Shown: positions 1 to 64,000 of the stretch, piece after piece | Position numbering within the stretch: position 1 is the stretch's first letter | Layout: each line of letters opens with the position of its first letter | Source of the DNA: Nitzschia sp. DOCU1 | Lineage: Eukaryota > Bacillariophyta > Bacillariophyceae > Bacillariales > Bacillariaceae | Length of the DNA: 64,000 nucleotides | Direction: 5' to 3' | NCBI GenBank assembly: GCA_951394045.1 | Contig: OX595990.1 | Coordinates: 434,001 to 498,000 of the forward strand | Position numbers and translations under genes: made by a program | Notes under the pieces: model-generated | The model's input: the letters and a program-made list of their open reading frames with translations, nothing else | What the model was told of the DNA's origin: nothing | The model's database searches: none

Positions 1-1313
1 ATTTTCTCCAATCGCGTATTTGATGATGATGCGATTCGTGGTTCGTCTTCTGCCATGTAGACGATTGGATGAAAGAATAACCCATCGATCCGCTTGGCAG
101 CAGCAGCATTGGATGACGATAACAGTTCTTGGATCAACTCCATTTCCTCGGAAGGATCCTCTTGTCCGCGAGGTGGAAAGTGCACCGTGACCAAGACTAG
201 ATCTTCGGGTGACGTATTGCCAGCGATCCAATCCCAAGGATAGTTAGAACGTCCAGTTTTCCCCTTGAATGTAAATCCATCTGTCTTCTTTTGAGTATCC
301 TTCCTATCCACTCGAAAAATGCGAGAAATCCAATCGGTATCCTTTTTGCCTGGATGAGACGTATCAAAAATGGTAATTTGATCGACGGGAAATCCAAAGT
401 TTTGATACAATTGCACCAAGGACTCGGCGGCCGACAATTCTTGTCGTTTTCGACTTTGCCACTTGGACAAGACTTTGTATCCTATATCGACCAATATGAT
501 TTTGGAGGTTGCCTGGATCCGTCGACAAGTCGACAGGAAATCATGCACCAAAAAGTCCAAATCGTGTCCTTCTCCCGTGTTTTTTCGGGTGCTGCTGCGT
601 CGAATCTTGCGCTTCTTCTTCCTTTTCTCATTACAAATCTGCGACACGCTCCCAAAGGGTGGATAAATCGGTTCCAACAGTCCCTGCGGACTTCGTGCCA
701 AGGATCCGCTCGCAAATACGGCACCTAATCCTTGTGGATGGACTTGGAGAGACTGACAAATCTCCTCGTGCCTCGTGGCATTCGTGCTGTGGTGCCGTAT
801 ATCTGGCACCGGAGATCCTGGGTGTTGATTCAACAAGGCATTGTACAAATCCATTTCCGGTAAAAATCGTTCCACGAATCCTCCATAAATCGTTCGGGAC
901 GAAGGTTTCAGGAGCGTACATCCTCTGGCGGCAGCAGAGCCAGCCCCCAGTCGACTGTACTTTAACTGAACGGCATGTTCAATCGTATAGCGTTCAATGC
1001 GAGAGTAGCTATAAAAGCTGTTGAGTTTGTACTGATAGGGGGCTTGTCGTGGCAAGTGAATGATAGTATCGTCAATGATCAGAACATTATCCTTATCCCT
1101 GGGGGGTGGATGCAGCGCACGATAGACCGACCCCAGGAATAACAAGGCCATCAAGGCGGAATTCCAGGATACTCGACCAGTAAGACTACTACTCGTACTA
1201 GCATTAAGAGCATTGCGAGGACTGTTCAAGGGAGGAAACAACATGGTGACGACACTACTAGTGTTGTTCGAGATGAAATGATGTAGTAATGTGCACATTT
1301 CTTCTTCCGCCAT
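1..1313 (-). CDS. Type II membrane protein, unknown function (3' end outside window)
   Basis: Reading the minus strand from the ATG at 1313-1311 gives an open frame of about 437 codons with no stop before the window edge, so the C-terminus lies outside. About 50 residues of Ser/Thr-rich N-terminus precede a single hydrophobic segment (around WNSALMALLFLGSVY), which suggests a signal anchor. The lumenal part has several charged, regular stretches, including ILVDIGYKVLSKW followed by FGFPVDQITIFDTSH. I do not recognise the family. A SAM- or nucleotide-binding fold is possible but unproven. Two CACGTG-containing direct repeats lie just upstream. The other frames here hold only short shadows, so this frame is very probably the real one. 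Confidence 0.7.
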   Translation of the reverse strand, partial: MAEEEMCTLLHHFISNNTSSVVTMLFPPLNSPRNALNASTSSSLTGRVSWNSALMALLFLGSVYRALHPPPRDKDNVLIIDDTIIHLPRQAPYQYKLNSFYSYSRIERYTIEHAVQLKYSRLGAGSAAARGCTLLKPSSRTIYGGFVERFLPEMDLYNALLNQHPGSPVPDIRHHSTNATRHEEICQSLQVHPQGLGAVFASGSLARSPQGLLEPIYPPFGSVSQICNEKRKKKRKIRRSSTRKNTGEGHDLDFLVHDFLSTCRRIQATSKIILVDIGYKVLSKWQSRKRQELSAAESLVQLYQNFGFPVDQITIFDTSHPGKKDTDWISRIFRVDRKDTQKKTDGFTFKGKTGRSNYPWDWIAGNTSPEDLVLVTVHFPPRGQEDPSEEMELIQELLSSSNAAAAKRIDGLFFHPIVYMAEDEPRIASSSNTRLEK

Positions 1314-1420
1314 GGTCGTCGCCCGGGGGCACGCTTTCACGACTTGCGGAGTTTTCGTGTGACTCCTCCCTCCGCCAATGACAGTGAAGTCAAAGTGGTC
1401 GAACGAATAGTTGTCGTCCA

Positions 1421-1545
1421 ATCATCGTGGACTGTGTTTGCTTCCACGTGGAACACGTTTTTAAGGAACGAAGCAAGACGTGTTCGTCCCATCATCGTGC
1501 ACTACCGGCTTCCACGTGGAATACGTTTTAAGGAACGAAGCAAGA
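1421..1545. repeat. Two imperfect direct repeats with CACGTG core
   Basis: Two copies, at about 1421-1477 and 1491-1545, each begin ATCATCGTG, then have GCTTCCACGTGGAA, a short run ending in ACGTTTT, and AAGGAACGAAGCAAGA. The E-box-like CACGTG is intact in both. They sit 110-230 bp upstream of the minus-strand start at 1313 and may be a duplicated promoter element (inference). Confidence 0.6.
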
Positions 1546-1706
1546 ACATTGCCTCCACTACATAGCGGCGTTTCACTATGTGCGTGCGCTACTATCTACC
1601 CCACAACACGATCCAGGTGCTACTCCTCGGGCTCTTTCTTCTCGTTGCCACCGCATTCTCTTGTACTGGGACAGGTTTCCTGGCATCAAAATTACGTGAC
1701 ACCCAT

Positions 1707-3134
1707 TCATTCCCAAGAATCTGTTAAAGGATCTTCTTGGGCATCGTAGAAAATGTCCCCTTCGGTGCTGCTGTCTGAACTTGTTGCACCATTTCGATCC
1801 TCCCCTCCCAAAGTGCTGCTGTCTGAACTTGTTGCACCATTTCGATCCTCCCCTCCCAAAGTGTTGTTAATGTTATGGGTACCACCAGTCTCTGCGGCTA
1901 CTGGAACCGCATCGTTCGCAGCAGTATAATCGTCAAGATCCTCAAAAATCCCATGAGTAGTAGTATCATTTTTGTAATTTCGGCGATTGCTGATGTTTTC
2001 GTTCAAAGCACTTAATAGTTCTTGGTGAAAACTCTTACTTTCGGCACGAAGGGCCGACGTTGCTTGACTGACTTGCCATAGCTCACTTTGCAGCCCATCG
2101 ATTTCTTCACTCAGGAGCCGTGACAACAGTGAGAGATCTCTGCCCGGGAGTTGTGTGCTACGTTCTTGATGGGTGGCGGTAGCGGCAGCCGCAATGGCAG
2201 CCGTGCTGGTACGAACAGCTGGATGCGCTTCACTTGCTGGATGAGAAACTGGTTGTTGGGGTGATGCTCCTCGTTTTGTCTGCCCTAGGCCCTGGATCTC
2301 TTTCACGAGGGTGGCCGTGGCAGCGGCAGCAGTCGGGGGTGCGCTAGTATGTAATGGATGGGGGGCGGTGGCGGCAGCAGCAGTCGTGGCCGTATTGGTA
2401 CGGACAGCTGCTGGACGAAAAGCTGGTTGTTGGGGTGATGCTCCTCGTCTTGTCTTCCCTAGGCCCTGTTGCTCTTTCGCTCGAACCATCTTGATGAGTT
2501 GCAGTACTTCGTTGGACTTTGTAGGATTCCCCTCCATCGTAAAAGAATTCCAATCAGGAATGCGCTTGTGGGCGGGCAAAAAATGCATAATTGCCTGTCT
2601 GTACCCTGTGAGGGTCCGCGATCGCATCCATGTAGGATTGTCCGTCGGCAGCGGATTTTCCTTCCCATACGCCTTCCAGGCCATCCATGCAGCGACCTCT
2701 GTGGGCGTGATTCGACATATTTCCGAGAGTGGAAAGGGATGGCAAGACTCGTACTCTCTTTTGTCACGATGAGACATGAAACTTGCCAATGCATCGTGGT
2801 ACCTCAAAAGGGTGTCCGTTGCTATCCCGATCTGGTCTGAACGAGGCTCCAACGTTGTCCCCACGTGCTCGGGGGAAGAGGAAATTGGAATAAGGCCCAC
2901 ACGTTGCTTCTTGGCTGGCGGGAAATTATCATGTTGTTGCTGTTCTGGTTGTCCCATTTTCGCTTCGCATAACGGGCAGAGAACAAACCCAACGTTGTTC
3001 GTCTCCTTACCGCACGGAACATGGATGTACTTTTGGCAGGCTGGGCACCTGTGTGTGCTGGATGCCATGCCCCCGAATGCACATTGCGGGTTTGCGCAAG
3101 GACCAACTGGGTGTAGGTTGAGATAACTATTCAT
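1707..3134 (-). CDS. Zinc-finger protein with Crypton recombinase-like N-terminal domain (family copy D)
   Basis: About 475 aa from the Met at 3134; the frame is open up to 3212. That Met aligns with the conserved MKSNNK Met of the other family members. The N-terminus has the family zinc-binding module: GPCANPQC, CPACQKYIHVPCGK and CPLCE. A second segment runs from about HDALASFMSHRDKREYESC to NPTKSNEVLQLIKMV. It resembles the SAM-like core-binding region of tyrosine recombinases found in diatom Crypton elements, but no catalytic R-H-R-Y domain follows. An Ala/Thr-rich linker holds an internally duplicated segment (QGLGKTRRGASPQQP and QGLGQTKRGASPQQP). A short coiled coil and an acidic tail with a 48-bp tandem duplication finish the protein. 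It is probably a domesticated or decaying derivative, on the same strand as copy C. Confidence 0.6.
   Translation of the reverse strand: MNSYLNLHPVGPCANPQCAFGGMASSTHRCPACQKYIHVPCGKETNNVGFVLCPLCEAKMGQPEQQQHDNFPPAKKQRVGLIPISSSPEHVGTTLEPRSDQIGIATDTLLRYHDALASFMSHRDKREYESCHPFPLSEICRITPTEVAAWMAWKAYGKENPLPTDNPTWMRSRTLTGYRQAIMHFLPAHKRIPDWNSFTMEGNPTKSNEVLQLIKMVRAKEQQGLGKTRRGASPQQPAFRPAAVRTNTATTAAAATAPHPLHTSAPPTAAAATATLVKEIQGLGQTKRGASPQQPVSHPASEAHPAVRTSTAAIAAAATATHQERSTQLPGRDLSLLSRLLSEEIDGLQSELWQVSQATSALRAESKSFHQELLSALNENISNRRNYKNDTTTHGIFEDLDDYTAANDAVPVAAETGGTHNINNTLGGEDRNGATSSDSSTLGGEDRNGATSSDSSTEGDIFYDAQEDPLTDSWE
1765..1860. repeat. 48-bp exact tandem duplication inside coding sequence
   Basis: Positions 1765-1812 and 1813-1860 are identical. 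They add a second copy of a 16-residue acidic/Ser-rich segment (GGEDRNGATSSDSSTL) to the C-terminus of copy D without changing the frame. Confidence 0.9.
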
Positions 3135-3424
3135 TGTCGTCGTCCTAAAGTTGTGTAACGACCGATGAGAGGTGTTGGACCGACTGGAAGCGAACCGACC
3201 GTCATCTGTCATCGTCGGGTCCGCTTCTGTGATCAGCGTAGGTTTTGACTACATGGACCCCCCCCCCCCGGTCGCTCCCCCCCAAGCTTTTTCGGGAGTG
3301 CCCATCCCCTCTTTTACACCACTTTCCATGTCCGGCGCCACTATCATCATCAAAGCGATGATTCCTTCATTCAATGGCAGGCTCGGGTTCCAATTTTATA
3401 GTACTACTTAGTTGCGTGTTACTA

Positions 3425-5592
3425 CTAAGCTGTATTGCCCGTACATGCCACTGCAACAACAAAACGATCTGGGTGTCGCCCATTCCGATGGTTCTTCTTG
3501 TCGTCCGCCATTCTTTCGAGAATCTTGTGGACACCCTGAGAACCCTCGATATCGTCACCATAAACCTGGTAGACCCTGTCAATAGCCTGCTTCACTGACA
3601 TCCCGCCCCGTCGAACCATATCTGACACAGTTTCCCAAAAGACGTAACGTCTGCTAAATCTATAGTTGGTCCTCTTGCGTTCTTCTTTTGTCACTAAGTA
3701 CGCGGGTTTCCTGCCATCAATACCCGAGTGTATAGCGAACTGGGGTTGGGAGAAAGTGACCCATACTCATTGTCGCCGTCGGGACCTATCGGCGCTGCTG
3801 CCGAGAATGCTTGTTGCTCCCTATCGATCGGCCATCCAAAATTGTTGCTGTTATGAGTGCCACCAGTGGCCACAGCCGTTGCTAACGTATCGTTGGCTGC
3901 ATTGGTAGTTTTTTCGTCTGCCCTCTTCATGTCGTCGTACCTATAGTCACCTTCCGCTGTACCTATCCCGACAACAAGATCCGGGTGTCGCCCCCCGGGT
4001 AGTGCTCTGTCGGCAATCATTTTAACGAGAATATTGGTAACACTCTCGCCATTGCCACCATAGGCCTGGTAGACTTTATCAATCGCCTGCTCCGCTGTCA
4101 TCCCACCCAACTGAACCATACTTGACACAACTTCCCAAAAAACCCTACGTCTCGGTGCAAGTTTCCTGCCACCAAGGCCCGCCACCAACTCGTCCCACAG
4201 CCTGTATAGCGTCCAGGGGCGCGAACAAAGTGGCCCATAGTTGACGCCATCGGGATCTATTTCCGTATGGATTGGCCCTCGGAAAGTGTTGACAAGGGTA
4301 CCACCACCGGCTGCTGCCGTATAATTGTCTGCATTGTTGGTAGTATTTTCGTCCACCTCCTTTTTTTCTTCGTCGTTATCATTACGTTCCGCAGGATGTA
4401 TCCCCACAACAAGATCCGGGTGTCGCCCCTCGGGACGTTTCTTGTCGGCATTCATCATCCTGAGAATATTGGAAACGCGCTCGTCAGTGCCGCCATAGAC
4501 CTGATAGACTTTGTCAATCGCCTGCTCCGCTGTCATCCCGCCCGACCGAACTATATCTGAGACAACTCGCCAAAATACCGTACGTTTATAATATGTGTTC
4601 CTGAATTTGCTGCGTTCATGTTTGGTTAATTGGCACGCAGGTTTCCTGCCATCAACACCGACCACCCATTCCTTCCAAAGAAAGTGCAGAGTCTTGGGAT
4701 GCGAAGTACGGGTTGCATACCTACGGTCATCGGGACCTGTCGATGATTCTTCCGGGAATTGCTGTGGTTCTATATCGGTCGGCCCTCCAGAAGTGTTGTC
4801 ATGGGTAACACCATCGGCCGCCGCGGCCGTCGTCCCTATGATATTGACACCGCTAGCGTCCGCGATCGATGCAGCCGTATCACTGGCTGCATTATTAGTA
4901 TTAGCAGTCTCACCACGATCTGTTCGGAGGTTGTCGTTGTGCGTTTTCAAGGCACGCAGTAGTTCGCGATAGGAACTCTTATTTTCGGCACGAACGTCAG
5001 TGAGTTCTTGCTTGACTTGTCGTAGTTCCTGTTTCAGCTGACTGACTTGAGTCAGGAGCATTGCTACAAACTGCCATGTGTTAACGCTAGGTTCTTGATC
5101 GGTGGAGGTGGAGGTCGAGGTGGGGGTCGAGTCAGAGCGGGAATTAGAATCTGTTTCACTCGCTCGATGACACCTGAGGTATGCCTCCGCCCCTGGATCT
5201 CCTAGTCCATCATGGTTTTCATACACGTCACGGTACTTCTTGGCTGGTGGGGAGTAACCATAATTTTGTTTCAGTTCTGCCGGCCGTCCCCTCTTCGCCT
5301 CCCGCTGATATTCTAGCTGCCTTTCGCATATCGGGCAGAGGACAAACTTAAAGTCGGGTGTCTCCTTGCCGCAAGGAAGATGGATGTTCTTGTGGCAGCA
5401 TGGGCACGTGTGTAGGCTGGGTGCCATGCCCCCGAAAGGGCATTGTGGGTTGGCGCAAGGACCAGATAATTGTGGTTTGTTATTACTCTTCATTGTCGTC
5501 GTCGCGATCCTAAAGTTTTGCAACGACTCTGACGATGAACTTCTTCGTTGGAGCTTCTTGTTGGAGTGAGGAATGAGGGTCACATCAATCAT
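3425..5592 (-). pseudogene. Zinc-finger, coiled-coil, triple GCR1-like domain protein, frameshifted (copy C)
   Basis: The main frame runs 5592-3694 (about 632 aa). It has the zinc module (GPCANPQC, CPCCHKNIHLPCGK, CPICE), a coiled coil around LTQVSQLKQELRQVKQEL, and two GCR1_C-like domains of the pattern LW-E-hVxGhxGRK, FW-hV, GGMTAEQAIDKVYQ-YGG, GRHPDL. The second domain lacks the linker between GRK and FW. A third domain starts at SSLYT but is interrupted: about 20 bp is missing around 3745-3755 compared with copy A, and the frame shifts. The rest (GIDGRKPAYLVTKEERK to 3425) continues in the other frame. GCR1_C is a DNA-binding fold shared by yeast Gcr1 and Crypton proteins, so a nuclear DNA-binding role is inferred. 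The first two domains could still be expressed. Confidence 0.6.
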
Positions 5593-5652
5593 CGTCTTGG
5601 ATTCCTCCTTCGTTCGACGCCTTCCCTGCTTCCGAACCCCCAAAGGGGACAC

Positions 5653-6345
5653 GTCGGGCAGTCAAAAGAGTCTAACAAACAGACAAACATACTGAATACA
5701 ATGGTGGTCGCATGTCGTCTGTCCTACCCCCTATGCCGCCACCGAAACGTCAGCCAGCACGAGCGTTGTCGACTCCTCGCCTTGGAGAAGCGATCCCTCT
5801 CTTTTTCATCACGACCTCTCACACGACGGTATCGATCGATCCATCGCATCCACCACTCTCTATCAGCTAGTTTGTACCCGGGCAGATGCAAATATGAAAA
5901 CGAGCGAAGCGATTCGGGCAGCATATAATACAGGAAAGAGTGTCGCCTTGGATCGCCTCTATAAAATTTACTGTGCTAATAGTAGCGAAAACGATGCTTC
6001 GGTGTATCTTTCCAAGAAGAACAAGAGAAGAGAATAAAGCTGCCAACCGAGGGAAATAACAGTGCCAACTACTAGAGCGGCGAGAACGGTGGCTAGCGCG
6101 AGAACAAGCACATTTATAGACAATACGAATAGATGAGATGCGATCTCCATCATTTAGAAAGGCCCAAGCCTCTAGCATAGCAGAATGGTAGCCTCACACG
6201 ACATGCTGCCCGAATTGCAAGAATATCTTGTTTTGCAAACAGCTCACATTTTTGAAAGAGTTGTCTCGTGAGACGCTTTGCCTCCTCTAGGTACCACTAC
6301 TATTCTGGTTACCCTACTTTGATCATCATCATCATCATCATCACC
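5653..6345. other. Divergent intergenic region
   Basis: This lies between copy C (minus) and the VWD-repeat gene (plus). It holds short ORFs in several frames, of which only the hydrophobic 61-codon one (5968-6153, minus) looks unusual. A run of CAT triplets at about 6321-6344 precedes the chosen start of the next gene. I see no RNA gene. Confidence 0.4.
5968..6153 (-). CDS. Possible small membrane protein (61 aa)
   Basis: Starting MMEIASHLFVLS, this short ORF has one long hydrophobic stretch of about 40 residues (VLVLALATVLAALVVGTV, then LYSLLLFFLERY), enough for one or two membrane passes. I recognise no family. It overlaps a different-frame ORF of no evident character. Length and lack of homology evidence keep confidence low. 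Confidence 0.2.
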   Translation of the reverse strand: MMEIASHLFVLSINVLVLALATVLAALVVGTVISLGWQLYSLLLFFLERYTEASFSLLLAQ

Positions 6346-9300
6346 ATGCAGCTTTTGATTGTTCGAAACGCTCTTGCTACTACAGCTCTGTTGCTCATAA
6401 TCATCCTCTCGTCGGTGCCCAATGGCGTTGACGCCACAGGGGGATGTTGCTCCCAGAAGCAAAAGACCTGCGATGCTACTTGGTGTGGCAATACCCATAG
6501 CGACTGCAAAGCATGCCAAGATCGAACCTTTTTGTGGCTCGCCCAAGAAAACACTGGTTGCGTCGAACGCTTTAGTTCGACCGCATGCTCGAACGATGAC
6601 GATTGCTGCGGCAACTTGCTCTGCATCACCACTTCGACAGGCCTGTTTTCTAGCGCCAAGCGTTGCAAGCATTCAGTCGAGGTTTGTGCTGGGTTCAGCT
6701 TGTTCTTGACTTGTACTGGTAACAAGAATTGCAAATGGGAAAATAGCAAATGTGTTCCAAACTTTGACTACACTATTGATGCCAACGCCGCCATCGTGCT
6801 CAATTCAACCTCTACTGCTGTCGAGGCCGACGCCACTATTGATTTGGGCATTGTAAAAGTGGACTTGGATTCCAATGTGAATCTTCTTGACCGAGAAACC
6901 GGACTTGTTGGAGTCAACGTGGACTTGGATCTCTCGTTGATCCCCTTGGCCACGAATCTAAACCCCGACATTCTCGGCCAGTGCATTGGATATGTCGCTA
7001 GCTTTTGGGGTGAGCCCCACATTCAAACCTTTGATCGTCGCAAGTACGACTGCAAGGGCCACGGCGAGTACATCATGGCCAAAGCGGAAGGTATGTTGGA
7101 GATTCAAGGCCGCTTTGATGTTGCCGTGAGTGGTGACCTCCGAGTCTCTCTGGCTACGGGCGTCGCCGTCAAGTACGAGGCAAACGTGAATGTAGATATT
7201 CCACTCATTCAGGTTGGCTTTGCCGAGTACGAAAGTGGCGATGCGTCCTTGATCCGCCTTCTTGACGTTGATTGTCCTCTTCACCTCTACATTGGAGGTA
7301 TCCTCCAACAAGTTAAGATTGGAGATGTCGTCCACGGCGAAGGATACGTGATCATTGTCACAGAACTCAGTATCGACATCCAATACTTTGACGGCTTGAC
7401 TCCGACCTTGTCCCTCAAGATCATGGCAAATGGTGGTCTTCTTGGACAAGCTGGTTGCGAGTTGAACGTCTTTGTGTGTCTGCCCTTCAACTTGCCGGAC
7501 CTGCTCGAGAGCACTCTTGGTCTTCTTGGAACTCCCAATGGGAACTATGACGATGAGTGGACCGTCCCCGGCACGGGTGAGATCCTGTCTCTTGTCCAAT
7601 TCGACGAGGCGCCCTTTGACTTTTGCACTGGTCACCACTGTGTTAGTCAAGAAGTCGACTCCCTCTTCGTCCACGAAAACACCCACGGAGGATTGTCGTT
7701 TGAAGAAGTCGTCGGTTGCAACGCCGAGTACCCAGGCAGCATTGACATTTCGAATCCACCAACAGCAATCCTTGACATTTGTGGAGAAGATGACAGGATC
7801 TGTTTGACGGAAGGAATCTTGGGCGGAGTCAACGGCGCCAACATGTGCAAGAAATACCAAGAAATGATTGATCTCATCCAAAACACTACTGACTGTCCGT
7901 GCTCTCTATTCAAGATCAATCCATTGAACGTTGTGACTGGCGAAGTGGATTCCATTCTGCCAGACCTTGGTCTTGATCTTCCGAGTATTCCCTTGCTCCA
8001 ACTGGCCTCTGAACTGAACCCAGACATTCTCGGTCAGTGCCTTGGATACGTTGCTAGCTTCTGGGGAGAACCCCACATCCAAACGTTTGATCGTCGCAAG
8101 TATGACTGCAAGGGGCACGGCGAGTTCATCATGGCCAAGGCGGAAGGAAAGTTGGAAATCCAAGGCAGATTCGATGTTGCTCATGACGACCTTCGCGTCT
8201 CTGTGGCCACCGGTGTTGCCATCAAGTACCAAGTGGCACTTGATGTTGATATTCCACTGATCCAAGTCGGCTTTGCCGAGTACAACAGCTCCCAAGACAC
8301 CTTGATCCGTCTTGATGTTGACTGTCCGATCCATCTTTATTTGGATGGAGTCCTTCAGAAGGCCAAGACGGGCGATATCATCCACGGTGAAGGATACGTC
8401 ATTGTCGTCACCGAACTGAGCATCGACATTCAATACTTCGATGGTCTGATTCCTACGCTGTCCCTCAAGATCATGGCTGCTGGAAGTCCCTTTGGGCAAG
8501 CTGGTTGCGAGTTGAATGTCTTTGTGTGTCTGCCCTTCAACTTGCCCGACCTGCTCGAGAGCACTCTTGGTCTTCTTGGAACTCCCAATGGGAACTATGA
8601 CGATGAGTGGACCATCCCCGGCACCGGTGAGATCCTGTCGTTGATCCAATTCGACGAAGCCCCCTTTGACTTTTGCACCACCCACCTCTGCGTCAGCGAC
8701 TTTGTCGACTCTCTCTTTGTTCACGAAGACGCCCACGGGGGATTGTCGTTTGAAGAAATCGTCGGCTGCAATGCCGAATACCCCGGTGGCATTGACTTGT
8801 CTAGTCCTCCGACCGAGATCGTGGATATCTGCGGAAAAGACGACAGGATCTGTCTGACCGAAGGTATCTTGGGTGGCGTGGACGGCGCCAACATGTGCAA
8901 GCAGTATCAAACTATGATCGACTTGATCCAGAACACAACCGAGTGCCCGTGCTCAATTTTCAAGGTGAATCCACTGGATGTGGTCAGCGGCCTTATTGAC
9001 TCCGTCCTTCCCCAGCAAAACCTCGAGATTTGCCTCGGAGGTGGCATCAAGGTTTTGGAAGAGCAAACGGAACCACATCTACCTGTGGGAGCAATCACCG
9101 CCTCCAACCATACTGGTTTGACAGTTGACATTACGATCAAGCAGCTGTGGAAGGGAGAAGGAAATGGAGAAACGATCAGCTGGATCTCACCAGTCTTTCG
9201 TCAAGGGGGACAAGACTTTGTGTGCAACACCGACCGAGACAAAAGGGAGAATGTTGCATGGGCCAAAGTGAATACCTACACGGCGGAGTGCAACGCGGAG

Positions 9301-12036
9301 GGAGTTGCCGAGGTTGTTGTATACGTGCACGATGGAAGCTTTGGTACTATAAGCCAAAACAACGTGCATGACTGCAAGGGCTGGGGAAACATCAATGCCA
9401 TTGCCGCCTACAAGTTGGAAGTCGCATGCGACGCCACTCGTGACTTGTGCGTCAGCACCGAGCCACTCTTGGAACGCCTGGACGATGTGCTGGACCTACC
9501 AGTTGCAACATTGAACGCCTTGGCCACTGAACTCAACCCGGATATCCTGGGACAGTGCGTGGGATACGTTGCAAGCTTTTGGGGTGAGCCCCACATTCAA
9601 ACGTTCGACCGCCGCAAGTATGACTGCAGAGGTCATGGAGAGTATGTCATGGTCAAGGCAGAAGGGCAGTTGGAGATTCAGGGCCGTTTTGACGTTCGCA
9701 AGGATGATCTTCGCGTCTCGGTTGCTACTGGCGTCGCCATCAACTACCAAGCTGCTCTTGGCATAGACATTCCCATTATCCAAGTCGGCTTTGCCGAATA
9801 CGCGAGTAACGAGGCGTCGTTGATCCGCCTCGACGTCGTTGATTGCCCTCTTCACCTCTACATAGGTGGCATCCTCCAACAAGTCAAGACGGGCGATATC
9901 GTCCACGGTGATGGTTACGTCATCATTGTCACCAAGTTGAGCATTGACATTCAGTACTTTGATGGCTTGATGCCAACCTTGTCCCTCAAGATCATGGCCG
10001 CCGGTAGTCCCCTTGGACAAGCCGGCTGCGAACTGAACGTTTTTGTCTGTCTGCCCTTTACTGTACCCGATCTGCTCGAGAATGTGTTGGGCCTTCTTGG
10101 AACTCCCAATGGAAACTACGATGACGAGTGGATCATTCCTGGCACGGGCGAGATTATGTCACTGGTGCAATTCGATGAGGCGCCCTTCAACTTTTGCACG
10201 ACCTACCACTGCGTCAAAGAAGAAGTCAAGTCGCTCTTTACCCATGAAGATGCCCATGGCGGCCTGTCCTTTGCAGATTTGGTAGGCTGTGGAGCCGACT
10301 ATCCAGGCGAAATCGACTTGTCCAATCCTCCAGCCGAGATTGTCGGTATCTGTGGCCAAGACGACCGAAATTGTCTCAAGGAAGGGATCTTGGGCGGTGT
10401 GGACGGCGCCAACATGTGCCAGACCTACCAAGAAATGATTGATCTGATCCAGAACACGACAGAATGCGTTTGTTCTCTCTTTGACGTGGACCCTCTGGAC
10501 GTCGTCAAAGGTTTGGTCCCATCTCAAGTTCCCAAGCTTGTCAACGAGGTAACAGACAATGTTCTCATTCCCCTGGCAACTGCCATCCCTGATGTTCTCG
10601 GCAAGTGTCTTGGTTTTGTGGGAAACTTTTGGGGTGACGGCACGCATATCAATACCTTTGATCGTGGTCAATATGACTGCCAAGGCCACGGTGAATTTGT
10701 CATGGTCAAGGCCGAAGCTCAATTGGAAATTCAAGCCCGCTTTGATCTTCACGACGGCGCCGATGTATCCGTTGCCACGGCTGTCGCCGTCAGCTACGAC
10801 TTGAATCCATCCATTCCCAAGATCCAAGTTGGCTTTGCCGAATACAAGAGCGGCGATGACTATTTGATTCATTTGGAAGCCGACTGCGGCCTTCATTTGT
10901 ATTTGGATGGTGTCCTTCAAAAAGCCAAAAGAGGAGATGTATTGACCGGCCAAGGATATGTCATTTTCATCACGGCAGTGAGCATTGACATTCAACTCTT
11001 TGACAAGGATGATACACCCACAGTGGCACTCAAAATCTTGGCCGTTGGATCGCAACATGCCCAAGTGGGATGTTACCTCAATGTCTTTGTGTGCTTGCCC
11101 CTCAACTTGCCCGATTTGCTGGACAATGTTCTGGGTTTGCTGGGAACTCCCAATGGCAATCGTAACGACGAGTGGATCCTTCCCACCACACGCCAAGTCT
11201 TGGATTTGGTATCCTTTGACAAGATTCCCTACGACTTTTGTACCCAAAAGGACAATTACTGCATCAGCGACTTGGTCGATTCCTTGTTTGTTCATGAAGA
11301 CAATCACGGTGGCAAGTCGTTCCTTGACAACATGGGTTGCAACGCCGACTATCCTGGAGACAGTGATTTGTCGTTGGTGTCCCAGGAAATCTTGGATATT
11401 TGTGGTGACAATGACCGCATTTGCCTCACAGAAGGTCTCTTGGGCGGCGTCGATGGAGCTCATTTGTGCCAAACCCAACAAGAAATGATGAATTTGATTC
11501 AATCCACGCTGGAATGTCCTTGTGCCTTGTTTGACAACGACCCTCGAGATGTCCTTCCCTTGCCCGATGAACTTTGTCCACAAGATGTGGTCTTGTACCA
11601 TACACAAGGTGTTACCTCGCTCTTCATTCGACCTCTCCGTATTGTCGGTCGAAGCGTGAACACTGTGACGGTCCAACTTCAAAGTGAACTGTTGAATGCC
11701 ATGTCCCATACGTACTTGGATTTTCAAGACTCGTTCCGTGCCTTTGTATGCCTGGAAGTGAGCGATGTTCTGGCGGCACAAGGTACCTTGGAAGTGGCCT
11801 GTCCTCGTGGTATTCATTATGCTCAACTGTCCTTGACGGTCTCGGATCCATCTCTGGATAGAAATGGCGATGATGCCCGTCTGAGACAATGCTGCCATGC
11901 CGAAGAAGATACCGATCCCAAAGTTACCCTGACCTTTTTGATTCCCTGTCTTGCATACTCCAAGTGTGATAACGATGATATTCCTGCGGAGCAGGATGAA
12001 ACGGTTCATCAACGTCGCCAACTGCGCGGACGTTAA
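6346..12036 (+). CDS. Giant secreted protein with four VWD-like (GEPH) repeats; candidate adhesion protein
   Basis: About 1,896 aa with no intron. I chose the Met at 6346 because it begins a clear signal peptide (MQLLIVRNALATTALLLII to VDA); the frame is open from 6268. A Cys-rich N-terminus is followed by four repeats of about 350 aa starting near residues 200, 555, 1060 and 1410. Each repeat has the core pattern GYVASFWGEPHIQTFDRRKYDC, then GHGE, hEIQGRFD, VGFAEY, CxLNVFVCLP, LGLLGTPNGNYDDEW, NMC and TxECxC. This matches the layout of von Willebrand factor D domains. The usual GDPH is GEPH in repeats 1-3 and GDGTH in repeat 4. A non-VWD insert lies between repeats 2 and 3, and a related module closes the protein. 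GDPH/VWD proteins are known from diatom adhesive trails, so an extracellular adhesive role is inferred. Confidence 0.85.
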   Translation: MQLLIVRNALATTALLLIIILSSVPNGVDATGGCCSQKQKTCDATWCGNTHSDCKACQDRTFLWLAQENTGCVERFSSTACSNDDDCCGNLLCITTSTGLFSSAKRCKHSVEVCAGFSLFLTCTGNKNCKWENSKCVPNFDYTIDANAAIVLNSTSTAVEADATIDLGIVKVDLDSNVNLLDRETGLVGVNVDLDLSLIPLATNLNPDILGQCIGYVASFWGEPHIQTFDRRKYDCKGHGEYIMAKAEGMLEIQGRFDVAVSGDLRVSLATGVAVKYEANVNVDIPLIQVGFAEYESGDASLIRLLDVDCPLHLYIGGILQQVKIGDVVHGEGYVIIVTELSIDIQYFDGLTPTLSLKIMANGGLLGQAGCELNVFVCLPFNLPDLLESTLGLLGTPNGNYDDEWTVPGTGEILSLVQFDEAPFDFCTGHHCVSQEVDSLFVHENTHGGLSFEEVVGCNAEYPGSIDISNPPTAILDICGEDDRICLTEGILGGVNGANMCKKYQEMIDLIQNTTDCPCSLFKINPLNVVTGEVDSILPDLGLDLPSIPLLQLASELNPDILGQCLGYVASFWGEPHIQTFDRRKYDCKGHGEFIMAKAEGKLEIQGRFDVAHDDLRVSVATGVAIKYQVALDVDIPLIQVGFAEYNSSQDTLIRLDVDCPIHLYLDGVLQKAKTGDIIHGEGYVIVVTELSIDIQYFDGLIPTLSLKIMAAGSPFGQAGCELNVFVCLPFNLPDLLESTLGLLGTPNGNYDDEWTIPGTGEILSLIQFDEAPFDFCTTHLCVSDFVDSLFVHEDAHGGLSFEEIVGCNAEYPGGIDLSSPPTEIVDICGKDDRICLTEGILGGVDGANMCKQYQTMIDLIQNTTECPCSIFKVNPLDVVSGLIDSVLPQQNLEICLGGGIKVLEEQTEPHLPVGAITASNHTGLTVDITIKQLWKGEGNGETISWISPVFRQGGQDFVCNTDRDKRENVAWAKVNTYTAECNAEGVAEVVVYVHDGSFGTISQNNVHDCKGWGNINAIAAYKLEVACDATRDLCVSTEPLLERLDDVLDLPVATLNALATELNPDILGQCVGYVASFWGEPHIQTFDRRKYDCRGHGEYVMVKAEGQLEIQGRFDVRKDDLRVSVATGVAINYQAALGIDIPIIQVGFAEYASNEASLIRLDVVDCPLHLYIGGILQQVKTGDIVHGDGYVIIVTKLSIDIQYFDGLMPTLSLKIMAAGSPLGQAGCELNVFVCLPFTVPDLLENVLGLLGTPNGNYDDEWIIPGTGEIMSLVQFDEAPFNFCTTYHCVKEEVKSLFTHEDAHGGLSFADLVGCGADYPGEIDLSNPPAEIVGICGQDDRNCLKEGILGGVDGANMCQTYQEMIDLIQNTTECVCSLFDVDPLDVVKGLVPSQVPKLVNEVTDNVLIPLATAIPDVLGKCLGFVGNFWGDGTHINTFDRGQYDCQGHGEFVMVKAEAQLEIQARFDLHDGADVSVATAVAVSYDLNPSIPKIQVGFAEYKSGDDYLIHLEADCGLHLYLDGVLQKAKRGDVLTGQGYVIFITAVSIDIQLFDKDDTPTVALKILAVGSQHAQVGCYLNVFVCLPLNLPDLLDNVLGLLGTPNGNRNDEWILPTTRQVLDLVSFDKIPYDFCTQKDNYCISDLVDSLFVHEDNHGGKSFLDNMGCNADYPGDSDLSLVSQEILDICGDNDRICLTEGLLGGVDGAHLCQTQQEMMNLIQSTLECPCALFDNDPRDVLPLPDELCPQDVVLYHTQGVTSLFIRPLRIVGRSVNTVTVQLQSELLNAMSHTYLDFQDSFRAFVCLEVSDVLAAQGTLEVACPRGIHYAQLSLTVSDPSLDRNGDDARLRQCCHAEEDTDPKVTLTFLIPCLAYSKCDNDDIPAEQDETVHQRRQLRGR

Positions 12037-12698
12037 ATTGTATAATTTGCATATAGTCATCCATTTTGCATATCATCGTTTTGGGGCTGGTATCTTGTAG
12101 GATCCCCATCGCACCGCTGCTGCAACCGGCGACGACGACGAACAACCCGCACAGTATATCAAGTCGAGCTAGTACCAGCTAACCATTGGATGACTACTTG
12201 CAGTCGTTATCATTGTGGTAAAGCGCACTATAATCCTCCAAAAAGGATCGTAGTAGAGATGATTCTGTTTCGTCCCTCTCCATCGGCACAACGTCCCATG
12301 ACTTCCGTCGATCGCAACAAGGAAATGCCGCCAAGATAGCCACGCGTCATATGGTCATCCCCGCAGAACCTACGTAGCGGTGCGTACCTGGTATGTATCC
12401 CGGATACCTACCTTCATACCTGGTACGTAACATTCCTTTGAGAATGAAAGCGCGCATGCCCGCTCCCCAACGCACCACGCTTACGGTCGGCATCACTTCA
12501 ACGTTCATGTGAACGGCAGGCGTGCGTCCCCTACCATGTGACTGGGACTTGGATGTCGTCATGGAGTGAGAATGACATGGACTATGGGCCAAAGAGGTGA
12601 AAGGAAAGAGAAGGAAACTGTGTGCTTTCGAAAACAACCAAGTCGATTGAATGGTGGTTGTTCGCTTTGCTGTTGTTGTTGACGCATAGAGAAGTAGC
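12037..12698. other. Intergenic region
   Basis: About 660 bp between two plus-strand genes. A near-palindromic stretch at about 12385-12430 repeats TACCTGGTA-type words (GTACCTGGTATG and CATACCTGGTAC). A minus-strand ORF (12347-12736) begins with a hydrophobic run but overlaps the next gene's start and lacks other protein-like features. Confidence 0.35.
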
Positions 12699-14375
12699 AT
12701 GACTGCTGCCACTACCGTCATGACTAAACAACGCAATGGATTTCATCAAAGTAGTCAACATCAGGATACGACGATAACTCAGAATGGAAGTGCTGTGAGT
12801 GCCCCGCTGAGCACTGGCGATGCAATGCGAATGCCATCGCCCTCCTCCAATCCCACGATTGCCCGCGTCAAGAAACGCAAACAGTCCGAAAGTAGTGGCA
12901 AATCGTCATCCTTTACCTGGATGTTGGTGGGTTGTGTCGTGTTATTAGGCTCGATTCAATTCTTGTTAAATGCCGTCTTGTTTCATGTGGTGGACGATCA
13001 ACAAAATACGAGCCAGGGTCCTCCTCTATCGGTCCAAATTGCTTCCATTCAACGTCAATTATACGATTTACAATCACTAGCGCCAGATGCTCTCTATGTC
13101 GACGATGGCAACTTTTATCCCTTTTCGATTCGGGACTCCCGTCGATTAGTACCGACGCAAATACCGCCGGGCTTTCATATATGGGATTATGTGGATATTA
13201 CGACACAAAATCAACAAACCACCAAGCGCGCCTCACTCTTTCACAATGCCATCTATCAAGCTCCAGCGGCATGTCAAACTTATGATTTGCATTGTTACAA
13301 GGACAAGATTCTCCAAGTCTTTGATCTGGTCTTGGAACAAAATCCCCACACGAACTACTTTTTTTACATGGAAGCCGATAATGAATTGTGTGTTCCTTTG
13401 GGGGAAATTCGACGCATTGCCTATCAATATGCACGATACTTTATTACCACGGGGATTGGATTTAGTGGATGGATCATGCATCGAGATTTCATGGTAGACT
13501 TTTTACAAGCCCTGAGAGACTATGTGGCGCCCCCCAAAGATCCCAAGGATATCTTGAATATTGATGGCAAACCCGATCCCAGTGAAGGTCCCGATCCGAT
13601 TGCGTCCGTCATGTTGATTGAAAAACAAGCGTGGACTGTGACACGACAATATTTAGTCTCGCATTCGATTCAACCCAGCCTAGGAATGCAAGCACTCACG
13701 GTCAAAATGCCGGATTCCGAACAAGAAGGAATTGTGACTGCACCGCAAGCAGTCACATCAGCTGCAGCTGCCAACAAAGATCCAGCCAAACCACAAGGTG
13801 CTGCTGGTGCACTCAAGAAACCCGTTGGATTAGAAAAGCATTTACCCCGGTGTTTTGAACCCCGCAGAAGTAAATGGCGCATCTCCAAGCATGATCATCG
13901 AGATCGATTTGGATGGGATTATTTTGATTACGATGAATGCAAGCCTACCGAAGAAGTCTTTCCCTGTTATGTGGGTCAACTCGAAGACTTATTGGCCAAA
14001 GACATGGCACAATTCAATTATACTGAATTGGATATGGAACGAAAAAAGTTGATTGAAAAACAACAACAACGTCAACGTCAAAAAATATTGCAAGCACAAG
14101 CCAAAGCAAAGCTACAAGAAGGTCAAGCACAAGAAGGAGGCGGTAGTGCTGGTGCGGATGCTAACGCAGGGGGAATTGTGGGCATTGCAGATGGTGTTGA
14201 GGGAGGCGAAAGGAAGCCAACGTTGCAGGAACGTCTCAAGGAATTGACCGAAAAGGCAAGGCAACGGCATGTGGACCGAATCAAGAATAAACTGGCTGGC
14301 GGTGGTGGTGCTGCGGATGGAAACTCCGAATCGATTCATTTCTTTCCAGGACTACGGGGGGCTGGTGCTAGATAG
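12699..14375 (+). CDS. Type II membrane protein, glycosyltransferase-like layout (paralog of 18721-19932)
   Basis: 558 aa. A basic, Ser-rich cytosolic tail of about 70 residues precedes one membrane anchor (about 72-98), then a lumenal domain. Strongly conserved blocks shared with the minus-strand paralog are FYPFSIRDSRRL, YFFYMEADNELC (EADN at about 225), GIGFSGWIMHR, DPIxxxxLxEKxAWTVTRQYLVSHS, and KHLPRCFEPRR. An acidic EADN after a hydrophobic strand is reminiscent of the metal-binding motif of GT-A glycosyltransferases. With the Golgi-type topology this suggests a glycosyltransferase, but I cannot assign a family. The C-terminus (from about 445) is a long Gln/Lys and Gly/Ala-rich, low-complexity extension absent from the paralog. 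Confidence 0.75.
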   Translation: MTAATTVMTKQRNGFHQSSQHQDTTITQNGSAVSAPLSTGDAMRMPSPSSNPTIARVKKRKQSESSGKSSSFTWMLVGCVVLLGSIQFLLNAVLFHVVDDQQNTSQGPPLSVQIASIQRQLYDLQSLAPDALYVDDGNFYPFSIRDSRRLVPTQIPPGFHIWDYVDITTQNQQTTKRASLFHNAIYQAPAACQTYDLHCYKDKILQVFDLVLEQNPHTNYFFYMEADNELCVPLGEIRRIAYQYARYFITTGIGFSGWIMHRDFMVDFLQALRDYVAPPKDPKDILNIDGKPDPSEGPDPIASVMLIEKQAWTVTRQYLVSHSIQPSLGMQALTVKMPDSEQEGIVTAPQAVTSAAAANKDPAKPQGAAGALKKPVGLEKHLPRCFEPRRSKWRISKHDHRDRFGWDYFDYDECKPTEEVFPCYVGQLEDLLAKDMAQFNYTELDMERKKLIEKQQQRQRQKILQAQAKAKLQEGQAQEGGGSAGADANAGGIVGIADGVEGGERKPTLQERLKELTEKARQRHVDRIKNKLAGGGGAADGNSESIHFFPGLRGAGAR

Positions 14376-14513
14376 CGTCAGGTAGTAGAAGTTATAGACG
14401 CAGTACTCCTTAATGTAGAACAACATTGATCAAAAACAACAAAATTGATTCTACTCGTCCCTAGTAGACGCCACAAAACTTGTCCCTTCGACACTTGACC
14501 AAAAAGAGTTGGA

Positions 14514-16277
14514 CTACTTTTTTAATCGTTGGAATACTCCACTGACCTTTCCTAATGCCTTGCCGGCCTTTTCACCGCCCGCTGCTACTGCTGCCGCCGC
14601 AGCTCCTCCAGAACCTCCCGGAATCTTGTCCAAAATCTCGTCGAGTTCTCCCACAACACGAAAAATCTTCAATAGCTTGTCACGAATTCGTTCCATCCGC
14701 GTCACCAATACTTCATCCATAGTCTGTGGAACGCCCGAATCTTGTAGTGCCTTGTCTACTTGGCGTTTGGCCAGTTTCAAGGCTAGATTGACACAAAATG
14801 CCTTGAACTTGTCGCTAGTCAAAAGATAGGCGACGGCTAATTGCAATAGAGCAATCAAGTACGACATGGCAATGCTGGTCAACATGGGCTTCAATTGATC
14901 TTGAGCTTGGTCTCGCAATGTATTGTAGGTGGCAGTGGCATTAACAAGTGCACCATTGGCTTGAGTTTGCATCTCATTCATGGCAGCATTCGCTTGGGTA
15001 GTCACGTCGCTTTGGATGGTATTCAGTTCCGTCTTGAGATTTTCGACTTGTGCACTGGCCTTGTCTTTGACGTCGTCGATTGTATCTTGCGTTTGCGATT
15101 TAATGTCATTGGCAGCTTGTTTGGCGTCCAACACGGCAGTTGATGCCTCTTCTTGAAGAGTATCCGTGGTTTCCTTGGCATCTTCTAGTGACGCTTGTCC
15201 CAACAATAATTGCCGTCGTCGTCGAACCGACGAGTGACTTCCTTTATTGTCGGTACTGGAACCATCATCTAAAAGCTGCTGCTGCCGCCACGACCACAAC
15301 AGGTTGCGCCTTGCATCATTATTATCCTTCGTGACCCCACTTGACGCCCATGAGTGAATTCCACTCCATTGTGATTCCATTGCCAATACCGTGTCATGTA
15401 ACGTGGTATTAGTATACACAGTATCAATCGTAGTAGATGGCGTCATGGCCACTACCGTGAGTTGAATGGCGAGTGCCAAGACTCCAAACGGCACTACAAT
15501 TCTCCAAAAAAAGGATTGCGACGATTGAAGGACAGTTGGAATTATGGCATGTAGGTCCACTTGTTCCTTGGCTTGACGGAGTTTGCCTTGGACTAATCCT
15601 TGCGCCTGATCAAATTCGCGATCGATATCGGATGGATCCGGAATATCCAAGGAAGGTTTGACTTTATGCACCAGAGTTTCCATTTGAGTCGCCATGGCTA
15701 ATTTGCCAAGATAAGGCTCTAGGACTTGATGAACTTTAGCTTGAATGCGATCCACTGTTTCATCCACTTTGAGAGCCAAACGATCCAGGGTTCGTTCTGC
15801 AGTTGCCTGAATACTGTCCATATTTTGAAAGACGGGTTCCATGGCTTTCATGAATCGTTGCTGCATGGGAAGAAAGGATGCCGCAAACACGACTAGGGCA
15901 TTCCAATAGGGAAATGTGGGAATGATATACGTACAGGATTTGTGAGATATCCAAGCATCGCCTTGGGCTGAAATGTTGAGTAGCCACGCCAGGGCCGTCG
16001 TACAAACGACGGACACCGTGGGAGCAAGTAAACTCTTCACGTAGGATGCTCCTTGCGAGGCTAGTTCATCTGGCTGGAGGGTCGCAAAGTCAAAAGTGGG
16101 TTTCATGTCACAAGCCCCATCCATCATGGCCAGTAATTCAATCTCCTGGGAGCCCTTGAATCCGTATTTCTCCTTGGCGGCGGCAAGTTTGGAAGGTGAT
16201 AGCAGTGGTGGGGCGTCATTCACTACTTGCTCTGCGTCAACATCAGGAACAGATTGGTACTTGGATTTATCCGGCAT
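14514..16277 (-). CDS. Multi-TM protein with long amphipathic/coiled-coil region, unknown
   Basis: 587 aa, convergent with the preceding gene (138 bp apart). Hydrophobic segments lie at about 83-105, 118-138, 262-285 and 482-505. Two helical regions rich in Ala, Gln, Lys and Asp sit between them: about 140-250, and about 375-470 containing repeats such as DIKSQTQDTIDDVKDKAS and VENLKTELNTIQSDV. The second resembles apolipoprotein- or perilipin-like amphipathic helices. The C-terminus is Gly/Ala-rich with basic residues. No catalytic motif is visible. Organelle-membrane shaping or lipid-droplet association is possible but speculative. Confidence 0.75.
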   Translation of the reverse strand: MPDKSKYQSVPDVDAEQVVNDAPPLLSPSKLAAAKEKYGFKGSQEIELLAMMDGACDMKPTFDFATLQPDELASQGASYVKSLLAPTVSVVCTTALAWLLNISAQGDAWISHKSCTYIIPTFPYWNALVVFAASFLPMQQRFMKAMEPVFQNMDSIQATAERTLDRLALKVDETVDRIQAKVHQVLEPYLGKLAMATQMETLVHKVKPSLDIPDPSDIDREFDQAQGLVQGKLRQAKEQVDLHAIIPTVLQSSQSFFWRIVVPFGVLALAIQLTVVAMTPSTTIDTVYTNTTLHDTVLAMESQWSGIHSWASSGVTKDNNDARRNLLWSWRQQQLLDDGSSTDNKGSHSSVRRRRQLLLGQASLEDAKETTDTLQEEASTAVLDAKQAANDIKSQTQDTIDDVKDKASAQVENLKTELNTIQSDVTTQANAAMNEMQTQANGALVNATATYNTLRDQAQDQLKPMLTSIAMSYLIALLQLAVAYLLTSDKFKAFCVNLALKLAKRQVDKALQDSGVPQTMDEVLVTRMERIRDKLLKIFRVVGELDEILDKIPGGSGGAAAAAVAAGGEKAGKALGKVSGVFQRLKK

Positions 16278-16644
16278 GGTTCATGACTACTCTAGATGAT
16301 GATGATTGTTGATGCGAGCCTGGGGTCTATCATAGAAGAAAACACGAGAAGAGAAAACTCAAAACGAAGATCCTTCGTCATCTTCCGCCAAGACATCGAT
16401 GAGGGTGGAGTGTCGCCGATATTTTGGGCGGGAAACGAAAATTTGGGGTGGGCAGGCTCATTTTTTTTAGGTCCAGTAACAGGTTCGTACTGTACCAGGT
16501 ACTGTAGGATTCTACAGTGTTGACTTAATGGCGGCCACCGCTGCAAATCCGAGAAGCTTGTTGGTTTTACTCTGCCCGCCCCGACGTGTCCCCTTTGGGG
16601 GGTCGGAAGCAGGAAAGCGTCGAACGACGGAGGAATCCAAGACG
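16278..16644. promoter_or_regulatory. Divergent promoter region with E2F-like word and palindromes
   Basis: Between the multi-TM gene and copy A. At about 16420-16436 there is TTTTGGGCGGGAAACG, containing GGCGGGAAA, the core of an E2F-type site. At about 16488-16520 the words GTACTGTACC, GGTACTGTAG and CTGTAG-GATT-CTACAG form short palindromes. The last 80 bp, from about 16570, is already homologous to the upstream flanks of copies B and C. Confidence 0.3.
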
Positions 16645-18360
16645 ATGATATGTGTGACCCTCATTCCTCACTCCAACAAGCTCCAACGAAGAAGTTCATC
16701 GTCAGAGTCGTTGCAAAACGTTAGGATCGCGACGACGACAATGAAGAGTAATAACAAACCACAATTATCTGGTCCTTGCGCCAACCCACAATGCACTTTC
16801 GGGGGCATGGCACCCAGCCTACACACGTGCCCATGCTGCCACAAGAACATCCATCTTCCTTGCGGCAAGGAGACACCCGACTTTAAGTTTGTCCTCTGCC
16901 CGATATGCGAAAGGCAGCTAGAATATCAGCGGGAGGCGAAGAGGGGACGGCCGGTAGAACTGAAACAAAATTATGGTTACTCCCCACCAGCCAAGAAGTA
17001 CCGTGACGTGTATGAAAACCATGATGGACTAGGAGATCCAGGGGCGGAGGCATACCCCAGGTGTCATCGAGCGAGTGAAACAGATTCTAATTCCCGCTCC
17101 AACACGACCCCCACCCCCACCCTCAACGATCAAGAACCTAGCGCACACCCATGGCAGTTTGTAGCAATGCTCCTGACTCAAGTCAATCAGCTGAAACAGG
17201 AACTACGACAAGTCAAGCAAGAACTCACTGACGTTCGTGCCGAAAATAAGAGTTCCTATCGCGAACTACTGCGTGCCTTGAAAACAAACAACGACAACCT
17301 CCGAACAGGTCACGGTGAAACTACTACTACGGACAATAATTATGCAGCCAGTGATACGGCTGCATCGGTCGCGGTGGACGCTGGTGGTGCCAATAACATC
17401 ACGTCTGGAGGGCCTTTCCATATGGAACAACAACAACGAGTCCCAGCATTGTTCGCGGACGTTGGTGGTGCCAATAACATAGGTACGGCAGAGGGCTATG
17501 CTATTGACGACGGCACAATGGGGGCGGACGAAAATACTATCACAAATGCAGCTAGTGATACAAGCGCGACAGATGGTGGTAACGACATCGAACAGCAACA
17601 AGAAGTACCGGCAGCAGCACCGATAGGTCCCGATGACGTGAATTATGCAACACTGTCTTCCCACCCCAAGACTCTCCACATTCTTTGGAAAGAATGGGTG
17701 GCGGGTATTGATGGAAGGAAACCTGCATCCCAATTTACATCCAAAGAACGCAGCAACAAGAAGAACAGTACCACGTTTAGCAGACGTTTTGATTTCTGGA
17801 AAGTGGTGTCCTGTATGGTTCAGTGTGGGATGACGGCGGAGAAGGCGATTGACAAGGTTTACCAGGTCTATGGTGGCCCTGGCAAGACAGTTACTGAGAT
17901 TCTCAAAAGAATGAAGGTCGACAAGAAACATCCCGAAGGTCGACACCCGGATCTTGTTGTGGGTATCAGGGCTAAGAGACCGATAGGTCCCGACCACGTC
18001 GATTATGCAACACTTTCCACACGACCCATATCGCTATACATTCTCTGGAAAGAATTTGTGGCGGGTATTGATGGAAGGAAACCTGCATCCCAATTTACAT
18101 TCAAAGAACGCAGCAACAAGAAGAACAGTAATACGTTTAGCAGACGTCTTGATTTTTGGAAAGTCGTGTACTGTATGGTTCGGCGTGGGATGACGGCGGA
18201 GGAGGCGATTGACAAGGTTTACCAGGTCTATGGCGGCCCTGGCAAGTCAGTTACTGCGATTCTCAATAGAATGAAGGTCGACAAGAAACTACCCGGGCGC
18301 CGACACCCGGATCTTTTTGTTGGTGATGCTGCGGCAGGTACTACCGGCAATACAACGTAG
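16645..18360 (+). CDS. Zinc-finger, coiled-coil, double GCR1-like domain protein (copy A)
   Basis: 571 aa from the MICV Met; the frame is open from 16528. Copies A, B and C keep this N-terminal frame across a 3-bp indel, which favours the start. Order: zinc module at about 41-93 (GPCANPQC, CPCCHKNIHLPCGK, CPICE), basic linker, coiled coil at about 169-213, acidic Thr/Ala-rich linker, then two GCR1_C-like domains at about 338-440 and 458-560. Each reads LWKEhVAGIDGRKPASQFT, FSRRhDFWKVV, GMTAExAIDKVYQVYGG, ILxRMKVDKK, RHPDL. The two domains are a 360-bp tandem duplication (17621 and 17981 start with the same CGATAGGTCCCGA). This is the most intact member. A nuclear DNA-binding role is inferred from the GCR1-like fold, and the origin is probably a Crypton-type element. 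Confidence 0.75.
   Translation: MICVTLIPHSNKLQRRSSSSESLQNVRIATTTMKSNNKPQLSGPCANPQCTFGGMAPSLHTCPCCHKNIHLPCGKETPDFKFVLCPICERQLEYQREAKRGRPVELKQNYGYSPPAKKYRDVYENHDGLGDPGAEAYPRCHRASETDSNSRSNTTPTPTLNDQEPSAHPWQFVAMLLTQVNQLKQELRQVKQELTDVRAENKSSYRELLRALKTNNDNLRTGHGETTTTDNNYAASDTAASVAVDAGGANNITSGGPFHMEQQQRVPALFADVGGANNIGTAEGYAIDDGTMGADENTITNAASDTSATDGGNDIEQQQEVPAAAPIGPDDVNYATLSSHPKTLHILWKEWVAGIDGRKPASQFTSKERSNKKNSTTFSRRFDFWKVVSCMVQCGMTAEKAIDKVYQVYGGPGKTVTEILKRMKVDKKHPEGRHPDLVVGIRAKRPIGPDHVDYATLSTRPISLYILWKEFVAGIDGRKPASQFTFKERSNKKNSNTFSRRLDFWKVVYCMVRRGMTAEEAIDKVYQVYGGPGKSVTAILNRMKVDKKLPGRRHPDLFVGDAAAGTTGNTT
17621..18340. repeat. 360-bp tandem duplication encoding the two GCR1-like domains of copy A
   Basis: The two halves share long identical stretches, for example GCGGGTATTGATGGAAGGAA in both at 360-bp spacing. 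Differences are scattered single bases. The duplication is in frame. Confidence 0.8.
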
Positions 18361-18720
18361 TAGTAGTTAAATGCAATTAAGTAGTAGTATCGAAATGACG
18401 GCAATCCAAAATCCTATTAAAGCTTTGGCGCGGTTTGCGGAATCGCAAAAGAAGTACGACAAGACTGAACATTTGTACTAAAAAGATAACGCTCGGAGAC
18501 GAGCGTCGTGGCACATTTTTGCTTGTCCCGAGCTCTGGTGGTGGTCGATTGGCTCGTTTTTGTTGTTGTAGGCTCGGAATGGAGTTTCTTCTTGCATCCA
18601 CCACCTCGCCTTGCTGTGCTGCAACTTTCCAAAAGGCTTGACGACGCTGTCACTGGAAGAGACCAGTAGCGATACTCCCATGGTTGCTACTGTTGATCGT
18701 CACTCCATCCATCCATCCAT
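18361..18720. other. 3' flank of copy A, homologous to the flank of copy B
   Basis: After the stop, GTAGTAGTTAAATGCAA and, further on, TTTGGCGCGG and GAATCGCAAAAGAAGTACGA also occur downstream of copy B (22495-22650). The duplicated unit therefore extends past the coding region. A short TCCA microsatellite lies at about 18703-18722. Confidence 0.6.
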
Positions 18721-19932
18721 CTATCTACCTTCATCATCCTTGTTTCCAAACAAATTGTGAAACAATTTTCGCAATTGAGTGACATTGCCACCATAGTGAC
18801 TCTCTACATCGGAAGGATCTTTGGCGGCCGTCACATTATTTTGGTTGGCAGCCGCTGTCGTTTTGGTTTGATTATAGCCAGGCGGAAATTTGAGCATGTC
18901 CTTGACGCCATAGGTGACATTGACATATTGATCGTCTCGACAAGGATAAATTTCGGCTGTCGGAGGACAATCATCGGCATTGAAAAAGTCCCAGCCATGC
19001 ATGTCTTCCGTATCATTGGCATGTTCATACCAAATGGTACGTTTCGGCTCGAAACATTTCGGCAAGTGTTTGATTTCTTTGACGCGTCCCGTCTTTTTAT
19101 CCTTGGCGCCAATCGTCAGAGAAGGTGCTCCTAAACCTTGTTTGGTACTGTGGGAAACTAAATACTGACGCGTGACCGTCCAGGCTTTCTTTTCCATTAG
19201 CAAACGAGCACCAATCGGATCGGGACTTTCATTGTTATGCAAGTGCGGGGGTTTGTAGGCCTCTAGAAAATCTTGGACAAACTGGCGATGCATGATCCAT
19301 CCACTAAATCCAATCCCACAACCAATAAAGTATCGCTGGTGGCGATACGCCAGCGCCCGAATTTCTTCTAGGGGCACACACAATTCATTGTCGGCTTCCA
19401 TGTAAAAAAAGTAGTCGGCCGTCGTATTGTGCAATAGATACTCAAAGACTTGTACAATTTTTTGCTTGTAACACAAAATCATGTACCGATGACAGGGTGC
19501 CTTGGCGACAAAGTGAGCATTGTGCCACAATTCTGTGGTACGACTCGCGCGTTGATTGCCCATGCTAGTATCGATATAATCAAAGACATGAAAATCTCGA
19601 GGAATTTGGACGGGAGTCAAGCGCCTGGCATCACGAATCGAAAAGGGAAAAAAGATGCCATCATCTTGATAAATCGTCGTAGTATTGCCGAAGGTGTCGG
19701 CTAATTCTTGGACTTGATATTGAAGCTTGTCTAGTACAAGCCGCATGCTTGCTAATTCTTGTCGCTTCACGTCTTGGCGTTGTTGAATGTTGAGATACAA
19801 GACAACATTGACGACTACTTGCAAGGCAATGAGCATCAAGGCCACTAAAAAGACGCGAATCGGAGAAAGCTTCGAGCGCTTTTTAGGACGCGGCGGCGAC
19901 ATGGAAGAGTAACCATTCAATATAGAAATCAT
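18721..19932 (-). CDS. Type II membrane protein, glycosyltransferase-like layout (paralog of 12699-14375)
   Basis: 403 aa. A short basic N-terminus (PPRPKKRSK) and a single anchor at about 24-47 are followed by a lumenal domain. It shares FFPFSIRDARRL, DYFFYMEADNELC (EADN at about 179), GCGIGFSGWIMHRQF, DPIGARLLMEKKAWTVTRQY and KHLPKCFEPKR with the gene at 12.7 kb. It lacks the long low-complexity C-terminal tail of that paralog, so it shows the core domain better (about residues 85-350). N-glycosylation sequons (NTT, NVT) are present. Golgi location and glycosyltransferase activity are inferred from layout only. Confidence 0.75.
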   Translation of the reverse strand: MISILNGYSSMSPPRPKKRSKLSPIRVFLVALMLIALQVVVNVVLYLNIQQRQDVKRQELASMRLVLDKLQYQVQELADTFGNTTTIYQDDGIFFPFSIRDARRLTPVQIPRDFHVFDYIDTSMGNQRASRTTELWHNAHFVAKAPCHRYMILCYKQKIVQVFEYLLHNTTADYFFYMEADNELCVPLEEIRALAYRHQRYFIGCGIGFSGWIMHRQFVQDFLEAYKPPHLHNNESPDPIGARLLMEKKAWTVTRQYLVSHSTKQGLGAPSLTIGAKDKKTGRVKEIKHLPKCFEPKRTIWYEHANDTEDMHGWDFFNADDCPPTAEIYPCRDDQYVNVTYGVKDMLKFPPGYNQTKTTAAANQNNVTAAKDPSDVESHYGGNVTQLRKLFHNLFGNKDDEGR

Positions 19933-20465
19933 AGTAGTGTGTAGGGTGATATAATGATAATCATAGAATGAAAGTGAAAGGAAGAAAGGGTCTCAACGTA
20001 CTCGTATCGTATCGTACAAGTTGGCGGTGCGGCAGTGAAAGGCCTCTCGAGGGCCATGGTCGTGTGTGGTCGTCTCGTTCCGCTTGTTGAGGAGGCGCAA
20101 CCGTACTAAGGTCCGACGCGCTTACCGGCGCGCCCGCCCCACTTCTCAACGGCACGAATACTTAGTAATATGGAAGATGCCGACGTGCAAAAAATATTTT
20201 TGTAATCAAAGTAACTATGATCAACGGATGGCACAAACACGAATGATGGAAGGATCGGGATGACGCAAGAGGGCGAAGACGTGCATTTTTCTATCTGCTG
20301 AAATCGGAGAATCACCACCCCTCTCCCCCCGCGCTATGCCACGGCAGCAAATCTTCCGAACCTTTTTTGCTTTCTCTATTAGTGAATGGAGAATCCTGTG
20401 GGTTGTTTACTCTATGCCCGTTGGGGGAGCAGGGAAGGCGTCGAACGAAGGAGGAATCCAAGACG
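19933..20465. other. Intergenic region
   Basis: This lies between the divergent genes at 19.9 and 20.5 kb and contains no convincing ORF. From about 20405 (CTATGCCCGTTGGGGGAGCAG) the sequence is homologous to the 5' flanks of copies A and C, marking the left edge of the duplicated unit. Confidence 0.5.
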
Positions 20466-21737
20466 ATGATATGTGTGACCCTCATTCCTCACTCCAACAA
20501 GAAGCTCCAACGAAGAAGTTCATCGCCAGAGTCGTTGCAAAACGTTAGGATCGCGACGACGACAATGAAGAGTAATAACAAACCACAATTATCTGGTCCT
20601 TGCGCCAACCCACAATGCACTTTCGGGGGCATGGCACCCAGCCTACACACGTGCCCATGCTGCCACAAGAACATCCATCTTCCTTGCGGCAAGGAGACAC
20701 CCGACTTTAAGTTTGTCCTCTGCCCGATATGCGAAAGGCAGCTAGAATATCAGCGGGAGGCGAAGAGGGGACGGCCGGCAGAACTGAAACAAAACTATCA
20801 TTACTCCCCACCAGCCAAGAAGTACCGTGACGTGTATGAAAACCATGATGGACTAGGAGATCCAGGGGCGGAGGCATACCCCAGGTGTCATCGAGCGAGT
20901 GAAACAGATTCTAATTCCCGCTCCAACACGACCCCCACCCCCACCCTCAACGATCAAGAACCTAGCGCAGACCCATGGCAGTTTGTAGCAATGCTCCTGA
21001 CTCAAGTCAGTCAGCTGAAACAGGAACTACGACAAGTCAAGCAAGAACTCACTGACGTTCGTGCCGAAAATAAGAGTTCCTATCGCGAACTACTGCGTGC
21101 CTTGAAAACGCACAACGACAACCTCCGAACAGATCGTGGTGAGACTACTAATACTAATAATGCAGCCAGTGATACGGCTGCATCGATCGCGGACACTAGC
21201 GGTGTCAATAACATAGGGACGGCCACGGCCAATGGTGTTACCCATGACAACACTTCTGGAGGGCCGACCGATATGGAACCACAGCAATTCCCGGTAGTAG
21301 CATCGGTAGGTCCCGATGACGTGAAGTATGGTATGGCACCAGCTGCGTCATCGTCGCAAAAATATCGCGAAGTAGTCGACCTCCTGTCGCGCAAAAAACC
21401 GTTTCCATTTCCATGGAAAATGCATCAGCTTCTAAGCGATGTGGAGCAGGGAAACGACGAGCATGTTATTTCTTGGCTTCCAGGAGGAAAGTGCTTTAAA
21501 GTGCACGATCGAGACGCCTTTGTGACAAGAATATTGCCAATCTACTTTCGGCAGAATTCGTTTAAAAGCTTCCTGCGCCAACTCTACCATTACGGTTTTG
21601 ATAGAATGAAAGCTCGTGGGAAAGAAAAGGGGGCTTACTTTCATCCTCTGTTCATTAAAGGGCATCGCGAGCTGACTCTGTCTATCAAGACGAGGGAGGG
21701 GAGCAGGAAACGACGAATGCAGCCTCCCGACGCCTAG
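20466..21737 (+). CDS. Zinc-finger/coiled-coil protein fused to an HSF DNA-binding domain (copy B)
   Basis: 423 aa from the conserved MICV Met; the frame is open from 20367. The first 290 residues match copies A and C: zinc module, basic linker, coiled coil, acidic linker ending DDVKYG. Where A enters its GCR1-like domains, B switches to an HSF-type winged-helix domain at about 312-405. This has FPFPWKMHQLLSDVE, ISWLPGGKCFKVHD, RILPIYFRQNSFKSFLRQLY, YGFDRM and GAYFHPLFIKGH. All hallmarks of the HSF domain are present, including the FxQxxFxSFxRQLxxYGF recognition-helix pattern. The protein ends 15 residues later. It would be a chimeric transcription factor with an intact frame. The junction lies at about 21325-21335. 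Confidence 0.8.
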   Translation: MICVTLIPHSNKKLQRRSSSPESLQNVRIATTTMKSNNKPQLSGPCANPQCTFGGMAPSLHTCPCCHKNIHLPCGKETPDFKFVLCPICERQLEYQREAKRGRPAELKQNYHYSPPAKKYRDVYENHDGLGDPGAEAYPRCHRASETDSNSRSNTTPTPTLNDQEPSADPWQFVAMLLTQVSQLKQELRQVKQELTDVRAENKSSYRELLRALKTHNDNLRTDRGETTNTNNAASDTAASIADTSGVNNIGTATANGVTHDNTSGGPTDMEPQQFPVVASVGPDDVKYGMAPAASSSQKYREVVDLLSRKKPFPFPWKMHQLLSDVEQGNDEHVISWLPGGKCFKVHDRDAFVTRILPIYFRQNSFKSFLRQLYHYGFDRMKARGKEKGAYFHPLFIKGHRELTLSIKTREGSRKRRMQPPDA

Positions 21738-21904
21738 GAGCAACGAGAACAGTACTATAGGAGTATTTGTGACGAACGCTGCGGGTACTAGGGGCATGGG
21801 CGGACGAGGACGAAGCGCTACCGCCGGCATTGCTTCTGGAACAAGAGGAATATTAGAGCCACCAGCTTCTAGCAGTACGCCTTCCTTCTCGACGCCATCA
21901 TGAT

Positions 21905-22495
21905 GAGCCTACTACTACTACGGACAATAATTATGCAGCCAGTGATACGGCTGCTGCATCGGTCGCGGCGGACGCTGGTGGTACCAATATGAAAGGTACG
22001 GCAGAAGGCAATGATAATTACGACGACACAGCAGTGGAGGCGGACGAAAATACTACTACCACCAATGCAGCCAATGAGCCGGCCGCGACCGATGGTGGTA
22101 CCCGTGACAACACTATTGGAGGGCCGACCGGCATGGAACAACAGCAACAAGTTTCGGTAGCAGCACCGAAAGGTCCCGATCACGTGGGACTCTGCACAAT
22201 CTTTGGAACGAATCGTTGGCGGGCATTGATGGCAGAATACCTGCATGCCAATTTACATCCAACGAGCGCTACAAGAACGGGTTTAGGTTCAGCAGACGTT
22301 TCGTTTTTTGGAAAGTTGTGGTAGATATGGTTTGTCGCTGGTGGGATGAAGGCGGAGGCGTCGATTGACAAGGTTTACTAGGACAATGGCGGCAATGACA
22401 AGAGTGTTGATGGCCGAAATGAAACTACCCGGGCGCCGACACCCGTTTCTTTTTGTTGGTGGTGCTGCGGCAGGTACTACCGACAATACAACGTA
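21905..22495 (+). pseudogene. Decayed GCR1-like tail of a second family copy downstream of copy B
   Basis: From TACTACTACTACGGACAATA the sequence matches copy A from about 17319 to its stop: the Thr/Ala linker, the GPDHV motif, and remnants of one GCR1-like domain (FSRRFVFWKVV, KAEASIDKVY in broken frames). In-frame stops and indels break it. The end ACAACGTAGTAGTAGTTAA matches copy A. It re-enters the family sequence about 315 bp upstream of the point where copy B left it, so linker sequence is present on both sides of the HSF segment. This looks like a remnant of another copy joined through the HSF insert. Confidence 0.7.
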
Positions 22496-22714
22496 GTAGT
22501 AGTTAAATGCAACGAAGTAGTCCTATCGAAATGATTGCAATCCAAAACGACGTCTTTTGACAATCCAATCGAATGGAATGTGTCGTGGTGCGTGGTAAAT
22601 GAAAGATTTGGCGCGGCTTGCGAATCGCAAAAGAAGTACGACTGAACGCTTGTACTATTACTGAAAGACACATTTGCTTGTCCAGGTTGACAGATGGTCC
22701 GGTATTATATTCCG

Positions 22715-23886
22715 TTAAACTTCTTGATCGACAAACTTTTCTTGGTGAGTGCTAGTGGTAGTAATAGTAGTAGGTTGAAAGGCAGTTTCATCGCAGTAGC
22801 GTTGCCGACAGGATGGACAGGGACTTCCGCCGCCCTTGCCCTTGTAACTTGCCAGGTAGTCCACAAAACAGTCACGGTGAAATACATGGGGACACGTGGA
22901 CAACCAGGACCACACAATGGTATCACCCACTTGATAGGAATCCAGACAAATGGCGCAAGCATCCGAAACATGTTGTTGTTGTTGATGATGCTGGGCACAA
23001 CGTGCCGACGACGACGATTCGTCATTGTCATCATTTTCCACTCTGCTAGAACATGGTGGTTGTTGCTCCAACGAGAGCGAGGAGGTAGTTGAATCCATTG
23101 TATCGACGGTCGTCGTAGTATTATCGCGGCCTTGAGAAGATATACAACATTTCTCTTGTCCGTCGTTCTCCTGTGTATTTGACTTGTTAAAAACAAGGAT
23201 GACGCTTCGTTCATCGTCCATGTTGGTGTCGCTTTCGCCTAATGTAATATCTATTGTTGCCGACGTCGACAATTTAGTTGTTGTGTTTGACTCGTCGCGA
23301 AGCCCTTGCTCAATATCCTCCTCGTCTGGTATGCAATGGGGAACAACCACAAGATTGGTCGTGTCGACGACCTAACATGAAAAAGGCGACAACAATGGAA
23401 AAGGATTTCAAATATGAGACGACGCCGACATTACCAGTATTTCCGCGAGACAACGGCAAAGAATCAACCCATATTACATACCATTTGGCGACCACTGCGT
23501 TCGAAATAGCTGAGTAATCGAAGTCTGCGTTCTTTTGTCGGCAACTTCAGACTCTCATCTGCTTCTTCTGTGGCGCCCTCGCGTTGTCCATCGATATCAG
23601 TACAATTTTTCGTGTAGTACAGGATGCAACAGCCCCAGATAAGAAATATCAGTAGCATCGTAAAGCCAATCGTAATCATAGTACCAACCCCTACAGTCAA
23701 GGATGAGCCTCCGAAATGTAGAGTCCCATTCTCGTGGTCGGTCGTCGTCTTGTAAACATACGTCGACCCATCTTCTGCCTCATAATAATAGTATTCACGA
23801 TGTTGAGGATTCTTCAACAAGCGGTCGAATTGGATGTTGTTGCTGCTATCGGACATGTTTTCCTGGGATGGCAAAGGAACATCCAT
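22715..23886 (-). CDS. Transmembrane RING-H2 protein, probable E3 ubiquitin ligase (two exons)
   Basis: Exon 1 is 23886-23482, the intron is 23481-23372 (110 bp, GTATGT...TTAG, phase 0) and exon 2 is 23371-22715. Joined, they give about 353 aa. The Met at 23886 gives an N-terminal region of about 70 residues like that of the neighbouring paralog; the frame is open to 24027. One membrane helix is centred on GTMITIGFTMLLIFLIWG. The intron follows LLSYFERSGRQM. The C-terminal half is Ser/Thr/Gln-rich and ends with a RING-H2 finger: CAIC, a spacer, CPHVFHRDC, KGKGGGSPCPSC. RING-H2 domains recruit E2 enzymes, so membrane-bound ubiquitin ligation is inferred. Confidence 0.85.
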
Positions 23887-24027
23887 TGTTCCAATGTGTA
23901 GACTGCGTTTGAGATATGGTGAATAGATTGTTGTCTCAAAGTCAAGTCGACGTGAATAGAATCGGCGCTTCCAACTTTGTCGCTTTCGGGAAAATCGAAT
24001 TTGGCCGGGCTCCAAAGTAGAGATCAA

Positions 24028-25110
24028 GTTCTCGAATAATCCATAATCATCTAAAGCGTCAAGGCATAGAAGTTTGAAGTCAGGAACAATCCAGCTTGTT
24101 CGAACGCCACCACGTAGGCGCTATTGGACGAACGCATTCAGGGATTTTCCCTTGTGAAGGATTTATAGAGTACGGTCGTCTCGGCTTATTAAGTGATTGC
24201 GTTTGCTGGTAGTGTGAAGTGTTTTATGCCTCCTATTCGTATTTTTATCAATTGGCTAAATGGCATACCAGTGAATGAGCGCCACCTTCCCGGGGCTATA
24301 TTAATGAGGGAACTCCTCATATAGGAGAATGTCGCCATTAAACCAAAAAACGAACCCTTTCGCTTTTATCTTGGCGAAGCGTCGTCATTTTGATCTTGGG
24401 AACTTCGGCTCAATTGCATAGCCAAGAGAGGAAGGAATCCATCACAGAAACGCAAGGAAAAACGTCACCTTGGTCTGACGACAAGACGTGCTGAGCATCA
24501 AACTTCGCCTCCCCACTCTATGAAAGCACCCCCCATCTATCTGTGTGGCACCACCATTTGTATGAAGCACTTGAATGGATTGCGTCAATCGACGTGTTTC
24601 CTTGAAACCATAAAATGAGAAGGATCAAGACTTGTTCCTGCAACTGATGTTGCTTGCTCGCTCCCGTCGTCTGACTTATTCCGGGCCGTCAATTGGCGTG
24701 GGCCAAAGAGGTTTGCCGCAGAATCGGAAACTGCGACTTGTTCGAGTATCATCAAGGGGCATCATGGCTTCTTCTCAACGAGTGTCAGGTTGAATCCCTT
24801 CTCGAAAATATGCGACTCCTGGTGAACTAGACCATTCCAAAAGGCCGCCGCTGGTCGTCGATCCCAAGAATATTGTCATGAAACGGATCAATCTTTTGAA
24901 CAACCTGTTTCTTCTCCTATTCAAAGGCGTGAAATGGACTGCTTCTACAAGTATCTTTGGGGGGTGGCATCGTGATTGACGGTCCATGTGTATGACTCGA
25001 ATGCAGGGCAACTTTGTGGCTTTTCTCTGGTTTTGAAAGTTAATCTATTTTGGTTGTACAAGGATTCGATTCTACGAATTTATTTCGATGGTGCCGCCAG
25101 TCGCTTGATT
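24028..25110. other. Intergenic region
   Basis: About 1.1 kb between the two RING genes. Only short, composition-driven ORFs are present. A short inverted element at about 24305-24330 (GGGAACTCCTCATATAGGAG) is the only structure noticed. Confidence 0.35.
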
Positions 25111-26307
25111 TCACACGGATACTGTTGAGGCCCCCTCTACATCTTCGTCTGCGTTTGCCACGGCTGCTGCCAAGTTCCTTTGGGATGTTGCTTGCTTGGG
25201 ATCACGGGGCGCACGACAGAAAACGGACTCGTCGCAGTATGTCTGGCGGCATGATGGGCAGGGAGTACCCTTGCCGCGGTAGCGCAACAAATAGTTCACA
25301 AAGCAGTCCTTGTGAAACACGTGAGGGCATTGATCCGACCAAACGACAGTGTCTCCAGCCTGATAAGGTTCCAGGCAAACGGCGCAAGCGTCTGTGACTT
25401 GCTGCTTCTCGACTTGGGGGCCTACATCGTTGCATTCGGATACTGAGAGATCATTGGACACCTGGGCTTCGCCACACGTTCTGCTTTCCTCATCTGTGGT
25501 TGAATGCTTGCCGGCGATCTGAGGAGATGACGCTGGTTCCAAGCTGCAATCATTGGCAGACCCTTCATCGATATTGTGTGCTGGTACTGGTGCTTTGATC
25601 GGCCTGGTCAAAGTGAGTACTATCTCTTCGCTGGTATCATTGTCCCCATCATCTTGAAGGACCGAGTCCATTCGGCAGGTGTGGTGCTGCTGTTCCGTTG
25701 GGGCAGCAGTGTGATCGTCGTCGTCGCTACCTTGACCCCCGTCGAATCCCTGCTCAAGATCGCCGTCAAGCGATCGACTCAACCGCAAGATATCTGCCTC
25801 TTTTACAACCTGGAGAGAAAAAAGTCAATAAATGGGGTGGTGAGCGCGATGACAACAAGATGAGTTGCGTGGCAGGAAACCCAGGCAAAATCTACATACC
25901 GTTTGGTTGCCGCTGCGCTCAAAGTAAGCCAGCAAGCGATCGAGGCGTTCCTTGCGGGACATTTCCTTCGGTGCTTCCCGCTCGGCTTCTGCTGCTTGCT
26001 GCTGGGCAGCAGCTAATGCTAGGCGATCATTGGACGACTTATAGGCGGCGTAGATGGCATAGAGGCACCAACCCAAGAATAAGACGCAAATGGCAAGAAA
26101 CATTAAGACGACGGCCCAAGTCGGCATCGTGTTCCCACCGTCGCCTTCGACGCCTTCGTCCATTTCTGCTGCGTAGTGGTAAGGCGCACCATTTTCAGCC
26201 CGGTCGCCGATCTGAATGCTGTAGTGGAAGCCATCTTCAGTTGGTACAATTGAATTGGCGTAGGGGTTTGAGGTGCTGGTGTGTGTAAGGCTGCGTTGAG
26301 AATCCAT
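25111..26307 (-). CDS. Transmembrane RING-H2 protein, tandem paralog (two exons)
   Basis: Exon 1 is 26307-25900, the intron is 25899-25810 (90 bp, GTATGT...CCAG, phase 0) and exon 2 is 25809-25111, giving about 368 aa. The start at MDSQRSL is preferred by comparison with the paralog; the frame is open to 26424. The membrane helix is AVVLMFLAICVLFLGWCLYA. The intron follows LLAYFERSGNQT, exactly where the neighbour's intron lies. The acidic region is followed by a RING-H2 finger: CAVC, SDQCPHVFHKDC, RGKGTPCPSC. It is a probable membrane E3 ligase that arose by tandem duplication. A cytosolic basic segment (SRKERLDRL) directly precedes the intron in both genes. Confidence 0.85.
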
Positions 26308-26424
26308 GTTGTCGGTAACTGGTTTGCTGTTTTCAACGTGGTTAAAGTCACCTTCGAATTGAAATTGTGAGAACAAATCAGAATACATGTGGAGTAGGTG
26401 TTTGCAGCAAAGACACATCATCAT

Positions 26425-27472
26425 GTGGTTCCTGGTTTGGAGTAGCTCTTGGATGTTCTTGTGGACATCCTTTCAGATGCATACATAATGACAGTGTGCA
26501 CGTTTCAAAAAATGAGAGCTACCGGTGGCTACTCCTATTTGAAAGCGGCAGCTATTATCGTGTTGCTGCTGCTTCTAGCCGAAGGCGACACGGCAATCAC
26601 ATACGCCAACAACAAAATCCCTTAAATCATTGCAATTATATGATTCTTTTCATTAGTGCCTGTGGCAGGCAAGCGTTCGCACAGAAAGTGCTTGAAGACA
26701 AGAGCCCTTGGCGAAAATGCAAAACCCTCGCACGTGCTTGGTACGCCACTAGAATTTAATCGAAGCCATCATGCCTACCCGACTGAAAAAGAATTCGTAA
26801 ATTCGTTTGGCACTTACTTTGCGTTGGGTTTGGGAGTCCGAGACTGCAATACCCATCACGGAGTCTCACTTTCTGACGTAGCCATCGAGACAGACGTAGT
26901 TATGATGATAGCAAGAATGCATGCCGAGTTCTTGTCCGGCTAAAGACAAAGCAACTCCTTGAAACGACGACTCAGTATCATTGCGGCCGCGCACTTACTA
27001 CGATTGAACCTACGGTAAAACTTCAACCTCTAGAGAGCAATGCACGACAAGGAAGAAGCGTGTCGGCTGGGAGGCGTCTAGCTAGGTAATAGTAGAAAGT
27101 TGAGAAGCACGGTCGGCGTCATTACTGCTGCTTCCCGTTGCTGATTTTTGTGTAGTAAGAACGCGGCTGGCCCCGAAGAAGCCTTTGCCCAGATGCTACT
27201 TCGTCAAAGTGCTGCTCACATACTAGGCTATGTCACTTCTTTGCGGGAAGCGGTTACAAGGGTGAGAAGAAGATTGCCACACAAAGGGTGAACTAACCTT
27301 TTCAAAACCAGTACCGCAATACGCGAGCACTGCATTGCCGCCGATTCTACTAGAGCCGAAGGAACTCATATGGGCAAAACGTCTTAAAGTACCTGCTCTG
27401 TTATTGTATGCTGTTCATAGATGCTGTAAACAAAGTATTTGGACGTATCTACTTTCTACTTCTGAGTAGTTC
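26425..27472. other. Intergenic region
   Basis: About 1 kb upstream of the second RING gene and downstream of the ALDH gene. Plus-strand ORFs of 95-130 codons here show no domain or signal. I see nothing else supportable. Confidence 0.35.
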
Positions 27473-29344
27473 TTATCTGCTGCGGGTATAGAGATAGCCA
27501 GCTGTCCCAGCCACAGCGGCACCACCGATCGCCGACGCGACTGCCAGATCAACTCCCACAATAGCGCATACAAGTTCCAAAATGGGGCCAATTCCTGGTG
27601 CCACCAAGAGTTTGTTGACAGCCTTTAAGATTTTGGTTTGTTTCTTGAGATTGGACTCCAGTTTGGGATGAGTCGCCGACACGATAGGGCCCGACAAGAC
27701 AAACTTTTCATAGTGAGCCAATCCCAACATGTTGTTAATGCGACCAATGCCAGATTCCACGTTCGACAAAGGTTCTCCAGGAAAGGCACCCCAGGCACCT
27801 TCGGGACAACCATAGCACATGCCACCCCATGAGTTGACTCCGATAGAGCCATACTTGAGATTGGCAATCAACTTTTGATAGGAATCAGATGATTGCAATG
27901 CCGGCTTGGCCGTGACGGTACCACTCAAGGAACCAAAGAGGTAGTCATTGCAAAACGTGGCTGCCGTTTCACAAAAGTCTTCCAGTGTATCCGTGTGCTG
28001 GAGTCGAGCGACCGAGTATACCGGACAAAAGGGTTCATTGTTGCGAGCATACTCGGCCTTGGCCGATGCTCGGCCTTCTGGGGTAGTCAAGTCGATTGCC
28101 AAATCAATCGCCAAATAAGGCAATAAGGTAGCTTCTTTGCTCAAGAGTGGATTGGATAGTTTACGCTCTTCAACGCCCATTCGCGTCTTGGAATCGAGTA
28201 ACTTGGCATTGGGATAATGGTCTCGAAAGGCTTGCCAACGTTGTGTGCAACCAGGATAGTACGGCACGGGCAAAATGGCACTGGTCAGACTGGTTTCCAG
28301 AATTTCCAAGAATTGATCTTTTTGATTCCAGCTTTCTGACACGACAATCATTTTGGGAGCATTGCAATTGCACGAAGCATTGGCATGAATCATGGCCGCC
28401 AACATGCCCGCTTGATCCTTTAGTTCTGCGACTGTATAGTCTGCCGGAACGACAATCCATGGCGAGACGGCTCCTAGTTCCGATGTCATTTCCGCTTTTA
28501 ACTTTGGAGTATTGCGTTGTTTGTTGAGTTGTTGTTCCTTGGAATCCCAACCCCACACAATGCCATCATGCGTGGCCTTGCCTCCCGTCAAATGGACCGC
28601 TGTGACTAACGGATGATGGACCAAGGCAGCCGCTCGTTCATTGGTCGAATGACATTCCAAGTCCATGTATCCACGACGAATCATGGGTTCAAACAAGTCT
28701 CGAATCAATTTTTCGGTATAATAACGAAGGGCATGCAATTTGAGATAGACCACACAATTGCGAGTATAGAGTCCATACAAACAATCCGACAAGGCTAATC
28801 CACCTTGATTGCCAGCCCCCAAGACAATCATGAGACCCGATTCTTTTGGAGTGTCATCATTATCCAAATATTGATAGGGCTTCACATCTTGTTCGTTCGT
28901 GACGGCCGTGCCATTCAACCATACTTCGCCTTTGCATCCTGCTGCCATGGGACTTTTTTTGCTGGTCGCCAATGTCGGAAAGGCTTCCACGCAAACTTGT
29001 CCATTAATGGCCTTGCGCGTTTTGAGTTTTTGGGGGAGTGTATTGTGAACGCGCTTGTCGTAGACTTCTTGCAACGAATGCAAGGTATTTTGAAAGAGCA
29101 CAATCATGAGCAAACACAAGCTTTCTGCCTCCAGTTTGCCTTCGTCGGTATCGGCGGGAACTCCCATCATGGGCAATCCACCTAAGCCGGCTTGTTGGTG
29201 GAGTGTCTCATATCCCGCACGCCTCAAACGTTGTTTCATTTCATTCAATAACTCCAACTTGTCTGGCAGACTGAGTTTGGCCCATTCGTCTCGTTTGGAC
29301 GAGACACGTTCGAGTGCCTCAAACGAAGAAGAAGATGATGACAT
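27473..29344 (-). CDS. Aldehyde dehydrogenase family protein with C-terminal membrane anchor
   Basis: 623 aa. It has the ALDH landmarks in order: a nucleotide-binding loop GLMIVLGAGNQGG (about 170-182), HLTGGKATHDGIVWG (about 251-265), the general-base Glu in SELGAVSPWIV (about E289), and a Cys cluster ANASCNCNAPK (C325/C327) about 36 residues later, the usual spacing for the catalytic Cys. Further on are NEPFCPVYSV and GSIGVNSWGG. The protein ends with a hydrophobic helix (around ASAIGGAAVAGTAGYLY) and a short basic tail, so it is probably tail-anchored, as fatty-aldehyde dehydrogenases are. The sequence is divergent from canonical ALDHs (ELGA for ELGG, GNQGG loop), so the substrate is unknown. 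Confidence 0.8.
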   Translation of the reverse strand: MSSSSSSFEALERVSSKRDEWAKLSLPDKLELLNEMKQRLRRAGYETLHQQAGLGGLPMMGVPADTDEGKLEAESLCLLMIVLFQNTLHSLQEVYDKRVHNTLPQKLKTRKAINGQVCVEAFPTLATSKKSPMAAGCKGEVWLNGTAVTNEQDVKPYQYLDNDDTPKESGLMIVLGAGNQGGLALSDCLYGLYTRNCVVYLKLHALRYYTEKLIRDLFEPMIRRGYMDLECHSTNERAAALVHHPLVTAVHLTGGKATHDGIVWGWDSKEQQLNKQRNTPKLKAEMTSELGAVSPWIVVPADYTVAELKDQAGMLAAMIHANASCNCNAPKMIVVSESWNQKDQFLEILETSLTSAILPVPYYPGCTQRWQAFRDHYPNAKLLDSKTRMGVEERKLSNPLLSKEATLLPYLAIDLAIDLTTPEGRASAKAEYARNNEPFCPVYSVARLQHTDTLEDFCETAATFCNDYLFGSLSGTVTAKPALQSSDSYQKLIANLKYGSIGVNSWGGMCYGCPEGAWGAFPGEPLSNVESGIGRINNMLGLAHYEKFVLSGPIVSATHPKLESNLKKQTKILKAVNKLLVAPGIGPILELVCAIVGVDLAVASAIGGAAVAGTAGYLYTRSR

Positions 29345-29910
29345 GCTACGCTTTTGAGTTGTCTATTCTAAGACCACGTTTTTGTCTTGCATACAATAGG
29401 AAAGTGAAGGATTGCAAAGCTTTTTTGGAATGATTCATTTCCTGCATAGCACGTCTTCTCTGCCACGTCGTTTTGCTGCCTCATCATCGTCGATTGGGAA
29501 GAGGAAGCACACTAAATGGACGTTGCGGGCTGGCTCGGAAAGACTCGAGCATGCAAGCTTCCACCCTTGTTTCATCACAAACATCAATAAGATATGAGGG
29601 TACGTACCTTTGCATACGATCTACGTTATCATCTCTTATTTCTGGACAGCAGTCTGCCTGCCCTTCGAAGATTCGGCCAGATTCGCAACCACTCATCCGC
29701 CTTCAAAACAATGAGAGCGTTTAGAACTTCAACTCATCACCATACTCATCCAGGAGTTCGCGATTATGGATCGTGTCAAACCTCTTTTGCGAAACAGCGC
29801 CGCCACCATTGACAATGGTCATCCTCTCACTTGCTTTGCATTGGGCGTGAGGTATCATCTTGGTGCGACAAGTACAAACGATTTTCTCCTTCTGCAACTA
29901 GCGATCCATC
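29345..29910. other. Divergent intergenic region
   Basis: Between the ALDH gene and the CDF transporter. Short overlapping ORFs on both strands have no recognisable features. Confidence 0.35.
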
Positions 29911-31239
29911 ATGTCGACTACCGCCACAACCCAGGACTCCACCCTGCCTTTATCACCATCGTCGTCGTCAGGGTTGACCCAGAGACGATCTATTCCCCCT
30001 ACTGCTGCTGGTAGGTTCGGTGTTGAAGAAGGCACACCAGCACCTTTTGTGGTTGTGGAAGAAGTAGATCATCCCCCATTTCAGGACGATGAAGAAGAGA
30101 GCCACAAAACGGCACTGTTGCCCAACAATTATTATTCGCCAGACATTTTAACATGGCCCAAAGTCGAACCACAAATCTACAAGCGTAAACACAAGAACAT
30201 TCGAAAGTTTTACGAAGAACAAAATCTGCTCATTGACAAGTTGCAATCCTTTTACACGTCCCATCGCAAGGGCGAGAATGAAGACAACATGGCTGGCGAT
30301 GCAGCCGCGGAAGAAGAATCTCTTCCACCCAATCCATTTCCAGTCGCCCTGGCGATTCATTCTTCCTTTGCTTTGAATGTGATTCTGCTAACGGTCAAAA
30401 TTGTAGCATCCGTATTGAGTGGAAGTATGTCCGTCATTGCGTCTGCCGCCGATTCCTTGTTGGATTTATTATCGGGGACTGTGTTGGTGATTACTCATCG
30501 CATCATGAATAAATCCGACACGTTTCGTTATCCGCAAGGCAAGAGTCGAATGGAACCCATTGGTGTCTTTAGTTTTGCCATTATCATGATGCTTTCGTCG
30601 ATGCAAATCATGATTGAAGCCATTCGACGACTGGTATCCCGGCCCGAAATTGAACTCGGTGTTTTTACACTATCGATATTGTCCTTTACTGTTTTGTCCA
30701 AGGCATTCATGTGTTGGTATTGTCGAAAAGTTTCGCTGATATACAAATCCAGTGCGGCGGCCGCCTATGCCGATGACCATCGAAACGATGTCCTGACCAA
30801 TCTAGTGGGTATCGGATCCGCCGTTCTAGCAGTGTACATTCCTCGAGTGTGGTTTTTGGATTCGACAGGTGCCATTTGCATTGCTTTGTATATTATTTTT
30901 GGTTGGATGCAGACGGGCCGGGAACAGTTTGGATTCTTGACGGGACGTGGTGCCTCGCCCATGTTGTTGAACCAACTCACCTACATTGCTGCCAATCACG
31001 ATCCGCGGGTCTTGTTTGTCGACACCGTGCGAGCCTATCACTTTGGCGTGAGTTATTTGGTCGAAGTCGACATTGTCTTGCCCGAAGATATGAGTCTGAG
31101 GGAATCCCATGATATCGGGGAGTCCTTGCAGCACCGAATTGAACAACTGGAGGATGTGGAACGTGCCTTTGTCCATAACGACTTTGAATGGGACCACTCA
31201 CCCGTGGTTTACCGAGGAAAACAAATCATACGAAAGTAA
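29911..31239 (+). CDS. Cation diffusion facilitator, Mn-type (MTP-like)
   Basis: 442 aa, no intron. A long acidic cytosolic N-terminus of about 140 residues precedes six predicted membrane segments. The metal-binding signatures are ASAADSLLDLLSG in TM2 (D181, D185) and DDHRNDVLTN in TM5 (D289, D293). The DxxxD pair in both helices is typical of the Mn-CDF branch of metal tolerance proteins; Zn-CDFs have HxxxD. RYPQGKSRMEPIG and the C-terminal cytosolic domain (VRAYHFGVSYLVEVDIVLPEDMSLRESHDIGESLQ) are family standard. It should export Mn2+ from the cytosol into a compartment by proton exchange. The start is the first Met after a dense run of stops. Confidence 0.9.
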   Translation: MSTTATTQDSTLPLSPSSSSGLTQRRSIPPTAAGRFGVEEGTPAPFVVVEEVDHPPFQDDEEESHKTALLPNNYYSPDILTWPKVEPQIYKRKHKNIRKFYEEQNLLIDKLQSFYTSHRKGENEDNMAGDAAAEEESLPPNPFPVALAIHSSFALNVILLTVKIVASVLSGSMSVIASAADSLLDLLSGTVLVITHRIMNKSDTFRYPQGKSRMEPIGVFSFAIIMMLSSMQIMIEAIRRLVSRPEIELGVFTLSILSFTVLSKAFMCWYCRKVSLIYKSSAAAAYADDHRNDVLTNLVGIGSAVLAVYIPRVWFLDSTGAICIALYIIFGWMQTGREQFGFLTGRGASPMLLNQLTYIAANHDPRVLFVDTVRAYHFGVSYLVEVDIVLPEDMSLRESHDIGESLQHRIEQLEDVERAFVHNDFEWDHSPVVYRGKQIIRK

Positions 31240-32785
31240 AAAAGATCTCTACAAAGCTTGCTGCCATCAAGTTCTTAGCCCTCTCGTTACGTCATACCAA
31301 ATACTAGTACCTTCTTCTATCAAAGCATCTACTCTAGCTAGCAAGTAGATCATTTTTTATGTTTGATACTGGAGCAATGGCCACCAACATCTTGGCTAGT
31401 TTGGGCGTCCGATACTCTTCCTCGAATCCCCGTGAAATCTGAGTATCGGTCGCGACGAATTTGGGTCGATCTCTACTCAGCTGCCTTTCCAGGTATAGTA
31501 GCCGTTATCGCTTTGGCGATTTGGCAAGATTGTTCCTTTCCGATCGTCCAGGTAGCTGCTAAATGATAGCGCGCACTTTTCGCTGCTTTAATACTCTAGA
31601 GTAGCTAGACGCTAGCACCGCTTTGCGTACGATTATGCGACTTCTTTTGAGAACTTTGCGGCATCTGTGGCCTCCGCGGCTTCCGCGGAGCCTTATTTTT
31701 TAAACTACGTGAATTCAGAGAGGCCTGGTGTTGCGAATTTCTATCCGATTCTCTAACGCGCTACCCTATCGAACGAGCCGAAAATGGCGGCCTGAGCAAA
31801 GTAGACGGCATGGCAAACTTTTGACCATGGCTGTACCTGTGAGCTCACTACCCGAACTTGTTCGAAGAGAGTTACAGAAATTTGGAACTGAAATGGCAGA
31901 GAAACAGGAGATTGATGCTGCCGCTCGTTTTCACATTTTCATCGAGCCGGCCTTGCCTACGGCGCGCCGTAGGATTCTACTCGATGCTCAAATCGACAGA
32001 CCGTCAACAAAGCAACCTCAAGGACCCACTTTCAACCAGATCCGGGGATTGACCGACATAACCAGTAACCCCTGGTAGAGCCGGGAGGTGTATCACACCC
32101 TTTTTTTGCCCCTTTTGTGGAAGGATTTGGACCTGAAACGGACAACCAGAAACCGCCGAGTTGATCCAAAAAACCCGTGGCCATCGTCCTCGACCGTTGA
32201 CGGTGACCCGTACAAGCCCGGAACCCCCGATAGCCCACCGCCCAAAAGGCTGTGCAGGCTGGCGTACCCCACGAGCCGGGCTATCGATGACGCCCAGAGA
32301 ATATCTGCAAAAAAGACACTTGAAGTGCATGCAGACGCAGGCTATTAAACCGTAGCTTTTAAAACTACTAGCGCGAACCCTCCCTCCCCTACTACGTACT
32401 GTCTGTCGAACAAGGCCATACCTGATCCATACCTGATAGTGAATGCCGAATGGACAAGCGGCCATTTCGAGTAAAGACCTTATCCCGGTGATGAATGACC
32501 TCAGTGCGTCCGAAGACTGCAAATTAGTTAATGAAAACAAAGGAAGTCGGCCACCTGGCATTCGACTTCGGCAGGAAGAAGTCCTCTCTCCGCGCCGACG
32601 ACCACATCTGCACAGAAAAGCAGAAACGCAACGATGGGAAAGATATGTTCATGACGACACCGGTAATCCAATACCATCGGTACATCTTCCCTGGTAAAAC
32701 ATACGATAGGATACTGAATGAATGAGAGACATGACAGTAGAGCCATAAAAGCAATATAGCGATAAATCTGCCCACCAGTTCGATC
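31240..32785. other. Gene-poor region with degenerate repeats
   Basis: No ORF here has recognisable domains. A plus-strand ORF at 31728-32078 contains LPELVRRELQKFGTEMAEKQ, which looks protein-like but is short and unassigned. At about 31690-31790 the sequence TTTTTTAAACTACGTGAATT, followed by CAGAG, has a diverged direct copy at 33185-33275. CG-rich palindromic words (CTCCGCGGCTTCCGCGGAG) occur near 31675. Confidence 0.4.
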
Positions 32786-33076
32786 ATGTCGTCGGCAATT
32801 CATGTTCCTAACGACGATGGACATCACTCCTCCAGTGAACTGCTGCGCGCCTCCATTGGCTCGGGAAGTAGTAGCAACCAGGCGAAGAACAAGACGCACC
32901 AGCCGGTCACTGCTTTTTCCAGTCGATCCTCGGCTGCTATTGAAGAGTTGAATCGGCTCAAGTTTGCCTCGCGGGGCATTTATGGACGAGAAGAAGAACT
33001 CAGAGTACTCAAGACAACCTTCGAAGCCCTGCAATTATCTAGTGGTAGTTGTGATGCATCAGACGATTTGACATGA
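32786..33076 (+). pseudogene. N-terminal fragment of an AAA/ORC1-like ATPase-type protein
   Basis: 96 codons. After a Ser-rich lead, the sequence reads IEELNRLKFASRGIYGREEELRVLKTTFEAL, the usual entry to the NTPase domain in diatom ORC1/CDC6-like AAA or STAND-type proteins (GREEEL box). A stop follows at 33074-33076, before any Walker A motif, and no continuation was seen in the other frames. It is probably a truncated or decayed copy. Confidence 0.45.
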
Positions 33077-33490
33077 ACGATGCTGCGAAGAAGTCCGGAG
33101 ACAACACAACAACGATGTCGGACTTGACAAGTCTCTCCAATTTTCACAACATGTAATGAGCCGAATAGACAGCACTACACCTCATTTTTAAAACTACATG
33201 TATTCAGAGCCCCGCTGTTGAGGATTTCTACTACTAGCTAGCTAGCCAATTCAAATCGCTATGATACAGTAGACGAGCCAAGCCGAGGATACCTATGATA
33301 CACCCAATGAAGGATACCCATGATACACCCAATGAACCTATTACGGCGGTCTTGCCTCCCCTCATCTCTCACTCCAAAAAATCAAAGGACGTGATGACGG
33401 ATGGGAACAGCGATGCATGAGAGAAACCCAAAAGACGATTGAGACCCCATTGGACTATTGGATGAAAAGTTCACATAGCTTACATCTATC
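33077..33490. other. Intergenic region with diverged repeat
   Basis: It carries the second diverged copy (about 33185-33275) of the sequence at 31690-31790 and a short direct repeat, ATGATACACCCAATGAA, at about 33295-33335. It forms the upstream region of the carrier gene. Confidence 0.4.
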
Positions 33491-34606
33491 ATGTCTTCCT
33501 CTCCTTCTACTACTTCTAGTACTAATGACAGTAATGAACCGTGTCGCCCCGTCAAACTTCGACGTATAGGCACTGGATCCGTCGAATTGAACTTGCTAGA
33601 AAACGATCCCGATAGCGATGTGAATGATCCCGTCCCCTCCGCCGCCAAGGAAGTGGTACGAGATTCCGCACATTACGTGTCTACCTTTGCCGCAGGTGTC
33701 GGCAGTGGCATCTTTTCTAGTGTCATTTGTGCTCCTCTCGATTTAGTACGAACGCGGATGCAAGTCTGGGGTGAAGTCGGTGCGTCGGCGCAACAGCAAC
33801 TGACCCCCACGCAGGCCCTGAAAGAAATTTTACGCAAGGAAGGATGGCGAGGCATGTTTCGTGGATTAGGTGCCACACTCGTGACGGTACCTCTCTTTTG
33901 GGGTGTCTACTTTCCCTTGTATGATGAAACCAAACATACAGTGCGTGTTCAATATCCAAGTGTCCATCCTTCCCTGGTCCATTGTGGATCGGCCGTCTTT
34001 ACGGGCGCGGTGGCAGATATCATTTGCAATCCACTTTTTGTGATTCGAACACGATTGCAAACACAAGCACTCCATCAATTAGCGGAACATCAACAATTAC
34101 GACAATCTAGCATGATGCAAACTGCCAAAGATTTGTTTGTTACAAACGGTCCCACTGTCTTCTGGAGAGGCATGTCGGCTAATCTCATGGGATTGTCGCA
34201 TGTGGCGGTACAATTTCCAACCTATGAATTCTTAAAGAAAAAGGCACGAGAACGGCGTAACAATGATGGACAACCGGAAACCGCCTTGGAGTTGTTAGTC
34301 GCAAGTGGATTGGCGAAAATGTGTGCGTCTCTCTTGACGTATCCCCATGAAGTCTTGAGAAGTCGCATGATGGATTCGAGAGCCTTAGCAGCGCCAACAT
34401 TGACGGGAACAATTGTCCATATTTACAAGGAAGAAGGTTTAGGTGGGTATTATCGAGGATTGCCCGTGACTTTGATTCGAGTCATTCCGAATTGTTGTGT
34501 CACATTTATTACCTATGAATTCTTGGCACGATGGAGTAAACAACAATGGACCGAGTGGCGGCACAACACCAAGCCACAACATCAACCACAACCACATAGA
34601 CGGTGA
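33491..34606 (+). CDS. Mitochondrial carrier family protein (SLC25, nucleotide/NAD/folate-type branch)
   Basis: 371 aa. It has three carrier repeats with the P-x-[DE]-x-x-[RK]-type signatures PLDLVRTRM (P82), PLFVIRTRL (P181) and PHEVLRSRM (P285). The EGWRGMFRGL and EGLGGYYRGL motifs follow helices 1 and 5, and FWRGM is in the second repeat. The third signature TYPHEVLRSRMMD and the ending TLIRVIPNCCVTFITYE are typical of the branch containing pyrimidine-nucleotide, NAD+ and folate/FAD carriers (SLC25A32/33/36, yeast Rim2 and Ndt1). The second repeat's signature has Phe for the acidic residue. A 60-residue N-terminal extension rich in Ser and Asp is unusual. Location is the inner mitochondrial or another organelle membrane; the substrate is not resolved. 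Confidence 0.88.
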   Translation: MSSSPSTTSSTNDSNEPCRPVKLRRIGTGSVELNLLENDPDSDVNDPVPSAAKEVVRDSAHYVSTFAAGVGSGIFSSVICAPLDLVRTRMQVWGEVGASAQQQLTPTQALKEILRKEGWRGMFRGLGATLVTVPLFWGVYFPLYDETKHTVRVQYPSVHPSLVHCGSAVFTGAVADIICNPLFVIRTRLQTQALHQLAEHQQLRQSSMMQTAKDLFVTNGPTVFWRGMSANLMGLSHVAVQFPTYEFLKKKARERRNNDGQPETALELLVASGLAKMCASLLTYPHEVLRSRMMDSRALAAPTLTGTIVHIYKEEGLGGYYRGLPVTLIRVIPNCCVTFITYEFLARWSKQQWTEWRHNTKPQHQPQPHRR

Positions 34607-34928
34607 GCTAAACATCCCACGTAGCGTTTTCTTCTTCTTCCAGTAGTTGCAAAGAGTCCAAAATTGCCGATTGCTTTTAGATTTTGGTGGGTTTCCTTCA
34701 AGCTAGCTACCGGTACCGAGCGAGCGTTGTTGATTGGGCGTCCGCCCCCAAAGCTCAACCTAGGAGCAGGTAACGTAAATACACCCTGTTTCTGTTACAA
34801 TGGCTAGCAGTAACCTGATTTAGCATTATATTTCGTCGACTACATCCTGCACTATTTGACTCTTTCTATCATCACATTCTATGACTTTGCACCACCACAC
34901 CCACAAACGTCAAACGCCAACACTTCTC
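34607..34928. other. Intergenic region between convergent genes
   Basis: About 320 bp without a supportable ORF, RNA or repeat; it presumably holds both 3' UTRs. Confidence 0.4.
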
Positions 34929-36593
34929 CTACTTGACTGGCTGAAACACGTTGTTTCCCATGATATTCCCGACGATAGCAGCAACAATCGCCAACAAGGA
35001 TACTGCCAGCAAAATGTAGAGCGCACGTCGTTCTCTTTGTTTGGTCGATCGTTCCGCCCACCAACGACCATAGACCAAAATCGTTCCTGGATCGTCCCGC
35101 ACCACATTCAAAGCTTGTAACGCCAATAACAATGGAAAAATAAAGGCAATCAAACTCGTAAAGATGATTCCACCCCACGAGAGTAGTTGCGTTACCAAAT
35201 CCCCACGATACAAGAGCCACGACAATCCAAAGGGCACATACACGGACAAGATATTGGCATTGGAATGAGACATGCCACTTCCCGTTAAATTTAACCGACA
35301 AAGCACACACAAGAGTGGAATGCCGAGTCCCACAATAAACAAGGCAAAGATGGATGACGTCCATTGCATGGCCGTGCCCATGGCACCACTCATAAAGGTC
35401 TCGAGCATATTTTCCGATACATGTGGCATGGACATGGCACCCAGAATTCCCAGCACCATGTACAACAAGGCCGATAAGATGGTCGCACCGACAATGACTT
35501 GCTTGGCATTGACCGTAGGTTCCTTTTCATACAACCATGACGCGACACTAATCACTAGAGCAAAGTTGAATAGAATGACACCCAATAATCCATCCCACGA
35601 TTCTCCCCACCAGCTGATGCGGTCGTCTTGCCACTCTAGCCCATTTTGCCAAAAGAGACAAGAAAACATTACCGAGGTAATCAACAATACCAAAAATTCC
35701 ACCACTTGCCAGGCAGCATTTTCTTGTAAATTCATGAGCGATAGTGGTAAAAAACAAAACACAATCAAGACATATCCTGCCGTCAATAAAACACCATCGT
35801 CATCGCCATCTCCTGCTTGCTCAAAAGGTATACATTCTCCTCGCAATAATATCTCCTGTGTACACGATGCATACGTCCATGGGATCCAATGCCAATACTC
35901 GCGAGTCAATTGCAAGGCTCGCGTTCCACCCAATACATTGGCCAGGATGGTATCAAAGACTTGAGCCGAATCGACCATGGAAGAAACATTGAGACATGTG
36001 ACACACGCGAAGAATACGACTTGTGTTCCGACAAACCAATAGTGCGACAGCTGTTGCTGCCGTTGTAATTGTTTCGGATCCGCCACCATGGAATCATTAT
36101 CATTCGCTGGCACTGGCGGTAACAAAAAGAGTCGTCGAAAGGCTTCACTATATTCCACGTCTTTTTGAAAAGTAGCGTTTCCTGGTACTTGAGAAATAGC
36201 TCGCGCCATGTGAAGACTTCCCAAACACGACAAGGCGGCGACTACCACAATCGTTATCGTGGTGGGCACAATGCCTGACTTTTGAAAGACGGCCGGGATT
36301 TCCAGCATGGCAGGTCCCGTCAAAAAGTTGACGGCAATACTCATGGAACCCAATACACCAATTTGACCCACATGCTGCCAAACTTTTGTGGATATTCGAC
36401 TCATACTCGAGGCAAACTGAGAAAGCCTTTCCGAAGCCACTGTCGATCCATATTGACACTCATACTGTTCTTCATCGTCCTCGTCTTCGTCGTAAGAGTT
36501 GTTGCCTCGGAATACGGGCAGTCCGTTGTTGTTCAACGGCAATAACGGGGAAGACTCTTGTGAGCAAGAAGTAGCTGCTATAGTTGCGACCAT
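34929..36593 (-). CDS. Amino acid transporter, AAAP family
   Basis: 554 aa with an acidic cytosolic N-terminus and about 11 hydrophobic segments. The first helix region (GSMSIAVNFLTGPAMLEIPAVFQKSG) has the broken-helix GP motif of the amino acid/auxin permease fold, and a large lumenal loop rich in acidic residues follows TM4. SNANILSVYVPFGLSWLLYRGD and the C-terminal helices fit AAAP proteins. It would carry amino acids with H+ or Na+ across a plasma or vacuolar membrane. The start at 36593 overlaps, in another frame, the decaying ORF upstream. Confidence 0.82.
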   Translation of the reverse strand: MVATIAATSCSQESSPLLPLNNNGLPVFRGNNSYDEDEDDEEQYECQYGSTVASERLSQFASSMSRISTKVWQHVGQIGVLGSMSIAVNFLTGPAMLEIPAVFQKSGIVPTTITIVVVAALSCLGSLHMARAISQVPGNATFQKDVEYSEAFRRLFLLPPVPANDNDSMVADPKQLQRQQQLSHYWFVGTQVVFFACVTCLNVSSMVDSAQVFDTILANVLGGTRALQLTREYWHWIPWTYASCTQEILLRGECIPFEQAGDGDDDGVLLTAGYVLIVFCFLPLSLMNLQENAAWQVVEFLVLLITSVMFSCLFWQNGLEWQDDRISWWGESWDGLLGVILFNFALVISVASWLYEKEPTVNAKQVIVGATILSALLYMVLGILGAMSMPHVSENMLETFMSGAMGTAMQWTSSIFALFIVGLGIPLLCVLCRLNLTGSGMSHSNANILSVYVPFGLSWLLYRGDLVTQLLSWGGIIFTSLIAFIFPLLLALQALNVVRDDPGTILVYGRWWAERSTKQRERRALYILLAVSLLAIVAAIVGNIMGNNVFQPVK

Positions 36594-36859
36594 GGTTCAA
36601 GCTTGCGGCGATGGTTGTTGTGATCAATGTGATGGAGGACATGTCGAGAATCGGAAGGCCATGGCGGCGACGCGGACAAAATCGGGACTGCTTTTGCGGC
36701 GCGGCATTCCGAAACGACAAAATCTGCTTCCGACCTCCAGACGACACGTCATCCTCGGGCGCGCCAGAATGGTCAGTAGTCAGACAGACACAGACACACT
36801 CACAGGAAAAGACCCGAAAGCTTCTCGTGGCATCCATTTTTGACGATGACTGTCGACCC

Positions 36860-37191
36860 AGATATGCGACCGGATATGGAACCGTGGCGTGAACAACAAC
36901 GTCCACTTTAGCCGCCCCAGTCACGCACAAGTCCTGGTAGGCGTCAATGACTTCTTCGAAATGTGGCACCTGGCGGAAGTCGAACGCGGCAATTGCTACC
37001 AATATGCGGATGTTTTGCAACGGGCTCATCTTGGAAAGACCCATGGATAGCTCTGTCGAATGATCCATACCAAGGCCAGGCATAGCTGGGTTGACTTCGT
37101 GGGCCGCCAGGTTGACGTTGAGTAGAATTGTCGTAGAAGATTGGCATCCAAAGAGAAAAGAAAGCAAGACAAGGATGACCGATGGCGTCAT
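36860..37191 (-). pseudogene. 5' fragment of a secreted-protein gene
   Basis: From the ATG at 37191 a clear signal peptide (MTPSVILVLLSFLFGCQSS) leads into NIRILVAIAAFDFRQVPHFEEVIDAYQDLC and KVDVVVHATVPYPV, a regular beta-alpha pattern recalling a family of diatom secreted/Golgi proteins. After about residue 110 the frame stays open to 36472 but becomes low-quality sequence running into the start of the amino acid transporter. It is most likely a truncated gene. An exon whose partner was lost is an alternative. Confidence 0.5.
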
Positions 37192-37644
37192 CGCCTTGGG
37201 AACTTCAGCTGCCTACCGGTAGGCAGGTTTGACATTATGCAAGTCACTGATTCCAAGTCAATACACGAGGCTGCAGCTCAGGTCGCTGGTAAGCGCCACA
37301 GGAGTACTGTGCTCTTTTTGACATTCTACCGAGGCGACAAACATTCGTCATTGTTGCTCGACTTGAAATCTCGAGGGAGTCGCGGTATCTTGCTTGCTCG
37401 TGCAGGGAATCGCTCGACGGCCAGGCGACTTCAGACTCAAGACTGACTGACTCTCGAATTCTTCGATTCCTTCGATTTCTTCTGCGACAACGTCTTTGTT
37501 TTGTCGAATACTGGTACATTACATTAGCGTCTCGTTAACGATTTACGGTGCCCCAGCAAAGAGCAAAGGCCAAGGTATTCCAGTCAATGGGGGAAAAACT
37601 AATTGATCGTGCAATGTTACTATTGATCAAAGTTCTCTTTTCAT
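37192..37644. other. Intergenic region
   Basis: About 450 bp with no supportable gene. A palindromic word, CTACCGGTAGG (37213-37223), was noted. Confidence 0.35.
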
Positions 37645-40043
37645 CTATTGTTTATTTTTGCGGCGCTTGATTATCATATTCAAGCCTCGTCGCGTGTGAA
37701 TGGTAGCACCAGTCCTCATTCCGACAGGATGCTCTAGATCTTTTGGATGATCCATGATGTCAACACTGGTAAACTTGGAAGAGTCAAACTCGAAATCAAA
37801 GCGACGGAGGACAATGGCAAGTGTGACGGTAGCCTCCATTAGGGCGAACTCGTCACCTACACACTTTCGGGCGCCTCCACCAAAAGGAAGGAAGGCAAAG
37901 TCAGAAGCAACTTCGTTCGGGTAGAGCTTGTTTTCCCATTTTGCAGGATCGAAACCCTCCCAATCCGGTATTTCTGGGTTTTTGTATGGTCGCGTGAAAC
38001 GTTCCGGATCAAAAGTATCAGGATTTGGCCAAAACCTTCCGTCCCGATGGATATTGTAGAGGACCAAGAAAATGTCCATACCACGAATCACAGTTGCTTC
38101 GCGCCCACCCCCTTTGGGAAGCGTATCATCTGTGCGGCATCTTCTAATTAGCAAGGGGGGCTGGGGATACATTCTGAGTGTCTGTTGGTTCACAAGAACG
38201 ACAAGGAGAGGGATGAGATGGAATCGCTACTTGGAGGAGTCGGTAGGAGGTGTTGAACAATCATACCTCGGCAATGATGAGGCGCAAATATTTCATAGCC
38301 TTGATATCATCTAAAGTGGGGTTTCTGTCGCCAACAATTTCATCGATCTCCTCTCTAGCCCGTCTGAGTATATCTGGATTCTTTGTGAGTTCAAAGAGCG
38401 CCCAAGTAAGTACAGCAGCAGTTGTCTCGTGTCCAGCCACGAGCATTGTCATGAGATCATCACGGAGCTGCTTGTTGTCAATATCTATATCAGCAAAGAT
38501 AAGTGAGACGCAATTCAAGCACATTCAAACTGCTCAACAACATTCACCACTCACCGGCCCCACGCATGTCGACAAGGAACCGTAGCATCGAAGGATCGTC
38601 CACTTCCGCATAGTTTCGCTTTTCCAACTCCTCGATGTCAGCGGCTGAACGAGTTTTCTTTGCTCGCGTAATGAGATCATCTAGCACATCATTCAGGAGT
38701 TTCAAGTCGCTGTTAAATTTTCTCAAACGAGGAACCAACTGGTTTGCCAGTGGCAGATCCCAGTATGGCGCGGGTGTCATCGAACGGTGTTCTGCCTCCA
38801 CCAGAGCGGAATAAACTGCTTTGATCACTGGGCTCTCCGAAGTCACAGATCCAAAGTTGTAGTTGAAGACAGAGAGACCAATAATATCGAGAGCTTTGAA
38901 AAGACAGTTTAGGAAAAGTACAAGGACCAGTCCCACAGTGCTGAATATTTGACTTACCAACAGAGCAGAACTTCTCTTCCATTTCAACTTTTCCGTCCCC
39001 ATCAGCGATCTCGTTCAAGGACTCAACGAGAGGCTCATTGCAATACCCAAACAACCCCACCATGTGCTCGAGCCACGCCTGTCGGGAAACATAGAGACAC
39101 TTCGTCTGAGGTCCCTGACAACCCCCATTCCCCTAAAAACCTGAATGCTTGCTCACCTTGTGAAATGCTGGTACGATTTGACGTCGACGGACGCTCCACG
39201 TCTCTGGGTCTGCATTCATTCAGGAGAAGAGTTCGGTGCGGGTTATTCAGTAAATGGACTTTTTATGCAAGACCGAGCAACAATCACCATACCTGCTGGA
39301 ATGAGTCCTTTCCCCATGATGGGTTCCAAGATCTCAGCGAGAACTCCTTTATCATAGTTGGTGTTGGCGTCGCGGAGTAAATGGCGTGCCTGCACGGGAT
39401 CACTGATGACCAAAAAAGATTTGGGACCTAAAATGAACAGCCTAAATGTAAGAAAAAAATCCACCACGATCTCGCTCAGCCCGCATGGACATACCGAAGC
39501 AAAGCTTGTAAGGACTGTTGTAAGTATTTTGATAGCGCTGCAGGCCAATAAACATCGTGCCGTCCGCAATATCAGTGATTTCCCCTGTACAGTAGCAACG
39601 TCAACAAACGCCTTAGTCAGCTCAAGGTAGAAAAGGCCGAGCCAGTGAGTTCCAGAACTGCTCGTACCTTCAGCGATGGGACAACCATCCAAACTGGGAT
39701 ATCCGCCAAATATTTGCTCAATGTTGGTGCGCAAAACGTGTGCCGAATCGCCAAGAATAATTTCTTCTCCTTGCTCGCCCCTTTTCATGATGTCCAGTTT
39801 CCAAACCAGTTCCCACCACCATGGAAGTCCTTCCGGGCTGCCTTTTTTGGAATCAGATACGTCAAGGGTTTCGAACTCCGAATCTTCTACGGACCCGGAG
39901 TTCTTCACTTCACCCTTCGGAGGTTCCTTTATTGAAGAGTACAGGGCAGACTCTGGTCTTGCATAAAGGAATGTTGGCGACGAAAATGGCGCTACATGCT
40001 CAAGAAGATACATCCAAAGAACGAAGACTGCAAGCTTGGTCAT
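37645..40043 (-). CDS. CYP97-type cytochrome P450 (carotenoid hydroxylase-like), 8 exons
   Basis: The exons, by + coordinates read downward, are 40043-39668, 39584-39495, 39427-39293, 39209-39157, 39078-38958, 38893-38555, 38484-38267 and 38181-37645. All seven introns are GT-AG and 64-85 bp; the exons join in frame to 622 aa. The N-terminus has a signal-like helix ending [10 protein letters not shown], compatible with a diatom plastid presequence. P450 marks: [16 protein letters not shown] (C-helix), AGHETT (I-helix, 388-393), ExxR split by intron 7 (E444/R447), PERF, and the heme loop [14 protein letters not shown] with Cys551. [22 protein letters not shown] and the ending [10 protein letters not shown] fit CYP97 ring hydroxylases. 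Hydroxylation of carotenes in xanthophyll synthesis in the plastid is inferred. Confidence 0.9.
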
Positions 40044-40498
40044 GGCTTTCCTTGAGATTTTTTTGGTTCTTTAGCACAAGAATAGGTTGAAAAAGATTTT
40101 TTTTGCCGAGTCAATGCAACAAGACCCGTATGGTATTGCTTAACGTCGGATTTATCTTGATGTTGGATTTGTCGAAGGGAGAGCCACTGTATCATACTTC
40201 AATCCGATCCAGCATTCATTTGTGTCTTTCATCTCGAGTACGTATGTACTTGCTACCAGGCACTTCCATGTGGAACTAAACGCTGAAAATTGAGTCTAAC
40301 GAATCATAATATCTAATCGAAGGAGTCAACCATTCCTACCGGCCGGCGGTAATACCAGTACTGGTGGAACTTCCAATTTCGCGCGTCGGCCGCGCGATAA
40401 CGGAATTCCGTTACCGCACGTCTTGACGTTTCTTTTTGGCATGCCACGCGCGCCGAGCCCAGTTTTTGGTGGCGGATCCCAAAGTTCTTGGGCTGCCC
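40044..40498. other. Spacer between CYP97 gene and tandem array
   Basis: It carries the CYP97 promoter side and, from about 40320, GC-rich sequence with words such as GCGCGTCGGCCGCGCG. This stretch is the unique left flank of the array and is not repeated in later units. Confidence 0.45.
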
Positions 40499-43400
40499 CA
40501 AAGTTTGGCCAACCGTCGGCCACGTAGGTAGTACTTGGTAGGGTCTTGACAGAACTACGCTGTTTCCGTCCAAAAGAGCCCTCTTTTCAAGTTTTTTTCG
40601 TAATAAGCTGCTAGGGTTCCGGAATAAACTGCTAGGGTCTTGACACAAAGGCGCCGGAAATGCGAAATCACAAAATATATCGCCAGAACCTGCCTCGTTT
40701 AGCCACCAAAAATCCCGCAAATCCAAAAACTCTTAACACGAGACATCGCGCGAAAAGCTTCCAAAACAGCCCAAAAGAGGGGGGTTGAGCATTTTGCAAC
40801 TAGATTTGGCTATAGAATGACTACGGTCCTGAGATTTTGAGGATATATAGTTCACTACCATAGCCCGGCGTTCCTAGGTTTATAGGTTCGTAGCAATTAA
40901 TCTCGGCTACTTAGTAATCTCGTAATATTAGCAATTGTCGTGTGATAAGCGCACTGTATGATACGGTCAAAATCCATATCACACCACACTTCGTCTAGCT
41001 ATTCCTATTCCAAGATGTTCCTACGTTTAGAGGTCTACAAATAATAGCTCTTTGAATATAATTTGTCCGCTATTGGGTTCTCAAAGTCGTTTTTGTTGTT
41101 CCCTCAGCCAAGGCTCTCTGACTGCCCCAATACGAGTCGTTCTACATCAAAAGCGGGATGTACTATTCATACCACTTGCAGTACCCGCGACAGAGGAATA
41201 GTGGAAGACTTTCACCACCCTAGAAACCCCGCCAGAATGATTGTAGAACATTCTTTTTCGAAAATTGACCATCATCTAACAACACAGTCGCAGGCATTCA
41301 AGAGCATCCTGCTAAGAGCCGACAATGGTACCACCAAGATGGTTGATTGTAGAGTCCTACCACCTTTCCATCATCTCCAGTGTCTTTGAAATCGATCGGC
41401 AAACCAAAGGCAGCCTCGTAATGGCATCCGAAGATGATAATAGGAGCCGGAAGACAAAGATGCAATAAAAATTAAGGCGGCGTTAGCGTCATGAATGAGT
41501 TCTTTACAAAAGATCCAAAACAATAGACGTCTCTATAATGACACGAACGACAACTTACCTGGTTTGTTCCTTCTGAATCGTCCTCTAACGAGCTATAACC
41601 GCGTCAACAACCTCGTCGGTCGACGAGGAATTTTCATCAAATCGTTGCCTCGTGAAATTAGAACCATTCTCCACCAAAACGAGCTTTAATAACCAGAGAA
41701 GCGGCTCGAATAGGCTTCGATACGTTGTTGATCGATTGCAATAAACGGGGGTAAGAAATACTTACTACAGCACTTGCAATCGTCAACACCGTCATTGTGG
41801 TTTTGTGGCCGAAAGATCCGCACTCATACTGTACAGCAGCAGGCCAAAATGGCATGAATGCGCGCACGCTGGCACGCCCTTTTTTGCCTTGCTAAATTGG
41901 TCGTTAAAATACATTGTTTGGTAGTAATTATGCTCGTTTAAAGGCGGTCATTTGGTTTCGAATTCTTTTCCTTCTTTTTCCCCCTCTTTTCTTCATAAAA
42001 TTTGAGCTAGCTACGTGGGGGGGGTATGCCAAGTTTGGCCAACCGTCGGCCACGTAGGTAGTACTTGGTAGGGTCTTGACAGAACTACGCTGTTTCCGTC
42101 CAAAAGAGCCCTCTTTTCAAGTTTTTTTCGTAATAAGCTGCTAGGGTTCCGGAATAAACTGCTAGGGTCTTGACACAAAGGCGCCGGAAATGCGAAATCA
42201 CAAAATATATCGCCAGAACCTGCCTCGTTTAGCCACCAAAAATCCCGCAAATCCAAAAACTCTTAACACGAGACATCGCGCGAAAAGCTTCCAAAACAGC
42301 CCAAAAGAGGGGGGTTGAGCATTTTGCAACTAGATTTGGCTATAGAATGACTACGGTCCTGAGATTTTGAGGATATATAGTTCACTACCATAGCCCGGCG
42401 TTCCTAGGTTTATAGGTTCGTAGCAATTAATCTCGGCTACTTAGTAATCTCGTAATATTAGCAATTGTCGTGTGATAAGCGCACTGTATGATACGGTCAA
42501 AATCCATATCACACCACACTTCGTCTAGCTATTCCTATTCCAAGATGTTCCTACGTTTAGAGGTCTACAAATAATAGCTCTTTGAATATAATTTGTCCGC
42601 TATTGGGTTCTCAAAGTCGTTTTTGTTGTTCCCTCAGCCAAGGCTCTCTGACTGCCCCAATACGAGTCGTTCTACATCAAAAGCGGGATGTACTATTCAT
42701 ACCACTTGCAGTACCCGCGACAGAGGAATAGTGGAAGACTTTCACCACCCTAGAAACCCCGCCAGAATGATTGTAGAACATTCTTTTTCGAAAATTGACC
42801 ATCATCTAACAACACAGTCGCAGGCATTCAAGAGCATCCTGCTAAGAGCCGACAATGGTACCACCAAGATGGTTGATTGTAGAGTCCTACCACCTTTCCA
42901 TCATCTCCAGTGTCTTTGAAATCGATCGGCAAACCAAAGGCAGCCTCGTAATGGCATCCGAAGATGATAATAGGAGCCGGAAGACAAAGATGCAATAAAA
43001 ATTAAGGCGGCGTTAGCGTCATGAATGAGTTCTTTACAAAAGATCCAAAACAATAGACGTCTCTATAATGACACGAACGACAACTTACCTGGTTTGTTCC
43101 TTCTGAATCGTCCTCTAACGAGCTATAACCGCGTCAACAACCTCGTCGGTCGACGAGGAATTTTCATCAAATCGTTGCCTCGTGAAATTAGAACCATTCT
43201 CCGCCAAAACGAGCTTTAATAACCAGAGAAGCGGCTCGAATAGGCTTCGATACGTTGTTGATTGATTGCAATAAACGGGGGTAAGAAATACTTACTACAG
43301 CACTTGCAATCGTCGACGCCGTCATTGTGGTTTTGTGGCCGAAAGATCCGCACTCATACTGTACAGCAGCAGGCCAAAATGGCATGAATGCGCGCACGCT

Positions 43401-46219
43401 GGCACGCCCTTTTTTGCCTTGCTAAATTGGTCGTTAAAATACATTGTTTGGTAGTAATTATGCTCGTTTAAAGGCGGTCATTTGGTTTCGAATTCTTTTC
43501 CTTCTTTTTCCCCCTCTTTTCTTCATAAAATTTGAGCTAGCTACGTGGGGGGGGGTATGCCAAGTTTGGCCAACCGTCGGCCACGTAGGTAGTACTTGGT
43601 AGGGTCTTGACAGAACTACGCTGTTTCCGTCCAAAAGAGCCCTCTTTTCAAGTTTTTTTCGTAATAAGCTGCTAGGGTTCCGGAATAAACTGCTAGGGTC
43701 TTGACACAAAGGCGCCGGAAATGCGAAATCACAAAATATATCGCCAGAACCTGCCTCGTTTAGCCACCAAAAATCCCGCAAATCCAAAAACTCTTAACAC
43801 GAGACATCGCGCGAAAAGCTTCCAAAACAGCCCAAAAGAGGGGGGTTGAGCATTTTGCAACTAGATTTGGCTATAGAATGACTACGGTCCTGAGATTTTG
43901 AGGATATATAGTTCACTACCATAGCCCGGCGTTCCTAGGTTTATAGGTTCGTAGCAATTAATCTCGGCTACTTAGTAATCTCGTAATATTAGCAATTGTC
44001 GTGTGATAAGCGCACTGTATGATACGGTCAAAATCCATATCACACCACACTTCGTCTAGCTATTCCTATTCCAAGATGTTCCTACGTTTAGAGGTCTACA
44101 AATAATAGCTCTTTGAATATAATTTGTCCGCTATTGGGTTCTCAAAGTCGTTTTTGTTGTTCCCTCAGCCAAGGCTCTCTGACTGCCCCAATACGAGTCG
44201 TTCTACATCAAAAGCGGGATGTACTATTCATACCACTTGCAGTACCCGCGACAGAGGAATAGTGGAAGACTTTCACCACCCTAGAAACCCCGCCAGAATG
44301 ATTGTAGAACATTCTTTTTCGAAAATTGACCATCATCTAACAACACAGTCGCAGGCATTCAAGAGCATCCTGCTAAGAGCCGACAATGGTACCACCAAGA
44401 TGGTTGATTGTAGAGTCCTACCACCTTTCCATCATCTCCAGTGTCTTTGAAATCGATCGGCAAACCAAAGGCAGCCTCGTAATGGCATCCGAAGATGATA
44501 ATAGGAGCCGGAAGACAAAGATGCAATAAAAATTAAGGCGGCGTTAGCGTCATGAATGAGTTCTTTACAAAAGATCCAAAACAATAGACGTCTCTATAAT
44601 GACACGAACGACAACTTACCTGGTTTGTTCCTTCTGAATCGTCCTCTAACGAGCTATAACCGCGTCAACAACCTCGTCGGTCGACGAGGAATTTTCATCA
44701 AATCGTTGCCTCGTGAAATTAGAACCATTCTCCGCCAAAACGAGCTTTAATAACCAGAGAAGCGGCTCGAATAGGCTTCGATACGTTGTTGATCGATTGC
44801 AATAAACGGGGGTAAGAAATACTTACTACAGCACTTGCAATCGTTGACGCCGTCATTGTGGTTTTGTGGCCGAAAGATCCGCACTCATACTGTACAGCAG
44901 CAGGCCAAAATGGCATGAATGCGCGCACGCTGGCACGCCCTTTTTTGCCTTGCTAAATTGGTCGTTAAAATACATTGTTTGGTAGTAATTATGCTCGTTT
45001 AAAGGCGGTCATTTGGTTTCGAATTCTTTTCCTTCTTTTTCCCCCTCTTTTCTTCATAAAATTTGAGCTAGCTACGTGGGGGGGGGTATGCCCAAGTTTG
45101 GCCAACCGTCGGCCACGTAGGTAGTACTTGGTAGGGTCTTGACAGAACTACGCTGTTTCCGTCCAAAAGAGCCCTCTTTTCAAGTTTTTTTCGTAATAAG
45201 CTGCTAGGGTTCCGGAATAAACTGCTAGGGTCTTGACACAAAGGCGCCGGAAATGCGAAATCACAAAATATATCGCCAGAACCTGCCTCGTTTAGCCACC
45301 AAAAATCCCGCAAATCCAAAAACTCTTAACACGAGACATCGCGCGAAAAGCTTCCAAAACAGCCCAAAAGAGGGGGGTTGAGCATTTTGCAACTAGATTT
45401 GGCTATAGAATGACTACGGTCCTGAGATTTTGAGGATATATAGTTCACTACCATAGCCCGGCGTTCCTAGGTTTATAGGTTCGTAGCAATTAATCTCGGC
45501 TACTTAGTAATCTCGTAATATTAGCAATTGTCGTGTGATAAGCGCACTGTATGATACGGTCAAAATCCATATCACACCACACTTCGTCTAGCTATTCCTA
45601 TTCCAAGATGTTCCTACGTTTAGAGGTCTACAAATAATAGCTCTTTGAATATAATTTGTCCGCTATTGGGTTCTCAAAGTCGTTTTTGTTGTTCCCTCAG
45701 CCAAGGCTCTCTGACTGCCCCAATACGAGTCGTTCTACATCAAAAGCGGGATGTACTATTCATACCACTTGCAGTACCCGCGACAGAGGAATAGTGGAAG
45801 ACTTTCACCACCCTAGAAACCCCGCCAGAATGATTGTAGAACATTCTTTTTCGAAAATTGACCATCATCTAACAACACAGTCGCAGGCATTCAAGAGCAT
45901 CCTGCTAAGAGCCGACAATGGTACCACCAAGATGGTTGATTGTAGAGTCCTACCACCTTTCCATCATCTCCAGTGTCTTTGAAATCGATCGGCAAACCAA
46001 AGGCAGCCTCGTAATGGCATCCGAAGATGATAATAGGAGCCGGAAGACAAAGATGCAATAAAAATTAAGGCGGCGTTAGCGTCATGAATGAGTTCTTTAC
46101 AAAAGATCCAAAACAATAGACGTCTCTATAATGACACGAACGACAACTTACCTGGTTTGTTCCTTCTGAATCGTCCTCTAACGAGCTATAACCGCGTCAA
46201 CAACCTCGTCGGTCGACGA
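40499..46219. repeat. Tandem array of ~1,531-bp units (three full, one truncated)
   Basis: The word GTTTGGCCAACCGTCGGCC starts at 40503, 42033, 43564 and 45096, giving periods of 1530, 1531 and 1532 bp. Units differ only at scattered single bases (for example CTCCACC or CTCCGCC near 41671 and 43201) and in a G-run of 8, 9 and 9 at the junctions. Each unit carries the same 108-codon plus-strand ORF (41063, 42593, 44124, 45656) and minus-strand ORFs starting MDLRDFWWLNEAG and MRAFMPFWPAAVQ, with donor-like GTAAGT words. None resembles a known protein. The fourth unit ends abruptly at 46219. Very recent amplification or gene conversion is implied. Confidence 0.95.
41063..41389 (+). CDS. Unit-borne 108-codon ORF (repeated identically in all four units)
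   Basis: It starts MSAIGFSKSFLLFPQPRLS and ends HHLQCL. Identical copies lie at 42593-42919, 44124-44450 and 45656-45982. There is no signal, membrane helix or recognised domain. Identity follows from the near-identity of the whole unit, so it says nothing about coding. It could be noncoding satellite sequence. Confidence 0.15.
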   Translation: MSAIGFSKSFLLFPQPRLSDCPNTSRSTSKAGCTIHTTCSTRDRGIVEDFHHPRNPARMIVEHSFSKIDHHLTTQSQAFKSILLRADNGTTKMVDCRVLPPFHHLQCL

Positions 46220-46241
46220 CATCAGAGGGCCGGAAAATGCA
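46219..46241 (+). repeat. Left terminal inverted repeat
   Basis: ACATCAGAGGGCCGG followed by AAAATGCA. It pairs with 61798-61820 in inverted orientation, with one mismatch at position 16. The first A may belong to the array (the target ends GACGA). Confidence 0.75.
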
Positions 46242-46850
46242 ATCTCGTACTATTGAATTTAAATTAGGTATGCCCTATAGATTTGACTTAAGAATCCCAC
46301 TCCACAATATTGCCCCCCAATCCTCAATTAGGAACAAATCATATCCCCCCCCCCCTCATGCCACCCTCATCTCCCGAACCACGTCGCATCCATGCCACAC
46401 ATTCAAAGTCTGCCCTCAAATCCGACATCGCACCAACATTCCCTTTCACATTCATCATCCACACTTTCAACCCAGTACTCTAATCCTGAACCACATCCAC
46501 TACCCGTGCATCCAACCTATGATGTAACCATAAAGATTGGACCAACCCCCCGCATTCCTATGTCAACCTCCCAGTCCCCATAAGCAAATTCCAGATTCTC
46601 TCAACTTTAGGAACTGCCCTTCCAACTTGGCCCTCTAACGTGAAATTCCCATCCTCTTTCCAAATTCTATCTAGCAATCCATCTCAAATGCTACCGTTGC
46701 AACTCACTTACACGCCCCATCAACTGCCAATCCTATATCAACGGTAATCCCTGCCGCAAGTTTTTCACGCCCAATATCATTGTGGCATAAAAGACAAAAC
46801 CCACTCCTCAACTTCCTACTACACACAAATCGCCCACTGCCTGCCACCAA
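46242..46850. other. Left subterminal region of the element
   Basis: C/A-rich and G-poor on the + strand, with runs such as CCCCCCCCCC near 46347, no long ORF with protein character, and many short CCATCC/CCAC words. The right end mirrors this as a G-rich strand. Confidence 0.5.
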
Positions 46851-47246
46851 ATGCCGACTCCCAACAACATTACCCAAGACCCAGAAGATACCTACTTCGA
46901 TGCAGAGGGATTTCCGCAGCTTCCCCTATCGGAATTAGCAAAGCGTCTCCGTGACATGACCGCCCCTGTGGCCACCACGAACAACAACAAACGGGGAAGA
47001 ATCAAAGTCCGCTCGCACTACCGCAAATGGCGCTCTTCTTATACCAAGAAAAAGACTCATACTCCACATGAACCCAACCAATCTACTATATCACAGTGGC
47101 TTCATGGAACAGCCCAGCAAAAGAAGAAAAACCCAGAAAGCGCCATCAACCAGACACCCCAAATGCAAGCAGACCGCAGCCTTGCTATGTCCCTTCATAT
47201 AACAGAAGTTCACAACTTTGTGGCACCTACCAACCAAACTAAGTAA
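46851..47246 (+). CDS. Small basic protein, unknown (131 aa)
   Basis: It begins MPTPNNITQDPEDTYFDAEG, then a basic block (KRGRIKVRSHYRKWRSSY, TKKKTH), then QSTISQWLHGTAQQKKK. The last resembles a weak PCNA-interacting (PIP-like) motif: Gln, two residues, Ile, two residues, Trp-Leu. The frame ends at ACTAAGTAAGTATC, which could instead be a splice donor, so the 3' end is uncertain. It is the first ORF inside the left end of the element. A DNA-associated role is speculative. Confidence 0.4.
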   Translation: MPTPNNITQDPEDTYFDAEGFPQLPLSELAKRLRDMTAPVATTNNNKRGRIKVRSHYRKWRSSYTKKKTHTPHEPNQSTISQWLHGTAQQKKKNPESAINQTPQMQADRSLAMSLHITEVHNFVAPTNQTK

Positions 47247-47353
47247 GTATCATCCACTAATCAACGGTCTCCAACGATCCTACCGGACAGTACCACAACA
47301 TTAATACTAGTAATAAAGAACTAGCTCAATCTATTCTTTATTTAATTTATTTA

Positions 47354-48352
47354 CTACAATCCTCCCACTCCATGCAATAATATATTCACCCGGTGAGGTG
47401 GGTCTGTATAGGTTGGATCTGCCATTATGGCAGCTGTAGCATGCTTGAACTTGGTGGGATCCCATATAAGAACAGCACCTGGAGGGACCTCCATTAGGTA
47501 GGGACTTCCGTGCCGCCCCCTAGTACCACCAAGTTTCTGATGCCAAATTTTCAACATCTTGCCATTGTCGAGGTTTAAAAATATCACGATGGGATATTCC
47601 GGACACCCCCACCTGGTCGTCTCGAGCTCGTCCGTATCCATATCCACGTGCAACTCTGGATCCTTCTTCCCAGCGGCAATAGCAGCTTGATTCTTGAAAG
47701 GCTTGATGTACGCAACATCACAATACCGTCTCTCCAACCACCCCATGACCTCCTTCAGTCCATCGATGAAACCCGAAGTGACCGGGCAACCATCCAACTT
47801 TATCCCCCATCGCCCACTTGCCTTTTGCTCAAACAGATATTTTCGACTGACCGCTCCGTTAAACATGGTCTCCCACTTGAATTCATCACCTTGTCGAGCC
47901 TTCTTCCTGCTCCTATCAAATAATTCACTGCGGATTGCTGTCAGCCCATCTTCATCGAAAACATCGTGCAACAAAATAAACCCAAGATCCTTGAACTCGT
48001 CCTCCCAATTATCGTATCGCAATCTCCTATATTTGACAGAACCATCGGGCAACTCCACCTTTTTCTTTGTATCTCGCCTAACCGTCCTGCTTGACAGCTT
48101 GTTTGCCATCCATGAGCCGAAAAGGAAACCAATCTCGTGAGCAACATCTCTTCCAGCTTCCAGCTTCAGCGACCGGTCTTTCAATTCTTCTCGTTTCTGC
48201 AGCAACATCTGCCTCAATCTTCGACCTTTACTCTTGCCATGCAAGACAACCTGTGTACGGAAATTGAAATACCGCCTAGGGTAATCGGTAATAAAATCCT
48301 GTGGTGCCCCCACAGCTGGGACGGGTGGTGCAACTGCCTCCTCCATTTTCAA
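47354..48352 (-). CDS. 2OG-Fe(II) dioxygenase-like protein in the element
   Basis: 332 aa, uninterrupted. The N-terminal third is basic (KGRRLRQMLLQKREELKDR). The C-terminal half has the order expected of the double-stranded beta-helix of 2-oxoglutarate/Fe(II) oxygenases: ELHVDMDTDE (H235, D237 as HxD), PIVIFLNLDNGKML, VPPGAVLIWDPTKFKHAT (distal H304) and PHRVNILLHG (R321 as the 2OG-binding Arg). The spacing is plausible, but overall similarity to a named family is not evident. TET/JBP-type oxygenases are known to travel with some eukaryotic transposons, so a nucleic-acid-modifying role is one idea. A protein or small-molecule hydroxylase is the alternative. Confidence 0.55.
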   Translation of the reverse strand: MKMEEAVAPPVPAVGAPQDFITDYPRRYFNFRTQVVLHGKSKGRRLRQMLLQKREELKDRSLKLEAGRDVAHEIGFLFGSWMANKLSSRTVRRDTKKKVELPDGSVKYRRLRYDNWEDEFKDLGFILLHDVFDEDGLTAIRSELFDRSRKKARQGDEFKWETMFNGAVSRKYLFEQKASGRWGIKLDGCPVTSGFIDGLKEVMGWLERRYCDVAYIKPFKNQAAIAAGKKDPELHVDMDTDELETTRWGCPEYPIVIFLNLDNGKMLKIWHQKLGGTRGRHGSPYLMEVPPGAVLIWDPTKFKHATAAIMADPTYTDPPHRVNILLHGVGGL

Positions 48353-48637
48353 TCTACAACGACTGCCACAACAAATTCATCACTTACCCTTTGCTTCTAT
48401 TCCAACAACCTTCTTCGCCAAGCAACGGCTCCAACACAACAACCAATCAGACTTCTCAAATTTTGATATGCCCATGCAATGATTTCTGAAGGGTCACCCA
48501 ATGGGCCGGTTCCATCTTTTGAAATACGGTATCCAATCAAAGAGGATTTATCCACCTGATCCCACCAATGAAAACGGCTGCCAAAATAATCACATATGCC
48601 CACTGTCCTATCCACCACACTATTCGAGCTAGTCAAG

Positions 48638-48800
48638 AAAATCCGTTTGAAGGAACACATAATCCTCTCAAGGTAACCGATTATCCAACCAACGCCACAG
48701 ACACGATAATACAAAGGAAATAAAATCAGCCAATCGTAGACCCATTAATTTAATACGCCCTTTCATCGATTTCTAAACGGTCACACAATGAGCCGTCGAG
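48638..48800. repeat. Element module copy 1
   Basis: Box a, AATCCGTTTGAAGGAACACA and TAATCC, then GGTAACCGATTATCCA, then box b, ACGCCCTTTCATCGATTTCT followed by AAACGGTCACACAATGAG. The same arrangement recurs at 52781-52930 and, shorter, at 59492-59601. It lies between the divergent 2OG-like and 1,240-aa genes. Confidence 0.65.
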
Positions 48801-48958
48801 ACAAGTTTTTACTCAGTACTGCAGAAGTGTCTAATCCACCTACCCGTGTAGAAAACCTACCACGAAATCATTTTTGGTGAGTGGAATGAATCGAATCGAC
48901 CCATCTCTATCCTGGTATGCAGGGTCCAGGATGCGGCAGCAGCCCAACACCATCACAG

Positions 48959-48990
48959 AAAATCCGTTTGAAGGCTCACATAATCCTTTC
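48959..48990. repeat. Element module copy 2 (box a only)
   Basis: AATCCGTTTGAAGGCTCACA followed by TAATCCTTTCC, ending a few bases before the ATG of the 1,240-aa ORF. No box b follows. Confidence 0.6.
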
Positions 48991-48995
48991 CAAAC

Positions 48996-51900
48996 ATGAC
49001 CTCATCCTACAAACGCTCGGGTGGTCGAACCGAGCCGACCCTTTCTGTGGATGTTCAAGGCGTCGCCTCTATCCACCTTACTAAGAGGAGCTTTATTTAT
49101 CGTGCAATCAGCGCCGTATACACACAAGAGACCGATCAACGGCGAGCCCTTGTGTTCTTTTTTAACAAAAAAGTTCTTCTTCCAACATCCTCGATTGGCG
49201 CTGACACAATCATCGTCACAGCAAACCAACGAGCAGAATCCCTTGATGTCCAAGAAACAACCTTCCTCCACAGCCGCGATCCTAAACTATTGGTACTACA
49301 TCAATTTGTTTACGACGAACTTTCAACTCGGTACAAATGTAACCGGGAAAAGAAAAATGCGTCCATGAGAAGGCTTCGTAATGGACGAAAACCCCCTCGT
49401 CGCGACTACAACATCCTCTACATCGGAATGGAACGCCCTGGCTATGTTCGAAATATTGAAACTTTGTACCAAGAGGCGACAAAGCTACCATCCTCCCTAC
49501 GGCAGCGGATACGAGATGAAGCGCGGATTGTTGCAACTGAAAACGATGGAATTCAACGGCGGGTTTACACTGTCAATCGCAATCCTACCAATTCCAGGTT
49601 CCACTATGACATGGACCTGACGAGCTACCGACGGGCAAAGCCGTTCCCACCCGAGCTTATCTTCAACGAGGTTTACGTTGACTACATTTGGATGCCATCG
49701 GAGTATTTGTTGGGCATCATTAGCAGAGATTTTTGTCAAAGTTTCCTTCCTGACTTGGCATCGGGCCGGATGCCGAAGGGAGGTCGAGTGTACCTACCCC
49801 TCTCCTTCCCAATTTTGCAGAGGATCTTCGAGAATTGGACTCCATTTCTGGAATGTCATTTCCTTTTACGATTTCTGCGACCGGATCAGGAAGAGGAGAT
49901 GGTGCTCAAAAGAGTTACCGACAGCTTGGATCTTAAATTGCTAGGAAAGGACGATGGGGTACTGCCCAACGGTGTCCTAAGGAGCGAGGTGGAAGAACTC
50001 CTGGAGACTACCTGCGTCACCAAACCTTCACTACTCTACGAATTGCTCCCGCTATGCTTCCCTGATGCTACTTTAAGGTGCCGTTTTCTCTGCCTAAGTC
50101 GTCGCGAGGCCAGCGATGTGCCTGAGGCACAACCAGCCAACCTTGTAAATAATAGCAGGGATCAAGTGACTTGTCCTTTTTGCCATTTGTACCTGCGTCC
50201 AAGGCGCATGTGTTGCCAGTCCCTGTCATTGCGCTCGCCAGCCAGGTCTGCTGTCGAGCGGGCAGTGAAGACCGATTGGTGGACCGGTGTTATCCCGGAT
50301 GACGATGAAGACAATCAGAGCTGTGATGACGGCTCTAGCTGTGAATGGCAAGAGAGGGAAACCAAGAAAGACCGGGTTGTAAAACCTCCATCAAACCCAC
50401 GCCACAACGATCGCCCAACAAAGGCCAAGATGATGCAGGGAGATCATGATGCTGTCAACCGCACAATCGAAAAAGAAATGAAGATGGCCGACTCAACCTC
50501 GGGACCAAAGGGGACGCTGGCCATTCTACCACGGGACCAAAAGATGTCATCGACCATGCTGCGTCGCAATTTCCGCCTCGCCAACGAGCAATTGATAAAA
50601 AGCAATTTCGGGCCTGAGAGCTACTGGGTTGAAAAATCGGACAAAATCTCGTGCACCCTTTGGTTCGGTTTGCGAGAGAAGGTGCACACGGTGTCGGGCC
50701 GAGGCTTCTTAGAAGAGTTCGCCAAGAGGTACAACATTACACCAGAAATCATGGCAAACAATGTCGACCATTTGTTCCTCAATAGCAACCGACCCTGTGT
50801 GATCAACACTCATGATGTTGCCGGTATTCAAGACAAAGCACTGGGGTCTCTCATCAAGATGCCTGCTTCCCTGCTCGGCTGCTCCTACCTGGTTCAGCTC
50901 GACTGGGCGATGGACAGCCTTCTCTCGCATGCAGACGAGATGATCGACAATTCGAGCATAGACTCCTTCCGCAATGTTATCGCACAGCACAATGGTAGTT
51001 GTCCAAGAGCAGGCCAGTCTTGGAAGCGGGCCAATGGGGTTGGTGTCGCAACCCCAGGTCTATTCGCAAGTTCCAAAATCCTGTCCGATTCCTACCGGAG
51101 TGCCCTCTTTAGGCTGAATGTGATCGCTCACCACCAGATTTTGGAGATTATGGTGGGGCATCTAGCCGAATATGATCGCCAGAGCCGCAATGACAATACC
51201 CGTCTAAAGGTGGTCAAGGAGTGGTTAGATTTCCTTTTACCTGTGTCTCTTTCGTTGGAACAAAGGAATCTATGCACAACTGGTCTACGAATTTCGGATG
51301 CCGTTTCGGTTTTGATAGGTAGCGCATATCTACATTTCGACTCAATGAACGGAGCAAAGGTCGGTCATTCAGACCAAGTGACGGTCGTGACAAAACAGAT
51401 TGATTGGCGCAACCATGTTAAGAGGGAGGAAAACATTTCCAAACTCTTGTCAAGCCAGGTGCCCCTTGTTGGCTCCTCTGTCACAGTGGTCAACTACGGT
51501 CGGTCAATTAACGATTCTCAGGCAGCGCAGATGGAGGGACTTGCCGACATCGATGACCCTCTCATCAAGGAAATGATGGCACTAAATGAGGTTGACTTCT
51601 GGCAGGATGCAAGCAAACTGGACCAACCACAGCACTTCCAACGCTTTTCCGAAAACCTCAACCCACGAATGACAGTTGGATATGACTACCCGTTCCAACA
51701 TCAAGCCATACCAGAGTCTGCCAACCGGTCTTGGTACATTGGATCATTTGTCAACGTCTGGGCTCGTTTTGTGCGAATGTACTCACCAGTCGTCACTTTC
51801 CGCCACACCGCATCTTTTGTAGCATTCATCACCAGAGAATGCAATGGTCAAACACTGATCATCGGGTTAATGGAACAGGAGTTGAATAAGGGGCGCCGGG

Positions 51901-52718
51901 TCGAGACGGAAACCATTCTAAGAGACTTAAGAGTGGAGGCCTTATACGAATGGTTATCACTTCAGGTCATTGGCAACCGTGGTCATTCCGGGGTGATATC
52001 GTGTAAAGACTTTCGGTACCAAAAAATTGACCGGATGTTGTTCGATGTTGATACAAAGGGTTTGGACAAAAGCCGAAAGGACTGTGGACTCTTCATTTGT
52101 TTTTTGACAAGTCAATTTGAGTTGTTAAATGGTAACCAACAGTCACAGCAGGAAGCCTTGCAGATGCTTACCTCCGCCGAGTACCGTAAGCAAAAACTGG
52201 GCAAGCGTGTGACCGAGAATATACAACTTGGATGTGTGAGGTTAAGTGTGGGGATCCAGTTGGCAGCATGTCTTATGCTGATCCCCCTTCCCTACGCTAC
52301 ATGGGCAATGCTTACTAAGGGATCATCAGGCTTCTACAAGGCTGTGGAATACCTTGCAGGTGAAAGTACCGGGGACTCCCTTTCCACCTCCGAGGCAAAT
52401 GCCATTGCAAACAAAACAATAAGTGTCCTCCGTCGACATTCGGTCTATGCAACCATGTCCTGGCTGGACCAATGCTGCTGCCTTTTCCACCGATGGCAGA
52501 TTACTGAGGATGACCGCCGCAAAAAAGATCTCATTCTGTGGTCAAATGACGGGGCACTGTATACCCCCATCCGGGTAAAAGAGGGTACCAAGAAAACCTG
52601 GATACAATTCTTATCCAAGGAGCGTCAATGGGAGAGTTTGGAGAATGCAATTGGAAGGTTTGTTGGTGACTGGAATGGGGTGGCTACGGTGGATGGCGGA
52701 CTGATTGGCTGTATTTGA
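48996..52718 (+). CDS. 1,240-aa protein of unknown function in the element
   Basis: A single uninterrupted frame. Residues 135-275 have a Rossmann-like rhythm: YNILYIGMERPGYVRN, an acidic turn, then FNEVYVDYIWMPSEYL, LPDLASGRMPKGGRVYLPLS. This recalls a degenerate SAM-methyltransferase core (GxG loop, then VxxDYxWMP, then GGxxYLPL). A Cys cluster at about 394-408 (CPFCHLYLRPRRMCC) may bind zinc. An acidic, charged linker (about 430-510) leads to a large C-terminal half with no motif I know, including WYIGSFVNVWARFVRMYSPV and a hydrophobic segment at about 1085-1105. It is flanked by module copies 2 and 3. It is probably an element-encoded accessory protein; the methyltransferase idea is inference. 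Confidence 0.75.
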   Translation: MTSSYKRSGGRTEPTLSVDVQGVASIHLTKRSFIYRAISAVYTQETDQRRALVFFFNKKVLLPTSSIGADTIIVTANQRAESLDVQETTFLHSRDPKLLVLHQFVYDELSTRYKCNREKKNASMRRLRNGRKPPRRDYNILYIGMERPGYVRNIETLYQEATKLPSSLRQRIRDEARIVATENDGIQRRVYTVNRNPTNSRFHYDMDLTSYRRAKPFPPELIFNEVYVDYIWMPSEYLLGIISRDFCQSFLPDLASGRMPKGGRVYLPLSFPILQRIFENWTPFLECHFLLRFLRPDQEEEMVLKRVTDSLDLKLLGKDDGVLPNGVLRSEVEELLETTCVTKPSLLYELLPLCFPDATLRCRFLCLSRREASDVPEAQPANLVNNSRDQVTCPFCHLYLRPRRMCCQSLSLRSPARSAVERAVKTDWWTGVIPDDDEDNQSCDDGSSCEWQERETKKDRVVKPPSNPRHNDRPTKAKMMQGDHDAVNRTIEKEMKMADSTSGPKGTLAILPRDQKMSSTMLRRNFRLANEQLIKSNFGPESYWVEKSDKISCTLWFGLREKVHTVSGRGFLEEFAKRYNITPEIMANNVDHLFLNSNRPCVINTHDVAGIQDKALGSLIKMPASLLGCSYLVQLDWAMDSLLSHADEMIDNSSIDSFRNVIAQHNGSCPRAGQSWKRANGVGVATPGLFASSKILSDSYRSALFRLNVIAHHQILEIMVGHLAEYDRQSRNDNTRLKVVKEWLDFLLPVSLSLEQRNLCTTGLRISDAVSVLIGSAYLHFDSMNGAKVGHSDQVTVVTKQIDWRNHVKREENISKLLSSQVPLVGSSVTVVNYGRSINDSQAAQMEGLADIDDPLIKEMMALNEVDFWQDASKLDQPQHFQRFSENLNPRMTVGYDYPFQHQAIPESANRSWYIGSFVNVWARFVRMYSPVVTFRHTASFVAFITRECNGQTLIIGLMEQELNKGRRVETETILRDLRVEALYEWLSLQVIGNRGHSGVISCKDFRYQKIDRMLFDVDTKGLDKSRKDCGLFICFLTSQFELLNGNQQSQQEALQMLTSAEYRKQKLGKRVTENIQLGCVRLSVGIQLAACLMLIPLPYATWAMLTKGSSGFYKAVEYLAGESTGDSLSTSEANAIANKTISVLRRHSVYATMSWLDQCCCLFHRWQITEDDRRKKDLILWSNDGALYTPIRVKEGTKKTWIQFLSKERQWESLENAIGRFVGDWNGVATVDGGLIGCI

Positions 52719-52780
52719 ATAAAGGTTAAAGATCAAACAATAGAACCGTTTCCACTGTAGAGTTACACTTAATCATAAAT

Positions 52781-52930
52781 AAATCCATTTGAGGGAACTA
52801 ATAATCCTTGACTGGTAGCCGATAATCCACATATGGGAACACAGGTCATAATGCAAACACAAAAAAACCCTATCGCAGAGGACTGATATAATATGCCCCA
52901 TCATAGGTTTCTAAATGGTCACACAATAGG
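52781..52930. repeat. Element module copy 3
   Basis: AAATCCATTTGAGGGAACTA, TAATCC, GGTAGCCGATAATCCA, then ATATGCCCCATCATAGGTTT, CTAAATGGTCACACAAT. Same order, orientation and spacing (about 100 bp between boxes) as copy 1. Confidence 0.65.
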
Positions 52931-52989
52931 GGGAAGAGATGGTCGGCACAAATTGGCTCATAATGTGACCCCTCAGAAGGGCATATGCT

Positions 52990-53900
52990 GCACTTACCAA
53001 CCACTCGTGCCACGTACCAACTTTTGGAAACTATAGAATAAAGTCCCAACTTTACATAGCCGTATCTTTCCATGCAGGCATCTGTTTCAAAATTGAAAGG
53101 TGTCATAAGATGAAGATTTGCGACACGTACATGGTAATTTGATAACATTTTGGGATATGATTTTATTGAAGGAGTAATGTAGCTTTTTGGGGACCACAAT
53201 GTTCTTTGGTACTCTTTGACCTAACATTCCTCGACAATAGCGATATAGATGGTATGATTGAACTCACGCCGTTCACCTGCTGGTTAAATTTGTGAGGAAT
53301 GTTTGCTGTAGGCAAACTAACAGGGCACAACTTTTACAATTGCCAGACACGTTTTTCCTTTTCCTTGAATATGGGGTCCATTTCTAGGGGCCGTCTTTAA
53401 GATCACACATCTTTTGACATAGGCACAAGATTGATTATAGCAAGGACTCGTTAGATGCGCAATTAAAATGCTAACTTGGAAACTTGATAACATAGTGGAT
53501 TAAGGATTTATTGGAGGAGGAGTGTTACTTTAGGTGGACAACAATGGTCTCTTGTACTCTATGACATAACATTACTCAACCAAACGGATATCAAACGTAT
53601 AGTTAAATTGATATTGTTGACCTTCCAGTTGTAATTACAAGCATTTGTTAATGAGGTCAAACTATGGTGGTTTACCTATTACCATTACACGGACCCACTT
53701 ATTCAAATGCACAAATGGGGTGTTTGTTTCAGCTAGCCCGCTTCAAAGACCCATATCTTTGGGCCCAGGAACTCATTCATACGTAGCGAGGCATTTTTAG
53801 ATGCTGAATTACAAAATGTATATGATGAATTGATAATATGTTGGAATAGAGCTGTATTGGAGGTGCACAGCCTATTATTAGGCAACACTCAGTGACTTTG
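52990..53900. repeat. Diverged tandem repeats, ~345-bp period
   Basis: The phrase TTGATAACAT/TTGATAATAT followed by a TATTGGAGG-like word recurs at about 53141, 53486 and 53832. Downstream phrases also recur (ACTCTTTGACCTAACATTCCTC at about 53210; ACTCTATGACATAACATTACTC at about 53558). Identity is roughly two-thirds by eye, so the duplication is old. Confidence 0.5.
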
Positions 53901-54229
53901 CTATCTTACCTGCCTCTTTATTTGAAAACTGCCATATACACGACAACATAAAGTTAGGATCCTAACCTTCCCTGCTGACTTCCTGAAAATATTTGGCTGG
54001 GATCGAAAGGATGTACTCAATGAAGTACCATTACTGACTTGTGAGAGAGTGGACTTCATAGTTTAGAATTTTGGTACCTAGCTCAACCCAGGTAATGATG
54101 CGCATGTGCGCGCAAAGGGGATATTGTGGGCTCGATGTACTACATAACTCATGGATTAAAGTAGGAATGCAGTGCTTCTTGTTTGTGTAATACTAATTTC
54201 AAGCGTACATTCATAGTTGTTTTCAAACA

Positions 54230-57200
54230 CTAAATTCCCTGCATCTTCTTGTGGAGGTAGGAAGAACTTTTGGTCAAGAATTGTGATGCCCACTCAGTGC
54301 GCAAGTGGCGGCATTCCAAAGTACGGAAAGAATCGAGGCTTGGTTTGGTGAGTGATCGGCAAGGAACCTCATCTATACAATAGATTGTTCTTTTGATGCT
54401 TGTCATTGGAACAAGGTGTAGTCTACTATGGTAGACATCACCAACTTTATCGCTTGCCCACGTCCACTTCCGGAACAATTGACTGTTGTCCACATGCGAA
54501 GCATCATTTTCAATAACTTTCATCACAAGTGCAGCATTCGCCGGTGCATCGCATCCAATGTTGACTTCATCTAGCATGTGAAGCAATGCAACCACCCTGG
54601 CCGGCCGGATAATCATTTGACCACCCAACTGTTCTTGAATGGATACACAATCATACCTGGGGCCCCTGCCTTCAAAGTCAGGATGACAACGTATGATGGA
54701 ACCGTCCGCAAGTTCTGTCTTGGTGTACATGTAAATAGGCTCGGCTGTCTCATCCTCCAGCAAAGGGGTCTCATTTGATAACCAATGGACTATCAAAGGA
54801 TCAACCTCAAAGCTTATGTCCTTGTTTTTGCCTGTTCTAAATGACAAATAGGTACCTTCATTCTCAGATTGCACACGGTAACGACCCACGCTTTTGCTGC
54901 CATTATGAGTAGGCTGACCACCGGCCTTCCGGTTCTGTACTCTGTTAGATTTCAGAATTTTCCCAAGGACTTCGCTCTCCGCCCTCCTTATGGAAATCTG
55001 ACCTGTGAAAGTTCCATCGTCCCTCTTTTGTGCAGTCTTGGCCGGACGGACTGCCCATACCTTCAAGTGTCTTTCACCATCATTGGTGTCTCTCCCACTC
55101 GCCCTTCCATAGACGGGTGTCTCCATGAGTAGATGGAACATCTCGATAAACTTTTGATAAGAGTATCCATTAGTTCCAAATCCCCGGCTAGTACCATTTA
55201 CAAGAACTCTTCGCATCAATTCAAGGTTGGCGGATGCCCTTGAGATGTTTTCAGTGGATAACATCTCCCTGTCTGCATATTCAAGAAAGGCCCAATATGT
55301 TAGAAGAGTTTCACATAGATAGGATAGATGGTCAATTGACAGGGTACAGGTGCGGTGCACTCCTGCAGTTTGACAATCAAAGTGAATAGTTGAGGGTGGA
55401 AACATAACCACCTGTTGAGACTGTTCATGGTGGTTCCGATCTACCCGGCTGCCGGTGGGTTCAATGGAACACCTGTAATCCATGGATATCGCCATCGGCA
55501 ATTGCAGTATGCGTGTCTTGTGTTTGTACAGCTTCTGCCTGCAATCCTTGGTTAAGAATTCTTTCAAAACCTCTTCTAATCGGACGTGCAAGTTGTGGGG
55601 GAGACTATGTACCTTCTCCATCTCAACAACAAGTTTGTCTAGTCGCAGGAATTGCAGGGCCTCATCCCGTGACAAGCCTGTTCCGGCATTTGCAATACTT
55701 GTTGCGTGGGGGCCTGCAGCAGGTGCAATCCTTTTGCGTTTCCTACTTGCTCCCTCAACTGCAACTGTTTTATCCCTGTTCTTATTCTTGTTCTCGTCAA
55801 AGTTGGCGGCCAGTCTTGGTAACAACAGTTTTCGGCCCTTCTTAGTTCTCAATAAGAATGCAAGGACGAAGAGTTGACCAACACGTTCAGATCCTGTAAG
55901 CTCAGTAAGCTTGGTAAATCCTTTACGAAAGGAGACCCGGGGGTAATTGCTTGCCTCACCGGAACGGTTTAAGCCTTTTGCAAACATTTGTTCCACATGC
56001 CTGTCAATTGCTGCCTTTGATCCATCGGTCATTGGTCCTATCACAAGGTTGAGAAAGTGTTGGATAACACCACTCTTCATTGTGTGGAGGATGTCTGCTG
56101 TGGTGACTGAGTGGATTCCATTGATGTTTGCACCATACGGTAAGCGGGCAAATGGGTTGTCCACAGCCTTACTCCCAAAAACTTGTCTGAGAATAGACTC
56201 TGACAACCTCTCCCGCACCCCCCTAGCCTTAATGGCAGCATCCCTATTGACCTTGTTTGTAAATATGTCCAGATATTGCAACCAGGAATCAAGGTTCTCG
56301 CTCAAAGGTATGCTGGGCAGATTGACGGCATCATTTATGGTCATGTTCTTGGCTAGGGCGTTCCCTTCTCTAACCCCCATCCTTGCTTTGATCAGGTTCC
56401 TGATGTGAGGTTGATCATCCACTGGGACATTAACATCAGCATTATCGACACCAAAACAGCCATATGTGCAACCAAGTGCCGCCTGTGACAGTGCCTGTAC
56501 AAAGTATGCATCGACCGGGAAACAGGACCGGGAAATAGCCACATCGGTAAGACGTGAATCCACCAAGGCGACTGGTTCAATGGAGCGCAGTGCTCGACTT
56601 GTTGCATCAGTATAGAATGATAAGGTTAGCAGATGATACCAGGGATCGAACTGCGATCCGCCTATCATAGGCAGGAATTTTGAGTTGTAAGTATCCCTAT
56701 ACCAGCTGAAGTCGAGGAGATGTGGTGCCTGTTTATCGTCCAACGGGGGTGGGATGTTGGCAAAGGGGTGACGCATGTCGCACCTGATATTGTCCAGATT
56801 TGAATACACCTCTGAAACCAACTTCTCCTCTAGGTCATTAAGATAGTCAAATCTCCTAACCACCACTTTTTGCCCAGACTCCAAGGTTATGTTAATTCCA
56901 AAAGGTGGTTGATAGCTGGTTTTCCTTGACACCCTACTGAAAAAGTGCTTTCTCGTTGTGATACCTGGCATGAACGGACTGAAATTTCTTTGTTCCTTTT
57001 CTCTTTTCATTGTTGAAATGATGTCATCCATAAGATGTCGTGGAGCACCAGCCTGGTCAGTTAGAGCATAAAGCTCCGCCATCGACCTATCAGAAGCGTT
57101 AGCAACAAACTCCATGGAATCTTGGATATCGAGCGGGAATGATATGTCTTCAGGTGGGTCAGATGCCAGTTTCTCTTCCATGGTGCCCAACTCCATTTCT

Positions 57201-57892
57201 GCATCAGGTTGACCGTCCACTTGGGAGGCCAATGCAAAACTATTGCCCACGGTGGCCGTGGAATTGCCGAGCTTGGTAACATTTCTGTCCGGATTTTGGT
57301 TTAGGTGAAAGTTGTGTTCAATGACCCAGCCATCCCCGTGGTTGCTGTCCTCATCTGTGCTATCACCGTCCAAATCTGAAGCAAAAGATGGAATACAAGC
57401 TGTCTTGCCCTGGTACCTCTCCAACCTTTCTCGTGGGCCGGATTTATTGCTAGTTCTTTTGGAACCTGTCGTTGGTTTCTGGAGGCATACTCGCTGTGTG
57501 CGCACACGGGAAAGGAGGCGTCGTTCTGGAACAGATGCAGGTTTACCACCTCCGTCGTCGTCACTCTCTTCCTCATCTTCAGCTGCCATGTCAGGAATGT
57601 GAATACCACAGTTGTCGAATTCCTGATCTCCTGCCAGTGAGGGTGGCGGGGGCACCTGCTGAAGTAGAGAACCAGCTGCGAATGCTTGCCGGCCCCCCAT
57701 CCAAGATGCAGATGGCCCTCTAGTTCGTGGATTACAGTTCCAACTCTGGTTGTAGTGTGAAGAGAGGCTTTTATAACATTTGAGGCACGTTGCGCACATG
57801 AACCTTTTGCTTTTTGGGTTCACCATGATGGTCGTGTGGTGCAGATGAAAGAAGTGTTTTGCTACCCAAAAATCCGTTACTTCGCCACCCAA
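54230..57892 (-). CDS. Plavaka/CMC-like transposase candidate (1,220 aa)
   Basis: A single frame. The N-terminus has a C2HC-type finger (CATCLKCYKSLSSHYNQSWNC; C33, C36, H46, C53), and a start at MVNPKSK (residue 23) is possible. An acidic linker follows. From about 268 comes MAELYALTDQAGAPRHLMDDI, then WYHLLTLSFYTDATSRALRSIEPV, and at about 580-605 LPYGANINGIHSVTTADILHTMKSG with PRVSFRKGFTKLTELTGSERVGQLF. At about 940 lies GERHLKVWAVRPAKTAQKR followed by TGQISIRRAE. This order (LTDQA-P, an SDKT-like DATS block with EPV, LP-GIH-LH, K-AKTAQKR) matches transposases of the Plavaka type within the CACTA/CMC group as I know them from fungi and diatoms. Acidic DDE residues cannot be fixed without alignment. 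It is the likely mobiliser of the element. Confidence 0.6.
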   Translation of the reverse strand: MGGEVTDFWVAKHFFHLHHTTIMVNPKSKRFMCATCLKCYKSLSSHYNQSWNCNPRTRGPSASWMGGRQAFAAGSLLQQVPPPPSLAGDQEFDNCGIHIPDMAAEDEEESDDDGGGKPASVPERRLLSRVRTQRVCLQKPTTGSKRTSNKSGPRERLERYQGKTACIPSFASDLDGDSTDEDSNHGDGWVIEHNFHLNQNPDRNVTKLGNSTATVGNSFALASQVDGQPDAEMELGTMEEKLASDPPEDISFPLDIQDSMEFVANASDRSMAELYALTDQAGAPRHLMDDIISTMKREKEQRNFSPFMPGITTRKHFFSRVSRKTSYQPPFGINITLESGQKVVVRRFDYLNDLEEKLVSEVYSNLDNIRCDMRHPFANIPPPLDDKQAPHLLDFSWYRDTYNSKFLPMIGGSQFDPWYHLLTLSFYTDATSRALRSIEPVALVDSRLTDVAISRSCFPVDAYFVQALSQAALGCTYGCFGVDNADVNVPVDDQPHIRNLIKARMGVREGNALAKNMTINDAVNLPSIPLSENLDSWLQYLDIFTNKVNRDAAIKARGVRERLSESILRQVFGSKAVDNPFARLPYGANINGIHSVTTADILHTMKSGVIQHFLNLVIGPMTDGSKAAIDRHVEQMFAKGLNRSGEASNYPRVSFRKGFTKLTELTGSERVGQLFVLAFLLRTKKGRKLLLPRLAANFDENKNKNRDKTVAVEGASRKRKRIAPAAGPHATSIANAGTGLSRDEALQFLRLDKLVVEMEKVHSLPHNLHVRLEEVLKEFLTKDCRQKLYKHKTRILQLPMAISMDYRCSIEPTGSRVDRNHHEQSQQVVMFPPSTIHFDCQTAGVHRTCTLSIDHLSYLCETLLTYWAFLEYADREMLSTENISRASANLELMRRVLVNGTSRGFGTNGYSYQKFIEMFHLLMETPVYGRASGRDTNDGERHLKVWAVRPAKTAQKRDDGTFTGQISIRRAESEVLGKILKSNRVQNRKAGGQPTHNGSKSVGRYRVQSENEGTYLSFRTGKNKDISFEVDPLIVHWLSNETPLLEDETAEPIYMYTKTELADGSIIRCHPDFEGRGPRYDCVSIQEQLGGQMIIRPARVVALLHMLDEVNIGCDAPANAALVMKVIENDASHVDNSQLFRKWTWASDKVGDVYHSRLHLVPMTSIKRTIYCIDEVPCRSLTKPSLDSFRTLECRHLRTEWASQFLTKSSSYLHKKMQGI

Positions 57893-58003
57893 AAATTAAG
57901 AACAAAATAGACAAGTACGCACGTGCCCGTCACCTTTTTTTTTGATAAGTATTCTCTACTAAAGAATGGACCAAAAAGAAAAAGTGGACTGGTTGTTTTA
58001 GAA

Positions 58004-59223
58004 TTAAACAACATCAAGGCTCCACTTAATTTGCAACTCTGGCAAATGACGGTGCAACCGTACCATTACATCCTCCTTTTTCTCACAGGCGAATAAGTTA
58101 TCGCCAAGGGACAGGTACTTTAGGGCCGATGCACCATTTCCTTCTATGAAGTTCATGATGGCTTGCATGCCATTTGGACCGATCTTGTTGCTTCCAAGTT
58201 GAGTTCTTCCAAAGCGACAAGATGGTGGACATGTTTCTGTAACTTGTGTGCCCCGGCACATGTTAGGTTATTGTCTTGGAGAATCAGCACCGCCAATTTT
58301 GGAAGGCAGTGAAAGGATAGGGACATGCAACCCAACCCCCTATGACCAAGTCGACAACTCCCAAGGTCAAGAAATGCAAGCTCTTGCATCGTGACCACCC
58401 CGTGCAAGAGGCCTTGACCACCAGTCAGTGATAGTTTGACAGAGTCGAGGTGTAGTGACTTCAAGTTTGGTAGGTGTTGGAGGGTGGAGCCAAGTACCGT
58501 GCGACAGCTCTGGCCCACCTTGCAATTGCTTATAATGAGCGTGTTCAGGTTTGCGAGCTTTGAAATGGAACGAAGAAATCTTAATCCACCGGCTCCTCCA
58601 ATTGTGTAGCCGTCTACTAACAATGTTTTCAGCTTGATTAGCTGCTCGAGGGAGGCCGGTAGCCAAGAGCAGGGAATGCATGGGTGACTTGGGAGGGAAT
58701 TGCCAACCATTATGTGGTGGGAGTATTCTATTTCCAGATGTGTGATTTGGGTGCATTGCAGTAGGGAGGATGCTATTTTTTGTTCGTTGTTTAGATTCAA
58801 GACGCCATCCAGTAGAGATATGGTCTGTAAGGATGGAAAGTATTTCATTAAAGTTGCAAAACGAGATGGAGGACCACCACCACGTGGAGCACCGCCGCCC
58901 GCAGGGTTGGTGAATTTAAGCTCAATAGGATATTTCCCTAGCCATGGGTGGACAGATAGAAGCTCCTCCCATTCTTTGATCGTGGACTCTTTGATGTCAA
59001 TGTAACAAAATTTTACAACTCCGCGATATAATATCATTCTCTCCAAGTAGGGCATGCAGTCCCAGTAGCTGCCGATGAGAAGGGACACCTTTAAAGGTAG
59101 GGCCGGTGGTAATGGTGGCATTGACATTGCCACTATTAGGGAGGAAGGGGACAATGACGGCAACAAAAGTCGTAAGTTTCGATAGAGAATTGAAACGTTC
59201 GATGGCATGATGGTGCCGATCAA
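58004..59223 (-). pseudogene. Leucine-rich-repeat (RNI-like) protein with one frameshift
   Basis: The frame from 59223 to 58153 gives LRRs such as LINLIKLKTLLVDG-type, LANLNTLIISNCKVG, LPNLKSLHLDSVKLS, LAFLDLGSCRLG and LAVLILQDNNLTCAGA, ending LVALEELNL. There a single base is missing at about 58200-58205: the next repeat, GSNKIGPNGMQAIMNFI, ALKYLSLGDN, continues in another frame to 58004. With the frame considered restored the protein would be about 405 aa, but as it stands it is broken (or there is a sequencing error). The N-terminus has a hydrophobic stretch and an RFATLMKYFPSLQTISL repeat. LRR proteins of the ribonuclease-inhibitor type mediate protein binding. It may be cargo picked up from the host. 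Confidence 0.65.
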
Positions 59224-59998
59224 ACCTATTAAATTTAAAGGGTGATGCTATTTAGCAGCCTGTGCTTATAAAAATTGAAAACACAGTAAGATTAGTACGG
59301 AAAAATTAACAAGCGATCATGGGTTGTGCGCAGGTTTGCCTCGTAAAATCATTCGAATTACATGGTTGCATTAATCCGGTTATGGCTTCCTTTTTATCTG
59401 GTGTAAGTACATAAGCAGTTTCTACCGTACCTTTCTTTAGTACCTACAACACCAAGAATATCAGGCAATAATGGAATTGCACCGTCCTAATAATATCCTT
59501 TGAATGGCACTAATAATCCTTAAAATGGAACGGAAAATCCGGTTGAGGTGTCCCAGTTCAAATATGCCCTTTTGTGAGATTACAAAAAGGTCACACAATG
59601 AGAAATTGTGACAGTGTCGTGGTGCGACACCAAAATGGCTTGGGTGTTTTAAATATGCCCATGGAAAAAAGAGGAAAGGTGAGAAGGCAGGTCTTGTCGT
59701 TGGATGACTGCCTGGTACAATTAGCAGTGGAGCGGTGGGGGTTTGGAAAGTATGTTTTGAATTGAGCTAGTATGGCATAGAGGTTGAATGCTATAGAAAA
59801 TTAATAGGAGGGTAATGTCGTGAAGACATACTTTTGAATTGATGGACATAAGCCTGTGATTTGAATGGAAAACACGTGGGGGGAAAGCTTGTGGTGTTGC
59901 CAGTCCGTGGTGGTGTTGTGAGCAGCGGTGGTGTTGTGAGCAGCCCCCTGCAGCAGCAAACACCATAAGAAAGGCGGAACCACAATATTATTTGAAAA
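59224..59998. other. Element spacer with module copy 4
   Basis: Between the LRR gene and the three-exon gene. It holds module copy 4 and, near 59905-59950, a short repeated phrase (GTGGTGTTGTGAGCAG twice). A 63-codon plus-strand ORF (59574-59765) starts at the end of box b and is unassigned. Confidence 0.45.
59492..59601. repeat. Element module copy 4 (compact)
   Basis: AATATCCTTTGAATGGCACT, AATAATCC, then AAATATGCCCTTTTGTGAGA and AAAGGTCACACAATGAG. The two boxes are about 70 bp apart rather than 100. Confidence 0.6.
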
Positions 59999-61220
59999 AT
60001 GGCAGTACAACAACTGGCCGTATCTGAGGAGGTAAATTGTCATAGCTGTTTGTAGAATATGAGTAATTGACAACTGACCTTGTTGTTGTATGGTCACGGC
60101 GGCTTAGGCGCTAGCAGGAACCTACTACCCCAGGTGGTCAAATGATGTCAAAAACTTTGTGTACGAGAAAGCATTTGTCCACATGCAGTTTATTAATTCC
60201 ATGGTTCTCGTGCAGTTTGGTAGTGTTGCACAGAGGGCAGCTTGTAAGGATGTGGGTGTGCCGGACCAGTATGCAGAGGATTTCTGGTCTGTTGTCGGAT
60301 GTTCCTCCTATGAGGAGGCGGTTAGAAGGAAAAGAAGTACACTATACAATGCCTTGAATGTGGCCTTTAGAAAGTACTGTGAGAAACCACCGGTGAATGA
60401 GGAGGGTGATAAGGTGAAACCTCCAGATCCAAAGATGTTTATACCAGTGGATATGGACAGTCAGAGTAAGTACCATTCAAGAATGGGGGGTGTTTTCCTA
60501 GATCGTGTACTAACGGGAATGTTTGGTTGTTAAGGATTTCCAGTAGTGTTGGCTGTTGCACCTAACAACTCTGATGGGTCGTCCGGCACAGAGCAGGAAG
60601 CGGATGCGCAGGAGGGGCAGGATTTGGAGGAAGATGAGTTTGATGAGGTTAAGATACAACGTTGGTCAAGAACGGGTCTGGGTGAGGGTGTGGGTAAGGA
60701 GGAATATGCCAGGTTCTGGGCTGAGTTTGTCAGTGTTTTTGTTGAAAGAGATGCAGGCGGGAGAGGGCAGAGGAGATATGGAAGGTCGCATTGGGAGTTG
60801 TTGAGTGAATATGTGGAAGTACCAATGGAAAGTTTTGCTGTGTTGCTGTATATGAACAACTATGACAAATTCATGAACGAATACTGGAAGTGGGGAAATG
60901 AAGATAGTGCCACTTTGACTAGTGGGTTGACGGCTGCAACTCCAAGTAGTGCTGGGGTTCCTTCCCGCTTCACCGATTGCTCCAGGGGTACTGGCAAGTA
61001 TTCGGGATGGTCGGATGAGGCTATGGTATTGTACAATCTGGTTTTTGCGGTGCTGGAGAGACAAAGACTGGCGTTGGGAAGTAGGAAGTCCTTTGATGAA
61101 AGAGTGAAAAAATTAGTACAGAGGAAAGATTTGGGTAAGAGCAAGAGGAAGTTTGCAGGACGAGTGGAGGTGAGAAATGGAATGTCAAAACTTATGCGGC
61201 TAATGGATGTGGGTGTGTAG
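59999..61220 (+). CDS. Unknown protein, three exons (355 aa)
   Basis: Exon 1 is 59999-60031 (MAVQQLAVSEE), intron GTAAAT...TTAG; exon 2 is 60108-60465; intron 60466-60543 (GTAAGT...CCAG); exon 3 is 60544-61220. The phases agree and the joined frame is 355 aa. Exon 2 encodes PRWSNDVKNFVYEKAFVHMQF, then KRSTLYNALNVAFRKYCEKP. Exon 3 has a strongly acidic linker (EQEADAQEGQDLEEDEFDEV), then a helical domain with SRTGLGEGVGKEEYARFWAEF and a basic C-terminus. No known family was recognised. The 33-bp first exon is the least certain part. Acidic-plus-basic character and position near the element's right end suggest an element accessory gene. Confidence 0.55.
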
Positions 61221-61797
61221 AGTTCTATAATGATAAATGGAGATGGAAAGGAATGTTTGACTGTTCAGGATTAGCATTATGGTTAGATTAGAATGGTTAT
61301 GCAAGAGGGGTGAAACTTGAGGACCGGCATTGGATTGTTGGTATGGGGTCCAGCATTGAGGCGATGATGCGAAAACTTGAGAACCAACATTGGATTGTGG
61401 GGATCCCCTCCAGCATTGAGGTATTGTCATGCCTAGGGGGGGGGCATTGTTGGTTGAATCATGGGAATGAGGTACACAAAGTGGGGTTTAGTGTTGATGG
61501 ATACAGATTGAAGGCTAACATGAGATTGGAAGGTGGTATGGCGGGGGTGCGGGGTGTGCATAACGGAAGTGGAGTCTGGATATTGCATTCTGCTTCATTG
61601 ATGTAGATGTTTACATGGGGATGCTGCATTAGTTGTGAATTTGGATGCAGCATTCTACTTTGGAGGTGAATATTCGCCACGGAATATGCCGCATTTAGGG
61701 CTGGCTTAATATGGATTTGGAGCCGATGTCAAGTGCAGGCATATGTATCAAGAATATGCTGGCATGGAAAGGGGGTAGAATTGAAATTATGGGGGTG
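61221..61797. other. Right subterminal region of the element
   Basis: G-rich on the + strand, with words like GGGGTCCAGCATTGAGG. It mirrors the C-rich left subterminal region. A direct repeat of 60 bp lies at 61313-61432. No convincing gene is present. Confidence 0.5.
61313..61432. repeat. Two ~60-bp imperfect direct repeats near the right end
   Basis: Both copies read AAACTTGAG, then CATTGGATTGT, then TCCAGCATTGAGG. They start at 61313 and 61373. Their position 390-500 bp from the right end is typical of subterminal transposase-binding repeats, but this is inference. Confidence 0.6.
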
Positions 61798-61820
61798 TGC
61801 ATTTGCCGGCCCTCTGATGT
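61798..61820 (-). repeat. Right terminal inverted repeat
   Basis: TGCATTTGCCGGCCCTCTGA then TGT, the reverse complement of 46219-46241 with one mismatch. Confidence 0.75.
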
Positions 61821-61848
61821 AGTAGTGGAAGAATTAGCTACTCTACTG

Positions 61849-62048
61849 NNNNNNNNNNNNNNNNNNNNNNNNNNNNNNNNNNNNNNNNNNNNNNNNNNNN
61901 NNNNNNNNNNNNNNNNNNNNNNNNNNNNNNNNNNNNNNNNNNNNNNNNNNNNNNNNNNNNNNNNNNNNNNNNNNNNNNNNNNNNNNNNNNNNNNNNNNNN
62001 NNNNNNNNNNNNNNNNNNNNNNNNNNNNNNNNNNNNNNNNNNNNNNNN
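61849..62048. other. Assembly gap (200 N)
   Basis: Exactly 200 unspecified bases, probably a placeholder length. Only 28 bp separates it from the element's right end, so the true right flank cannot be read. Confidence 0.98.
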
Positions 62049-62086
62049 TTTCGTTTTGAGAACACCAAGGCATCATCGCTCGGTTC

Positions 62087-62851
62087 TCAGATCGAAACCA
62101 AGAAGGATACAAGGGCTCCCCCGAAGAGGTGGAAAACGCTGTCAATGGAAAAGGCCACTGAGGCTAGCCCTACTTCCTCACTACAATCGGTGATGGTGCA
62201 GTTTTCTTCGCGAGTCTTGTCCATCTCGCAGCTGCCCCAAGCCGCGGCTTCAAAGTAGCAGCCGCGACAGTCGCAGTCTACAAATCCTTGACACGCACGT
62301 TCAGGGTACTCTAAGCACCCACTTCCCAGAAACACCGTATTGCCAGCAACCGAAGACGTAATGCAAGCCTCACATGCCACAATGGCACCTACACGTGCAC
62401 CGGCTTCTTCCATGCATTCTTCGAGCGCATCACTTCGATCCTTACAGTCGGTGGGTCGATCCTCTGTAGAAGGATTGACGGAAAAGATGACAGTGTCATT
62501 GACAAAGCAGTCGTTTTGAAGAGTTCTCGAAAAAACAATTTCCGTGTACATATCTTCGTCGGTAAATGTGTAGGTAGCTGGGGGCGACGAAGAGTCGCTA
62601 ACGAGTTCAATGGCTCGCGAAGCGTTGCATCCATCGTCAGTGGTCTGGATATAAATGGTTTGTGTACCATTCCAAAAGAATTCGACCGTGTCTCCGACAG
62701 CCGCTGATCGGTAATCATAATCTTCGACCAAGTCCCAATTCACCTCCAACGAGGAGGCATTCACCGCCTCGTCCGCGGTCGCAGCGGGCAGGAGAGACGA
62801 TGCCAGAGACACCAGTAGAATCACCCAGAATTTCCAGTTTTGGTTCATGGT
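62087..62851 (-). CDS. Secreted Cys-rich protein with cupredoxin-like N-terminal domain
   Basis: 254 aa from the Met at 62851 (MNQNWKFWVILLVSLASSLL); the frame is open to 62926. A signal peptide is followed by a domain of about 95 residues (VNWDLVEDYDYRSAAVGDTVEFFWNG-type start, later YTFTDEDMYTEIVFS) with the spacing of phytocyanin-like cupredoxins, but without His copper ligands. Then comes a Cys-rich module shared with the next gene: CKDRSDALEECMEEAG, CEACITSS, CQGFVDCDCRGCYFEAAAWGSC, CTITDC. A C-terminal hydrophobic helix (HLFGGALVSFLVSI) ends the protein, suggesting a GPI or transmembrane anchor. Cell-surface location is inferred. Confidence 0.75.
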   Translation of the reverse strand, partial: TMNQNWKFWVILLVSLASSLLPAATADEAVNASSLEVNWDLVEDYDYRSAAVGDTVEFFWNGTQTIYIQTTDDGCNASRAIELVSDSSSPPATYTFTDEDMYTEIVFSRTLQNDCFVNDTVIFSVNPSTEDRPTDCKDRSDALEECMEEAGARVGAIVACEACITSSVAGNTVFLGSGCLEYPERACQGFVDCDCRGCYFEAAAWGSCEMDKTREENCTITDCSEEVGLASVAFSIDSVFHLFGGALVSFLVSI

Positions 62852-62926
62852 GAAGACAAGACTTTTTCGATGCGGTTGCTGTGGTTTGATTCTTTTTGTG
62901 AGTGGAGCAGATAAATAGGGTGCCAA

Positions 62927-63386
62927 AGAACATCAAAGCCGAAATTGGAAGGATGCGATTTTATGAAAAGCGATGAGAGTTCGGAACGTCGCCCTCTTTT
63001 GGAGAAAATATATGCCCGCTGGGTCGTGTCGGCATCAAAAGAAGGGAGGGCATGATTACGGAGTACGCAGCTACGATAGGATCGAAGTTATGATAGCAAT
63101 GTGGGCGACAAGGTCGACTTGACTTAGTTTCAATAGTACGAATAGTGAGAACTTAACAAAAATCTTTCTTTGTTTCTTTAGTGCCGACCGGTAGTCTCTT
63201 GGTATTTGCTGGTAGTGTGTAGGACTACAGTGCACGAAGAGGACGATGGAATTGTGTTTAGCGTTTGCAAGAAACAGAGATACTTCGTCGGAACATATGG
63301 AGGTCTAAGCGATTTACTATTCACTTTATTCTGGTCTTGTTTTGAAAACGTCAGATAGACGTTGATTTTCATTTGTAGTAGTACTT
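62927..63386. other. Intergenic region
   Basis: Spacer between the two paralogous secreted-protein genes, holding the promoter of the first and the 3' UTR of the second. I see no other gene. Confidence 0.4.
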
Positions 63387-63866
63387 CTAGTTCTTCCAAG
63401 CCAAGGAGGATGATACAAGAAGGGCTCCGCCGAAAAGGTAGAAAACGCTGCCGATAGAAAAGGCCGCGGAAGAATCAGCTTGCGCAACTTGCTCACTGCA
63501 ATCAGTAGTGGGGCAGTCTTCTTCTCCGCGATTCTTGTCAATTGCGCAGCTGCCCCAAGCCGCCGCTTCAAAGTGGCAACCCCCACAATCACAATTAACA
63601 AATTTTTCACAAGCTTTTGCAGGGTCATCTGAGCACCCCGTTGTTCCTGAGCTCAACGTATCGCCAGTAATCGAACTCGAAATGCAAGTCTCGCATGCCG
63701 TATTGGCGGCCCAACTTTTTCCAGCCTCTTCCATGCATGCTTCTAGCGCATCACTTTGGTCAGAACAGGTCGCATCCGTAATCTGCGCCGCAGCAGGGGG
63801 CAGGACGTGGAGGGACGATGCCAGAAAAGTCAGAGCCACCCATACGAATTTCGAATACTGGTTCAT
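63387..63866 (-). CDS. Secreted Cys-rich protein, paralog without the cupredoxin-like domain
   Basis: About 159 aa from the Met at 63866 (MNQYSKFVWVALTFLASSL); the upstream in-frame ATGs fall in an ATG/ATC microsatellite. A signal peptide is followed by the Cys-rich module: CSDQSDALEACMEEAG, CETCISSS, CEKFVNCDCGGCHFEAAAWGSC, CPTTDC. A C-terminal hydrophobic segment, FYLFGGALLVSSSLAW, ends the protein. It aligns with the C-terminal half of the preceding gene, and 3' flanking sequence is also similar, so the two are tandem duplicates that differ by gain or loss of the N-terminal domain. It is probably anchored at the cell surface. Confidence 0.75.
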   Translation of the reverse strand: MNQYSKFVWVALTFLASSLHVLPPAAAQITDATCSDQSDALEACMEEAGKSWAANTACETCISSSITGDTLSSGTTGCSDDPAKACEKFVNCDCGGCHFEAAAWGSCAIDKNRGEEDCPTTDCSEQVAQADSSAAFSIGSVFYLFGGALLVSSSLAWKN

Positions 63867-63893
63867 GTTGAATCCAAGACTTTCTTCTTCTTC

Positions 63894-63920
63894 TTTGATG
63901 ATGATGATGATGATGATCAA
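63894..63920. repeat. ATG/GAT microsatellite
   Basis: About eight TGA/ATG triplets in the 5' leader of the last gene. It creates spurious in-frame ATGs and Ile codons upstream of the likely start. Confidence 0.85.
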
Positions 63921-64000
63921 ATGGTTGTTGTAATTTGTTTTTGTGAGTAAGACAGGGAGGGTTGCCGGAGAAAATTAAAGCAGAAAAGGGAAGGACGCGA

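Follow-up and report, generated by a model that had tools for sequence, protein, structure and literature searches.

Gene content and boundaries of the element

The window (the whole stretch of 64,000 nucleotides of Nitzschia sp. DOCU1 DNA that was analysed) contains a block of 15,600 bp with a transposase gene, several further genes and skewed arms. The features of the block and its left flank are as follows.

46218..46219: left-flank GA, the expected site of the 2-bp target duplication, unmatched by TA at 61820-61821
46220..61819: whole element, 15,600 bp, delimited by copies with identical ends elsewhere in the same genome
46220..46241, plus strand: left terminal inverted repeat, CATCAGAGGGCCGGAAAATGCA
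46220..49200: left arm, plus strand C-rich, GC skew about -0.5 at the tip and about 0 near 4 kb
46851..47246, plus strand: left small basic ORF, 131 aa
47354..48346, minus strand: predicted Fe(II)/2-oxoglutarate dioxygenase-like gene, 330 aa, assigned by motif (H233xD235...H302...R319)
48996..52718, plus strand: large partner protein, 1240 aa, HxDxxN motif at residue 780
54230..57826, minus strand: Plavaka-type transposase ORF, 1198 aa, with 122 residues missing
56526..56535: transposase deletion site, 10 bp of filler repeating neighbouring bases, in place of 367 bp present in two other copies
58153..59208, minus strand: leucine-rich-repeat (LRR) gene, 351 aa
58600..61819: right arm, plus strand G-rich, mirroring the left arm
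60108..61220, plus strand: right-end gene, with open stretches at 60108-60530 and 60534-61217 in one frame and one stop between them
61798..61819, minus strand: right terminal inverted repeat, 21/22 to the left

The 23-bp inverted repeat originally predicted to bound a block of ~15.6 kb is present, with 22 of 23 positions matching between 46219-46241 and 61798-61820. Comparison with other copies assigns its outermost A/T pair to the flank and trims the repeat to 22 bp (21/22 matching), such that the element starts with CATCAGAGGGCCGG and finishes with CCGGCCCTCTGATG and the termini of the window family are 5'-CATCA..TGATG-3'. Assuming equal base frequencies, ~1e-4 such pairs would be expected by chance (arm pairs >5 kb apart, 20 kb).

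A tandem unit of ~1531 bp, occupying 40501-46219, breaks off at the left end of the element, the sharp satellite break that had been noted earlier. On the right, a 200-N assembly gap (61849-62048) begins 28 bp beyond the element, and GAGGAATTTTC, which uninterrupted tandem units predict to the right of the element, is absent there. Because the flanks read GA and TA and GAGGAATTTTC is missing, a single insertion probably does not account for both flanks of the window, with a repeat misjoin, recombination or a later rearrangement as candidate sources of the mismatch. The earlier caution about the right side was warranted with respect to the gap and the flank, but not the repeat itself, which is a true element end: the last kilobase of the element is present at seven places, including the window.

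Copies in the genome and target duplications

Left ends were located at eight loci of the source genome (window included), with matched stretches 99.86-100% identical, and six further loci carry the block complete with its two ends. Five of the seven both-ended copies are flanked by matching 2-bp target duplications (AT, AC, AT, AA and CA), an outcome with a chance of ~2e-5 if each match is taken as 1/16; the remaining two, the window copy and a copy on the C1 minus strand, have unmatched flanks. Copies with internal deletions also exist, one of them 7.4 kb long. The near-identity of the window-family copies indicates that they are fresh enough to move now.

This comparison of the ends with the rest of the assembly, which had been proposed as a check, bears out the original prediction that the block is a giant DNA transposon of the Plavaka type and moves as a whole. 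We consider it highly probable (roughly 0.9) that this diatom block represents a nearly complete copy of a Plavaka-group transposon (PlavakaB type) that was active recently. Diatom genomics would thereby gain giant mobile elements as a defined class. The mismatch between the window flanks would fit an inverted repeat that arose by chance around an ordinary chromosomal block, but the both-ended copies at other loci effectively rule this out.

In the proposed mechanism for the transposon, the transposase would excise the element at CATCA/TGATG, and insertion would follow at a site with a 2-bp stagger. Another copy would then serve to refill the excision gap, and internal deletions, including one with filler bases, would arise when this refilling is aborted.

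Two short matches were also recorded: a solo terminal-repeat match at C3:3034596, set aside because it covers 14 bp, and a relic near C9:111950, which aligns over 70 bp at 86% or 77 bp at 84%.

The transposase and related mobile elements

The gap in the window transposase spans residues 389-510 of P0001, for a net loss of 119 codons with the frame kept. Five residues of P0001 (D365, D473, C498, C512 and H658) are invariant in six proteins; D473 is missing from the window ORF and kept in two other copies. The CxxC and HxxxH spacing is present in a sister family (see below) and not in the window family. Against the Pfam Plavaka model PF18759 (cut-off, 26.3 bits), the homolog P0005 (29.1) and the transposase of a third lineage in the source genome (30.8) score over the cut-off, and two proteins fall under it: the undeleted P0001 (20.7 bits) and the transposase of the C5 sister copy (18.2 bits). 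The window ORF itself has no match to any Pfam model, and the transposase alignment has none to PDB profiles; by alignment, the window transposase is homologous to P0005. These comparisons indicate that the transposase of the window copy is Plavaka-related with an internal deletion, and the copy is probably mobilised by the protein of undeleted copies.

PlavakaB elements of fungi (Agaricomycotina) have CATCA..TGATG ends and a 2-3 bp target duplication (Kojima 2025, PMC12730594), and the transposase of the group is described as D..D..E with C(2)C and H(3-4)H between the second D and E (PMC12730594). The PlavakaB elements reported with TET/JBP genes share with the diatom element the ends, the duplication, a Plavaka transposase and an extra dioxygenase-type gene, while the diatom element differs from fungal PlavakaB in its host, the large conserved partner, the end-anchored GC-skew gradient and the LRR gene (PMC12730594). 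EnSpm/CACTA elements fall in the same broad CMCT clade and have CA..TG ends like the diatom element, but are described with CAC..GTG termini and 3-bp duplications (PMC12730594); the diatom element has CATCA and 2 bp, and membership of EnSpm/CACTA was rejected on both counts. Among algae, EnSpm-Plavaka elements of the green alga Auxenochlorella are likewise Plavaka-type cut-and-paste elements and are called potentially active, in a host lineage unrelated to the diatom (PMC12633428).

The giant Plavaka repeats reported from Amoebidium appalachense resemble the diatom element in having a Plavaka transposase and in being very long, intron-poor and multi-gene; they differ in forming tandem gene clusters of up to 50 kb with many tyrosine recombinases, and the available portion of that report mentions no dioxygenase (PMC11244446). 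Those Plavaka-flanked repeats are reported to adjoin viral insertions (PMC11244446), which, together with the size, several genes and inverted repeats of the diatom element, would be in keeping with the integration of a virus or of something virus-like (Polinton, virophage or part of a giant virus) in place of cut-and-paste transposition. We regard such an origin as very improbable: the element has 2-bp duplications and Plavaka-type ends, no capsid, polymerase or ATPase family reached significance in the proteins scanned, and viral_contigs scans with the dioxygenase-like and transposase alignments confirmed no relative.

A conserved core of genes

The dioxygenase-like and 1,240-aa genes had been predicted to be cargo. 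They recur instead as a conserved core in a second, diverged family with CATCAGG ends and a local protein identity of 21-34% to the window family. Thirteen paired sister copies were recorded. All five sister clusters sit inside paired ends, and four of them carry the dioxygenase-like gene, the large protein and the transposase in identical order and orientation (the fifth shows two). Both of the sister copies examined for target duplications have matching 2-bp ones (TT and TA). Between two sister copies, dN/dS was 0.11-0.13 for the transposase, 0.21 for the large protein, 0.28-0.37 for the dioxygenase-like gene and 0.11-0.26 for two right ORFs, and the core genes of the sister family are under purifying selection. 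Judged by this gene order, most of the supposed cargo consists of conserved core genes and was not captured.

The 1240-aa partner protein has no Pfam family near its cut-off. Its HxDxxN motif occurs once in each of four partner proteins and is absent from the 7229 aa of 11 window ORFs outside the element, and the partner gene is convergent with the transposase gene in the elements examined. A comparison of the 1240-aa protein with the 780-aa partner of the third Plavaka lineage was not significant in hhalign; what suggests kinship between the two is the HxDxxN motif and the convergent position. The large partner may assist transposition, one of the less certain steps of the proposed mechanism.

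Outside of the core, the LRR gene has full matches in the window family only, with weak LRR matches elsewhere, and it alone looks family-specific. The small end ORFs, including the left ORFs, show no significant similarity between the window and sister families. The two open stretches of the right-end gene are perhaps exons, and a weak DUF6729 signal, under the cut-off, lies in a 131-aa part of this gene.

The dioxygenase-like protein

The window protein and three of the four aligned sister sequences (L039, L044 and L045; 31-33% identity to the window protein) retain the HxD...H...R motif. The D of HxD is lost (HNN) in the fourth, L047, and in the metagenome protein P0007. The window protein has no significant match in Pfam, NCBIfam or the PDB, with no TET/JBP homology recognisable there, and the dioxygenase-like alignment returned a single match among PDB profiles (E 0.75). 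An AlphaFold model of the 330-aa protein built from a two-row alignment was unusable (pLDDT 36.8); Foldseek with this model gave no match at E <= 0.001 and its list was disregarded. The host has seven matches at six loci, all above the cut-off, to the C5-DNA-methylase family PF00145, a family that takes in tRNA methylases too.

Fungal DNA transposons carry TET/JBP dioxygenase genes that have been proposed to relieve silencing (PMC12730594) and, by analogy, the predicted diatom protein is possibly an anti-silencing enzyme. It might act on modified bases of the element, e.g., 5-methylcytosine, and so relieve silencing, which is again a less certain step. Alternatively, it may not be an anti-silencing DNA enzyme at all but a hydroxylase of proteins, a repair enzyme resembling AlkB, something else or an inactive transposition factor, a reading to which we give somewhat less than an even chance. 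The lack of recognisable TET/JBP homology and the HNN of L047 and P0007 would fit this reading, and the authors of the fungal study themselves describe what those transposon genes do as lacking experimental validation (PMC12730594), but the retained HxD...H...R motif, purifying selection on the gene between two sister copies and the host C5-DNA-methylase-family genes argue against it. Were the enzyme to act on DNA bases, counter-silencing would be a testable idea in a host with C5-methylase-family genes of its own.

The dioxygenase type of fungal Plavaka elements (PE) has HxE, whereas the diatom protein has HxD and no detected TET/JBP relation (PMC12730594). Further, the fungal genes appear to have been captured several times, whereas in the diatom the dioxygenase association belongs to the conserved core of two diverged families (PMC12730594).

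GC skew of the arms

A GC skew that decays over ~4 kb from both ends is common to both families, and third codon positions on both strands track position rather than gene strand. Several of 11 host ORFs have third-codon slopes at least as steep as those within single genes of the element, and a third-position skew of -0.31 runs uniformly through one host ORF. In the arms, the unpolarised substitution spectrum is not enriched in C/G changes; the substitution classes are 0.37 C/T and 0.10 A/G in the left arm, 0.36 A/G and 0.19 C/T in the right arm, and 0.25 and 0.26 mid-element, and may merely reflect base composition. Simple cytosine deamination was rejected as the cause of the skew, as AT skew and GC content do not track GC skew. 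A search of the literature, as far as its sources were available, found no paper on GC skew in transposons.

If mutational, the end-anchored skew would be a readout of a transposition intermediate, and its mirror symmetry would record a single-stranded stage passed through repeatedly by the 3'-ended strands of the excised element. It is also quite possible, though somewhat less likely than not, that the skewed arms are subterminal sequence under selection (repeats bound by the transposase, promoters or G-rich structures) and no mutational trace. The inverted subterminal repeat arrays in the C5 sister copy are in line with selection, as are the host ORFs that match the within-gene slopes or the skew and the spectrum without a C/G excess; the tracking of position by third codon positions and the identical decay in families at 21-34% local protein identity speak against it. 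The most far-reaching reading would describe a diatom Plavaka lineage in which transposase, partner and dioxygenase have travelled together down to ~30% identity, with an inbuilt and inherited anti-silencing enzyme outside of fungi and a skew left by single strands, a combination that we hold to be unlikely as a whole. In the third lineage (C8), the left side is C-rich and the right side only weakly G-rich.

Copies and ends of the element

The element is bounded by an inverted repeat, as the original prediction held, with the difference that comparison among copies sets its true length at 22 bp rather than 23 bp (window 46220-46241 and 61798-61819, one mismatch). The proposed search of the element ends across the assembly (52.08 Mb, 63 contigs; the window is C6:434001-498000) recovered further copies with both ends, most of them with target duplications.

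Copies of the window family, with 2-bp flanks
C6, window copy; both ends; GA/TA, unmatched
C17; holds an assembly gap with repeated sequence on either side; AT, matched
C1, minus strand; both ends; CG/AA, unmatched
C11; split by a 6.26-kb insertion; AC, matched
C10; 176-bp deletion; AA, matched
C5; gap mid-element; CA, matched
C12; 7.4-kb derivative, two internal stretches absent; AT, matched
C1, plus strand; enters a gap, without right end; TA at left end

Across the copy loci, matched stretches share 99.86-100% identity. The left kilobase has nine genome matches, made up of six full-length ones, two fragments of a single interrupted copy and one of ~56 bp. Of the eight for the right kilobase, seven are complete or lack one base and the eighth is a 70-bp partial at 86%. 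Fifteen of the 16 exact genome copies of the 14-base terminal sequence are ends of window-family copies, the other being a solo 14-bp match on C3; with one mismatch permitted, the terminal pattern occurs at 29 places, compared to 4 for the reversed control. The insertion in the C11 copy (L030, G000:C11:402118-408376) encodes ORFs of 452 and 1325 aa and by eye resembles an LTR retrotransposon.

Five of the seven two-ended copies have matching 2-bp flanks, with a chance of ~2e-5 for at least five if each copy matches at 1/16. The window's right flank differs from the continuation of its left flank, as seen in uninterrupted tandem units. Because TA borders the left end of the C1 plus-strand copy, which has no right end, one guess is that the window's right end belongs to that copy. 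The tandem unit to the left (~1531 bp, window 40501-46219) has relatives spread over many contigs, with 121 matches in all. Some of these stand as single units whose two boundaries fall near unit position 404-417; from this pattern, the 'satellite' may represent a dispersed mobile repeat in tandem array.

Transposase

Among 7994 scored candidates, the 1198-aa window ORF had five relatives. One of these, P0001 (1275 aa), is the same protein taken from a different public source. P0001 and the transposase of the C5 sister element (see below) scored 20.7 and 18.2 bits, below the Pfam Plavaka cut-off of 26.3 bits, while a homolog (P0005, 29.1 bits) and a third transposase in the genome (30.8 bits) scored above it. 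The full-length protein has an unbroken frame in two genome copies. Residues 389-510 are skipped in the C6, C10, C17 and C1 plus-strand copies, fall in the gap of the C5 copy and are absent from the C12 copy; they include D473, invariant across six aligned Plavaka-type proteins (window ORF excluded). At the deletion point, 10 bp duplicate adjacent bases, a filler that may mark interrupted repair synthesis, which leaves such filler in other cut-and-paste elements. As the shortened form is present in at least four copies, it probably moved with the aid of an undeleted copy.

The third transposase (1236 aa; L050 and L052, G000:C8:1811501-1825500) represents a third Plavaka lineage and is convergent with a 780-aa partner protein that has 31 genome matches, counting its own copy and pieces.

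A sister family with the same core genes

Genome searches with each element protein, whose counts are lower bounds, identified clusters of a diverged second family.

Sister clusters
C5:1433-1443 kb; all three core genes
C5:98-108 kb; all three core genes
C4:2115-2123 kb; all three core genes
C14:1030-1039 kb; all three core genes
C11:1950-1956 kb; only dioxygenase-like and large protein matched

The order and orientation of the dioxygenase-like (-), large (+) and transposase (-) genes are kept, with a local identity to the window family of 21-34%. All five clusters are enclosed by convergent copies of CATCAGGAAAGGGAAAAT, which occurs in the genome as 37 exact and 2 one-mismatch copies (0 in the reversed control) and forms 13 convergent pairs spanning 1.5 to 16.5 kb. 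Two sister elements were read fully, on C5 (15,254 bp, duplication TT) and C14 (14,446 bp, duplication TA), and between them dN/dS was 0.11-0.13 for the transposase, 0.21 for the large protein and 0.28-0.37 for the dioxygenase-like protein; two right-hand ORFs gave 0.20-0.26 and 0.11-0.12, and a left ORF, over only 90 aligned codons, gave 0.45-0.49. The LRR gene had no match within the sister elements in the genome search, and matches outside the window family were confined to weaker LRR hits. Seven of the 13 paired-end elements are just 1.5 to 8 kb (G000 C2, C3, C4, C11, C13 and C15), perhaps as non-autonomous derivatives.

Dioxygenase-like protein and host

The window protein has an intact HxD...H...R motif; among four aligned sister sequences, three share it and the sister copy L047 has lost it. 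In the sole other database relative, a metagenome protein (P0007), HNN replaces HxD. No significant match for the 330-aa protein was returned from the family libraries searched. The assignment as an Fe(II)/2-oxoglutarate dioxygenase is accordingly based on the motif, with TET/JBP membership unproven. A closer dioxygenase-like relative (47-50% identity) occurs as identical-scoring pieces at G000 C11:2276277-2277094 and C42:13602-14419, the latter possibly a duplicate or haplotype of the former. DNA methylation is a possible target of the enzyme, as the C5-DNA-methylase family PF00145, which includes tRNA methylases as well, has host matches at six loci.

The host's description as a diatom is well supported, with all 18 genome matches to the silicon-transporter family PF03842 above cut-off and none above it in 14 control genomes. 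PlavakaB features and fungal TET/JBP transposons are described in PMC12730594, which contains neither 'diatom' nor 'stramenopile'; 'Plavaka' and 'diatom' both occur in PMC12633428 and PMC9674265. In the one literature collection searched, no paper uniting TET, JBP, dioxygenase, transposon and diatom was found.

GC skew of the arms

Outward-signed GC skew in 250-bp bins (62, 61 and 57 for the window, C5 and C14 elements) was 0.46, 0.44 and 0.47 in the first kilobase, near zero past 4 kb in all three and correlated with distance (Spearman -0.77, -0.77 and -0.88, respectively); the background has s.d. 0.083 and maximum 0.33 (79 windows of 1 kb, repeats included). At third codon positions, in genes of both strands, skew tracks position. 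Three observations weaken a special claim for the skew: among 11 host ORFs, several show gradients at least as steep as those within single element genes; one host ORF is skewed uniformly at third positions, by -0.31; and in the third Plavaka lineage skew is clear on one side only.

Elsewhere in the window, a 1896-aa ORF with internal repeats (6346-12036; mean third-position skew -0.31) appears by eye von Willebrand D-like. Window 1707-22642 holds a repeated gene family with a common N-terminal cysteine-rich stretch (GPCANPQC..), one member of which (20466-21737) is seemingly fused to what we take to be a heat-shock-factor-like domain.
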